From assembly GCA_038025085.1 (NCBI GenBank), contig CM076141.1, positions 20,655,001 to 20,719,000 on the forward strand: DNA of 64,000 nt, written 5' to 3'. Of this stretch, positions 1 through 64,000 are shown piece after piece (within the stretch, counting starts at the first letter, position 1; each line of letters starts with the position of its first letter). The notes under the pieces are model-generated. The model did not search any database, was not told the DNA's origin, and saw nothing but the letters and a program-made list of their open reading frames with translations. Origin of the DNA: Tetragonia tetragonoides. Lineage: Eukaryota > Streptophyta > Magnoliopsida > Caryophyllales > Aizoaceae. The position numbers were made by a program, and so were the translations under genes.

Positions 1-2230
1 TTCCGTCTTACCGGGAAAGGTCCCTCGTACTTCCGCACTAAGCCCCTGTGAATAGCCCGGAATGCTTTGAACTGTTGCGGCAACAGCTTCACCATCACCA
101 AGTCCCCGACTTGGAACTCCAGCTGTCTCCGATGGTTGTCCGCCCACTTCTTCATCCGCTTGGATGCCATGGCAAGGTATGCCCTGGCGAGGTCAAGTTG
201 ATCCTGCCACCCCTTGGCAAGTTGATACGCGAACGGACTTGTCCCCTTGTATCTCGAAGCTATCGTCTCAGGCGTCAAGGGTTGGTTACCCATGACGATC
301 TCGAACGGGCTATGCTGCGTTGCTTCGGTCTTCTGGAGATTGTAGGAAAATTGGGCCGCGTCCATAAGCTTGGCCCAGTCCCGCTGATTGCCACTCACAT
401 AGTGCCTCAAATAGAGCTCCAATAGAGCATTCACCTCTCAGTCTGTCCGTTGGTTTGAGGGTGAAAGCTCGTCGAGAAGTGCAAACTCGACCCCATGAGT
501 TTGAACAACTCTGTCCAGAACTTCGTGGTGAACCGTGGATCACGGTCGCTGACTATGCTACGTGGAAGTCCCCAGTACTTGACCACGTTTTTGAAGAACA
601 ACTATGCCGCTTCCGCCCCTGTACAGTCCCTTGTAGCCGGGATGAAGGTGCCGTACTTTGAGAACCGATCGACCACCACCATTATAGAACCATACCCGTC
701 TGACTTGGGCAAGACTGAGATGAAATCAAGAGTGACGCTATCCCAAGGTCGCTCTGCTATAGGCAATGGCTCCAGCAAGCCACCGGGTTGTTTTTGCTCA
801 ATCTTGTCTTGTTGACAAACAAGACACTTCCGAACATATCCTTCAATATCGTCCCACATCTGAGGCCAATAATAGGATTTTTCTATTAAAGCCAAAGTGC
901 GGTTCATCCCCGGATGACCTGCCCACAAAGTATCATGGCACTCCTTCATGAGGTCGCTCCTCAAGTAGTCCCATCGGGGGATGTATAGTCGCCGCTCCAC
1001 TGTATACAGCAGCTCGTTCTCAACCCAGAACCGCCTTGTCTTGCCCTCCTTTTCTAGTTCCATCAAACTCATAGCAAAGGCGTCCTGAGTAAGTCCCTCC
1101 TTGACCCGTCGAAGAAGGTTGCTGTCGACGCTGCTGATCGCAGCAAGCATGGCCTTCTGACTCAGAGCGTCGGCGACCACGTTTGCCTTTCCTGGCTTGT
1201 ACTCCATAACAAAATCGAACTCCGCCAAGAATTCCTGCCACCGAGCTTGCTTGGGACTCAGCTTCTTCTTGTTTTGGAAGTAGCTAGTCGCCACATTGTC
1301 GGTTTTGAGGACAAACCGATTCTCGAGCAAGTAGTGCCGCCATACTCGGAGGCAATGAATGATCGCCATTATCTCTTTTTCGTGGACAGGATAACGTCTT
1401 TTCGTCTCATTCAGCTTCTGGGACTCGTAGGCAACAGGACGCCCCTCCTGCATCAACACCCCTCCGATTGCAAAGTCGGAGGCGTCGGTGTGTATCTCAA
1501 ACGGCTTTGAATAGTCTGGAAGTGCAAGGACAGGTTCCTCCGTAATGGACCTCTTCACCTCTGCAAAGGCCTGTTGACAAGCTTCCTCCCAACACCAAGC
1601 TTTCTTTTTCTTCAAAAGATCGGTGAGGGGCATTGTCTTCACTAAGTACCCCTGAATGAACTGTTGATAGTAGTTGGCAAGTCCCAAGAAAGAGCGTAGC
1701 TCAGAGACGTTCTTGGGTGCCTCCCACTCATTGATGGCATGCACCTTGGCTTTATCCATCATGATCTGTCCTCCCGAGATCCTGTGCCCAAGGAAGTAGA
1801 CCTCCGGTTGAGCAAAAGAGCATTTCTCCCTTTTGACATAGAGCTCGTTCTCCCTGAGAACTTGGAACACTCGTCGCAAGTGCTGGATATGCTCGCCCAA
1901 CGAGTTGCTATACACCACAATGTCATCAAGATACACGACAACAAATTCATCTAAGAATGGTTGGAGTACCTTGTTCATTAGGGTGAAGAAGGTTTCCGGT
2001 GCGTTTGTGAGCCCGAAGGGCATCACCATGAACTCATATGACCCATACCTGGTGACACAGGTTGTCTTTGGTTCGTCCCCTTCAGCAATGCGGACTTGCC
2101 AGTACCCAGATTGTAGGTCGAGCTTCAAAAACACTCTCGTCTTACCCAGGCGATCGAACAAGTCAACCACCAGTGGCAGGGATACTTGTTCTTTACGGTG
2201 ATCTTGTTCAGGGCCCGATAGTCGATGCAC
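1..2230 (-). pseudogene. pol: pol (RT, RNase H, integrase) of the chromovirus-like element, incomplete
   Basis: The frame from 2230 to 602 contains the RT core ([35 protein letters not shown]), the RNase H start ([14 protein letters not shown]) and the integrase HHCC region ([16 protein letters not shown]). The integrase core follows with its first Asp in VTLDF. A TAG at 602-604 interrupts the frame. The same frame continues with the second catalytic Asp (VSDRDPRF) and the Glu (HPQTDGQTE). A one-base deletion near 435 shifts the frame, after which it is open to base 1 and encodes the integrase C-terminal domain (GDLVMVKL, RKYEGPFPV). The product would copy element RNA and integrate the cDNA, but this copy cannot make an intact protein. 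Confidence 0.88.
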
Positions 2231-4146
2231 ATTCTCAGCGAACCATCGTGCTTCTTCTGAAACAAGACCAGCGCCCCATATGGTGCTTTGGACGGTTTGA
2301 TGAATCCCTCATCCAAAAGCTTCGTAAGTTGCCTCCGTAACTCCTCCAACTCCGGTGGAGCCATTCTGTACGGACACATTGCTCGCGGCCTAGCCCCTGG
2401 CTCCAGCTCAATCTGATGGTCGACCTCCCGTCTCGGAGGGAGCTTCTTAGGCAGCTCAGGGGGCATAACATCCCCAAACTCCTTAAGAACTCCTCCGACT
2501 TCAGCTGGCACGTCAGGAGGTGAGACCTCACAATCATCTAGCTTAAGGGTGGCCAGGAACGTTGCCTCATTCCTCCGTACGCCACGCTTAAGATGTAGTG
2601 ATGAGAGCATCTTTGCTTCGACTTGCTCTTGGCTGACAGGAATAGAACATGTCCCGCCGCCCCTGTCAATCACCATAGTTCCGTCCTTGCCAAAACAGAA
2701 GGGCTTCACGGAATCCATGAAGTCCATGCCCAGAACGAGACTGTATTCGTCCATGTTCTCTACCGTCAGATTTATCTTCCCCTTCCACTCGCCCACTTGG
2801 AGAGGAACATCACGAATAGTACCATGAATAGGCAGGGATGAAGAGTTGACGGCCTTCATCCAGCCTGTCTCCTTGGTATATTTGAGCCCCAACATGTCGG
2901 CTTCTTCCTTGTAGACGAAGTTGTGGGTTGCACCGGTGTCGACCCGTGCTCTGGATGCCTTACCGTTCATCACGACTTCCACGAATATTAACCCCTTGGA
3001 TGGACGGGAACCATCTGACAACACCTTCACCTTGGCTACTTCGGCGACTTGTGATAAGTGCGCCTTAGTTGCCTTGATGCTGTTTAGGAGGCAAAGGGAT
3101 CCCATCTTCGCGTTCTCTCCCGTTGCTTGTGCCTCGGCCGCAAGAGCTGTAAGCTTTGCCCACTGAGGACACTCCCTGGCAAAGTGAGGACCACTACTTA
3201 AGAAACAATCACGGATTGGCTTCGACTGATTATTAGTCTTACCTTGTTCCTTGTTGTTGTTGTGGTTGCCTTTTTGCGACTTCTGGCCTCCTTGGCCACT
3301 GGTGCCGCCTTGATGGGTCTTGCGTCCCCCATCGTTCCCCTTGTTGCCGCCCTTGTTTCCTTTCTTGTTGTCCTCCTTCGAGTAACGTTTGAACTCGATG
3401 AGGGACTCAGCTACCGCGATGGCCGACTCCAGATCCTGGACGTTGCGCCTCTTAAGCTCTTTTTCGGGCCATGTCTGAAGACCGTCTTTGAAGTAGATAA
3501 GCCGCTGACTCTCGAACATGTTCGTGATCTCTAGCATAAGAGTGGAAAATTGCTTGATGTACTCTTTGATGGATCCCGTGTGCTCTAGGACCCGGAGCTT
3601 TGTCATAGCAATCTCTTGAGCATTCTCCTGATAGAATTGCTTCTTGAGTCTGGCTTTGAACTGCTCCCACGTCTTGATTCTGTTGGCTGTCGTCTCCTTC
3701 TCGGCATCTCCATGTCGCATCCTCCACCAAAGGATAGCATCGTCGGTGAGGTACATGGTTGTGGTAGAGATCTTGTTCGTCGTCCAAATGCAACGCTTCA
3801 AAGTACCTCTCGACACTCCACAGAAAAGTGTCGAGCTCCTTCGCGTTCCGTTTTCCAGCGAACTTGGGCGGCTCCGGTACTTTGATTTTCGGGCCCTCCC
3901 GAAACGTGGCCCTCCAGCCATTGTTGCCTTACAGAGCACCATGTCTGCCTGGATACCATCAAGGTTGGCCTTGACGGCTTGAATCTCGCCCAACAACTCC
4001 TCCTGGACTTTGGCCACCTCATCCCGGAGTGTTACTACGACAGTGTTTGCTGCCGCCAGGAGATCATTGCGGAGCCCCTCCTGGGCTGCGACGCTAGTCT
4101 CGACGGTCCCAAGCCTGGCGATGACGTCGTCCAGCTTGGGCTCCAT
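2125..4146 (-). pseudogene. gag: gag-protease (start of RT) of the chromovirus-like element
   Basis: The 673-codon frame encodes the capsid polyprotein and the aspartic protease. An N-terminal coiled-coil-like stretch is followed by the gag core ([11 protein letters not shown], then [13 protein letters not shown]). Next come a Lys/Gly/Asn-rich linker and a zinc-knuckle remnant, [14 protein letters not shown], in which the second Cys is Ser. The protease carries the catalytic motif DTGATHNF. The frame then enters the RT N-terminus ([12 protein letters not shown]). Residues between roughly 85 and 125 are off-frame: the expected gag sequence runs in a neighbouring frame ([10 protein letters not shown]), so two compensating frameshifts are likely. 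A one-base deletion near 2183 breaks the link to the rest of RT. The frame is open upstream of 4146, so the true start may be earlier. Confidence 0.85.
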
Positions 4147-4368
4147 CTTGGTTATATCGTCGCTTAGATCTCCGATGGCTGTGGGGACCCTGGCATACTC
4201 CGCCTCGGACGGTGAGTTTTTCTCACTGATGTGTCTCTGGTTCTCTTCTTCTTGCTTTTCTCCGACACCTCTGGTTGCTAAACACCCGCATCGTCATTTC
4301 TCCCCTTGGTGATACGATTTTTTCTCCGCGCCGCCTGACTCGAACAGAGTATTTCGAACCTGAAATAG

Positions 4369-4380
4369 GCTCTGATACCA
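4369..4380 (-). other. Primer binding site, initiator Met-tRNA type
   Basis: The minus strand reads TGGTATCAGAGC, complementary to the 3' end of plant initiator methionine tRNA. It lies directly inside the LTR end and fixes the element as minus-strand. Confidence 0.9.
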
Positions 4381-4382
4381 CT

Positions 4383-5080
4383 TGTCACGTGCTAACACTT
4401 AGGCACTGAACCGCCTATGTCAACCCTGTGTGCCGCTTCGTTCACGATCCATCGGAACAAAGCCCGGCTGCCCAGAAACTAAGGAAAAATGACTGATGTT
4501 GCGAAAGGTGAACACAAGACAAAGGGAACTAAGTATGCAATGCTTTAAAGGAGAGACGGAGTTTGAGACAATGATTTTCATTAATAGCTCAAGTGATTCT
4601 GTGATAAATGCTATACAGAAGTAATCCCTATTCATACACAAAGTAATGTACATAGCTATGCACAAGTGTCTCTCATGCACTATGCCAGCAGCAAAGGCAC
4701 CATGCAACTTGACAGGTGTCGTGCATGCTGAGTTCTCCCCCATGCACCACTTGCCCACTTGCAAAACTGATGAAGGAAGAAATTCTCAGAGGGTTGCCAC
4801 ACGTGCCCAGCTGATTATTGCAAGGGCCCAATCCCGTATTAGGAGCCTCCAAGGCCCAGAAGTCTACCCGAGTCCAGCTTGTAAACATGTCAAGTGGTCC
4901 AGGACCACGTAGGGACACCCCCTGAGCACCGCTTTGCGAAAAATCCACGCCTAGCCACCATGGTTCTCGGTGAGGAGGAGTGGGACGTTAAACTACGCTC
5001 TGGATACATTAGCATGGGATAACATCATAGGATTCCGGTCCTATTGTGTTGGCCTTCGGGATCGGAGCAATGATCCAACA
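4383..5080 (-). repeat. 5' LTR of the chromovirus-like element
   Basis: On the plus strand the segment starts TGTCACGTGC and ends GATCCAACA, so it has TG...CA ends. Its inner end lies two bases from the primer binding site. It is about 698 bp long. The partner LTR is outside the window, so the outer boundary rests on the terminal dinucleotides and the change of sequence character at 5081. Confidence 0.75.
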
Positions 5081-5578
5081 TTTGTACCCACATCGTAACC
5101 GTTTTCCATCGTCGACCTCGACAACGCCCTGAGTGGACGCGACATGACAGAACTCGCCGCCTAGTAGGCGCTTCATGTCGCGTCCGTCTTGGGCGCCGCC
5201 TCCGTCTCTGGCGTAGGGGGCCGGTGCTTGAGCCGAGGTGTCATGGGTGTCCAGCTATGATGGCGCACGACTCGAAACCACTCGACGCCTGGTAGGCACT
5301 TCATGTCGCGTCGCTTGCCTTCCTACGCCCACAAGCACTCTCTCAAGCAACTACCCCCTAAAGAGTGCATAACTTTCACACTCGGGTTTTTGAGAGTTTG
5401 GATAATTATTTTTCAAAAGTTCCACCTCAAACTTTTCAAGTATATTATTAATTTACAGAAAAATATATTTTTATTAATTTTTTCACACAAGGTAGCTATT
5501 TAATTTAATTTTTTCACTCCTCACTCTTGGGGGTAGGAAATTCCGGCCCTCACCCATGCTTTTGCTGTTCCGTCCCTT
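5081..5578. other. Non-coding spacer with a nested stem-loop
   Basis: No gene is visible. The GC-rich left half has a 13-bp perfect inverted repeat, GGACGCGACATGA at 5135-5147 and its complement at 5173-5185. The loop holds a smaller palindrome, CGCCT/AGGCG, at 5158-5170. A diverged copy of the right half (GGTAGGCACTTCATGTCGCG) recurs at about 5290-5310. The right half (5380-5510) is AT-rich. Confidence 0.6.
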
Positions 5579-6207
5579 ACATTGGCATCCCGTAAAAACG
5601 TAATTAAAAGCCTATCATGGACCAGATAATCGACCCCGGGGGCCTCCCATGTCCCTTAGGGATGTCCCGTGCGATATGGTGCGAAAATATACACCTATGG
5701 TCTGGAGCCTCTTGAAAGGCAAAAAAACGTGGATTGTACCCTTTGATTTTCGGCTTCCAGGGGCCCGGGTGTCATTTTTTCCCAAACATCTCCTAGGGGT
5801 CTATCATGAACCTAGAGGACCCTAGGCGCTCCGAGAGGGTCATCCTTATCCCCGAACTCCGATATCACCCATGACGCCGGTATTCCGACCCTTACATTGG
5901 CATCGCGTAAAACCGCCCTTACAAGCCTATCAGGTACCCAGTAATCGACCCTGTGGGCCTCCCATGTCCCCAATGGGTCTCCCGTGCGATATGGGGCAAA
6001 AATATTAACGTCGGAAAGTTTGTGTCCGGAGGCCCAAAACACGTCCCGAACAGCATTCCGGGGGCCCGGTTGCCGTTTTCGCACGAAATTTTTTTGGAGG
6101 CTCTATCATGTACCTAGGGGACCCCCGGTGCCCCGGGAGGATCACCTTCATCCCCGAACTCCAATATCACACATGTCGCCCGTATTCGGGACCTAACCTT
6201 GGCATCG
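5579..6207. repeat. Satellite/IGS-like tandem repeat, two units
   Basis: Two head-to-tail units start at 5579 and 5894 (315 and about 302 bp). Each opens with ACATTGGCATC and continues with CGTAAAA, CCTATCA, CCTCCCATGTCCC, GTGCGATATGG, CCCGAACTCCGATATCAC and a CCCGTATTC-like end. The first unit is diverged in its middle. LINE A begins at the start motif of the next unit. Confidence 0.9.
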
Positions 6208-6290
6208 TACATCGCGTTTTCTCTCTCTAAAATGCTCTCTCCTCTCTCCTCGACAGCGCTTGTTAGCCATTAACAAAGCCCTGAGTTCAA

Positions 6291-7692
6291 ATGGGGAAGA
6301 ACGGGAAAGCAGAAAAGGGAAAGGGGAATCAAGATGTAGATGCGGGAAATTCAGAAGCTCCAATATCTTCCACAAAAAATCGAACCAAAACACAACGAAC
6401 TAGCGAAAGCCATGAAAACCTAGATCGGGTTATGCGTAATTTAGCTGATGAACTGGAGGATCCAGAAGTGATGACACCTGCTGCGCAAACAAAAACAGTG
6501 CAGCAAATGGAACTTGCGAAGGAAAAAATCAACTCCTGGCTTACGAAGATGAAGGAAAGGGCAAACATTCAGAGCTCAGACGAGGAAGAGGAGCCAGTTC
6601 CAGTGCAAGGCAAACAGCATGCATTTGCTGATGCTGGTAAAACCTCGGCTTGGAAGAAATTTGACATAACTAAATTGAAAAATGCTGGGTTTAAATTGGA
6701 CTATATAGCACCTGCCTTGATTGATGGGAAACAAGTAGGAGAAATTGATTTCCAGGATATTGCATCTGAAATTATTTATTGGAATCAAGGAATTGTGTGC
6801 TATGTTATGGGCTCGAAGCCACCGATTAATGTGATTAGTGGATTCCTAAGGAGAATTTGGGCAAATAGGGGAATGAATAAAATTGCAATGATGAAAAATG
6901 GCCTAGTGATTATTAGATTTGATTCAATTGAGCAAAGGGATGCTATTCTAGAGGAAGGGGTTTATCATTTTGACAACAAACCTATGATTGTTAGACCATG
7001 GTCTGAGAATATAGACTATGCTCATGAGGAGCTCATGTCTGTACCTATCTGGGTTAAATTCCCAGGTCTGAATGTCAAGTATTGGAATGCTTTGGGTTTA
7101 AGCAAAGTTGCGAGTTTAGTCGGCAGGCCAATGATGGCTGATAAGAACACAGAACTCAAAGTAGGGATCCACTATGCTAGAGTGTTGGTGGAAGTAGAAA
7201 TAGGAGGGATATATCCAGACAAAGTGCACTTCAAGAATGAGAAAGGAAACTTATCAGAACAAGAAGTGGAGTATGACTGGAAACCTATATTATGTGGCCA
7301 CTGTAAAGCAACATGGGCACAGTCAATCAGAATGCAGAAAGAAGAAGGCCTTAACTAAGCCTGAGACCCTAGCAGTTCCAATTCAGCAACCAGCACAACC
7401 AGCAAATCCTAGGAACAATCAATGGCAAAATGTTGGGAGAGGTAGAGGAAGAATGGGAAATGCAGGGAGAGGGGTGAGAGCTGGAAGAGGAGTTTACAGA
7501 CAGGTGCAGCAGCCTGCCACAGAGAGACCACAAACACTGATACAGAACCCATTTCAGTTACTGCAAAATGAAGAGGGGGAGCAGGAGGGAACACAGGCAC
7601 AGCCAGCAGTGCAAGGTACACAGGAGGCTCAGAGCAAAGCATCAGTGCCACCACATGGTAAGTCACCTATCTTGACTGATAGTCATGGATAG
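6291..7692 (+). pseudogene. LINE A ORF1 (DUF4283 / zinc-knuckle RNA-binding protein), frameshifted
   Basis: It starts MGKNGKAEKG at 6291. ORF1 proteins of plant L1 elements bind the element RNA. A charged N-terminus is followed by a DUF4283 domain (NQGIVCYVMG, GFLRRIWANRGMNKIA, RFDSIEQRDAILEEGVYHF, KPMIVRPW) and the region around VPIWVKFPGLNVKYWN. A CCHC zinc knuckle comes next. One extra base in the knuckle (TGT AAAG CAA near 7306-7312) ends the first frame at 7358. The +1 frame then supplies HGHSQSEC and a Gly/Arg/Gln-rich tail, ending at 7692 in SPILTDSHG. ORF1 overlaps the ORF2 start by 8 bases (ATGGATAG). Copy B carries an extra base at the same codon. Confidence 0.85.
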
Positions 7693-10600
7693 GATTATGA
7701 TATTGAATGTTAGAGGCCTAAATGGCCCAAATAAACAGAGGGATGTTGCCCTCTATTGTAAAAAAAATAAATGTGGTTTGGTGGCTTTTCTCGAAACAAA
7801 AATTAGATTAGCCAACTATGAAAAATGCAAAAATAAATTTATGCAAGGGTGGGAATCTTTTAGTAACCATAGTGACCACAGGTTGGGAAGAATTTGGGTA
7901 AGATGGTTACCTGATGTATTTCATGTAGAATTAATTTTCTCCTCTGTGCAAATGGTCACTTGCAAAGTAAGGCATTTGGAGAGGAAAAAAGATTTTATGG
8001 TCAGTTTTGTATATGGATTAAATGAGAAAGAAGAAAGAAAACAACTGTGGAAGGATATAAATGACTTTGCTCTTATATGCAACAAACCATGGTTGATTGG
8101 TGGGGATTTCAACAATGTCTTGCTCCCTGGTAACAGACAAGGAGGTACACCAGTCACTCTTGCTGAAACTCAGGATTTTAAATCCTGTATTGAAGACTGC
8201 TACCTTACTGAACTAAACTGGTGTGGGTGTCAATACACCTGGAATAACAGACATGAGGAGGGGGGAAGAGTCTACTCAAAAATAGATTTGGCTTTTGCAA
8301 ATAGTCTCTGGCTGCTGGAGTATGATCAAAGCACCCTACAGTTCCTACCTGAGGATGTATCTGACCACTCTCCTATCTGCTTAACCCTCCACAAAACTTT
8401 CACCAAAAAAAAAACCCCCCTTTAAATTCTTTAAATTCTTTAACATGTGGAGCCTCCACTCTAATTTCCAAGACTTGGTGCAGCAAGCTTGGAATTGTAG
8501 AACACAAGGCACAAAAATGTTCAGAGTTTACCAAAAACTGAAAAAAGTGAAACATGTCCTGAGAAAATTAAACAGGGAGGAATTTAATGATATTCTAGCC
8601 CAGGCTGAAATTGCTAGAAAGGAAATGGCCCAAGCACAAACTGAAGCAAACAAGGAGCCCCTAAATGAGACATTGCAGAGAGCAGAAGCACAGGTTAGAA
8701 GGAGGTTTAATGAGCTAAATGCTGCTGCAGAGAACTTCTTACAACAAAAGAGCAAGGTCAAATGGGTACAATTGGGAGATGGCAATAACCCGTTCTTCCA
8801 TGCAATCATGAAACAGAGGAGACAGCAAAATAGGCTGCATTCCATCAAGACACAGGAGGGTACTTTGTTGGAAGACCAGGAGTCGATCATTGAGGAATTA
8901 GTGGGATTTTACAGGAACATGCTGGGGATATCTGGTACTAGAGACAACACTGCAGAAGGAAGCTTCTTCTCAGCACGACACAAATTAGACTTACAGGAGC
9001 AGTTGACCTTAAATGCACCAGTGACTGCTGATGAAGTGAGGGAAGCTATGTTTGCAATTGACTGCAACAAGAGTTCAGGGCCTGATGGTTTTGGCTCAGG
9101 ATTTTTCAAAGCATCGTGGCATATTGTGGGGGAAGAAGTGTCTAGTGCAGTAATCGATTTTTTTGATTCCTCTTAAATGCTTAAAGAGGTGAATGCAACT
9201 AACCTAAGTCTTGTGCAGAAAGTAACAAACCCTGAGAAGGCTTCTGATTTCAGGCCTATTGCGTGCTGCAACACCATCTACAAGTGCATATCCAAGATCC
9301 TCTGTGGGAGATTGGCTAGGGTACTTCCTCACCTCATCTCAGTGAACCAGGGTGCTTTTGTGGTGCAGAGATCAATAGTACACAACATCATGATTTGTCA
9401 AGACCTCATTAAGCACTACAGCAGAAAACAGTCTTCACCAAGATGCTTGATGAAGATAGACTTAAGGAAGGCCTATGACACAATCCACTGGAGTTTTATC
9501 AAGGAGATGCTGCAAGGATATGGATTTCCACTGAAATTCAGTGGATGCTTACTTGAGTGCATACAGACAGCCAGCTTCAGCATAAGTATGAATGGGGAGG
9601 TGCATGGATTCTTCCCTGCAAAACGTGGCATTAGACAGGGTGACCCCATGTCCCCACTCATTTTTGTGCTGGTAATGGAATACTTATCAAGAATCCTGAA
9701 ACTTGCTTGCATGGAAAATAGCTTCAGCTGGCACCCTATGTGCAAAGATCTTACATTGAACCACCTGTGCTTCGCTGATGATCTGATGTGTTTCTGCAAA
9801 GCAAACCCTGAATCTGTAAGTATTATGATGAATTGCATTAACTACTTTGCACATGCTACTGGATTATATGCAAATAAGGAGAAATCCAACATGTACATAG
9901 CTGGTGTAAATGAGGAGGTTAAGAGAGCATTGTTACACTTGTCTGGCTTCAAGGAGGATACACTTCCCATGAAATACCTAGGGGTGCCACTCTCCCCATC
10001 AAAGTGGAACAAAATGGATTGTGAGTGCCTGGTGGAAAAAATTACCAAAAAGCTACAAATATGGGCTTCTAGGAACCTCTCATATGCAGGAAGGGTCCAA
10101 CTTATTAACTCTGTTCTGATCTCTATACATGTGTACTGGTCTAGCATTTTCATAATGCCAGCTGGGGTACTCAAGAGTGTAGAGCAAAAGTGTAGGTTTT
10201 TCCTGTGGGGGTCCTCTGATGAAAAACATAAGGCCAACCTGGTGGCATGGGACTTGGTGTGTAGACCGAGGAAAAATGGGGGCTTGAACATCAAGAGCTG
10301 CAAATGGTTCAATATAGCTTTAAATGGAAAGCATATATGGGATCTGGCCACAAAAAAGGATACATTGTGGGTGAAATGGGTAAATGGAGTTTACTTGAAG
10401 GGGATTAACTTCTGGAATTATGCACCTGTATGGGGATCCAGTTGGTACTGGAAAAAACTCAACAAAATCAAGAATTTATTCCAGGAACAGTACACAGTGA
10501 GAGGGATTTGGAAGAGGGCACCTGATGGTTGTTATTCTGCTGCAAGTGGATACAGTGTACTCACAGGGGATTTACCCAAATCCAGACATGCCAATCTGAT

Positions 10601-11087
10601 TTGGGGAAAGTTAACAATGCCAAGGCATAGCTTCTGCCTCTGGCTTGCACAACAGGGGAGATTACTAACCAAGGACAGGGTACAGAAAATGGGATTCCTT
10701 CAAGGAGGGGCTGTATGCAATATGTGCAAAGCGGAGTTAGAAGACCATGGCCACTTATTCTTCAGCTGTAATGTGTCAACAGAGGTTATAATGCAAGTAA
10801 AAGCCTGGTTACAGATGCCTTCTTGAGCAAACTCAATACAGGGCCTGCTTAACTGGATAAGTAGGCAGAAATGTTCAATGTTCAGAAAGGAGGTCTATGC
10901 TGTAGGGATCGCAGGAGCTGTGTACTGGTTATGGAGGAGCAGGAACCTCCAGCACTTTGAGGGGAGCAGACCAACAGTCACGCAGATCTTGCAACAGATC
11001 CAACAGCAAGTCAGAATCAGAACACACGAACCCAGCAGGAAGAGGAAGATCAAGAGCAAAGATAAAAGATGGCTGGAAAATGTTTAA
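7685..11087 (+). pseudogene. LINE A ORF2 (endonuclease-reverse transcriptase), broken
   Basis: It starts MDRIMILNVRGLNGPN at 7685. An APE-type endonuclease (catalytic Glu in AFLETKI, GGDFNNVL, VSDHSP) is followed by reverse transcriptase (SSGPDGFGSGFFK, MKIDLRKAYDTIHW, KRGIRQGDPMSP, CFADDLMCF) and a C-terminal zinc-binding RT-associated domain (CNMCKAELEDHGHLFFSC). No RNase H domain follows. Lesions are a one-base insertion and a 9-base duplication in the A/C run near 8405-8440, a TAA at 9174 and a TGA at 10824. The frame then stays open to 11087. The residue before AFAN in the SKID motif is Leu rather than the Trp seen in copies B, C and D. Confidence 0.88.
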
Positions 11088-11908
11088 TGCTCTCTACAGA
11101 AAAATGAGAGTATCAAGGCAGAATGCAGCAGATCAGCAATGAAGCAGTACAGCAGCTCCAAAAGCAAATCAGAGCCAGTACATCAGGTTATAAGCAGACA
11201 ACCCTGCAGCCAGCAAGGCATGAGTACCTGTGCAGGGATTCAGAGAGCAGGGGTAGTAGTAGGTCAGAAGCATCCAGCAGACATGCAAGACTTAAGGCCT
11301 GTGCAGGAATATAGACAGCAGAGGTTCAGCAGGGGGGCAGCAGGAATGCATCAAGCAATTAGCAAAAGGCATCAGGACATGAGCAGGAAAAAGATAGCAG
11401 GTTTCAGAAGGGGAGCTGATCAGTGTGCTGAAAATTGGTAGAAAGGCTCAGAAAAATCAGAAGCAGTTTGTTCTGTAAGGCAGAACCCAGCAGGAAGGCA
11501 GGACCAGACTCCAGGAGAGGTTTTAGCAGGAAAAACAGAGGACATGCAGGGCTCCAGCACCTGTACAGGGATCTAGACAGTAGATTGATGTAGATCAGCT
11601 TGATGGGCACAGCAGGTAGATGAAGCAAGAAAGAAGGAGGAATGAATCAGCTTCTGGAAGTTTTTGTTGTAATATTTTTAGATATCTATATTTTTGTATT
11701 TTGCTGTAAGTCAGAAATAATTTTTGCAAATTGTAATGTTTACAGAGATGGTGAGAAACAATTTTTGCAATTTGTAATGTTTACAGAGAGGGTGAACCAC
11801 TGCCTGTAGTGAGTTGCACCAGATTGAAGGGTTGTAAGGTAGTAGAGGGATGTAGAAAAAAGGAACCCTACCTAGTAGGTGGCCTTGGATCTGCATTGCC
11901 TAAGGACT

Positions 11909-11928
11909 GTAATCTTGTTACATTACAG
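11909..11928 (+). promoter_or_regulatory. Conserved 3'-terminal stem-loop of the LINE family
   Basis: TGTAAT and ATTACA form a 6-bp stem around an 8-base loop, about 30-50 bases before the A tail. The same block occurs in every copy: E 12385-12404, B 18135-18154, C 23844-23863, D 28977-28996. Only the loop of E differs, by one base. In stringent-type LINEs a 3' stem-loop is what the reverse transcriptase recognises, and that role is inferred here. Confidence 0.6.
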
Positions 11929-11975
11929 AGAGCAATAATACAATTTCTGACTTGCACCAAAAAAAAAAAAAAAAA

Positions 11976-12272
11976 CTAGGCATCGTGTAAAACCGCCCTT
12001 ACAAGCCTATCCGGGACCCAATAACTGACCCTGGGGGGCTCGCATCCATTGCGATATGGAGCAAAAATAATGACGTCGAAAAGTTTGTGTCCAGAGGCCC
12101 AGAACACGTCCCCTAGAGCATTCTTGGGGCCCGTTTGCCGTTTTCGCCTGAAATTTTATCGGGGGCTCTATCTTGGACCTTGGGGACCCCCGGAGCCCCG
12201 GGAGGGTCACCTTCATCCCCGAACTCCGATATAACACATGTCGCCCGTATTTGGGCCCTAACATTGGCATCG
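11976..12272. repeat. Satellite/IGS-like repeat, one unit
   Basis: The unit resumes directly after the LINE A tail (TAGGCATCGTGTAAAACCGC) and ends in the next ACATTGGCATCG at 12261-12272. At about 290 bp it is slightly shorter than the other units, because part of the CCCATGTCCCC block is missing. Confidence 0.9.
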
Positions 12273-12446
12273 CAGGTTGTAGTGTGCTGGTCCAGTAATG
12301 TTAGGTTTGTATGGTTGTTAGGGGATGTAGATCCTAAGGAACCCTACCTAGTAGGTGGCCTTGAATTTACATTGCCCTATGGGCTGTAATCTTGCTACAT
12401 TACAGCTGTTATTAATAGAATTTCTGATTTGCACCAAAAAAAAAAA
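12273..12446 (+). mobile_element. LINE copy E, extreme 5'-truncated insertion (3' UTR tail only)
   Basis: These 174 bases match only the end of the LINE 3' UTR (AGTGTGCTGGTCCAGTAATG, CCTACCTAGTAGGTGGCC, the stem-loop, TTTGCACC and an A tail). Perfect copies of ACATTGGCATCG flank it at 12261-12272 and 12447-12458. That is the signature of an abortive target-primed insertion. Its tail is closest to copy D, not to A, B or C. Confidence 0.93.
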
Positions 12447-12761
12447 ACATTGGCATCGCGTAAAATCTCCCTTACAAGCCTACAAGGGACCTAGTAACCG
12501 ACCCTGGGGGGCCTCCTATGACCCCTAGGGGTCTCCCGTGCGATATGGGGCGAAAATTTTGACGTCGAAAATTTGCGTCCTAAGGCCCAAAACACGTTCG
12601 CCAGAGCATTCCCAGGGCCCGGATGCCAATTATGCCTGAAATGTTTTCGGGCGAATCTATCATGGCCCCAGGGGACCTCCGGTACCTCGGGACGGTCACC
12701 TTCATCCCCAAACTCCGATATCAAACATTTCGCCCGTATTCAGGCCCTAACATTGGCATCG
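12447..12761. repeat. Satellite/IGS-like repeat, one unit
   Basis: The unit runs from the ACATTGGCATCG after copy E to the ACATTGGCATCG (12750-12761) at which copy B is inserted. The spacing is 303 bp. Confidence 0.92.
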
Positions 12762-12860
12762 AATTTCAGGCCTCACAAACTCGACACTTTCTCTCTCTAA
12801 AATGCTCTCAACTCTGGCCTCTACAGTGCTCGCTCACCATTGATGCAGCGCTGAGTTCTA

Positions 12861-14250
12861 ATGGGGAAGAAGGACAAAGCTAAGAGAGGGATTGGAAATC
12901 AAGATGACGATGCGGGAAATTCAGGAAATCAACCTTGTCCCACGAAAAATGTGTCTCAAAAACAACGAAGCAGCATAAACCATGAAAACCTAGATCGAGT
13001 TATGCGAAATCTTGCGAATGAATTAGAAGATTCAGAGGTAATGATGCCAGATGTCCAAACAGAAACTGTGCAGCAAATGGAATTAGCAAAGGAAAAAATC
13101 AATTCATGGCTTTCAAAGATGAAGGAAAAGGCAAAATCGCAAAGCTCTTCAGAATCTGAGGATGAAGAACCTAAGCAAGATAAACAACAGGAGGCTACAG
13201 CTGCTGGTAAGGTTTCAACTTGGGATAAATTTGATATATCTAAAATGAAAAATGCTGGTTTCAAATTGGATTATGTTGCACCAAATCTGCATGAGGGAAA
13301 ACCAGTGGGAGAAATAAATTTTATGGACATTGAATCAGAAATTAATTACTGGAACAAAGCTGTAGTTTGCTATGTGATGGGCTCTAAACCACCAATTAAC
13401 ATTCTTAGTGGTTTTCTAAGAAGAATTTGGGCAAAAAAAGGGATGAACAAGATAGCAAGCTTGAGAAATGGGCTAGTTTTGGTTAGATTTGACTCGTTGG
13501 AGCAACGAGATGCTGTTATCCAGGAGGGGGTGTACCATTTTGATAACAAACCCATGATAGTTAGGCCATGGTCAGAAAACATAGACTATGCTCAAGAGGA
13601 ACTCACTTCTGTGCCAATATGGGTCAAATTCCCTGGACTTAAGTATTGGAATGCAATGGGATTGAGCAAAATTGCAAGTCTGGTTGGAAGGCCAATGATG
13701 GCAGACAGAAATACAGAGCTCAAGGTGGGGATTCACTATGCTAGAGTCCTGATTGAAGTGCAAATAGGAGAGGATTACCCTGAGAAAATGCTTTTCAAGA
13801 ATGAGAGGGGGAACATAGTAGAACAAGAAGTGGACTATGATTGGAAGCCCATTCTGTGTAGTCACTGTAAAACAATATGGTCATAGTGAAACAGAATGCA
13901 GGAAAAAGAAGCATGTGCCTGCACCTGTGCAACAAGGGCCTGTGCATACTCAGCCTGCACAGCAGGAAATTCCTAGGGCTCAACAGTGGCAGAATGCAGG
14001 AAGAGGTAGAGGGCGAGCATGGAATGCAGGAAGAGGAGCAAGAACAGGAAGAGGCTACTACAGACAAGTTCAGCAGGCCAGAACTGTTATGCAAAACAGT
14101 TTTGACATTTTGCAAAATCAAGAAGAAATACAGGAAATCCAAAAGGAACAGACAGAAGCAGTAGTGGAGCCTGAGCAGCAAAAAGAGCAGAATTCAGATG
14201 AGGTGCCATTGCATGGTAAGTCTCCTATCTTGACTGGTAGTCATGGATAG
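12861..14250 (+). pseudogene. LINE B ORF1, intact except for one extra base in the zinc knuckle
   Basis: It starts MGKKDKAKRG at 12861. The DUF4283 region (INYWNKAVVCYVMG, GFLRRIWAKKGMNKIA, RFDSLEQRDAVIQEGVYHF) is complete, and the downstream PIWVKFPGL lacks two residues (NV) relative to the other copies. The frame stops at 13886 because one extra A in TGT AAAA CAA (about 13867-13872) disrupts the CCHC knuckle. The +1 frame continues with YGHSETECRKKK, a Gln/Arg/Gly-rich tail and SPILTGSHG to 14250, overlapping ORF2 by ATGGATAG. It could be a mutation or a +1 recoding site; copy A has the same lesion. Confidence 0.88.
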
Positions 14251-17200
14251 GATACTAGTTTGGAATTTCAGAGGCCTTAATGGCCCAAATAAACAGAGGG
14301 ATGTTTCCCTCTTTTGCAAAGAAAATAATTGTGGTTTGGTGGCTTTTCTAGAAATAGTAATCAGACTGGTTAACCTAGAAAAATACAAAAATAGTTTCAT
14401 GCCAGGTTGGGACTCTTACAACAATCACAATGAGCATAGATTGGGTAGAATATGGTTAAGATGGTTACCAAGCATTTTCAATGTGGATGTGATATTCTCA
14501 TCTGTGCAAATGATTATCTGTAAAGTGGTAAATATGGTGAAAAAAATGGAATTTGTGGTAAGCTTTGTATATGGCGTAAATGAAAAGGAGGAAAGAAGAG
14601 CACTATGGAAGGACCTAAATGATTTTGCAATTAATTGCAATAATCCATGGTTTATAGGGGGGGATTTTAATAATGTCTTGTTCCCTGAAAATAGAAAAGG
14701 TGGAGTACCAGTTGCTTATGCAGAAATACAGGATTTTAAAGAGTGCATAGAAAAATGTTTCCTCACTGAAATGGGGTGGTCAGGGTGCCAGTTTACTTGG
14801 AATAATAGGCATGAAAAGGGGGGGAGAGTTTATTCTAAAATTGATTGGGCTTTTGTAAACAGTCTCTGGCTACAGGAATTTGATCAATCTGATCTTATAT
14901 TCCACCCAGAGGGAGTTTCTGACCATTCCCCAATCTGTCTGTCTCTCCATAGAGAACTTACAAAAAAACACATCCCCTTTAAGTATTTCAACATGTGGAG
15001 CCTCCACTCTAATTTCCAAGCTAAGGTGCAGCAAGCTTGGAACTTCAGAACACAAGGCACAAAAATGTTCAGAGTGTACCAGAAATTGAAAAATGTGAGA
15101 ACAGTGCTAAAAAAGCTAAACAGGAATGAATTCAGACACATCCTTGCACAGGCAGATACAGCTAGGTTAGCCATGACTCAAGCACAGATTGAAGCCAACA
15201 AGGAGCCATTAAATGAGACAATGCAACAGCTTGAAGTACAGGCCAGGAAAAGATATAATGAGGTTAACATGGCAGCTGAAAATTTCTTACGGCAGAAAAG
15301 CAAGGCAAAGTGGATTCAGCTGGGAGATAGAAATAATCAATTCTTCCATGCAGTCATGAAGCAAAGAAGAAACAATAATAGAATCCATTCCATTAGGACA
15401 CAGCAGGGGACCCTACTGGAAGATCAGAACTTGGTTATGGAAGAATTTGTGAGGTTTTACAGGGATATGCTGGGGGTATCAGGGGTCAGAGCAACCACAG
15501 AAGAAGACAAATATTTCCAAGCAGGCCACAAACTGGACATTCACCAACAGATGAACCTCATAGCCCCTGTGAATGCAGATGAGGTGAAAAAAGCAATGTA
15601 TGAAATTGATTGCAATAAAAGCCCGGGACCTGATTGGTTTGGATCAGGTTTTTTCAAAGAAACATGGCAAATTATAGGGGAAGAAGTGACTGGAGCTATA
15701 ATTGATTTTTTTGACTCATCTAGAATGCTCAAGGAGGTGAATGCTACAAACTTATGCCTTGTACAGAAGATACAAAATCTGGAAAAGGCTTTAGATCTCA
15801 GACCAATTGCTTGTTGTAATACAATCTACAAATGCATCTCCAAGATCTTGTGTGGGAGACTGGCAAAAGTACTACCTGAGCTGGTGTCAGTGAACCAGGG
15901 AGCCTTTGTTAGACAGAGGTCTATTGTCAACAACATCATTATATGTCAGGATCTTATTAAGCACTATAACAGGAAACAATCATCTCCTAGGTGCTTAATG
16001 AAGATAGACATAAGGAAAGCATATGACACCATACACTGGGGCTTTCTGAAGGAAATGCTGCAAGGGCATGGATTCCCTGTAAAATTCAGTGGATGGCTAT
16101 TAGAATGCATCAAAACAGCAAGTTTCAGTATTAATATAAATGGAGAAGCACATGGAAACTTTATTGCAAAACGTGGTATCAGACAAGGTGACCCAATCTC
16201 TCCATTAATATTTGTACTGGTAATGGAATATCTGTCAAGGATCCTGAAAATAGCATGCATGGACAAGAGCTTCAGCTGGCACCCCATGTGCAAAGATCTT
16301 GCATTAAGTCACCTGTGCTTTGCTGATGACTTAATGTGTTTCTGTAAAGCAGACCCTGCATCTGTGAGCACCATGATGAACAGCATAAACCATTTCTCAA
16401 AAGCAACAGGCTTGTATGCAAACAAGGAAAAATCAAACATTTACATAGCAGGGGTGAATGAACAAGGAAAAAATGAACTGTTACACATTTCAAGCTTCAG
16501 GGAGGGTACTTTGCCCATGAGATACCTAGGTGTCCCACTATCCCCTTCAACATGGAGCAAAATAGATTGTGAATGCTTGGTGGACAAAATGACAAAAAAG
16601 TTGCAGATCTGGGCCTCTAGGAACCTTTCTTATGCAGGGAGAGTCCAACTAATAAACTCTGTATTATTCTCCATTCATGTATACTGGTCAAGCATCTTCA
16701 TAATGCCAACTGGGGTACATAAAAGTGTGGAGCAAAAATGTAGATTTTTCTTGTGGGGGACAACTGAACAGAAGAATAAGACAAGCTTGGTGGCTTGGGA
16801 TATTGTGTGCAAACCAAGGAAAAATGCGGGACTTAATGTAAAGAATTGCAAATGGTTCAACATAGCTCTAAATGGCAAGCACATCTGGGATATAGCAACA
16901 AAAAAAGACACTTTGTGGGTGAGATGGATCAATGGGGTTTATCTGAAAGGAGTAAATCTCTGGAATTATGCTCCAGTATGGGGCACAAGCTGGTACTGGA
17001 ATAAACTGAACAAAATCAAAAGTTACTTCCAGGGGCAATACACAACAAGGGGGGTATGGAAATATGCATCTGATGGCATTTATTCTGCTGCAAGTGGATA
17101 CAGAATGCTACAAGGAAACATGCCAAAATGTAGACATGCAGATTTGATATGGGGGAAGATATCCATGCCTAGACATAGCTTTTGCCTGTGGCTGGCTCAA

Positions 17201-17638
17201 ATGGATAGATTATTAACAAAGGACAGGTTGCAGAGAATGGGTTTCCTGAATGGGGATGCTATATGCTACCTGTGCAAGCAGAAACCAGAGGACCACAACC
17301 ACCTGTTCTTCAACTGCACAGTGTCAACAGCAGTCCTGGAGCAGCTAAGGGGATGGCTGCAAATTTCAGCAAAAGCAAAAACTATTCAGGGGATGCTCAA
17401 CTGGATAAGCAGACAAAAATGCTCGAGACTCAGGAAGGAAGTATATGCATTAGCGCTAGCAGCAGCAGTTTATTGGGTATGGAGATGTAGGAATACTCAT
17501 TATGCAGGAAAAGGCAGCATACCAGTGCCACAGATCATGCAACAGGTTCAGCAAGCTGTCAGGTGCAGAATCCAACAATGCAGTAACAGCAAGAGGAAGT
17601 TTTCCACCAAGGACAAGAGATGGATAGGGGAAATATAG
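14243..17638 (+). CDS. LINE B ORF2: endonuclease-reverse transcriptase, uninterrupted
   Basis: The 1131-residue frame is open from the ATG that overlaps the ORF1 stop. It would nick target DNA and reverse-transcribe the element RNA at the nick. The N-terminal APE-type endonuclease has Glu in AFLEIVI (about residue 37), GGDFNNVL (about 138) and VSDHSP (about 226). The RT has MKIDIRKAYDTIHW (about 588), KRGIRQGDPISP and CFADDLMCF (about 693). The C-terminal domain has CYLCKQKPEDHNHLFFNC (about 1007-1024). No RNase H domain is visible. Oddities are EIVI where the other copies have ETKI or QTKI, and GPDWFGSGFF where they have GPDGFG. It is the only full ORF2 in the window, but activity is unproven. 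Confidence 0.93.
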   Translation: MDRILVWNFRGLNGPNKQRDVSLFCKENNCGLVAFLEIVIRLVNLEKYKNSFMPGWDSYNNHNEHRLGRIWLRWLPSIFNVDVIFSSVQMIICKVVNMVKKMEFVVSFVYGVNEKEERRALWKDLNDFAINCNNPWFIGGDFNNVLFPENRKGGVPVAYAEIQDFKECIEKCFLTEMGWSGCQFTWNNRHEKGGRVYSKIDWAFVNSLWLQEFDQSDLIFHPEGVSDHSPICLSLHRELTKKHIPFKYFNMWSLHSNFQAKVQQAWNFRTQGTKMFRVYQKLKNVRTVLKKLNRNEFRHILAQADTARLAMTQAQIEANKEPLNETMQQLEVQARKRYNEVNMAAENFLRQKSKAKWIQLGDRNNQFFHAVMKQRRNNNRIHSIRTQQGTLLEDQNLVMEEFVRFYRDMLGVSGVRATTEEDKYFQAGHKLDIHQQMNLIAPVNADEVKKAMYEIDCNKSPGPDWFGSGFFKETWQIIGEEVTGAIIDFFDSSRMLKEVNATNLCLVQKIQNLEKALDLRPIACCNTIYKCISKILCGRLAKVLPELVSVNQGAFVRQRSIVNNIIICQDLIKHYNRKQSSPRCLMKIDIRKAYDTIHWGFLKEMLQGHGFPVKFSGWLLECIKTASFSININGEAHGNFIAKRGIRQGDPISPLIFVLVMEYLSRILKIACMDKSFSWHPMCKDLALSHLCFADDLMCFCKADPASVSTMMNSINHFSKATGLYANKEKSNIYIAGVNEQGKNELLHISSFREGTLPMRYLGVPLSPSTWSKIDCECLVDKMTKKLQIWASRNLSYAGRVQLINSVLFSIHVYWSSIFIMPTGVHKSVEQKCRFFLWGTTEQKNKTSLVAWDIVCKPRKNAGLNVKNCKWFNIALNGKHIWDIATKKDTLWVRWINGVYLKGVNLWNYAPVWGTSWYWNKLNKIKSYFQGQYTTRGVWKYASDGIYSAASGYRMLQGNMPKCRHADLIWGKISMPRHSFCLWLAQMDRLLTKDRLQRMGFLNGDAICYLCKQKPEDHNHLFFNCTVSTAVLEQLRGWLQISAKAKTIQGMLNWISRQKCSRLRKEVYALALAAAVYWVWRCRNTHYAGKGSIPVPQIMQQVQQAVRCRIQQCSNSKRKFSTKDKRWIGEI

Positions 17639-18228
17639 TCAGAAGTGAACTGGACCAGAACATGCAGTAGAGCAAGCAGACAGTCTGCATCAGACAGAAA
17701 AGGCAGCATCAGAACTAATCAGGGCTTCAGCAAAAAATCAAGCAATTCTGCAAGGCATCAAAACATGTGTAGGAAAATAGGCAGCAGGTTTCATAAGGGA
17801 AGCAGAAGCAGGTTTGCTGTAGCTAGGCTGAGAATCAGGTAGCAGGGCCCAGCAGGTAATCAGTAGCAGCTGCTGAAGCCAGACAGTGTGAAGAATGTTA
17901 CAGAATTCAGAAGTATTGGAAAACTAGAAGAAGCTGTAATATTTTTAGCTTAATATGTTTTTGTATTTTGTTGTAAGTCAGTAAAGATTGCTGTAATTTG
18001 TTGTGTTTACAGAGATGGTGAACCACTGCCTGTAGTGAGTTACACCAGAATTGAAGGGTTGTAAGGTAGTGAAGGGATGCAGAAAAAAGGAACCCTACCT
18101 AGTAGGTGGCCTTGGATCTGCATTGCCTAAGGGTTGTAATCTTGTTACATTACAGTGAGCAATAACACAATTTCTGACTTGCACCAAAAAAAAACAAAAA
18201 AAAAAAAAAAAAAAAAACAAAAAACAAA

Positions 18229-18839
18229 ACATTGGCATCGAGTAAAACCGCCCTTAAAAGCCTATCAGGGACATAATAAACGACCCTAAGGGCCTCCCAT
18301 GTCCCCTACGGGTCTGCCGTGCGATATGGGGCAAAAATATTGACGTTGAAAATTTGCGTTCGGAGGCCCAGAACACAGCCCCTTGAGCATTCCCGGGGCC
18401 TGGTTGCCGTTTTCGCCCGAAATTTTTTCGGCGGCTCTATCATGGCCCTAGGGGACCCCTGGTGCCCCGGGATGGTCAACTTCATCCCCGAATTCCGATA
18501 TCACACATGTCGCCCGTATTCCGGCCTAAACATTAGCATCGCGTAAAATCGCCCTTACATGCCTATCAGGGACCCAATAATCGACCCTAGGGGCCTCCCA
18601 TGTTCCCTAGGGGTCTCCCGTGCGATATGTGGCGAAAATATTGACGTCGAAAAGTTTGCGTCCGGAGGCCCAGAATACGTCCCATAGAGCATTCCCGGGG
18701 CCCGGTTGCCATTTTTGCCCGAAATTTTTTCGGTGGCTCTATCATGGCCCTAGGGAACACCTGGTGCCCCGGGAGGGTCAACTTCATCCCCGAACTCCGA
18801 TATCACTCATGTCGCCCGTATTCGGGCCTTAACATTGGC
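18229..18839. repeat. Satellite/IGS-like tandem repeat, two units
   Basis: Units begin at 18229 and 18530 (ACATTAGCATCG), 301 and 302 bp long. They are close to each other, sharing GTGCGATATG, ATTGACGT, GAGCATTCCCGGGGCC, TTTTTTCGG and GGCTCTATCATGG. Copy C interrupts the next start motif after ACATTGGC at 18832-18839. Confidence 0.92.
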
Positions 18840-20013
18840 GAAAGAAAAAATCAATTCTTGGATGTCGAAGATGAAGGAAAGGGCTAACAACCAAGGTTCG
18901 GATGAGGAAGAGGCTGAAATTGCAGAAAAAGGCAAACAACAGCAATTTGCAGATACAGGTAAAACATCTGCTTGGGAAAAATTCGACATAACTAAGCTTA
19001 AAAATGCTGGATTTAAACTGGATTTTATAGCACCTGTTATGGTCGAAGGAAAACCTGTAGGAGAAATTAATTTCAAGGACATAGAATCTGAAATTAATTA
19101 CTGGAACCAATCTGTTGTTTGCTATGTCATGGGATCAAGGCCACCTATTAATGTGCTTAGTGGTTTTCTTAGAAGAATTTGGTCGAAGAGGGGCATGAAT
19201 AAAATAGCACAGATGAAATATGGGCTAGTAATTGTTAGATTTGATTCAATGGAACAGAGAGATGCTGTGCTAGAGGAAGGGGTTTATCACTTTGATAATA
19301 AACCCATGATTGTGAGACCTTGGGCTGAGAATATAGACTATGTACATGAGGAACTCACATCTGTTCCCATTTGGGTTAAATTCCCTGGTTTGAATGTCAA
19401 GTATTGGAATGCAATGGGGCTGAGCAAAATTGCAAGCCTTGTAGGTAGACCAATGATGGCTGACAGGAACACTGAACTGAAAATAGGAATTCAGTATGCC
19501 AGGGTACTGATTGAAGTGGAAATAGGGGGAGATTACCCTGATAAGGTGCACTACAAGAATGAAAGAGGGAATATAGTGGAGCAAGAAGTTGAGTATGACT
19601 GGAAACCTGTACTATGCAACTATTGCGAACAACATGGACATAGTGAGACTGAATGCAGGAAAAAGACAGTAACACAGGAACCTGAGACTCAATCAGGGCC
19701 TAAGCAGCAACTACCTGTACAGCAACCTAAGCCAAGAGAGCAATGGCTGAATGCAGGGAGAGGCAGAGGCAGAATGGGCAATGCAGGGAGAGGGATGAGG
19801 GCTGGGAGAGGATACTACAGACAAATCCAACAGACAAACAATGCTACAACTCAGTTACAGAATCCCTTTCATATACTGCAAAATACAGATGGGGAACAGG
19901 AGGGGAAGCAGACACAAGGTCCAGAAACAGTGCCAGGCACACAAGATGATCAGACACAAGAGAAAGTGCCAATACATGGTAAGTCTCCTATCTTGACTAG
20001 TAGTCATGGATAG
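18840..20013 (+). pseudogene. LINE C ORF1, 5'-truncated but otherwise open
   Basis: The frame enters from the truncation point (KEKINSWMSKMKERA) and stays open to 20013. It has the DUF4283 core (NQSVVCYVMG, GFLRRIWSKRGMNKIA, MIVRPWAENIDYV) and an in-frame CCHC zinc knuckle, CNYCEQHGHSETEC. It also has a Gly/Arg-rich tail and the terminal SPILTSSHG. It lacks the extra base seen in copies A and B, so it shows the uninterrupted reading frame of this family. No native start codon remains. Confidence 0.88.
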
Positions 20014-23000
20014 GTTGCTTATATGGAATTTTAGAGGCCTGAATGGCCCAAATAAGCAGAGGGATGTGGCCCTCTATTGTAAAAAAAAAAAATGTGGTTT
20101 GGTGGCTTTTCTTGAAACAAAAATTAGATTAGTTTATTTGGAAAAATGCAAAAAAAGCTTCATGACAGAGTGGGAATCCTTTAGTAATCATAATGAACAT
20201 AGACATGGCAGAATTTGGATTAGATGGTTACCTGAATATTTTCATGTTGAAATTATCTTCTCCTCTGTGCAAATGGTCATATGTAAAGTGAGAAATATGG
20301 AGAGGAAAAAGGATTTTGTGGTGAGTTTTGTATATGGAATGAATGAAAAAGAAGATAGGAAGCAACTGTGGAATGATATTAATGATTTTGCTACTGTCTG
20401 CAACAAACCATGGATTGTTGGGGGAGACTTCAACAATGTCCTGCTACCTGGGAACAGACAAGGTGCCCTGCCAGTCACTCTTGCTGAAATACAGGATTTT
20501 AAAGCCTGTATTGATAGCAGTTTCCTCACTGAAATGAGGTGATCTGGGTGCCAATTTACCTGGAATAATAGACATGAGGGGGGGGGGAAGAGTATACTCT
20601 AAGATAGACTGGGCCTTTGTAAACAGCTTCTGGGTACAGGAGTTTGACCAGTGCACTCTACAGTTCATGCCAGAGGATGTATCTGATCATACCCCTATCT
20701 GCATTACTCTTCACAAAAACCTAACTATAAATAAATCCCCCTTTAAATTCTTCAATATGTGGTGCCTCCACTCTGAATTCCTAGCCTTGGTGCAGCAAGC
20801 ATGGAATTGTAGAACAAAAGGTACAAAAATGTTTAGGGTTTACCAAAAATTGAAAAGTGTAAAACATGCCCTGAAAAAGCTTAACAGAACTGAATTCAGT
20901 GACATCTTAGCCCAGACTGATATTGCTAGATCAGTAATGAATCAAGCCCAATCAGAAGCAAACAAAGAGCCACTGAATGAGATATTGCAGAAGGGAGAAA
21001 TCAAGGCTAGGAGTAGGTTCAATGAACTGAACATGGCAGCTGAGATTTTCCTACAACAAAAAAGTAAGGCTAGATGGGTGCAATTGGGAGATGGAAATAA
21101 TCAGTTTTTCCATGCAATTATGAAACAGAGAAGGCAACAAAACAACCTACACTCCATAAAGACACAAGAGAGCATCGTACTGGAGGACAAAGACCTGATT
21201 ATTGAAGAATTTGTGGGGTTTTACAGGAGTATGTTGGGGGTATCAGGCTCTAGAGATACTACAGCAGAGGAGAGCTTCTTTTCAGCAGGAAATAAACTTA
21301 ATATGCAACAACAACTGACCATCATTACACCTGTGACTGCTGAAGAAGTACAGAGAGCTATGTTTGACATTGACAGCAATAAAAGCCCAGGCCCTGATGG
21401 CTTTGGATCAGGTTTTTTCAAAGAAACATGGAGCATTGTGGGGGAAGAAGTGACCAGTGCAATTATAGACTTTTTTGAGTCCTCTAAAATGCTTAAAGAA
21501 GTAAATGCAACTAACCTTTGTCTTGTGCAGAAGATAGAAAACCCAGAAAAGGCTTCTGATTTCAGACCTATAGCATGCTGCAACACCATAAACAAATGCA
21601 TCTCCAAGATCCTCTGTGGGAGATTGGCAACAGTGCTACCTGATCTCATCTCTGTAAACCAGGGTGCTTTTGTGGCACAGAGGTCAATTGTACACAACAT
21701 CATGATATGTCAGGACCTAATTAAGCACTACAACAGGAAGCAATCCTCACCTAGATGCTTGATGAAGATTGACCTTAGGAAAGTATATGACACAATCCAT
21801 TGGAGATTTGTCAAAGAGATGCTGCAAGGGTATGGGTTCCCAGTCAAGTTCATGGGCTGGATACTTGAATGTATACAAACTGCAAGCTTCAGCATCAACA
21901 TAAATGGAGGGAAGCATGGTTACTTTCTTGCTAAACGAGGCATCAGGCAGGGAGACCCAGTATCTCCATTGATTTTTGTGCTGGTCATGGAATATCTCTC
22001 AAGAATTCTGAAAATAGCATGCATGGAAAAAAGCTTCAGTTGGCACCCAATGTGCAAGGAACTTGCACTGAGTCACTTGTGCTTTGCTGATGACTTGATG
22101 TGTTTCTGCAAAGCATCCCCTGAATCTGTAAGTATAATGATGAATTGCATTAACTACTTTGCACAAGCTACTGGCCTGTATGCTAACAAGGAGAAATCCA
22201 ACTTATACATAGTTGGTGTGAATGAGGAAAGTAAAAAAGAACTGTTAGCAATATCTGGGTTCAGGGAGGGAACACTACCTATGAAGTATTTAGGAGTCCC
22301 ACTTTCCCCATCAAAATGGAGTAAAATTGACTGTGAGTGCTTGGTTGATAAAATGACAAGAAAATTGCAGATCTGGGCTTCTAGGAATCTCTCATATGTA
22401 GGAAGAGCTCAACTCATAAATTCTGTGCTGTTTTCTATACATGTGTACTGGTCTAGCATATTTATACTGCCTGCAGGGGTACTTAAAAGGGTAGAAAAAA
22501 AATGCAGAGATTTCTTATGGGGGTCCACTGATCAGAAGCAGAAAACCAGTCTGGTGGCTTGGGATATGGTTTGCAGACCTAGGAAAAATGGAGGCATAAA
22601 CATAAAAAACTGCAAATGGTTTAATATTGCCCTAAATGGGAAACATATCTGGGATTTAGCCACAAAAAAAGATACCTTGTGGGTAAAATGGATTAATGGA
22701 ATATATCTGAAAGGTACCAACTTCTGGAACTATGCACCAGTCTGGGGTGCCAGTTGGTACTGGAATAAACTCAACAAAATCAAGACATATTTCCAGGAGC
22801 ATTATACAGTTAGAGGGGTCTGGAAGGGAGATGCTAGTGGATGCTATACAGCTGCAAGGGGATACAGTACTCTGCTGGGAGTTATGCCAAAGTATAGACA
22901 TGCCAATCTGATTTGGGGAAGGGTAACCATGCCAAGACACAGTTCCTGCTTATGGCTAGCTCAGCAGGGAAGACTACTAACTAAGGACAGATTGCTGAAA

Positions 23001-23399
23001 ATGGGTTTTTTGAATGGTGATGTTGTTTGCAATATGTGTAAAGCAAAGCCAAAAGACCATAATCACCTTTTCTTCAGCTGCAGTGTGGCAACAGGTGTAT
23101 TAGATCAGCTGAGATGCTGGTTGCAGATTACACCAAGAGCAAACACAATTCAGGGCATGCTGAACTGGATAACCAGGCAGAAATGTTCAATTTTCAGGAA
23201 AGAAGTGTATGCAGCAGGGCTTGCAGCAGCTGTATACTGGGTATGGAGAGGCAGGAATATCAAGCACTTTGTGGGAAGCAGTCTATCTATATGACAGACC
23301 ATGCAGCAGATACAGCAAACAGTGAGGATCAGAATACAGCAATGCAGCAGGCTAAGAAAGATCAACAGCAGGGATAAAAAATGGTTAGAGAGATTTTAA
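20006..23399 (+). pseudogene. LINE C ORF2, three lesions
   Basis: It starts MDRLLIWNFRGLNGPN at 20006, overlapping the ORF1 stop by 8 bases. A TGA at 20540 replaces a Trp codon. A lengthened G run near 20578-20588 shifts the frame. From 20574 the frame is open through the rest of the endonuclease (SKIDWAFVN), RT (MKIDLRKVYDTIHW, CFADDLMCF) and the zinc-binding domain (CNMCKAKPKDHNHLFFSC). A late TGA at 23292 precedes a further 35 in-frame codons that match the ends of copies A and D. Confidence 0.88.
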
Positions 23400-23993
23400 C
23401 TGATCTGTTTACCACAGCAGACCCAGCAGAAAGGCAGGACCAGACTCCAATAGAGGTTTTAGCAGGAAAAACAGAAGATATGCAGGGCTCCAGCACCTGT
23501 ACAGGGATCTAGACAGTAGATTGATGTAGATCAGCTTGATGGGCACAGCAGGCAGTTGAAGCAAGAAAGAAGGAGGAATGAATCAGCTTCTGGAAGTTTT
23601 TGTTGTAATATTTTTAGATATTTATGTTTTTGTATTTTGCTGTAAGTCAGAAATAATTTTTGCAAATTGTAATGTTTACAGAGATGGTGAGAAACAATTT
23701 TTGCAATTTGTAATGTTTACGGAGAGGGTGAACCACTGCCTGTAGTGAGTTGCACCAGATTGAAGGGTTGTAAGGTAGTAGAGGGATTTAGCAAAAAGGT
23801 ACCCTACCTAGTAGGTGGCCTTGGATCTGCATTGCCTAAGAACTGTAATCTTGTTACATTACAGAGAGCAATAATACAATTTCTGACTTGCACCAAAAAA
23901 AAAAACATTGGCATCGCGTTTTCTCTCTCTAGAAATGCTCCCTCCTCTCTCCTCGGCACTGCTCGTTAACCATTAACGGAGCTTTGAGTTTCA

Positions 23994-25390
23994 ATGGGGA
24001 AGAAGGATAAAGCAAAGTGAGGGACTGAAATCATGATGATGTTGCGGAAAATTCAGTGGCTCCCCCGTGTCCTACAAAAAATGCGACTCATAGGCAATGT
24101 AACAGTACCAACCGAGACAACCTAGATCGGGTTGTTCGCAATCTCACAGATGAATTGGAGGCTCCTGAAGTCATGACGCCTGAAGTGCAAACTGAAACAG
24201 TGCAACAGATGGAATTAGCAAGAGAGAAAATTAATTCCTGGCTCTCGAAGATGAAGGAGAAGGCCAAAACTCAATTTTCGTCTGAAGATGAAGATGAAGC
24301 TTCAGACAAAGCCAAACATCAAGAATCGGCAGATGTAGGTAAGATCTCAGCCTGGGAAAAATTTGATATCTCCAAATTGAAAAATGCTGGATTTAAATTG
24401 TATTTTATTGCGCCTACTATGCATGAGGGTAAACCAGTTGGGAAAATTAATTTCGTGGATATTGAATCTGAAATTAACTACTGGAACAAAGCGATTGTAT
24501 GCTGTGTAATGGGGTCAAGACCACCAATTAATGTTTTCAGTGGATTTCTAAGAAGAATTTGGGCAAAACGGGGGATGAACAAAATTGCAATGATGAAAAA
24601 TGGCTTAGTTTTGGTTCGTTTTGACTCCCTAGAGCAGAGGGATGCTGTAATACAGGAAGGGGTTTATCACTTTGACAATAAACCTATGATAGTCAGGCCA
24701 TGGTTTGAAAATGTGGATTATGCTCATGAGGAATTGACTTCGGTTCCTATATGGGTAAAATTCCCTGGATTAAATGTGAAATATTGGAAAGCAATGGGAT
24801 TGAGCAAAATTGCAAGTCTTGTTGGAAGACCAATGATGGCAGATAGAAATACAGAGCTCAAGGTAGGGATTCACTATGCCAGAGTGCTGATTGAAGTAGA
24901 AATTGGTGGTGTATACCCTGACAAGGTGCACTATAAGAATGAGAGGGGCAATATTGTGGAACAGGAGGTGGAATATGTCTGGAAACCTATTATATGCAGT
25001 CATTGCAAACAATATGGGCATAGTGAACCTGAATGCAGAAAGAAGAAAGCTGTTGCAGCCCCTGTAACTCAAACTGTGCCTGTGCAGAACCAACAAGCAC
25101 AGCAAGAAAATAGGAAGCAGCAATGACAGAATGCAGGGAGAGGGAGAGGTAGAATGTGGAATGCAGGGAGAGGATTGAGAGCTGGAAGAGGTTACAGACA
25201 AATCCAGCAACCAAAAAATGGCAATCCACAGACACAGAATTCCTTTGATCTACTGCAAAATGAAAGAGAAGTGCAGGAAGTGCAAATGACACAAGATGAA
25301 ACAGAAGAGTCCGGGATACAGGAAGATCTGCACACAGGTATGGTGCCACCACATGGTAAGTCTCCTATCTTGACTGGTAGTCATGGATAG
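23994..25390 (+). pseudogene. LINE D ORF1, broken at both ends
   Basis: The native start MGKKDKAK (23994) runs into TGA at 24018 and a frameshift. The frame from 24056 then encodes the acidic N-terminal region, DUF4283 (NKAIVCCVMG, GFLRRIWAKRGMNKIA) and an intact, in-frame CCHC knuckle (CSHCKQYGHSEPEC). A TGA at 25124 (Trp in the other copies) precedes the Gly/Arg-rich tail, which ends at 25390. Confidence 0.85.
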
Positions 25391-28300
25391 GATCCTTATA
25401 TGGAATGTGAGAGGCCTTAATGGCCCTAATAAGCAGAGGGAAGTTGCCCTTTTCTGCAAAAAGAATAGTTGTGGCTTGATCGCTTTTCTACAAACTAAAA
25501 TAAGATTAGTTAATCCGGAAAAATGCAAAACCAGTTTCATGCCAGGGTGAGAATCATATAGTAATCATAATGATCATAGGTTGGGTAGAATTTGGTTAAG
25601 ATGGTTGCCAAATTATTTTCATGTTAATGTGATCTTTTCTTCTGTGCAAATGATCATCTGTAAAGTAATTAATATTGTGAAGAAAATGGAGTTTGTGGTG
25701 AGCTTTGTATATGGCCTAAATGAAAAGGAGGAAAGGAAGCAATTGTGGAAGGATCTAACTGATTTTGCAATTAATTGCAATACACCCTGGATTGTTTGGG
25801 GGGGGGGGGGAGGGGCATTTCAACAATGTTTTATTACCTGGCAATAGACAAGGAGGAGTACCAGTTACATATGCTGAAATACAAGACTTTAAAGCTTGCA
25901 TTGAAGACTGTTTCCTCATAGAATTGGGCTGGTCTGGGTGTCAATACACCTGGAATAATAGGCATGAGGGGGGAGGGAGAGTTTACTCCAAAATTGATTG
26001 GGCATTTGCCAACAGCCTCTGGATCCAGGAGCATGATCAGTTTGATCTACAATTTCATCCAGAGGGTGTATCTGACCACTCTCTAATCTGTTTAACACTA
26101 CAAAAAGAATTCACAAAAAAAAGAAATATCCCCTTTAAATTCTTTAACATGTGGAGCCTCCACTCTGAATTCCAAGCAATGGTGCAGCAAGCATCGAATT
26201 ACAGAACACAAGGCACAAAAATGTTTAGAGTGTATCAAAAACTGAAAGGAGTGAGGGTAGTTCTGAAAAAGCTAAATATGGAAGAATTTAGTGACATTTT
26301 AGCTCAAGCAGACATTGCAAGACTTGCTATGACCCAAGCTCAAGCAGAAGCAAACAAGGAGCCTCTAACTGAGGCATTGCAGCAGAAAGAAATACAGGTC
26401 AGGATGAGGTATAATGAAGTGAATATGGCAGTTGAGAACTTTTTACAACAAAAAAGCAAGGCCAGATGGATTCAATTGGGAGACGTGAACACTCAATTTT
26501 TTCATGCAGTCATGAAGCAGAGGAGACAACAGAACAGACTGCACTCCATTAAGACACAGGAGGGTGTCCTACTGGAAGACCAGAATTTGATTATGGAGGA
26601 ATTTGTGGGGTTTTACAAAGAGATGCTGGGGGTCACAGGTGTGTCAGAGACACAATAGCAGAAGAGAGCTTTTTCTTTGCAGGACACAGACTAGACTTGC
26701 ATCAACAGATGACCCTGATTGCCCCTGTAAATGCTGATGAAGTGAAGAAAGCCATGTTTGATATTGACTGTAACAAAAGTCCAGGTCCTGATGGTTTTGG
26801 ATTAGGATTTTTCAAAGAAGCTTGGCATATTGTGGGGCCAGAAGTGACTGAAGCTATTATAGATTTTTTTGACTCCTCCAAATTGCTCAAAGAGGTGAAT
26901 GCCACAAATCTGTGTCTTGTGCAGAAGATACCTAATCCTGAGAAGGCATCTGACTTCAGACCTATAGCTTGCTGCAATACCATCTACAAGTGCATCTCCA
27001 AGATTCTGTGTGGGAGATTGGCAAGAGTGCTTCCTGTACTTGTCTCTGTGAACCAGGGAGCTTTTGTGGCTCAAAGATCAATAGTCCACAACATAATGAT
27101 ATGTCAGGATCTTATTAAGCATTACAATAGGAAAAAATACTCTCCTAGATGCTTGATGAAGATTGACCTAAGGAAAGCTTATGACACAATTCATTGGGGT
27201 TTTATCAAGGAAATGCTGCAAGGGTATGGTTTCCCTGTAAAGTTCAGTGGCTGGCTGCTGGAGTGCATCCAAACTGCTAGTTTTAGCATCAACATGAATG
27301 GGGAAGCACATGGATACTTTACTGCAAAACGTGGCATTAGGCAGGGAGATCCAATTTCTCCATTAATCTTTGTCCTGGTAATGGAATATTTATCAAGAAT
27401 TCTGAAGATAGCATGTACAGACAAGCGCTTCAGCTGGCATCCCATGTGCAAAGAACTTGCACTGAGTCACCTCTGCTTTGCTGATGACCTGTAGTGCTTC
27501 TGCAAAGCTGCCCCTGAATCTGTGAGTATCATGATAAACAACATTAATTATTTTTCACAAGCTACTGGATTGTGTGCAAACAAGGAGAAATCTAATATGT
27601 ATGTAGCTGGTGTAAGTGAACAAATTAAGAATGAGTTGTTTTGTGTGTCAGGATTTAGGGAGGGGGCATTGCCCATGAAATACTTGGGTGTTCCATTGTC
27701 TCCATCTAAATGGAGCAAAATAGACTGTGAATGCTTGGTGGAAAAAATGACAAAAAAATTGCAGATTTGGGCCTCCAGGAACCTCTCATATGCAGGAAGG
27801 GCTCAACTAATTAATTCTGTATTATTTTCTATACATGTATACTGGTCGAGCATTTTCATAATGCCTGCTGGGGCACTGAAAAGTGTAGAACAAAGATGCA
27901 GATTATTTTTGTTGGGATCTATTGAATAGAAACACAAGACAAATTTGGTAGCCTGGGACATTGTATGCAGACCAAGGAAAAATGGTGGAATAAATGTAAA
28001 GAATTGCAAATGGTTCAACATAGCACTAAATGGGAAGCATATTTGGGATGTAGCCACCAAAAAACATACAATGTGGGTAAAATGGATAAGTGGGGTTTAT
28101 TTGAAAGGAGAAAATTTCTGGAACTATGTTCCTGTGTGGGGATCCAGTTGGTACTGGAAAAAGCTCAATAAAATCAAAAGCTTTTTCCATGATCAATATA
28201 CAGCTAGAGGAGTGTGGAAAGGTGCACCTGATGGGATATATTCAGCAGCAAGTGGATACAGAGTATTAACAGGAGACATGCCAAAGTACAGACATGCTGA

Positions 28301-28793
28301 TTTGATTTGGGGGAAGATCTCTATGCCAAGACAAAGTTTCTGCCTGTGGCTGGTTCAAATGGGCAGATTGCTAACTAAAGACAGGATGCTGAAAATGGGT
28401 TTCTTGAATGGAGATACTATGTGTCACCTGTGCAAGCTGAAACTAGAAGATCACAATCACCTGTTCTTCAACTGTACGGTGTCCACAGAGGTTATGGATC
28501 AGCTAAGGGGTTGGCTGCAAATGTTAGCAAAAGCAAATACAGTTCAGGGCATGCTCAATTGGATAAGCAGGCAAAAGTGTTCAAGATTCAGAAAGGAAGT
28601 GTATGCAGCAGGGCTTGCAGCAGCAGGTTACTGGATATGGAGATGCAGGAACATTCAGCATTTTGAGGGAAGCAGAATGCCACTGTCACAGATCATGCAG
28701 CAGATTTAGCAGACAGTCAGAATCAGAGTACAACAATGCAGCAGCAAGAGAAAGATTAACAGCAAAGATAAGAATTGGATAAGTTTCCTGTAA
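25383..28793 (+). pseudogene. LINE D ORF2, many stops and frameshifts
   Basis: It starts with the conserved ATG in the ORF1 overlap (MDRILIWNVRGLNGPN). The endonuclease Glu is Gln (AFLQTKI). A TGA lies near 25548. An expanded G run at 25799-25812 shifts the frame, and a deletion near 26640-26655 shifts it again. A TAG at 27492 follows directly after CFADDL, and further stops lie at 27927 and 28707. The remaining frames retain SPGPDGFG, MKIDLRKAYDTIHW, KRGIRQGDPISP and the zinc-binding domain (CHLCKLKLEDHNHLFFNC). It is dead. Confidence 0.88.
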
Positions 28794-29030
28794 TATGTTA
28801 TTTTTAGTTTGTGGAGCTACTGTAAGTAGGAAATGCTTGTCTTCTGATGAAGTTATGAGGAGCCACTGTGTGTAGTGTGCTGGTCCAGTAATGTAAGGTC
28901 TGTTTGGTTGTAAAGGGATGTATATCCTAAGGAACCCTACCTAGTAGGTGGCCTTGTATTTACAGTGCCTGTGGGCTGTAATCTTGTTACATTACAGCAA
29001 GTAATAATACAAGTTCTGATTTGCACCAAA

Positions 29031-29225
29031 ACATTGGCATCTCGTAAAACCGCCCTTACAAGCCTATTTGAGACCAAATAACCAACCCTAGGGGCCTTCC
29101 ATGTCCCCTAGGAGTATCGCATGCGATATGGGGAGAAAATAGTAACGTCGAAAAGTTTGCGTCCGGAGGAACAGAAAATGTCGGCTAGAGCATTCCCGGG
29201 GCCCGGTTGCCATCATGGCCCTAGA
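29031..29225. repeat. Satellite/IGS-like repeat, truncated last unit
   Basis: The unit starts at ACATTGGCATCTCG after copy D and is recognisable through GTGCGATATGG-like, GTTTGCGTCCGG and GAGCATTCCCGGGGCCCGGTT. It then breaks into CATCATGGCCCTAG and the minisatellite. The final third of the unit is absent. Confidence 0.85.
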
Positions 29226-29239
29226 GGAACTTCGATGAC

Positions 29240-29990
29240 ATGGGCATGGGTGCTCACGGGGCCTGGTCATGGTGCTGCGTCGTTGGGACAAGGGTACTGC
29301 AACTTATGGGTCATGGGGCTGCATGGTGCTGCATGGTGCTGCAATGGGTCATGGTGTTGCGTCGTTGGGACAAGGGTGCTGCAACGCATGGGTCATGGTG
29401 CTGCGTCGTTGGAATAAGGGTGCTGCAACGCATTGGTCTTGGTTGTGCAACGCATGGGTCATGGTGCTGCAACGCATGGATCATGGGTGCTGCAACGTAT
29501 GGGTCATGGTGCTCCATAGTGCTGCAATGCATGGGTCATGGTGCTGCATGGTGCTGCAACGCATGGGTCATGGTGCTGCATGGTGCTGCAACGCATGGGT
29601 CATGGGTGCTGCATGGTGCTGTAACGCATGGGTCATGCTGCTGTGTCGTTGGGACAAGGGTGCTGCAACGCATGGGTCATGGTGCTGCAACGCATGGGTC
29701 ACGGTGCTGCAACGCATGGGTCACAGTGCTGCAACGCATGGGTCACTATGCTGCAACGCCATGGGTCATGGTGTTGCGTCATTGGACATGGGTCATGGCA
29801 CAAGGTGTTGCGTCATGGGACGTGGGACATGGGTCATGGGACAAGGTGCTGCGTCATGGGACATGGGTCATGGGACAAGGTTCTGCGTCATGGGGCATGG
29901 GTCATGGGACAAGGTGCTTCGTCAAGGGTCATGGAAAAAGGTGCTACAACATGGAACAAGGTGCTGCAGCGTCATGGGACAAGGGTGCTG
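29240..29990. repeat. GC-rich minisatellite, 22-bp core, with a second higher-order unit
   Basis: The core GGTGCTGCAACGCATGGGTC (plus AT, 22 bp) is repeated with insertions of CATGGTGCTG and GCGTCGTTGGGACAAG. From about 29765 a longer unit takes over (CATGGGACAAGGTGCTGCGT, about 34 bp). All three frames are open over long stretches only because the repeat lacks stops. I see no gene from 29226 to 30189. Confidence 0.9.
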
Positions 29991-30189
29991 CAGTCCCATG
30001 CGAGATAGGCATCATAGCCTCTAGGACATGTTCTTCATACTTTGGACGTTTTAATACTTAGCACGCACATGGGGCCTCTTTCCTTGTCTCTTGTCCTCAT
30101 GCTTAGCACCATGTGTCCCTTGTATCCTTTTTACTAACCTCTTTTTTACCCAACATAGCAAGACTTGGAGAGTTGGGGGGAAGGGGGGA

Positions 30190-30430
30190 GGGATGAATCG
30201 AAGCAACTAGGGTTGAATCTCGGTGAATCGTGGCAGCAAGGCCACTCTGCCACATATAATACCGCGTTGCATATTTAAGTCGTCTGCAAAGGATTTAACT
30301 CGCTGCTGGGTAGGAATTGTACTTCAAGGCAGCCCTCGCGGCGCTGTCTTAGCCTACGACACGTGTCCTTGGGGGTCGAGGCCCCTACTGCTGGTCGGCA
30401 ATTGGGTGGCGAGCGCATGCGTCACTTCTT
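30190..30430 (-). rRNA. 25S rRNA 3'-end fragment, diverged (pseudogene)
   Basis: Read on the minus strand, about 240 bases correspond to the 3' end of plant 25S rRNA. Recognisable blocks on the plus strand are GTGGCAGCAAGGCCACTCTG, TATTTAAGTCGTCTGCAAAG, GGAATTGTACTTCAAGGC, CCCCTACTGCTGGTCGGC and GCGCATGCGTC. Many substitutions (for example CTCGGTGAATCG for the usual CTCAGTGGATCG) and a missing stretch near 30345 show it is not functional. Its downstream side faces the minisatellite and satellite, which is where a ribosomal intergenic spacer would lie. Confidence 0.85.
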
Positions 30431-30452
30431 CTTCCCAAATATTAACACTACA

Positions 30453-30598
30453 AACAAAATTAATATATTGTGTTAATGAAAATTTACGTAAATGTATGCA
30501 TTAGACACGTTAATCACACTTAGCATATTAAGCGAAAAATTTTATGCTACTTAATTACTATTTTAGTTTAATAATAGAGTTTCAATTGGGTTACTTCA
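30453..30598 (-). repeat. 3' LTR remnant of the Tekay-like element
   Basis: The segment matches the outer end of the 5' LTR (55869-56014), sharing AACAAAATTAATATATTG, GCATTAGACACGTTAATCAC and TTAATTACTATTTTAGTTTA. Only about 146 bp survive. The preceding 30 bases (30424-30456) match the same LTR in the opposite orientation. Confidence 0.85.
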
Positions 30599-30644
30599 AT
30601 CTACCTCACTTAAAGAAATTTCGTTCCGAAATTTAAAGCAACAA

Positions 30645-33600
30645 CTAACCATATTCGAAAAGGTAGGGGTATTGGTTCTGCATATCACCTTCAGATTCCC
30701 AAGTAGCTTCTTCTACGGTCTGACTACGCTAAAGTAATTTTACTAACGATGTAACTTTATTCCGAAGTACCCTATCCTTACGGTCTTGAATAGCTACTAG
30801 CTTTTCTTCAAAAGTTAGATCCTCATCTAAACTGATTGGTTTGGGTCTGATCACGTGGCTCTCATCTGGAAGATATTTCCGGAGTTGGGATACATGAAAT
30901 ACGTCATGGATTTTGGAAAGTTCAGATGGTAAAGCTAATCGATAAGTAACTTCTCCCACTCGATCCACAATCTCATAGGGTCCGATATACTTAGGGCTTA
31001 AGTTCCCTTTCCTTCCAAATCTCTTAATCCTTTTCATAGGTGAAATCTTCAACATCACCTTATCACCAATCTGAAATTCAAGTGGTCTCCTTCTCCGATC
31101 ACTATAGCTCCTATGTCGGTCCTGAGCAGCATTCAACTTATCTCTAATTACTCTTATCTGATCCGTATTCTCCTGAATCATCTCTGGTCCTAATATCACA
31201 GTCTCACCAATATCATTCGAACACAGTGGACTCCTACATTTCTTTCCATATAATGCCTCATACGGTGCTTGGTCTATGCTAGCATGATAACTGTTGTTAT
31301 AAGAAAACTCAATAAGTGGCAATTGTTTCTCCCAAGTTCCCTTAAACTCCAAAGTGCAAGATCTCAAGATATCCTCAAGAGTACGGATGGTTCTCTCAAT
31401 CTGTCTGTCAATAGCAGGGTGAAATGCAGTGCTAAATTTTAACTTAGACCCAAATGCAGCTTGCAATTTATCCAAAAAATGTGAGAAAAACCTCGAATCC
31501 CTATCTGGAATGATGTCTTGGGGTACTCCGTGTAGTCTCACAATATCCCTAACATAAGCTTCAGCCAGTTGATTCACACTCCAAGTATCTTTGATGGCTA
31601 TAAATCTCGCTACCTTGGTTAACCTATCAACTATTACCCAAATAGCATTCATTCCTTTAGCAGTAACTTGTAATCCAGTAACAAAGTCCATAGATATTGA
31701 CTCCCATTTCCAACTCAGAAATTCCAAAGGTTGCAATAATCCTCCAGGTCTTTGAAAATCACTTTTAACCTTATGACATGTAAGACATCTTGGCACGAAT
31801 TGGGCTACCTTAGATTGCATTTCTTTCCACCAGAAATACTTCTTCAAATCCTAATACAACTTAGTTCCTCCATGGTGAACAGAATAAGGTGTATTGTGTG
31901 CTTCCTCCAGAATTCTCTTTCTTAGTTCCTCATTCTTAGGTATACACCAACGTCCTTTAAACTGCAAGCTTTCGTCCACATGTTCCTCAAATCCTTCGGC
32001 TTTTCCTAATCTCAAAGTTTCCCTAATCTTCTGAATTTGTCGATCATTAACTTGCAATTCACGAATCTCATCAAACAAAGTAGGACGAACGGTAAGACTA
32101 CTAATGACTCCATCTGGTACGCCTGACTTTACAATCTCCAAATTCAATTTATCCAGCTCTTTTCTTAGTTTCTCAGGTGCTTCCATGGAATGCCTAGTCT
32201 TTCTTCTAAGTGCATCCGCTACTACATTTTCTTCCCCCTCATGATACTTAATCTCCAAATCATACTCCTTAAGCAATTCTAACCATCTTCTCTGCCTAAT
32301 GTTTAATTCTCTTTGGATGAAAAGGTACTTAAGATTCTTATGATCAGTAAAAACTCTACACTTAACTCCATACAAGTAATGTCTCCAAAGGGCAAACACA
32401 ACTGCGGCTAATTCTTAGGTCATGGGTAGGATAATTAACCTCATATGGTTTCAATTGTCGTGAAGCATAAGCAATCACTCTCCCGTTCTGCATTAACACA
32501 CAACCTAGTCCATTCTTAGACTCATCACTATAAAGCAAATATTCCTCTCCTCCTGTTGGTAACGCTAAAACAGGTGCAGTTCTCAGTCTCTTTTTCAACT
32601 CCTGAAAAGCTAGTTCACACTTATCACTCCATGCAAATTTTGTGGTCTTCCTAAGCAAATTGGTTAAGGGTTGAGCTAATTAAGAAACATTCTCTACAAA
32701 TCTCCAATAATATCCGGCTAATCCCAAAAAGCTGTGGACGTCGCCCACGTTAGTAGATTTTGTCCACTCCTTAACTTCCTTAATCTTGCAAGGGTTAACA
32801 GAAATCCCATCCTGAGTGATAACATGTCCTAAAAATGCTACTTCTTCTAACTAAAATTCACACTTAGAAAGCTTAGCATACAACTGATGGTCTCTAAGGG
32901 TCTGCAATACAACTCTCAAATGCTTAATATGATCATCCTTGTTCTTGGAATAAACTAAGATGTCATCTATGAAAACTACAATAAATTGATCAAGGTAAGG
33001 CTGAAAAATTCGGTACATAAGATCCATAAATGCGGCTGGAGCATTAGTTAACCCAAAAGGCATAGCAGTGAATTCATAATACCCATATCGAGTCCTAAAT
33101 GAGGTCTTAGGTATATCTTCCTCCTTAATTCTCAATTGATGATATCATGATCTCAAGTCAATTTTAGAGAATATCCCTGCCTCTTTTAGTTGGTCAAATA
33201 AATCATCAATGCTAGGCAACGGGTATTTATTCTTAATAGTGACTTTGTTCAACTCCCGATAATCAATACACATCCTTTAGCTACCATCCTTCTTTTTCAC
33301 AAACAGGATTGGGGCTCCCCAAGGCAAAACACTAGGTCGAATGTACCCTTTTTCTAAAAAATCTTCTAACTACTTTTTCAATTATTTCATTTCCGCTGGG
33401 GCCATTCTATATGGTGCTTTAGATATATGAGCGGTTCCTGGATTATGATCAATAGTGAAGTCTATGGTTCTTTGTGGTGGCATACGGGGAATTTCACCAG
33501 GAAAGATATCAGGAAATTCAGACACAACTGGAATTTTACCTAATTCATTTGAAGTTGGTTTCTCATTACTCACATAGCACAGATAAACTGGATAACCCTT

Positions 33601-33684
33601 CCTAATTTGTGATTTAATGTTCATTGCAGAAATGATCTTAATTCTAGGTTTAGTTATTACTCCTCTATACGAAACTCTGCCTCC
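30645..33684 (-). pseudogene. pol: pol of the Tekay-like element: RT, RNase H, integrase, chromodomain tail
   Basis: RT motifs are [31 protein letters not shown] and [11 protein letters not shown]. RNase H starts at [13 protein letters not shown] (Asp retained) and continues after a frameshift near 32390 with [11 protein letters not shown]. Integrase has [19 protein letters not shown], catalytic Asp in SMDFVTGL, Asp in IPDRDSRFF, and a HPAIDRQIERTIRTLED region where TDGQSER is typical. The tail ends in a chromodomain-like stretch (VLRNKVTSLVKLL, stop, RSQTVEEATWE). At least eight in-frame stops, mostly TAG/TGA/TAA at expected Trp or Gln, plus the frameshift mean it is inactive. Confidence 0.9.
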
Positions 33685-35229
33685 TCATGGGGTCCTAACT
33701 GAAACTTTTTGCAAATGACAGTCAATCCTCGCATGATACTTACTCAACCAATCCATTCCTAAGATAGCATCAAAATGTGACAAGTCAAACTGAATCAAAT
33801 CCCCACGTAATAATGTCTCAACAATCACAATACGACAGTCATTTATCATGTTTCGACACGATACAATAATACCATTAGGTGTGGTAATATCCATTTCACA
33901 TGAGTAGTTTGGTGTTAACCCGTGTTTAGTCATGAATGATGTGTCTATAAATGAATGAGATGCACCAGTATCAAATAACACATAAGCAGGGCAAGATTGA
34001 ATAAGAAAAGTACCGGTCACAAAATTTTGTTTTGCGTCTACATCACGCTGGCTCATAGCATAAATTTTTCCCTTGTTGCTACTTACTGCCTGGCTAACGA
34101 TAGGTCGTGAGAAGGTCAGACGTTGCGCTGGGTTCGAGTTTCCTCGTGTATGATTATTATTGTTGCCACAGTTGAGGTTAGCTAGTGAGTTACCACTACG
34201 GGTGAAATCATCTCCAGAGGGAAATTGCCTTCTGTTAGGACACATGTTCGCTCTATGCCCAGGCTGGTGACATATAAAATAACTTCCTTGGTTAGCAGGA
34301 CATGGACGATCAGGATGAAATCTCCCGCACCTACAACAAGCACTATTCCCCTTTCCATTCGTAGGGCAGAATTGTGATCCTCCATTTCTCCTACTATCCC
34401 CTTGGCTACTAGGGCGATAAGAACTGGTGCTCTTAGCTGGCGTGTCACTCCTAAATTTCTTTCTCCAGTTTCTTCCATTAGATCCCTCACTCTTTTCCTC
34501 TAAATAAAGACGTTTCCCAATTATCGCAGCTCCCCTATCTCGAATTCTCTCAATGTTGATAGCCTTATCATAAGCCTCCTGAAAAGTACTAGATGATCCT
34601 GCCACTAACTATTTGATATGCCAGTTAAGTCCATCCTCAAATCTTTCAACTCTCTCAGTCTCATCCTTAACCAAACTCTCAGCAAATCGGAGCAACTCAT
34701 GAAATTTTGCAGCATATGCAGTCACACTCATGCTTCCTTGGGTTAAGTTCTAAAACTCCTGCTGTTTCCTTCTCCTCAAGGCTCTAGGGTAAAATCTCTC
34801 TCTAATCTTTATCACAAAATTCTCCCAATTAAATTTCTTCTCCTCTGAGTAAGCTTCCTTAGCTACCTGCCACCAATCATCTGCCTCTCCTCTAAGGTAG
34901 TACTGCCCACTTTTAACTTTCAAACTCTCGGGACAACCTATAGCCTCAAATAATTTCTCCATGTTACTAATCCGGTTTTCTAAGGCTAGTGGATCCGATC
35001 CTCCCTCAAAGGTAGGTGGTGTATGGGCGATTAGGCTTTTAAATATAACAGCTTTTGGGTCTTTAGCCTCAGCTTTGGCCTTGGCTTTTTCTTTCTCTTT
35101 ATCCTCCATTTGTTGCTTAATTGCATTGCCAAAGAATTGGCACATGGCCTTTAGTGATTCTAGACGGTCATCTTGTCCTTGGTCATCATTAGGGTCTACA
35201 GCTGTGGTTGGTTCTTCTCTTCCAGACAT
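33685..35229 (-). pseudogene. gag: gag-protease of the Tekay-like element
   Basis: It starts MSGREEPTTAVDPND at 35229. The gag core is clear (FEGGSDPLALENRISNMEKL, YLRGEADDWWQ, FYPRALRRRKQQEF), then stops at 34750 and about 34606. The second half carries SSTFQEAYDKAINIER and a CCHC knuckle, YFICHQPGHRANMC, in which the first Cys is Tyr. The aspartic protease is intact in its motif (LFDTGASHSFID). Only two stops separate the frames, so this half is better preserved than pol. Confidence 0.88.
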
Positions 35230-35644
35230 TTTCAGCTATAGGAATAACAATAGTTAAGTATGACATATAATCTTTAAGTGATGTGAGTTCCTCCTAAACA
35301 TGATCTCTAGCTAGTTACCTTTTCATGCTTTAATCGTTTTATAATCTACTTATGCAAGCAATTAATACTTAAATCATGCATCATAATCTTAGATAAGCAA
35401 AGGAAAACAAGTTCAAGGTTCCTAGTAGCTACCTAGCTACCAAATACATCCGGTTAGCCTACAAAAATGCAAAACAAGTTAGGCTAACATCACAACATAC
35501 CAAATGACCTATCTAGCTAAAGTCTCGGTCATAGGCTAAATATTACAACACCAAATTAAAATTGTTCAAATTACCACATGAGACAAGTTCATAAGCAACT
35601 ACCACAAAGCTTCACCCATGCATAGTCACTTGTACCCTTGACAC

Positions 35645-36419
35645 CTAACTTCCACCCGAAGAACTCCTCCTATCATATTGCACCAAGAAGCCATTCGCAA
35701 GTCCCCTTGGTGGTATCACATTGAGTGGCATCGGCTGCTCCAAACAAGTGGTTGTATGCACAACTGCTGGCGGCTGGTACGCTGTTTGCCCAGGTAGTGG
35801 GCTCGCGGATGGTCGGGCAATAACGGAGGTTTGGGCATTACAAGGCCAATGGTGATAATGAAGCATTCATCCCCTCCTATATTGCACTAGCTGCTGGCGG
35901 CTGGTACGCTGTCTGCCGAGGTAGTGGACTTGCGGATGGTCGGGCAATAACGGAGGTTTGGGCATTACGAGGCCAATGGTGATAAGGAAGCATTCGTCCC
36001 CTGCTATATTGCACTATGGTCTCGGGAATCAAGAGTATACTATTCTCGACACACATCCACTTAGTATAAGCGTGTTGCAAAACACCCGACATATAACCTA
36101 AGGTTAAGTACCAATTATCCCCACACATATAGTGATCCCAGTTATAGTGAATCCCATCAGTCATAATACTCATGTAGTTTAACTTCACACTTAACCATGG
36201 CTCAACTGAAGAAAAAGTCCTTAAGAGATTATACACTTGCAAACCCGGGATATCAGCGGCTTCACTAGTAAAGGGAGCAAAGACTCTACAAGCAAGGTGA
36301 AAACGTTGCACATACTCAGCTATAGTTTCCTCAGGGTGCTTACGTAAAGTCACAGGGTTTGGTGGAGGGTTTGGTATGTTGAGAGGGGTCACGAGCACAT
36401 AAGGGTCAGGTTGATGCAT
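35645..36419 (-). pseudogene. Extra ORF in the leader between PBS and gag (gag-like fragment?)
   Basis: A 180-codon frame starts at 36419 (MHQPDPYVLVTPLN). It contains HPEETIAEYVQRFHLACRVF, which resembles the stretch following the core of retrotransposon gag proteins, then EPWLSVKLNYMSIMTDG. A second frame (35866-35645) repeats its C-terminal 40 residues (HHWPCNAQTSVIARPSASPL), because the DNA is duplicated in tandem. I do not recognise the family. It may be captured sequence or a decayed second gag. Confidence 0.5.
35764..36016. repeat. 127-bp tandem duplication in the Tekay leader
   Basis: Copies at 35764-35890 and 35891-36016 both start CTGCTGGCGGCTGGTACGCT and share GGATGGTCGGGCAATAACGG. 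They differ at about ten positions, so the duplication is not recent. Confidence 0.88.
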
Positions 36420-36605
36420 CTATCACATATGATAAACAAATACAAGTAGTGAGTCAAATAAGATCAGCAAGCAATCACATATAAACACACACAAGTCATG
36501 CATAAAGAAGTTCAAGCAATTCTCATCCTAATGTCTACCCATCTCTCTTTATCTGGTCATGGTTTAACTTATAGCTTTCCTAATTCTGTTTTAAGTATTT
36601 TATAT

Positions 36606-36617
36606 GCTTTGATACCA
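36606..36617 (-). other. Primer binding site of the Tekay-like element
   Basis: The minus strand reads TGGTATCAAAGC, an initiator Met-tRNA site with one G-to-A change, three bases inside the LTR end at 36621. Confidence 0.85.
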
Positions 36618-36620
36618 TCT

Positions 36621-37792
36621 TGTAACGCCCCATTTTGGATAACTCTAATTAAACATACTTATAGGCCCATAATCCACATCCGAGACATTACTGTCGTACT
36701 TGTAACAAGACAAGCACAAGGCAAAGACCGATATAGAGTGCAACAAACATACTTAATTATATTATATTATAAGAGTAGGGATTACATGATTGTATTGTTC
36801 AAAGACTACATCGTTAACTAGGTTACTAAGTTATATGGGGTTCTCCTCCAACTGCGGAAGCCACGGAACTATGATACAGCACAAGCATGCGCTAAGTAAG
36901 TACAAAAGGGTTCCTTCCATTCTTCACACTCCCTTGCCCAAAATCTGTCAAAATGATCCAAATTCCACACAAGAAGAGATGACACAAAAACAAAACAAAA
37001 TTAGCGAAAGCTAAGCAATACGCACCCCACTTTGTAAAATACATTTGGTTTATACTTAAAATACGTTTAGCATTAACAACCAACAATATTGATAATAATA
37101 CTCATAATAATATCAATAATCATGTTTAAAGAGATTGTTTGTTCTTATAATCATAGCTGATTCGTTCTTTTACGTACAAAGCCATGCATACGTACGAGAA
37201 TAATACGAAAAGAATATTAAGAAACTATCAAAACACACAAGCTCATAATTACTCATAAAATGACCTTTGAGGTCTAATAATCTATTGAATAACCCAAATC
37301 ACAACATGTAAGGCTTAGATTTCTAGGTTAGGTAGTATGGAAGAGCATTGCACAACTCAGACTCTGTGAGTCCTACACTCTGGTTTGATGACCCTACAAA
37401 TCATAATTCATTCATTTGGCCTTTTTTGGCATAATCATGTCATCCCGGGTTTATACCCTACGTACATATCATCTTAAACTTCAAATTAAACCATGATTAA
37501 GCGAGATACTCAGGATTAGTTAATCCCTACAGCTTAGTCACAATAGGGATTTAATCCTACATCATTTTATTAAAGTGTGCACACTAGACATGCTCTTCAA
37601 TATCCCAAGGGTACCAAGTTTGGAAGCACACTACAATAATTTAGTAGACATACTCATATTTATCTTGTCTAAATAGGTGATATTCATCTCAATAAACATG
37701 ATCATATGTCATTATCATTTCATCATTTGTACAATTGATTAACACAAATTATGTATCTCCCAAACTTGTTCCATTTCAAAATATTCTCCTAA
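36621..37792 (-). repeat. 5' LTR of the Tekay-like element, inner part
   Basis: It begins TGTAACGCCCC next to the primer site and continues to the Helitron insertion at 37792. No gene is visible in this 1.2-kb AT-rich stretch. The LTR resumes at 53842. Confidence 0.8.
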
Positions 37793-38202
37793 TCTAATAT
37801 ATATATATATATAATGGTTAAGAGCGTTGGTTATGTGACATGTGTCACATTCTCAATGTCTATTGTTTTTTCTTTTCTTTTTCCTTTTCATTATGTGATA
37901 ATGGTTTTTATGGTGAATATTAAGTTTATGTAATAAATGCAGAATAATAATAGTTTGTATTTAATACTTGAACACTTTTAAATTTAAATACTATTTGGGT
38001 CATCACTTTTATTATTTTTTATATTTATGAGTATAATAAGAGGACTGAATGTCACTAGTTTTATTGAGTTTTATAATTGTGGGAAAAAAAGTATTTTGAC
38101 GTGGCAATATGTTTTGGGGATAAGTGCGTGTAATATATAAGGATTACATATAGATCAAGTCATTATTTTTATTAAGTTATATATTGTGGGTATTACGTGG
38201 TA

Positions 38203-38463
38203 CTCCCTCCATTTTTGAAAAATGGTAACATTTACTTTTGCACGGTCTCCAATGCACTACTTTGACCATAGATATTTGTGGTTATATGAATACATAAACT
38301 ACAAAAAATAGATTTCCGAAAGTACTAATTAAAACGAATCCAGTGATAGTATATTTACATTGTAAATCCTTATTTTTTTTTTTTTTTCTGAAATCAATGG
38401 TCAAAGTTTGTAAAGTTTGACCTTCAAAAAGTAAATGTTATCATTTTCTGAAAACGGAGGGAG
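38203..38463. mobile_element. Stowaway-type MITE
   Basis: A 261-bp AT-rich element with terminal inverted repeats CTCCCTCC...GGAGGGAG and a TA duplication on each side (38201-38202, 38464-38465). Subterminal sequences also pair (AACATTTACTTTT with AAAAGTAAATGTT). It lies inside the Helitron and has no coding capacity, which fits Tc1/mariner-mobilised Stowaway elements. Confidence 0.93.
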
Positions 38464-39343
38464 TAGGTGATATTTGACTAATATTTGCGTCGATAAGCGT
38501 AGGTCATGTGACAACAAATATGTCACTAATATTTATTTGCCTAATTTTACAGGGATTAGCGCATGTGTGACAATGGTTACATATAAAGTCACCAATTTCA
38601 AGTTGTAATATAGTTGTGGGTATTACATGGTAGGGGACATTTATTAGACTAATATTTGCGGGGATAGCCGTTGATTATGTGACAATTAACATTTGATTGA
38701 TATTTGTGGAATAAGGGTAGGTATGTAGTTTTCGTAAGATCGCAAGTAACGTGACAAGTATCACAATTTGATTGGATATTAATTATTTTTCTCTTTTTAT
38801 TTTTTTTGGTTAAGTGAGAAATAAGTAGTCAACATCCTATAGTAATTGGTATAGCTTGTTCATATTCCTTCTATTTTTTTAGATAGAACTATATTAATAC
38901 AATCTAAAACGGCCATAATGTTCAATTTTAATATTTTCAACACAATAAAAACTTTTATTGGTTATAGATAAGATGATGAATATTTGGGAGAATAGATCAA
39001 CATAATATAACAATGGTTATATAAATGTGGGTATAAGCGCAGGTAACATATAATTGTTACATTTTGATGAATTACATACTCCCTTTTTCTAGATGAGTAT
39101 TATTTTCCCTTTTTCTATATAGTGAATTGTATTTTTTTTTTTTGCAATTGAAAGAAGGTAAGTCTTTTAATTTTTAGATTCCAAATACTGAAGTACACAT
39201 AATGGGACGACCAGTCTGATCAAACCGATGGTTGTTTGATATCAACAATTATATAACTTGGTATAAGTATAGGCTATGTGAAATTGACTATTATTTGTGA
39301 GGATAATCTTCATTAACATGACAAGCGTTAAATATTTAGGTAC

Positions 39344-40662
39344 TGTGGACGCCAAAAAAGCGCCTTCAGATTTTTCCGCAAAAGCCCGATGATGAAAGGA
39401 GTAATTTATAAACTTGAACGCCATTTTTGCTTTAATAGTTAAGATAAGGTCTCAGGTTTTCCTCTAAACACTCCTTTATTCCAATCCCATTCAAAAGCCC
39501 CGTTCAAGAGCTTTCCAACGACACCTCTCATGCCTCTTTTCGACTCCCGGTCGCCAAGTTGCGATTTAGGGGTAGAACCGTCTTTTGCCGTCCAAGGGTA
39601 AAACGGTCGTTTCATATTTTTCGAAATACTAAAATTCCTCTGGAAAATAAAAATAGACTGGATGTCGTCATTATGACGACATCCAGCTGGAAGCTGACAG
39701 CGCCGTCAGCGGCACTGGGATAAAACTCAGGGCCGCCAGCGACCCTGGCTGAAAATCCAAGCCCGCTAGCGGCGCTGACATAACCTCTGGCCCGACTCTT
39801 TTTTCAAGCCCAATTCAATTTTCTGCTTCTTTTCAGCTGTCCAGCCCTACTGCCCCATGCCTATAAATACGACCCTCCTCCCTCACTTCAAATCACATAG
39901 TCTACAGTTGACAACCTCTATTCTCAATAGTATTGACTCTGAGCTTCTCCCTCTTTCTTCCAAATTTATACTTGATATCTTGTCTTTTACTATTCTTGTC
40001 AAATATAGGCTACAGTTCAGGTACTAACTCGTGAGAGCTCAAATAAAATTAATTGCCTAATTGTTTATTTTCTAGTAGTCATAATGTAGATATCATGCTA
40101 GAATAACGTCTTTTATTGCTTCCTAAATATTGTCCTTTCAAGCATGTCTAGTCGTTGTAATGCTCAACTTGTCAATCAAATGCATGTTTATACATGGGTT
40201 AAAAATAAATGTTGTGATGCTTGTGATGAACCAATTAATAGTCTAAGGCTAGGTTGTTAATCCGGTTTTGCATGGGAATTATGTCTTTAAATTATTAAGC
40301 AAACTTGAGTTAGTAGAGGCCGTCATAATACGGGCAAGTTGGGTGCCTAACACCTTCCCACCTCGTACCTTCGGCCACGAACCTTTTTATTCTTGGGTAC
40401 TCATGTGTTCTATATGAGCAGGAGTCTTTCTAAAAATATGATTAGTTTACTTATCGCGCTATTCGGTTGTCCCTTCGGATTGTCCCTTCGATAAAACGCC
40501 GACTGCAGATTTGTGACCTTATTCATAATTTTGATTCAACTCAAGTCTTTACAAAATCTTTTCTAACTCGATGGTCCCTTAAACTTATCTAAATCCCCCA
40601 ACTTACAAATTTTCTATAAGGACGCACTCCGTGGAGCAGATGGACAATCCCGGGTACTTACA
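39344..40662 (+). repeat. 5' LTR of the Tat-like element
   Basis: It starts TGTGGACGCC and ends GGGTACTTACA, 1319 bp. It carries a near-continuous palindrome (14-bp arms, 39658-39686), a GC-rich cluster of CGCTAGCGG-type motifs (39694-39780) and a TATA box. It aligns throughout with 52438-53698, with many substitutions, so the element is not young. Confidence 0.92.
39861..39870 (+). promoter_or_regulatory. TATA box of the Tat-like LTR
   Basis: CTATAAATAC is conserved in the other LTR at 52898-52907, in the position expected at the U3/R boundary. Confidence 0.65.
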
Positions 40663-40663
40663 G

Positions 40664-40681
40664 TGGTGACTCTGCTGGGGA
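40664..40681 (+). other. Primer binding site, tRNA-Arg type as in Ogre/Tat elements
   Basis: TGGTGACTCTGCTGGGGA lies one base inside the LTR. Ogre-type elements use a closely related TGGCGACTC...CTGGGGA site. Confidence 0.75.
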
Positions 40682-41371
40682 TTTATTTAAGAGGGTGAGA
40701 CTCGAAAGTCAAATTTGCTTAATTGTTTAAATAACATGTTCCATATTTTTTCATCATTTGCATGTGCTTTGGCACAACCTTTTGACCCTTATCAACCCTC
40801 GAGAAAGTTTGTGTCGCAACTCGTAGACAACCCGTATATCTAAAGGAATATACAGTTGTGCTATCGTGCAAATCGACGCTTCCTCAGCCATGACTCATCA
40901 ATCCTTGTTGATGAAAATAAGTACAATTGATGTGTCGACCATCCGCCGAACGGAAATTGTAATTTGTTGTGGTAACCTCACAGGAGCCAAAAGCTTCTAA
41001 CCTACATTCGTGCATCCGCTTCCTTGTTGTGCATGTGTCGTTGTAATGTCCATCTGATCACATGTTTGTCTGTAATTATGTCGTTGTAATGCTTGCCTGA
41101 ATGCATGAATATCGTTATTATGTGCCAACATGTACTTACGTGCTAGGAGTCTTTTCTTTTATTTTTAGCTAGTTCCTAATGCCCGAAGAGGGTTCGAGAA
41201 TTCAATTCAATGAACACCCGTAATTTTTCCGATGATATATTCTTAAAAGTCATGAACAATTTTCTATGATATTTTTAGCAAAAAAAAAAAAAAAATAGTC
41301 GGTCTCCCAATTTCCCCTCTCCCTTTTTTTTTCTATTTTATTATTTTCTTTTTTCTTTTGATGTAATTCAG
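40682..41371 (+). other. Leader of the Tat-like element, possible intron
   Basis: No convincing ORF. It ends in a long pyrimidine tract and GTAATTCAG at 41363-41371, a strong-looking splice acceptor directly before the open gag frame. A short frame MPEEGSRIQFNEHP (41179) followed by GTAATT could be the upstream exon, but its phase does not match, so this is tentative. Confidence 0.4.
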
Positions 41372-42967
41372 CTTCGGTCAAGACTCCTTTTGTAACAACT
41401 TCATATCCGGCCCGCGAAACTTCAAAAGAATCGATACTAGATGCTCAAGATGAATCCCTTGACTTAGGGGAACAATTGGACCGATCACTCCAACAGGCTA
41501 AAATTCAAGTGGGCCTTGATCCTAATGAAACACCTAGACTCGTTGAGTACAGAAGCACGGGCAAGCCCATCCAAGCTCTTGTTGAAGCACAAGACGATAT
41601 TGATTACTTATCTCAGTATATAGTTTTTTATCACTCGGAGATCAAGTGGCTAAAGAAGACGGTTGCTGGGTTAGAACAAAGAATTAAGGCTCTAGAAGGG
41701 GATAAGATCATTCTTAATCAAGGCCATTCCCGTTGGCCTCAAGAATACATTTTCCAGCAAATGAGGGCATATGGCTACATGCATTCGGTGGAACCTACTT
41801 ATGAACTCCTTCCAGAAAATGGAAACCCAAGTATTTATTGTGAGTACTGCCGAGTCTGCGGACATCACACCAATGACTGCAGGAATCTGAGGGACAAAAT
41901 CCAAGCCTTCATTGATGAAGCGACTATGGGGCCCGCGCATCATTGGTTATCCAAGGAATGATCGAGCATCCGTACCTGGGAATTCACGCCACTATCAGTA
42001 CCTATTCACGATGTCATGACGGCTCTACTTCGTCGCGGAGATGTGCAATTCTTAGAAGGAGTTTGGCCGGAAGAGGAAGATTATTACCTCTACTGCAGAT
42101 ATCAGACATGCTTTGTCACCTCACCGAACAATGCTACCGTTTGAAGTATGACATCCAATCCATCATTAATTCCGAAGCCGTTTCGCCTCCAAAGTCTCAC
42201 ATATTCAAGTTCACAGTACGAAAGTATGAACCAAAGCCTGAAGTCAACATGCTCGAGATAGATCAAGCACCATTCATACCACACTTCAACCCTCACGTTA
42301 ATGGTTTCCTCAAAAAGCAGGGGTACATATCCGGTATGGGTCTAGGAAGAAATGGCCAAGGGCCCACCACCTTTAAATTCGAAGCCAAAAACAACTCCTT
42401 TAGGCTTGTTTACAAACCTACTGACAAAGAAATCTGGGATCAGGCTCTGAAACAGAGGAAACAGTTTAAAGGAAAACAAGTCATACCCCCTTACAGCCCC
42501 ACGCTAAATGATCAGTTCATCACAAAAGGGGACTATTACCCATAGTACGGCTTCCCTGAGCGGTACTATGATGAAAAAGCCAAAGTCAAACACCCAGGAT
42601 TTAAAATCTTCAGAGACAGCAATCAATTAGACGAGGAGGCACACCACCCCTCAGAACTGGCAGGTCAGGATTGGACCAAAGCACCGGGTAACCAACTGCT
42701 AGGTCTTTTATTCGGCCTAGAAACCAGAGTGGTTGAAGCCCCTGAGATGAATGAAGAGGTAATGGCTCTCAATGATCGCAATTTCAATCCTGCGGACCTA
42801 ATATATACCACTGAAGATGTCATAATGGGATGGCGCAAAGAAGTGAGCTGGACTAGCCCAAATTAACGAAAGGTTACGATATCTACTGGGGAAGGACCAA
42901 TAATGAAAGAACCTGATTCCGAGTCTCAGTCAGAGTCATTTTCTAGCTTAGGACCTAAGGATGAGTG
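41372..42967 (+). pseudogene. gag: gag of the Tat-like element with zinc knuckle and G-patch
   Basis: The frame is open from 41372 (through SILDAQDESLDLGEQL) to 41961. It contains a coiled-coil-like stretch (YHSEIKWLKKTVAGLEQRIK) and a CCHC knuckle, CEYCRVCGHHTNDC. A frameshift near 41950 is followed by a second frame with a G-patch (GYISGMGLGRNGQGPTTF) that stops at 42545. In-frame remnants run on to about 42967. G-patch and knuckle together are typical of Tat/Ogre gag-pro. I find no DTG/DSG protease motif, so the protease appears lost. Confidence 0.75.
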
Positions 42968-43013
42968 AGTAACAGGGAGTGTCCCCTTTTCTTTTCCTAA
43001 ATCTAGTGTCAAT

Positions 43014-45307
43014 GTGAGGGGAAATTCTGATCCCTTTCTTGCTGTTTTCAATTCTAATAAAATGAAAAATCCTTCTGCTTATTTTTCGCCTTGTTTAGCT
43101 ATTGATAAACCCAATTATGAAAATGAGTTGCCTAAAGATGTGCTAAAAGCAGTAATCAATCATGAACAAAAGACCTCCATTGTGGAGAAAACGGAATTAA
43201 TTAATTTAAGCAATGAAAGCGAACCTCCTGAAGTAAGAATTGGATTATCTCTAACTGAACAGGAACGTGAGCAATTTGTTGAACTTTTGAAACAGTACAC
43301 AGATGTCTTTGCTTGGTCTTACAAGGACATGCCAGGAATTGAAAGAAGCATAGCCGAGCATAGAATCCCTTTATACCCATATGCTAAACCAGTTAAGTAG
43401 AAACTACGGCGTCTCTGACCAAAATGGGCATTGAAAATAAAGGAAGAGGTACAAAAGCAACTTGCCGCTGGGTTTATTGTGGTATCAGATTATCCTGAAT
43501 GGATCGCCAATGTGGTTCCAGTACCAAAGAAGGATGGCCAAGTCGGAATGTGCATCGATTTCAGGGACCTCGACAAACCTAGCCCAAAAGACGATTTTCC
43601 TTTACCCCACATTGATCTTTTGGTAGATAACACAGCCAAGTACGCCCTGTTGTCATTCATGGACGGCTACGCAGGGTACAATCAGGTTCAAATGGCTGAA
43701 GAAGATATGAGCAAAACAACGTTCATAACTCCTTGGAGAACCTAATGCTACAGAGTCATGCCCTTTGGGTTGAAAAACGCAGGCGCAACTTACCAAAGGA
43801 CCGCCACGACTTTACTACATGATATGATGCATAGAGAAGACGAAGTCTACGTGGATGATATGATTGTGAAATCAAGGCACCGAAACGGGCATATTCAGGC
43901 GCCCCACAAGTTCTTTGAAAGGTTACGCCAGTACAACTTTCGACTGAATCCTCAAAAATATGCATTCGAAGTCACATCAGGCAAGCTATTAGGTTATATA
44001 GTCATTCAAAGGGGAATCGAAATTGATCCATCCAAGATCAAAGCAATAGTTGAAATGCCGCCACCCAAGAATAAAACGGAAATTAGGTGGTTCCTCGGTC
44101 GACTTCAATACATAAGTCGGTTTATATTAAGGTTCACCATAACATGCAAACCCATATTCAACAAATTGAAGAAGGGGGTCAAAGTTGAATGGGATGATCA
44201 ATGCCAAGAAGCATTCGACAAGATCAAATATTATTTAGCCAACCCACCTATCTTTGCTCCTCTCAAGCAAGGTCTACCTTTGATCCTTTATTTGACAGCA
44301 ACCGATACCGCCATGGGGGATATGCTAGCCCAAGGTATTGAAGATCAAGAACAAGCTATATATTACTTAACCAAGAAATTCATCGACTATGAAACCATAT
44401 ATTCGAGTCTCGAAAAGACCTGCTTAGCTCTAGTCTAGGCCACCAAGAAACTCAAACATTACATGCTCAATCACCCTGTACTGTTAAGGTCAAGAATGAA
44501 TCCCCTCAAGTATACCTTCAAGAAGTCGGTCCTAAGCGGAAGAATTGCAAGATGGACGGTTTTGTTATCCAAATTCGATCCCAAGTTTGATCCCACGAAG
44601 ACCGTACCATCAAGGGACACGCCGTTTCGGAATACTTGGCCGAGCACCCCACTCACACAGCCAAAGAACGCGAACAATATGACTTCCCCGATGAAGATGT
44701 GGCCTTAATTGAAGAAAATAGCTGGAAAATGTACTTCGAAGGGGCATCTAACCAAAACGGTTATGGCGCAGGAGTACTCCTGGTATCTCCATATGAAGCC
44801 CATACCCTCATTTCAGTAAATTTGGACTTCCCTGTCACTAATAACGCAGTCGAATATGAAGCTTGTATTATTGGTTTTCAAGCAGCCGCAGGACTTGGAA
44901 TCCGGACACTCAAAGTCTACGGAGATTCTCTACTGATCATCAACCAAGTCTCCAGAAAATGGAAAGTACACAGCGAAAGCCTGGCACTCTACCAGGAATT
45001 TTTAGATAAAGTACTTTACAATTTTGAAGAGGTAGCCTTCACATACCTTCCACGAGAGGATAATCAATTTGCAGATGCTCTATCCAAATTAGCATCCTTG
45101 ATTATCATACCCGATCCAGCTAGCATGATGCCCATTTGTATACAAAGAAGTGAGCCAGCTCTCTGCAACAACCTCGACATAGATATGGCCTTGGCTCCAA
45201 TTGAAGAAGATCCTTGGTACCAAGACGTCTTCAACTACATCACCAAAGGAATATACCCTCAAGACGCACCACTAAGAGCTCAACGGGAGAAACACCTTAT
45301 TCCCTAG
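43014..45307 (+). pseudogene. pol: pol of the Tat-like element: RT, RNase H and additional RNase H
   Basis: RT begins after LPKDVLKAVINHEQ and contains PVPKKDGQVGMCIDFRDL, LLSFMDGYAGYNQ, MPFGLKNAGATYQR and catalytic YVDDMIVKS. Stops lie at 43398, 43743 and 44436. RNase H has YLTATDTAMGDMLAQ, and a one-base frameshift follows near 44600. The additional RNase H (44636-45307) has WKMYFEGASNQNGYGAGVLL (a Glu where Asp is usual), NNAVEYEACIIG, VYGDSLLIINQV and REDNQFADALSKLA, with most catalytic acids retained. This second RNase H is the hallmark of the Tat lineage. Confidence 0.88.
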
Positions 45308-45720
45308 TGTACAGAATGGAAGTGGTTTTACCCATAGAAGTCCAACTACCCTCAATGCGCATAGCCTTAGAGGGTGAAATTCCTAAAACCTAATGGTTAT
45401 AAGCCCGCTACAAAGAACTCATGTTCACGGATGAAAGACGCCTACGGGCACTAGACCATTCCCACATGTACCAGCAACGCATGGCAAGAGCATTCAACAA
45501 AAAGGTCCGACCTCGGAATTTAAAGGAAGGGGACTTAGTTTGGAAAGAATTACGTGCCCCACTTACTGACCCTAGAGGCAAATTTCAACCAAAATGGTCT
45601 GGTCCGTTCCTCGTCAAAGACATCTTATCAGGAGGCGCAGTCAGACTCATGGACATTTACGACATTGAGTTCAGTTAGCTCACCAATATGGACCAACTGA
45701 AGAAGTGCTACGTCTTAAAA
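45308..45720 (+). pseudogene. Integrase remnant of the Tat-like element (core deleted)
   Basis: After the additional RNase H the sequence jumps to the C-terminal end of integrase: EVQLPSMRIALEGE, ARYKELMFTDERRLRALDH, then RPRNLKEGDLVWKELRAPL and GPFLVKDILSGGAVRLMD. The zinc-binding and DDE core domains (about 1 kb) are missing. The element could not integrate without help. Confidence 0.8.
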
Positions 45721-45866
45721 TAAAAAAATTAAAAAAACAATCTGAAAAAAATCCGAAAAAAAAGAGACGTACACAAATTGAGCGAACTACGCTCGCCTGA
45801 TTCCACACTGGATACGTAGGTAACCCTGTTAAAGGGCCCGGCCAAAATCAATCAAAAATTTCATTC

Positions 45867-45978
45867 AACTCATTCAAAAAGGGATAATCCTTATTCAAAC
45901 TGAACGAATAAGTTAATTTTTTGCAATGTAAGCTTATTCGCTCAGTTTGAATAAAGATTATCCCTTTTTGAATGAGTT
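45867..45978. repeat. Long near-perfect inverted repeat between convergent genes
   Basis: Arms 45867-45914 and 45931-45978 (48 bases each, a few mismatches) flank a 16-base loop. The left arm begins AACTCATTCAAAAAGGGATA. It lies between the 3' end of pol (plus strand) and the 3' end of the first antisense gene (minus strand, 46075). It may be a small foldback MITE or a bidirectional transcript-end structure. Confidence 0.85.
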
Positions 45979-46074
45979 ACAAAAAAAAAAAAGTGCAACT
46001 ACGAGGGTTTAAGCTAAACAAACTCTTATTACTTTTTTTTTTTTAAACTAGACTTGCTTTCTAAGAAAACTATT

Positions 46075-47478
46075 TTAATCCTTCTTCCCATTAGAAGGCT
46101 TCGTCGAAGAGTTCTTCTTTGAAAGACCCTGGCTTGAGGACGACCTGTGATCGCTTCCTTGAGCTGGGGGCTTGCCTCTTTTCAGTACATGATAGCCTCC
46201 GTCCTAAGGCCCTTCCTTTCTTTTCTTGCTTCCTGTTTTTGAGTCATACTTAGGCTTTAGTTGGTCCCACTCCTCATGACGAAGGACTCGTCTCGCTTCT
46301 CCATCACTGTAGGAAAGCCAGTTCAAGTAGGACTCCGAAACTTGAGTTGGGGCAATCACCTGATGTACAGTCCATCGGTCCCGGCTACGCTAGTTATTTT
46401 CCCCAATCCCCAGCAAAATTCAGTGGTCAAAGCTCTGATAGGTGGTTTCGTGGTCTCCTGACGAGGGATAGCCTGCTTCAACCCATACTGTCTCCATGAC
46501 CCTAGAAGGAAAGAAGAAAGTACTCCTGTACAGACCCAGTATGGTAGTATGAGGAACCAAATTGTCACAAGCCACTAAGGAAGTCAAGCTCCACCAACTC
46601 ACATGCCAACGGATGACAGGTCCTGCATGGAAAAAGGCATTCCATTCTGTAAGGGTCTTTTCTTCATATAGCCTTTTTCTAACCAAAAAGATAGCCGTAG
46701 TAGGAGTTTTCTTTGACCAGGCTCGAGGGACACGAGCTATCATAATCTCTGATGACTCTATTAGCCTCAGATGCTCCAATAACCAAATTTGAAGCAGTAG
46801 GAGCCTGCCAGAAAAAGCTTCGCGAGGAGAGATTTTCAACCTGTCAAGCCCTATAATAGTTTCCCCTACCACCAGATGCAAAGGAGAATGCCCTTCAGCC
46901 ATTTGATTTACCATTCGCAACAACGACGCTTTACCCAAGTTAGGAGACTCTGCATTAGCAAACAATAGACGGTTCAACAGGCAAAGTAGAAAAGCCTGTC
47001 GGCGGCAACGCCTAATTATTGCACTTTTGTCAGACGAAATAGCAAATTTTTCACTGAGTTGAACAAAGTCCACATCGACACCAACAATGATGCTTTTGGC
47101 TTCTGCAGATGACAAGCCTAAGGATTTCCTGTATTGACCACTATAACCATCTCTCAAATAAGGCACAGCTGGGGGAAGAACATCAGACATGTTAGTGATT
47201 GCAGCGAATTCTTCAACTAAAGGGCATAATTCATAGTTACCCAAACGGAAAACGTGCAAGTCAGGATCCCAATAATTCAGAGCAGAGCGAAGAAGGGGCC
47301 ACAATATTTTGGTTGGTCTTAAAATCAGCAAGGTAGAGGCCTGGACCGGAGCCAGTTCATGTTTTTCTTCTATGGTCAAATTTTTGCACCAGGCATCGAA
47401 CAGGTTTTCAAAAGATTTCACCATGGTAGAAGCTTTGGGAAATTTGAGAGAGCTAAAGTCTAAAAAGTGATACAACAT
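46075..47478 (-). pseudogene. Antisense plant-mobile-domain-like gene 1 in the Tat-like element
   Basis: A 352-codon frame runs from 47478 to 46420 on the strand opposite to pol. The likely start is MVKSFENLFDAWC, 18 codons in. The motif LNYWDPDLHVFRLGNYELCP followed by LVEEFAAITNM matches the conserved start of the plant mobile domain (aminotransferase-like family), including the WD..TH.F-like signature. The region from GRLLLLQIWLLEHLRLIES corresponds to the domain's later LQLW motif. The frame continues beyond a TGA at 46420 and two TAGs with coding-like sequence (WTVHQVIAPTQVSESYLNWL, HEEWDQLKPKYD, a Lys/Ser-rich tail) to 46075, so the C-terminus has decayed by point mutation. A TATA-like ATATATATAG lies about 20-30 bases upstream. 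Confidence 0.75.
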
Positions 47479-47556
47479 CCAGCATCCCGTAAATCCTATA
47501 TATATGCAAAAATGCGGGCCAAAAGAAGTCAGAAATCCACGAAAAAGCCCAAACTA

Positions 47557-47650
47557 GAGCTGTCAGCGGCTCTGGCCAGGGCCACTAGCGGCCCTCATCT
47601 GCAGTCCAGTGCCGCTAGGGGTCCAGACCAGCGCCGCTAGTGGCTCTGAC
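47557..47650. promoter_or_regulatory. GC-rich CGCTAGCGG-type motif cluster upstream of antisense gene 1
   Basis: Within about 95 bases are GTCAGCGGCTCTGG, CCACTAGCGGCCCT, GTGCCGCTAGGGG and GCGCCGCTAGTGGCTCTGAC. Similar clusters lie in both LTRs and upstream of antisense gene 2. On the plus strand each is followed by a pyrimidine-rich stretch ending in AGCCC- or AGTCC-like sequence. The regulatory role is inferred. The 47651-48028 stretch shows no gene. Confidence 0.5.
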
Positions 47651-48028
47651 TCTGTCCCAGTCAACTTTTCCTCTTTTTTCTAGCCCGCTTAGTTGGTCTA
47701 TTCAGCTCGGTTTAAGCCTAGTTTACGCACGACGGAATTAAAAAGCCCGAGACTCTCTTAGCTTTTATCTTTTCCATTTTCTTTTTTTTATTATTTTTTA
47801 TTATTTTTAGGGGGTATAATATGTGTAATTTTTGCTTTTTCTTGCAATTTTTACCTTTTTCCTTATTGTATTCCCTAAATTGTGGCCTACTCTTTACTGT
47901 ATAACATACTGCATACTTAGAGATCAAACGGACATAATCGAGTCATCATATCATACATATCATAGAAATGCATAAAAACAGGAGTTCAAAATCTCAAGGT
48001 CAATGTCTACAATGAAATCCAACACCGC

Positions 48029-50776
48029 TCAACCAGAGTCGTCATCGCCATTGTTGTCAGCCTCACTATCAACGGACGACCCTTGATCGTAGTTCCCAGT
48101 CGAGTGATGGAGAGAAGAGATATAAATGGGCCTGCTGTTGTTGGGCCTCATGTCCCGCCTATCATATGCTGGTGCGCGCATGGGGGTACCTGCCGAAAAC
48201 CCCGCTGCGAAGAAGCTCTCTGTGGCCTGACTAGCAAAGTCCATAGCCACATCCTGATACGAAGGCCCAGTATGTGGCACATCCCATCTAGGGGCGTTCG
48301 CCAAACCTCCAGCGATGGGGGTAACAATAGGCCTGATGTCAAGAGAAGGCTGGAAACACGCAAGGGAGAACATCTCAGAAATGTACAGCACAGAAGGTCC
48401 GGGCGCCTCATCAACAGGAGGCCTGGTCACAGTTACGGGAGGTGAACGAGCAATAGACGGTCTGCTCGCCGAAGAGGGCCTCGCAGCAAAAGAATGCCGA
48501 GGTCCCACCGAAGACGAAGACTGAGACATCTGCAAACAATCAAGGTCGAGATGTTAAGTTAAGCACTTCACTTAGCTTAAACAAAGGCTGAAAGTCTACT
48601 TACATCGAAAGTCCTAGACCAAGAAGTCTTGTCCTTGCCCATCACTCGGCCATAGCCTTTCTTCAGCAGCTGAATGAGCTTGAAGATTTGAGATGCCTGC
48701 TCTCGGTTCAGCTACAAAAACACAAACACAAGAGATAGAGTCAGCACTCAAAAGCAAGCACAAAACACAAGGAGGGATAAAAAGGCACTTACCCCCATAC
48801 AACCGTCAGGCAAAGGCAAGCCCTCCACAACCTCTCCGTCAGCCATATGTAGAGGGAACTCCTCTACTATACGTCCCCCGCTCTCCCTAATATACCTCAC
48901 CTCATTAGTCGGTAAGGTCACGCTTGGGGGCTGGCCCCGAAGAACTCTAGAATGGAACCTCCTGGGAAGCTGAGGAGCCAGACGATCCGCCTGCATAACA
49001 CAAAAAGTCAGTATATCATGCATATAGCTAAAAAGATGCAGATAAATATCTTACCTTTGAAGTGAGGTCCAGCATTAGACGATCCAAGCAGCAAGCCAGG
49101 TACACGGCCGTGCGGTCAAAACCAACAATCTCTTGCATGAGAAACTCCGTGGCCGCCATACCACGAGCCACGACCCCCAAGTCCCGCACGCTCCGACCGG
49201 GCAGATAAAACATGGTCAGGGGAGGGTCCTCCGGAACCAGAAGACTACCCAAGGTGGGATGAATCAGCCAGGTCAAACGGTCACCCAAGTACCATACAAA
49301 GCCAAATGGCCCCTCGAAGACCACCAGCAAGGAGGATACTCTAAAGGACTCCATAGTAATATGGGGCGGAACCACAGTACTACCATCAAAAGTGGACCAT
49401 GACACCTGCAGGTTACCAGTGCAAAAGTTCATTCACACCAAATGAACCAAAAAAAATGCACAAGTCAACAGCAATATACCATAGATGCAGCATGACTCTC
49501 AAAGGTAGCCCGGAAATGCTCCAAAGAGGTAAAAGAGTGGTTATCCACCGTGAACCTAGTGGGAACATCCTCAAACCAGGACGGTGAGGACCAAAGGCTG
49601 GAAAATACTCGAAGAACCACAGCTGCCATACAAGCAAAAAAGGGAAAGAGTGAGCTTCACACTCAAAACCATATGCAAAGAAAAAAAGAATATATGGGCC
49701 TACCTCCAGTATCCTCCACGGGCCCGAGATGGACGCCCTCTCACTCGTCGGCTTGGGCCTGCAAGCCCGATGACACCATATCACTAAGGAAGCATAAGCA
49801 GAAGCACCGAAGTTGTACTCATGAACCTTGGTTAAATCCTCTAAACATGTCAAGAAACCGACTTGACATACGCTCTTCTTCTGAGCAAAAATGGTCGACC
49901 CCAACAAGCAAGCCAGGAAAATGCGGGCTCTCTGCTCCTCGGTGAGCCCCTGCTCCGCCAAAGCCGCCCATAACCGCAACAAAGAAACCTGATCCTTATC
50001 AAAATGGGCAGACCCAGACCCATAAAGCTCGAGCAACCTGTCACTTTGTTGCCAATAACTTGCGTCGTACCAAATACGACGCCCTCTAAAGGATAGACCC
50101 GTCAACACATCGAACTGATAAGGGGTGGGGAACACCTCTCCTACAGGCGTATGAAAAGTGTTCGTGGAATCCCAGAACCTCTCCAATGGCCCCCGAGCGA
50201 TAATTCTAGAATCCCCAGAGTGACAACCAGGGATAACAGTCAGGAGATGGTCAAAACCCGAGCCCAATACCAAATTCCTAGGTCCAACTGAAAAAGTCTC
50301 CAACATCATAGCCCAATGAGAGGAAGGCCCATGAGCCTGCAACAAAACGCCAACACCCTAGCCAACAAACAAAATTTTCTCAACAACCCATATACTACAA
50401 ATACAACCAAAATAATTCCACACAAATTATATACAGCTGACCACCAATCCAGTACAAGTCCCAATTTTTTCGTGTGACGAAGCACTAACAGTTCAAATTT
50501 TCAGAAAAATATATACTGAACCAAAAAAAAAAAAAGAGTTAGAAAACATACCAACTCAGGGTTAGATAGATAACTCTGCCTCTCCGGTAGTAAAATACTA
50601 CGGTTCCAAACCCCAGCCGGGCGCCAGTCCAGTCGCATAAATGAGTCCGGATAAAGTCGAGCTCCATCCGAACGATGGGTCGGAGGTGTAATAGTGGAGG
50701 GAAGCCCAGTACGGAAAAGGTCCCGGTCATCCTCCCCCTCATCCATGGGACATTTTTCTTTGTCTACCGGAGCCAT
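48029..50776 (-). CDS. Antisense spliced plant-mobile-domain gene 2 in the Tat-like element (7 exons, one 1-base lesion)
   Basis: Seven exons can be read on the minus strand: 50776-50552 (MAPVDKEKCPMDEG), 50336-49704, 49622-49480, 49405-49055, 48990-48793, 48711-48604 and 48529-48029 (TGA). All six introns have GT...AG ends (donors such as AAG|GTAAGA, GGG|GTAAGT, GAT|GTAAGT) and all fall in phase 0. One join gives GPWRILE|LWFFEYFP with no gap. Exon 2 carries the plant-mobile-domain signature RFWDSTNTFHTPVGEVFPTP. Exon 3 (143 bp) has lost one base between GPHRP and WFEDVP; without that loss the product would be about 720 residues. The last exon is Ser/Pro-rich then acidic. An untranslated exon may end at 50941 (GAG|GTAAGT). 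The family is known among transposon-related host genes; its role here is unknown. Confidence 0.8.
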
Positions 50777-51060
50777 GGGAGTACAATGAAGCTTTCTCTC
50801 TCTACAAGTGGAAATTAAAAGTTTCAGATTCGCAAGAAACAAGGACCCATTCAACAATGCAACCCAAAACTCAGCAACTAGGCGGAAAAATAAGCAAGTT
50901 CAAGAAAAAAACCGAAGAGTTAGGTCAAGAATTGACTTACCTCAAGCAAGTTGGAGCACTCAATAATGGTGGGTATTCGACAATTGCTCTTGGCGAAGAG
51001 GAAGAAGAAGTAGCACACGAGAAAAAAAAAACACGCTGAAGAGCTCTTATTTGGCTCAGG

Positions 51061-51150
51061 CTGAGCGGCGCTCGCTAGAGCCGCTAGCGGCGCTCACCCG
51101 AGGCCCAGCGCCAGCGGCGTTGGCCTGGGCCGCTAGCGGCCCTGCACACA
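51061..51150. promoter_or_regulatory. GC-rich CGCTAGCGG-type motif cluster upstream of antisense gene 2
   Basis: Contains CGCTCGCTAGAGCCGCTAGC, GGCGCTCACC, GCGCCAGCGGCGTTGG and GGGCCGCTAGCGGCCCTG, some 120-200 bases upstream of the putative first exon. The same motif family is in the LTRs (39694-39780, 52761-52817) and upstream of antisense gene 1. Confidence 0.5.
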
Positions 51151-51409
51151 CGGGCCCACTTGCTGTCCCACGACCCTTTTTCCAGTCCAAAGTTCGTTTC
51201 TCCAGTTCTTTCGCGGCAAATATCAGTACCAAGAGCGCGGGAGCAAGTCCCCTTAGCCCACATGTTCAAATTCAACAGTTGGCCCATCTTACGGTACCAA
51301 TTATTTTCAGGTAAAACTAACCCGATTATTTTTGCAGGTCCCAAATACTGAAGCCCGGATACATACCGTGACAACCTTTATAGCCCGGAGCGTCAAAGTA
51401 GTTTAAGCT

Positions 51410-51654
51410 CGATATCCCAAATATCCCAAATGTCCTGATATCCTAAATGTCCCGATGTCCCAATATCCGAAACGTCCCGATGTCCCAATATCCCAAATGT
51501 CCCGATGTTCCGATGTCCCAATATCACAAACTTCCCAAATGTCCCGAAGTCCCAAAGTCACAAATGTCCCAACATCATAAACGTCCCAAAGTCACAAATG
51601 TCCCAACATCACAAACGTCCCAATGTCCCAAAATGTCCCAATGTCACAAATTTT
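51410..51654. repeat. Short tandem repeat of TCCCAAATG / TCCCGATG units
   Basis: About 25 imperfect 8-10-base units (ATGTCCCGATGTCCCAATAT and variants). No coding function. Confidence 0.88.
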
Positions 51655-52010
51655 GGGGTCAGTGAATGATCGATTAAGCTATTGTGGTTAAACTGTCCTC
51701 CTGCGAGATCACAAATTTTGGGTCAGTCAATAATCGCTTATGCTATTGCGATTAAACTGTCCTTCTGCGATGTAACAAAATTGGGGTCAGTCAATGATCG
51801 CTTAAGCTATTGCGGTTAAACTATCCTTCTACAAGGTCACAAAATAAGGGTCAGTCAATGATCTCTTAACTATTGCGGTTAAACTGTCCTTCTGCAAGGT
51901 TACTTATTATGTGTCAGTCAATGATTGCTTAAACTGTTGCAGTTATACTGTCCATTTATTTTTTACATCTTTCAATCAATGATTGCTTAAGCTATTGCAT
52001 TTAAACTGTT
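51655..52010. repeat. About 64-bp tandem repeat, five to six units
   Basis: Each unit reads roughly GGGTCAGTCAATGATCGCTT, AAGCTATTGCGGTTAAACTG, TCCTTCTGCGAGGTCACAAA. Divergence increases to the right. Tandem repeats near the 3' LTR are common in Ogre-type elements. The remaining stretch to the purine tract (52011-52423) shows no gene but repeats the words CGAGCGGTGTT at about 52106 and 52220. Confidence 0.88.
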
Positions 52011-52423
52011 CATATGTTTTAACCATTTTACAACCGTTATTTTTAATCGCGCTGTCTCGTTGACTTTTTCGTTTCTTATACAGGGATGAAATCTCGACAC
52101 CCACCGAGCGGTGTTTAGTCACTGTTTGTCGAAGCACTCCACGTTGATCATTCTCAAAGTAATACTAACTTTTTCATTCACTCTGAATACAGGTCCCCAG
52201 CAGACGTTTAGACCATCTACGAGCGGTGTTCTGTCCTACTAACAATAACCTTTATTTCTCTTGTGTTCACAGAAACGAATTCCTAGCACGCTACAAGCAT
52301 GTCCCAACACAGGATTGTCTTCATATGCATACATACTGTACAGTCTCACACACCGTGTGCACATCAGCATCCTGCATGTCGCCTTCGGAATACTTTGATC
52401 TTCGCTTTTACTCAAGCTCGATC

Positions 52424-52433
52424 AAAGTGGGGG
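52424..52433 (+). other. Polypurine tract of the Tat-like element
   Basis: AAAGTGGGGG lies four bases before the 3' LTR start, the position expected for plus-strand priming. Confidence 0.7.
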
Positions 52434-52437
52434 CTTC

Positions 52438-53698
52438 GGTAGACGCTAAAAAAGCACCTTCAGATTTCTCCGCAAAAGCCCGATGATAAAAGGAGTAATT
52501 TATAAACTTTAACACCATTTTTTCTTTAATAGTTAACATAAGGTCTCAGGTCTTCCTTTAAACACTCCTTTACTCCAATCCCACTCAAAAGCCCCGTTCA
52601 AGAGCTTTCTAACGACCCCTCTTATGCCTCTTTCCAACTCTCGGTCGCCAAGTTGCGATTTAAGGGTAAAACGGTCTTTTCATATTTTTCGGAATACTAA
52701 AATACCTCCGAAAAATAAAAATAGATGGATGTCGTCATTATGACGACATCCAGCAGGCAGCTGACAGCGCCGTCAGCAGTCTTGGGATAAAACTCAGGGG
52801 CGCTAGCGGAGCTGACACAGCCTCTGGCCCGACTCTTTTTTCAAGCCCAATTCAATTTTCGGTTCCTTTTCAGCCGTTCCGCCCTACTTTCCAACGCCTA
52901 TAAATACGACCTTCCTCCCTCAGGTTAAATCACACAGTCTATAGTTGACAACCTTTATTCTAAGTAGTATTGATTCAGAGCTTCTCCCTCTGTCTTCCAA
53001 ATTTATTCTTGAGATCTTGTCTTTTACTATTCTTGTCAAATATAGCCTACAGTTCAGGTACTAACTCCTGAGGGCTCAAATCAAATTATTTGCCTAATTG
53101 TTTATTTTCTAGTAGTCATAATGTAGATATCATGCTAGAATAACGTCTTTTATTGCTTCCTAAATATTGTCCTCCCAGCATGTCTAGTTGTTGTAATGCT
53201 CAACTTGTCAATCAAATGCATGTCTATACAAGGGTTAAAAATAAATGTTGTGATTCTTGTGATGAACCAATTAATAGTCTAAGTCTAGGTTGTTAATCCG
53301 GTTTTGCATGGGAATTATGTCTTTAAACTATTAAGCAAACTTGAGTTAGTAGAGGCCGTCATAATACGGGCGAGTTGGGTGCTTAACACCTTCCCACTTC
53401 GTACCTTCGCCCTCGAACCCTTTTATTCTTGGGTACTCATATGTTCTACATGAGCGGGAGTCTTTCTAAAAACATGATTAGTTCACTTATCGCGCTATTG
53501 GGTTGTTCCTTCGGTTTGTTCCTTCGATAAAATGCTGATAGCAGATTTGTGACCACTTTCATGGTTTTTATGCAATTCAAGTATTTACAAAATCTTTTCT
53601 AACTCGATGGTCCCTTAAACTTATCTAAAGCCCCCAGCTTACAAATTTTCTATAAGGACGCACTCCGTGGAGCAGATGGAAAATCCAAGGTCCTTACA
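52438..53698 (+). repeat. 3' LTR of the Tat-like element
   Basis: It aligns with 39344-40662 from GTAGACGCTAAAAAAG to GGTCCTTACA (1261 bp). The GC-rich motif cluster is partly deleted here. The palindrome (52725-52753) and TATA box (52898-52907) are kept. Confidence 0.92.
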
Positions 53699-53814
53699 GT
53701 TACATTTTATATGAAGGTATAAATACATGTTTTCAATTCTTTATATACCTACGTATAATTTTAGAAAATACAAAAATTTATTTGAACATAAAAACATAGT
53801 GATATACGGATCGT

Positions 53815-53841
53815 CCGTGCGTAGCACGGGTAAAGTCCTAG
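53815..53841 (+). other. Helitron 3' terminal hairpin and CTAG end
   Basis: CCGTGC, a GTA loop and GCACGG form a 6-bp hairpin, followed eight bases later by CTAG and a T. This is the canonical Helitron 3' terminus. Confidence 0.88.
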
Positions 53842-56014
53842 TCATATACTTATTACTCGATTGTTAATATTAAGAAGTCAACACTTCGTATACTTGTATA
53901 CATGCATATTTATACTCATAAAGCTCTTATCAAATCATTATCATTACTTAACATCAAATCTGTCACTTTTAAGTTGCAAGCACAACCGATTATTACATAC
54001 ACTTAAGCATAGTCATAACTTTACATGCAAATATCAAATAGGTGTTACCCATCAATCTTAAGCTCATCCGATCATCATATATATATACCCATAATTATAA
54101 TGCCTTAATAATTAAATAAATCACTATATAAACATCCAACAAAACTCAACATCTAGTTCAAAATCCATTCGGATATATATATAATTACCAAGCTTAAATA
54201 ATAAACTTTATCCTCGTATAATTATCAAGTAAACATTAACATGCAACTTAATATCCATTCGGCCAAGTCACAAAATAATTATATACAACTATTTTCACTA
54301 CTTCACAATCGTACCCAAAGTCATATATACGTCAAAATACATATAGCATTAATTATAGTAAAATCCATGATTATCTTTCTTAGTTCATTAAATAAAAATA
54401 ATGGGGTTTTAGTGGACATGAGTATACATTCCTAAAGCTCCAAAACATAATTCCTTCTCCTAGCCTTCTTGTCACTCACTACTAGCAGAAGTCCCTAATT
54501 AATTAACAACATGTTCAAATATTAATCAACATTCTTTTCATTTCTTCTTCTTTTATTTCTTTTCGGTCTTGGGTCTTTTTATACTCAAAACTTACTCTTT
54601 TAATTTCTAAGTCTTTATTATCATTTCAAATGATAATTCCTCTTTTATTTTTACCTTCTTAACTTTCGAAAGTTCTAAGTTTAAAAGTAGAGAATATTAG
54701 AGATAAATGGTGAATAAGTGATTTTGGTCATAAAGGGTCAAGATCAAGTTTACGTAGTATCTTAAAAATGAACATGGAACTACATAATTTGGATTTTTAA
54801 CTAATGATTATTTAGATCTTGGTTTTCTTAAGCCTCTTTTCTTATACTTTCGATTATAGTCATTTATATACTTGTTAGGGTTTTGTTTTCTTAAATATGA
54901 ACTTTAGGTGATAATGATAGTTTAAGCTTTAGATAAATAAGAGTGTATGAGTTCAAACCTTGGTGGGTGGTTCGTGGTGGCTCTTGATGGTCCGGGACTT
55001 GCACGGTCTGGCAACAGTGGAGCTAAGGTGCTGGAGACGGTGGTGAAGAAAAGAAATAGTGAGAGTTAGAGTTAGAATATTGATGAGATAATTAGAAGAA
55101 ATAACAAGATAAATGTATAGATAATTATTTGCATGAGTTTCTTAAGTTTTCTTACCAAGCTTCTTCTCTTTTCTCTTCTCTACCTCACGATTTCTACCTC
55201 TCTCTTTCTACTTCATTGTTTTCTTTGTTTTTTCTTAGAGAATTTGTGAGCTTTAGATGAAGAATTTCAATGCAAAGAGAATATGAGAGAATATATAATT
55301 GGGGAGGTGGTGTACGGTTTTGGGAAGGGAAAAAGTTGAAATTTGCAAGCTTTTGTAAGATTTTGGGTTGCTTGTGTTTGTAGTGTTAATATTTGGGAAG
55401 AAGAAAGTGAGATATAGCTTTTCACTTCATTGGTTTCTTTCTCTCTTTTTGCTTTGATTTTATAAAGGCATAAGCCTTTCTCTTATTCTTCCTTTCTCTC
55501 CTACCCGTATCCCCTTCTTCTCCCATGCATTGTTTTTATTTTGTTTTCTTTCCTTAGCTTAATTGTATTTCATAAAAACAAGAGAACATGGCATGTTTAT
55601 TCTAACTAGGCTTAGTAAGCATACAATACATGGTGTAACTTTAGGGAATTGACAAGTGTAAAGAAAGTGCTCAAGTTGTTGACAAGTAAGCATAGATGAA
55701 TAGTAGTGTAACTAGGGAAAAGTAAAAATTTGCTAATCTTGGCTTAATCATGTCCTAATTCGGTCATTAACCTAAGAAAAGGTCTAATTGGGCTATGCTA
55801 AACCGTAAACATAAGTTCAATAGGTTAATTCAGTAGTTAGTTAATTAATCGAGTTGGTTTTAGTTTTAAACAAAATTAATATATTGTTTTAATGAAATTT
55901 TACGTAAATGCATGCATTAGACACGTTAATCACACTTAGCATGTTCGAAAAATTTTATGCTCATTAATTACTATTTTAGTTTAATAATAGAGTTTAAATT
56001 TTCGGGTTACTACA
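53842..56014 (-). repeat. 5' LTR of the Tekay-like element, outer part
   Basis: Continues from 37792 after removal of the Helitron and ends GGGTTACTACA at 56014 (minus-strand start TGTAGTAACCC). Its last 146 bases match the 3' LTR remnant at 30453-30598. No gene is visible in this 2.2-kb AT-rich stretch. Confidence 0.85.
55458..55464 (-). promoter_or_regulatory. TATA-like box in the Tekay LTR
   Basis: The minus strand reads TATAAAA, about 550 bases from the LTR start, followed by an A/G-rich leader. Its position fits a U3 promoter but there is no second full LTR to confirm conservation. Confidence 0.4.
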
Positions 56015-56359
56015 AGCACTGTCAACCTTAAGTGCCTCTGGACATTCAGTAATCGCAAAGATTTTCTCTAAATCCCGAGTCCAGTCATCAAGGATTACAA
56101 GATCCTTGCGTCTCTCAAACACAGGCAGATTATGCCTTTTGATCTTTCTTGACACTGAGACAAAATCGTCACCCCCAGCTGTCCTGTTCTCTTCCCTTTG
56201 TATCATATGCGCGATGAATGCATTGGATTGCGCCAAAGCTTGTTGCGACAGAGCCAGTTGTGCCAACAAAGCTTGCGCGTTTGCCTCACCATTGCCATTG
56301 TTGTCCCCCATGGAGCTGGCAGATTGTTCAGCTCCTTGTCTATTTCTCCTAGGTAGCAT
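56015..56359 (-). pseudogene. gag: gag N-terminal fragment of the outer gypsy element
   Basis: Starts MLPRRNRQGAEQS at 56359. After an Ala/Gln-rich stretch it reaches the gag core start (LPVFERRKDLVILDDWTRDL, EKIFAITECPEALKVDSA), where it is broken by the Tekay LTR. Nothing further is visible in 56360-56939. Confidence 0.8.
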
Positions 56360-56939
56360 CTAGCAACCTTTAGGATCAACAAAAGCAAAAGAAAAAGGGT
56401 ATTAGCTACCCATATAACACTCAGGTGCGACACTCACAACTAACATATACACATCGACTCATATATATGTTTCAATAGCCAACTAGGGCCCTAGGCTCTT
56501 ATTGCATTCAAGCATGGCCTTTCAACACTCTTGCGTACTTCAAGGTTTCAATAGAGTTTGTTCCTTCTCAAAATTAAACAAATCATAATCACATTGAAAC
56601 ATTCATGCCCTTTTTCACATAGGCGCTTTCACAATACTCATGCTTCAAATAGCAAGTAAATAACACATTTCTTGCAAAATTCCATCTCATAAATCAAATA
56701 ATCAAGTATTTGTTCTGAAAGATGAGTTCTTGCCAAACCAAGCCTAAATATAGCATGAATAAATTAAAATTTAACATTCTAAACATAATGTCAAAACAAA
56801 TGGCTCGTTGACCCAAATTATGCCTCAAATAGTTTTCTCCAAAAAAACTAAAGCAAACTAAGAATCACGCTGTCTTCGTGACCTTGCTCTTCTTTGCGCG
56901 CCTCTCCTGAAGTTTCTCTCGTTGTATTACCTCGAGACT

Positions 56940-57461
56940 CTAGTCAAGCTCATTGAACAATTCTGTTTCAAACACCTTGGCTTCGTCGATCACTTCCTCC
57001 TTATCCTCCTTCGCAGGATGTGGTGGAAATCTAAACTTACGTTGTATTTCAACCAACGCAACTTCCTTCATCTCGTCGATCTTGTCGATGATGCCAGTAT
57101 GTTTCGTGAAATACTCCTTCGGCCAGCACATGGTACGGCTAAAGATAGAGTCGAAGCTCTCCTTGAACGACTTTTTCGCGTCGTAGGATTGCTCCCACTC
57201 GTCATGTAATTTATCTCTGAAAGCTTCACAAATTTGGTTATCTCCAAAAAACATATACATAACATACGCCTTCATGCGCTGTGACCTCAAGGTAGACTTA
57301 TCTCCATGGTAGTCATTATATTCCTTGAAAGTCGCACGTGCCTCGATCTTGAAATCGTGAAAGCACTTGTCCCCTTCCATTATAGAGTTTTCGGATCTCT
57401 GGGTGAACGACTGATCTGCAAGAGGGAAACAACACGTTAGTAGTTCACTCGAGTACTTCAA
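56940..57461 (-). other. Unidentified leader ORF of the outer gypsy element
   Basis: A 173-codon frame between primer site and gag contains EARATFKEYNDYHGDKSTLR, MKAYVMYMFFGDNQ, EAFRDKLHDEWEQSYD and an acidic end. I do not recognise it. It could be part of an extra ORF or a capture of host sequence. It has no stop over 521 bases in an AT-rich context, which makes a chance frame less likely. Confidence 0.4.
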
Positions 57462-57615
57462 ATAATACTAAAACAAGTAAAAGAAACAAATCACCTCATT
57501 TCAGCTTACAAAGCTTTTATTCAGATAAGTTAAGTCTATTTAAGTCTTTCACCTATAAACATTTCTTAATGGCATACTTTAAAATTCAAAACGTATGATA
57601 GGGATAATAACATAC

Positions 57616-57627
57616 GCTCTGATACCA
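57616..57627 (-). other. Primer binding site of the outer gypsy element
   Basis: The minus strand reads TGGTATCAGAGC, three bases inside the LTR end at 57631 (TGTAACACCCC on the plus strand). Confidence 0.85.
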
Positions 57628-58160
57628 ACTTGTAACACCCCGAATTTCCGTCAAGTTTAAAACCAAAGAAAGATGGGGTGGTGGTTATGGAGATTATAGG
57701 AGAGAGAAAGTGAGATGAGGTTTTGGTGGTGGTGGAGTTGGTTTAAGGAGAGAGATGGGTGGTGATGGTGGTGGAGAATTGGAGATCAGAGGAGAGAGGA
57801 AGTGAGGTGGGGTTTTGATGGTGGTGGAGACGGTCTGAGGAGAGAGATGTGGGTTGGTGGTGGCGTGGAGCACGGTGGTGGGGCTATTGGAGGTGGCCAT
57901 GGGGGGAGAGAGAAAGATGGCATATGACTTAAATTTTATCGTTTAATGAGCTTCTAACTACATTTTAATAAGGGTAAAATGGAAAAAAAAATGCACTTAA
58001 CGGAATAGAATAAATAAGGACACGGAATACACAGTTTTAAAATAAAAGGGGCATGGACAAAACTTATTTCAATGTTTTGGACACAACTTGGACAAGTCAA
58101 TAGTAGACGGGCACCAATTGGAATTCCCCTTAGTTTTAATTAGCTCTTTAAATCAGAAAA

Positions 58161-59004
58161 TGATGTGATTTATTTAGGGATTTTCTGTATTTTGATAAAT
58201 AAAAACAATAAAAGGGATATACCTCTCGAATCACTCAAGGGGTTGGGGTTTTTCGTTAAAGAATCACTCAAGAACAAGACTTGCGCATCACACACAAGGG
58301 TTTCAAACTGAATCACTCAATTTGAGGGGTAAATACTCACGTATTAATCATTAATCATCAAAGTCTATGTTACAATTTCGTGCTCTCCCCTATTTAAAGA
58401 CAAACAAATCTAAAGCTACTAGGAATCCTAATACAAGTAGGAAACTAACTATGAAACTGATTACAATTGTAAAATGAACTATCTAACAGCTTTCCTAATT
58501 CCTAATTGACTCCTAATGATAATATATTCAGATTATTTCTTTCCTAAACAATAAATCACGTTTAAACAACTAAAAGCAAACTAGGACACAATAACTAAAC
58601 TAAAGTCGTTGCCTTGGCGCGCAAGGAATATGTTTCGTAACTTGTTACTCGTTTTTGACCATGTTGCGCTTTGAATTAGAGAAAACGCAAAGCATCAATG
58701 TTGTAGATCGCGATCATATCTTTCCCCATAGATTTGAATCATCACGTTTAGATTTAGTATGAGCGAGTTATGGCCAAAATACGAACAACTATCAAAACTG
58801 CCAAGATTACGAGGTTCTCCATAATGAACGTGATCATATAACAAGAACTTTAATCCCGACCTTGTATGGAAACTCCATGTAATTATATTTATAGGAGCCA
58901 ATTTAATGCATAACCACCAAAGTAACTCGATGTAAACAAGAATGGATGTTCGCTTGCTAGTTCCTTGGTTGTTTTGTTTACTTTCCACACTTGCTCCCGC
59001 ATCA
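58161..59004 (-). repeat. 3' LTR of the non-autonomous element
   Basis: Starts TGATGTGATTT and ends CTCCCGCATCA on the plus strand (844 bp). A purine tract (minus GAAGAAAGGGAGAT, 59005-59018) adjoins it. Confidence 0.92.
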
Positions 59005-60146
59005 ATCTCCCTTTCTTCAAAAAGAATTGTCCCCAATTCTTGGTCGGTAACAATCTTTTCTTGAGATTTGTCTCCATGATCTTCCATCAAATAAATTGGA
59101 CAACTCTTGGAGAAGTCAGTATGAACAAAAGTCTTCATATTTGAAAAAGATTGAATCCTTTTGAGATGTCTTAAATGAATCCACGACCACAAGGTTAGTA
59201 ATGATGTCAACCTCGTCTTCTTGACTTACCGCATCAAATATAGGTGGTTGACTTGGGTCAAAAGAAAATTCTTCTTTCAAAAGATCAGCATCATCAACAT
59301 CGAAATTCTCATCTTGTGGTTGAACAACTTCAAGAGCTTCTTGTTCCCCAAATAAAGATTCTTCTATTTGTTTTTCTTCTTGTTGAGAATTGGTAACTTC
59401 TTGATTTTCTTGTTCTACTTTCATCAAAAAGACAGAAAATTTATCTACAACGAGATTTGCACTCCTTTCTCTTCAAACTCCTCTTTTGATTCAATATTCT
59501 CTACAAAAGATCTTGAACTTGATTGTTCTTCAACTCTATTCTCAACAATTGTTATTTCATTCTCAGTCTCTACCTTAGGTTTAGAAATACTTTCAAAACC
59601 AGATAACAAAGGTGTTAATATAATTCGCTTTCCACAATGACGTAAAGCATAAGTGTTATGGACCTTGTCATGTGTAACTCTTTTAAAATCCATCCAGGGT
59701 CTACCAAACAACATGTGACAATCATCCATGGAAACTACATCACAACGAACTACACCACAATATGACCCAATAGTAACAGGAATAAATATATACTGAGTTA
59801 CCTCTGTATCGCTCACCTTGTTGAACCAGTGCACCTTGTATGGACAAGGATGTTCTATGGGTGTCAAACAAAGCTTTTCTACCATGTAAGTTGACACAAA
59901 GTTCTTAGGTCAACCACCATGAATAATAACGTTGCATACCTTCTCATACGATCTACATCTAGTGCGAAACATAGGTTCTTGAAATTGAGGAACTTCAATG
60001 GAATATGAGCTTGTTAAACCATTGTCCATCACATCTTCTTGTTGCTTCTTTTTCATAGCTATCATCCGCTCTTCTTGAAACTGGAAAGACGCCTTTAGAT
60101 CCTCCATGGCAGTTAACAACTTTGCCATATAGTTGGGGTCACCCAT
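59005..60146 (-). pseudogene. Gag/protease-like fragment of the non-autonomous element
   Basis: The N-terminal frame (60146-59910, MGDPNYMAKLLTAMEDLKAS) has a coiled-coil-like stretch and ends CNVIIHGG before a stop. The next frame (59897-59445) continues STYMVEKLCLTPIEHPCPYK, GVVRCDVVSMDDCHMLFGRP and WMDF, which matches gypsy retropepsins. In that family the catalytic site reads IDGG; here it is IHGG, so the catalytic Asp is lost. The last part (59427-59116) is highly acidic (QENQEVTNSQQEEKQ, DVDDADLLKEEF) and continues toward the 3' LTR. Confidence 0.7.
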
Positions 60147-60264
60147 GGCTTCGGTTGTTGGTTTATTGGGGGTTTCTTGGCTGTTTTCCTCGACAAAGGG
60201 TGGATGTTGTCGTGTTTAAGCTTAGGATCGTGGTTGTTTAAGCTTAAGAAAGCTCAAACCTTTA

Positions 60265-60276
60265 GCTCTGATACCA
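60265..60276 (-). other. Primer binding site of the non-autonomous element
   Basis: The minus strand reads TGGTATCAGAGC, three bases inside the right LTR. Confidence 0.88.
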
Positions 60277-60279
60277 AGT

Positions 60280-61122
60280 TGATGTGATTTATTTAGGGAT
60301 TTTCTGTATATTGATAAATAAAAACAATAAAAGGGATATACCTCTCGAATCACACAAGGGGTTGGGGTTTTTCGTTCAAGAATCACTCAAGAACAAGACT
60401 TGCGCATCATACACAAGGGTTTCAAACTGAATCACTCAATTTGAGGGGTAAATACTCACGTATTAATCATTAATCATCAAACTCTATGTTACAATTTCGT
60501 GCTCTCCCCTATTTATAGACAAACAAATCTAAAGCTACTACGAATCCTAATACAAGTAGGAAACTAACTATGAAACTGATTACAATTGTAAAACGAACTA
60601 TCTAACAGCTTTCCTAACTCCTAAGGACTCCTAATGATAATATATTCAGATTATTTCTTTCCTAAACAATAAATCAGGTATAAACAAGTAAAAGAAAACT
60701 AGGACACAATAACTAAACTAAAGTCGTTGCCTTGGCGCGCAAGGAATATGTTCCATAACTTGTTACTCGTTTTTGACCATGTTGCGCTTTGAATTAGAGA
60801 AAACACAAGGCATCAATGTTGTAGATCTCGATCATATCTTTCCACAGAGATTTGAAACATCACATTTAGATTTAGTATGAGCGAGTTATGGCCAAAATAC
60901 GAACAACTATTAGAACTGCCAAGATTACGAGGTTCTCCATAATGAACGTGATCATATAACAAGAGCTTTAATCCCGACCTTGTATGAAAACTCCATGTAA
61001 TTATCTTTATAGGAGCCAATTTAATGCATAACCACCAAAGTAACTCGATGTAAACAAGAATGGATGTTCGCTTGCTAGTTCCTTGGTTGTTTTGTTTACT
61101 TTGCACACTTGCTCCCGCATCA
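60280..61122 (-). repeat. 5' LTR of the non-autonomous element
   Basis: 843 bp, same ends as the left LTR (TGATGTG...CCCGCATCA), differing by scattered substitutions and one indel. The small divergence marks a relatively recent insertion. Confidence 0.92.
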
Positions 61123-61180
61123 GAAAATTATTCAATTAATTCCTAAACCTAGTAGTATTTGATTTGGGTTGACTGAGGGC

Positions 61181-61190
61181 CTATATAAGG
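61181..61190 (+). promoter_or_regulatory. Plus-strand TATA box followed by a CT-rich leader
   Basis: CTATATAAGG is followed 30-100 bases later by a CT-rich 5'-UTR-like tract and GCCGGTAATCTC, which looks like a splice donor. It lies inside the LTR of the outer element but reads opposite to that element's primer site. Confidence 0.45.
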
Positions 61191-63280
61191 TGAGACAGTT
61201 GATCAGTTTTGCAAACTGAGCCAAAAGCCTCAAGCAATCTCTCACTCTCCCTCGCCGTCCTCTCTCTCTCCCCTCTCTCTCCACCAAGCCTCCCTCTCAA
61301 CCGCTCAGTTCGCCGGAGAACCATCGGCGCCACCTCCTCCTCACGCCGGTAATCTCTTCTCTCTTCTCTCTCTCTTTCTCTTTATTTTTCTCTCCTTCCC
61401 TCTCCGCGGCTCTCCTCCTTCGCGTGGCCTGACGCGCGGCCGCTAGGTCGCCGGACCGCCGCTGGGTCACCGGGCTGACGCCCAGGTGGTAACCGGCGGG
61501 TGGCCTAGCCGCCTACTCCCTCTCTCTCATTCTCCCGCTCACTCTCTCGTTCGTCTCTCTCTGTCGCTCTCTTTCTCTCTCCTCTTCGCCGGAGCTCCGG
61601 CGACCACCACCACCGGCCATGGTGGCCAGTGGGTGGTGGTGGTGATGTAAGGTCTGGTCATGGGCCCATGCATGGGCACCCGTGGCCTAGACCTATTTTT
61701 GAAGTTAGGGTTTCATTTTATATTTTTCGTAATTATTAATTCGATTTTCAGTATTTTTGATTTAATATTCTTATGTTTCTGCACTCTTTCGGAATCGAAA
61801 TTCGGATTTTCAAAAGCCTAGATTGGTTGAAATAAATCAAGAAATTTAATAAAAATATCAGATTGAGATTTCATTACTGTTTGTATTTTTGTACTTAATT
61901 AATATTGATTCGGTAATTGTTTTTAATTAGGACCTAACGAGCAAGCGTGATTATTGTCGATTGGTTGGAGCATACTTACTGTTGGTAGCGTATTAGTGGT
62001 AAGCGCTCATGCCTAGCTTCTTCCAAAGCCCCATGAAAACTATTTTGATGTGTTATGTGCTAATTGGGAATTTGTTGTGAATTTAATATGCAAACCATGA
62101 TTAAATTATATCGTCGTTATTATGAATTTATTAAGCATGATTCACTACTGTAAATATGACTTATAATTAGCATGTTGATGTTAGCATGTTTTGGGAATTA
62201 ATTAGTCCATATGATAATTATTGGACAATTATTGAATAGCGAATTATTAATATTATATTATGCTATTAATTATATGCTATTTGGTATGGTTACTATTGAG
62301 TGCTAGTGAGCACTTATATATTGTCGTTGAATGTCTTTGGTGATTTGTGAATTTTTGGACATCATATTACCCTGCCGAAGTGCTGCCGAAATTGTGCTAG
62401 ACATTACTTATCATCATTATTGAATCATCGTCGTTATTGAATTAAAGCATGTTTAATTCTCATCGTATTGAATTATCATTATCGTCGTTATTTACTATTC
62501 ATTGTCAAGAGCATGAAATGAATTAGTAAATCCTGTTCTCGTAGTACCACTTATGTCAACGAATGCAAATTTTGTGAATTGAATTAAATGAGAGTAAGAC
62601 TCCTAATGAATCCCTAGGAGTAGTCGAGCAATCGGGATTGCACCTAATGGTGTAGTTCAAGGGATGAGTGATTCGCAAGTTACTTATGGACACCTCGTAG
62701 TGTGTTTGGGCTCGTGTAATTGTACTAGAGGTAGTGTGCACACTAGAGTCATTAAGTCCATGGCGTGATTGTATCTTCGATGAACAGTATGGGTAATCGC
62801 TGTTCTATTCGCTCTCTTACATCTCTCTAATCAAGACGGATTGTCTATGTCGTATTTTGTATGATCACTATACAAGAATTGTATGTGAAAGAATGTCGTT
62901 GTGCGTATGCTTGATTATATGCTTACGTGCGTATGCAAATGAATTTCAATGATCCTTCTAAAACCTCAGGTAAGGTTTGCGAAATGTTTTTACTGGGTAC
63001 GGATGACGTTTATTCAGTTTATCTGATTTTTGTTTCCCTTTTGTCTCTTTTCTTCTCCTCTGTATTTTGTTTCCGTCACGGAAACCAAAGTGCAGGTTTA
63101 GTTGATTGAGAACGTTCAGCTCCTTTTGATGCCTAGTCTTTCTTTCTACTTAGCATTTACTGCTTAGTGATAAATGTTGCAGTGACTCCCCCTCAGGCTC
63201 GGGACGGTTCAGCGGTGTCGAGTCGTGCACAACGACGTCGATAGTTCCCAAGAAATCGTTGCGAATTCGGGGGTGTTACA

Positions 63281-64000
63281 CCTTCAACTGAACCCTAAGG
63301 TTTGCTTATATAGAAGAGGGGGAGCTGCCAGAGTTTGGCACGAAAATCGAATGCGCCTCGAATTTGGTCGTCCACGAGAAAGGGTCCAGGCGGCCAAACC
63401 GCTAGGTCGAGCGGCCAAACCGGCAGGCCAAGCGGTCAAGCCGCTTGGCAAGCCGCTTAGCTTTAAGGCAAGCGGTCAAACCGCTAGGCCTAGCGGCCAC
63501 CGCTTGAGCCCAAGCGTGGCCGCTTGGACCTGGTGCGGTGTGCCTGCATAGGCGCTTGACATGATTTTCGTGCGGGGGAGGCTTTTCCGAGGGGGTCCAC
63601 GCGGGATTGACTGAGCTCCCTTGTTTGACCAAGGGTTGACATCATGGGTTTGGGTTCCCTTTTGGGCCCTTAGGTTCAAAGAGGCCTATCCCTCAGTTTT
63701 AGACTCCAATTGAATTAAGTCAACTGGTTTGGATCAGCTGTACAAAAGGCTTCCACTGGCTAATTCAAATGAACTTGGCTAATCATCAGAGCAATTATTC
63801 TCGCAACCCAAGTTCAAGCAAAATCCTATCCTTTCATCATCGGGTTTTTACGGGGACATATTATAGACACAGAAGCCCCTACTTTGGCCGAGCTCGAATA
63901 GAGCGAAGGTCAAAGTATTCCTATGCCAATACCTGCAATAAAACTGGAAAACTGTTTGAGGTGACAATCAGTTAAAGATAAACAATAATTAATTATTCGA
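63281..64000. other. Unassigned sequence with a GCGGTCAAACCGC-type inverted repeat cluster
   Basis: No gene is supported. Between about 63388 and 63515 are five to six copies of short inverted units (GCGGCCAAACCGCTAGG, AAGCGGTCAAGCCGCTTGG, AAGCGGTCAAACCGCTAGG). Each unit can fold back on itself. The style resembles the CGCTAGCGG clusters of the Tat-like element. The rest (63540-64000) shows nothing I can identify. Confidence 0.5.

Follow-up and report, generated by a model that had tools for sequence, protein, structure and literature searches.

An L1-type LINE family of Tetragonia tetragonoides found mostly at one base-exact word of a 302-bp satellite

The window – the whole 64,000-nucleotide stretch of Tetragonia tetragonoides DNA analysed here, C3:20655001-20719000 in a 752.8-Mb assembly – contains a short satellite array at 5568-29211 that is interrupted by five LINE copies, named A, E, B, C and D in their order along the + strand, on which all five lie. 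The satellite has a consensus of 302 bp and 58% GC, with pairwise identities of 67-90% among six monomer units compared, and the first-pass annotation, which had described five LINEs of one orientation in a 302-bp tandem repeat, is confirmed in this. A BLAST search with copy B found no additional family copies in the window. The array is composed as follows.

5579-6195, + strand: two unoccupied satellite monomers, with the target word at the start of each (5579 and 5894)
6196-6207, + strand: target word ACCTTGGCATCG on the 5' side of copy A
6208-11974, + strand: LINE copy A, with the 5' core and a poly(A) tail, ORFs broken
11975-12260, + strand: decayed word ACTAGGCATCG (11975-11985) 3' of A, then a satellite monomer
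12261-12272, + strand: target word on the 5' side of copy E
12273-12446, + strand: LINE copy E, a 5'-truncated remnant of 174 bp including its tail, with a D-like second type of 3' UTR
12447-12749, + strand: word 3' of E, then a satellite monomer
12750-12761, + strand: target word on the 5' side of copy B
12762-18228, + strand: LINE copy B, with the 5' core and a tail of ~43 nt, ORF2 open, ORF1 with one shift
18229-18831, + strand: word 3' of B, then two satellite monomers with an unoccupied internal site at 18530 (ACATTAGCATCG)
18832-18839, + strand: partial word ACATTGGC on the 5' side of copy C
18840-23904, + strand: LINE copy C, 5'-truncated within ORF1
23905-23916, + strand: one word between C and D, serving the former as 3' flank and the latter as 5' flank (a head-to-tail pair)
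23917-29030, + strand: LINE copy D, with the 5' core and the second type of 3' UTR, ORFs broken
29031-29211, + strand: word 3' of D (ACATTGGCATCT, ending in T), then a partial last monomer

Bordering the satellite array at 29265-29934 is a minisatellite of 22-44 bp (CATGGTGCTGCAACG...), and Ty3-type LTR retrotransposon genes flank the array at 602-4293 (-), 30729-34608 (-) and 43746-45307 (+). Plant mobile domain matches are present in ORFs at 46420-47553 (-), below the gathering score, and at 49413-50357 (-).

Target preference in plant L1 elements is generally taken as loose and A/T-rich. With one mismatch tolerated, the word ACATTGGCATCG has 10 occurrences in the window, where 0.29 would be expected, always on the + strand and always within 5579-29042. 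Each of the five LINE copies ends in a tail of the form TTGCACC(A)n placed immediately 5' of the satellite word, and the 5' ends of all five are preceded by the word or by its first 8 bases. It had been claimed that all copies join the repeat at the same word, that the word or one alternative form of it precedes each 5' end, and that the duplications span 12-14 bp. The tails do run into the word, although that 3' of A has decayed to ACTAGGCATCG and that 3' of D ends in T; the word precedes A (there reading ACCTTGGCATCG), E, B and D, but C keeps only ACATTGGC, and C and D have a single word between them. Target duplications are present, but they range from 8 to about 15 bp, with lengths ambiguous by a few bases because A is present both in the tail and in the target; both sides of the duplication were read for the window copies only. 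A tRNA or Rfam gene as the target is rejected, with no match in the window at the Rfam gathering score.

Copy B, in which ORF2 is open, carries the following parts.

12864-13886, + strand: ORF1 (DUF4283), with a +1 frame shift at a zinc-knuckle codon
14243-17638, + strand: ORF2, open, 1131 aa, with endonuclease, RVT_1 and zf-RVT domains
14243-14980, + strand: endonuclease domain, 246 aa, modelled with a mean pLDDT of 94.4
18023-18187, + strand: conserved 3' end, with predicted hairpins CCTAC-CTA-GTAGG and CTGTAAT..ATTACAG-like

The family has the marks of the plant L1 clade: an ORF2 with an APE-type endonuclease, reverse transcriptase (RT) and zf-RVT, an ORF1 with DUF4283 (4.3e-31), and poly(A) tails (median 12, range 4-55), 5' truncation and target duplication. 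Among solved structures the best match of ORF2 is human L1 ORF2p (2.4e-40), the next other elements being 8gh6 (9.3e-20) and R2 (4e-14). The endonuclease keeps invariant catalytic-type residues, and its modelled fold is L1-like, nearest to human L1 and nearer to it than to TRAS1; the model derives from a 55-row alignment, the 7 window pieces alone having given a pLDDT of 35. Searched against PDB sequences alone, the domain has a best E of only 0.57, and in a tree of the 55 rows the two window rows stand on their own branch, which leaves the family unplaced. A 1134-aa frame without a stop is present in 14 of 121 genomic copies selected by their RT (see below).

The predicted 3' hairpins of B are also present in A, C, D and E, with almost no covariation (a two-sided change in 1 of 41 pairs). 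ORF1 has an extra base at the same zinc-knuckle codon in A (7281-7310) and B (13845-13875), and not in C or D; common descent, a programmed frameshift or chance may lie behind this. The ORF1 stop and ORF2 start of all four long copies overlap within ATGGATAG (at 7685, 14243, 20006 and 25383), an arrangement that suggests coupled translation.

The junction and orientation common to the copies could have been inherited from one ancient LINE insertion that multiplied along with the satellite around it as a single composite, and some segments of the genome are clearly duplicated in this way. Between the ORF2 sequences of A, B, C and D, however, dS is 1.15-2.12 with dN/dS of 0.075-0.109, and for the endonuclease domain dN/dS is 0.085-0.18, indicating purifying selection. 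In dead copies multiplied with a satellite the ratio would move towards 1, so A, B, C and D descend from lineages that long stayed functional; they are four separate lineages, long under purifying selection, each located at the same word. Such divergence within one array argues against a duplicated LINE-plus-satellite unit as the origin of A-D, as does the word common to two head-to-tail copies. Elsewhere in the genome the element starts that follow the word differ (27 of 34 are distinct), and flanks differ even among copies tied at one RT score. The flanks of 108 readable copies are mostly distinct, five pairs being at least 95% alike and one of them (L081/L082) identical. The earlier view that the copies are not one insertion amplified with the satellite therefore holds, given ORF2 dS above 1.1 and mostly distinct flanks, with the addition that local duplication does occur. 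We regard amplification of a composite unit as highly improbable, and as the main process it is ruled out by dS, the flanks of the tied copies and the differing starts.

The local duplications comprise L081/L082, which are repeated copies on C4:27.89-27.98 Mb, the four further alike pairs, two pairs with near-identical flanks (L169/L181 and L176/L177), three 3' ends on C1 (C1:25002088-25006454) spaced exactly 2183 bp apart, and two identical pairs among 95 head-to-tail junctions. Because such LINE-satellite duplications exist, junction totals count copies and not events. The 3' parts of the window copies have a history of their own: the last ~450 aligned bases of A (about 11500-11958) and C (23420-23892) are 97.6% identical, including a 41-bp tandem duplication, and four-fold degenerate coding sites of the same two copies are only 56.5% identical, so that the common 3' module appears, on sequence grounds, to have been swapped or converted. 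The 3' end of B groups with A and C, and its ORFs are nearest to D.

Copies across the genome were sampled by a search with the RT of B that was blind to flanks, in which 121 of 15081 candidates, B included, were scored. The 3' regions of all 121 were retrieved, and the junction was readable in 108; thirteen were dropped, twelve with no readable end (five of them N runs) and one (L128) with tail only, and three of those counted (L126, L135 and L137) were read from within the A run, with the element end out of view. The word is abutted by 93 of the 108 (92 by script, with at most 3 mismatches of 11, and L061 by eye), and six more abut a shortened or decayed word followed by another LINE, four keeping its first 4-8 bases and two decayed, which makes 99/108 once truncated or decayed words are included. 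Nine lie in unrelated DNA, and no other satellite position is used in any of the 108. The finding that would have counted against a fixed site, most copies lying at unrelated sites, is thus not what this sample gives. Satellite follows the junction within 20 nt in 60 copies and another LINE within 60 nt in 34, these downstream LINEs having 27 different element starts; in five (L009, L023, L063, L114 and L135) the word is followed by neither clear satellite nor LINE.

Searches with short strings agree with the sample. The exact 3' end is found at 1525 genomic places, nearly 890 of which have an exact CATTGGC within 30 nt downstream (roughly one row in 100 of the listing is counted twice), against 0 matches for a scrambled heptamer. 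With one mismatch permitted, there are 2433 occurrences of the word plus a following AG, and 61 of the reversed control. All junction counts cover this LINE family alone. On-target copies cluster on the large contigs C1-C16 in one to few, mostly interior, blocks per contig, which are possibly centromeric or pericentromeric, with smaller sets nearer contig ends at C9:3.2, C10:3.6 and C13:37.0 Mb. The C1 block and the block at 28.8-29.0 on C2 are each in a single orientation.

The family prefers the word strongly but not absolutely, and its targeting leaks. On C1, 32 of 46 exact 3' ends lie on one strand in a 0.19-Mb block, where 27 have the exact CATTGGC, four a variant or truncated word (L173, L174, L175 and L179) and one (25011142) is unread; the other 14 are dispersed on both strands. 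All 14 of these lie away from the word, as do 5 dispersed ends on the listed part of C2. In a search with the RT of D, 150 of 11775 candidates were scored and 21 copies tied at one score, of which 20 were fetched and 19 read (one being N); the tie presumably marks young copies with identical RT, and 14 are at the word and five elsewhere. Most copies are therefore at one base-exact site in each set (93/108, 14/19 tied and 31/46 on C1, with one unread), and the 9/108, 5/19 and 14/46 found elsewhere mark the targeting as strong but leaky.

Dispersed copies, including the off-target copies of the B-selected and tied sets, could be taken to mean that insertions land everywhere, persist only in satellite blocks and are purged elsewhere. 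A base-exact position within the monomer cannot arise by purging, however, and the presumably young tied set is already at the word in 14 of 19 cases; survivorship of this kind is very improbable. Off-target sites as clearly degenerate words are rejected, as they have at most a slight, marginal likeness to the start of the word. Within the dispersed minority (L145-L163, and L191, L193, L194, L201 and L203 of the tied set), several copies have in common a 3' UTR only ~77-80% like that of B and are perhaps a less specific sub-family, but others reach 99% identity to A.

How the site is chosen can be approached from the junctions. At the site CTAACATTGGCATCG, the proposed bottom-strand nick context is TGTT^AG, with 4 of 6 matches to TTTT^AA. 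Counting the used position, the consensus monomer has 15 strand positions that match TTTT^AA at no fewer than 4 of 6 bases, and two of them match better. Only one of these 15 is used in the sample, so the word itself must be recognised in some way, and the examples of TRAS1 and R1 make the endonuclease the likely reader. We propose that the bottom strand would be nicked at 5'-CGATGCCAATGTT^AGG-3', or within ~2 bases of it, just before CATTGGCATCG; that the nicked end, in TT, would pair with the poly(A) tail of the RNA, reverse transcription beginning there; and that a top-strand cut ~8-15 bases downstream would duplicate the word. It is very probable, in our assessment, that this L1-type family is located, in most sampled copies, at ACATTGGCATCG of the 302-bp satellite through recognition of the word by its own endonuclease, with a bottom-strand nick just before it.

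Chromatin offers another route, in which tethering to heterochromatin or centromeres targets the blocks, and a loose L1 endonuclease uses the word as the best local nick site. The nick context is half L1-like, on-target copies concentrate in blocks on all 16 large contigs, and Celine, a centromere-enriched plant LINE, has loose AAGA/AATA sites in the excerpted description (PMC11288735). The word is not the best local site by the L1 motif, though: 14 other positions score as well, two of them better, and none of the 108 junctions is elsewhere in the satellite. Head-to-tail pairs, moreover, make satellite on both sides of the word unnecessary. We consider a purely chromatin-based choice unlikely; tethering may add to choice by the endonuclease. 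A recurrent host nick or a fragile site at the word, acting independently of an endonuclease of the element, is very improbable, since the endonuclease is under purifying selection (dN/dS 0.085-0.18) and keeps invariant catalytic-type residues and an L1-like modelled fold, and the target duplications fit staggered cuts.

Several known systems resemble this family. The closest precedent found is the L1-CS group of Cuscuta europaea (PMC8091179), which makes a plant L1 aimed at a satellite already known: 91% of its elements are near CUS-TR24, in which there are two adjacent preferred regions with the sites TTCTA and TTTCAA. As here, a plant L1-type lineage with many diverged elements is enriched in one satellite, target duplications are ~13-16 bp, and recurrent targeted insertion is preferred to composite amplification as the explanation. 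The differences are that the L1-CS sites are near the L1 consensus, whereas the Tetragonia family has a single base-exact 12-bp mixed-base word in another, 302-bp satellite, its site CTAACATTGGCATCG being neither TTCTA nor TTTCAA, and that head-to-tail sharing of the duplicated word is a feature of the Tetragonia family. Two endonucleases from Cuscuta australis show 42-43% identity to that of the present family, in alignments spanning 59-77% of the query. A fixed satellite target had been called unusual for a plant L1, which stands for the base-exact single word but is qualified by the Cuscuta precedent; what sets the family apart is that word, of mixed base composition, and the common use of its duplicated copy. 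A literature search, mostly by titles and abstract starts and with subscription papers and preprints outside it, turned up no further LINE of a plant with a base-exact site in a satellite.

TRAS1 and SART1 of the R1 clade likewise combine an APE-type endonuclease, a fixed position in a tandem repeat, a poly(A) tail and a TT^AGG nick context, but are animal elements in insect telomeric (TTAGG)n (PMC7265360, PMC2868851). GTTAG is essential in the TRAS1 site (PMC7265360); the proposed nick context has GTTAGG in common with that site and TT^A with L1-type nicks. The Tx1 group (Tx1, Keno) consists of L1-related LINEs with target-specific insertion (PMC3747384, PMC4640811), although these are animal elements, for example Keno in U2 genes and, by the excerpted account, absent outside animals (PMC4640811), and the target here is a satellite. 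Celine of poplar (PMC11288735) and HaCEN-LINE of sunflower (PMC4628103) are plant LINEs concentrated at centromere regions, and Celine also has an ORF1 with DUF4283, but it has a loose AAGA/AATA preference in place of a fixed site, and each element has its own target duplication. By analogy, the present family would work like R1, TRAS and Tx1 elements, the likeness drawn here being one of function.

Duplication of the word means that a target survives insertion, and this explains the head-to-tail LINE arrays: one word serves both members of a pair, and an inserted copy leaves a word beside which other insertions are located. The pattern of tail, word and 5' core is present at 95 head-to-tail junctions in the genome. 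Among 93 distinct junction strings, 49 contain an additional 6-mer from AACATTGGCATCGCG, placed after the target duplication and before the element (against a mean of 2.0 and a maximum of 8 with shuffled fillers), a 9-mer is present in 23, and a whole extra word, with at most one mismatch, in 14. These relics could possibly come from transcripts with an upstream start, within the word of the parent or the tail of its neighbour, from template jumping onto the target, or from serial insertions truncated to the tail.

More broadly, a land-plant L1 may have independently evolved 12-bp targeting of R1/TRAS grade, with satellite blocks on 16 chromosomes acting as self-renewing landing strips of the form LINE-word-LINE, and with RNAs or cDNAs that pick up the word leaving stacked 5' relics; we give this whole scenario slightly less than an even chance. 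The family suggests a way for satellite blocks to fill with LINEs without damage to genes, and it provides a compact mixed-base target for the study of insertion choice. Since one genome offers open ORF2 frames as well as the satellite and its word, site choice by an L1-type endonuclease is testable. Extra whole or partial words can be seen in L061, L073, L134, L143 and L182 and at 6196-6225 of the window, and L056 resembles a stub truncated to its tail.
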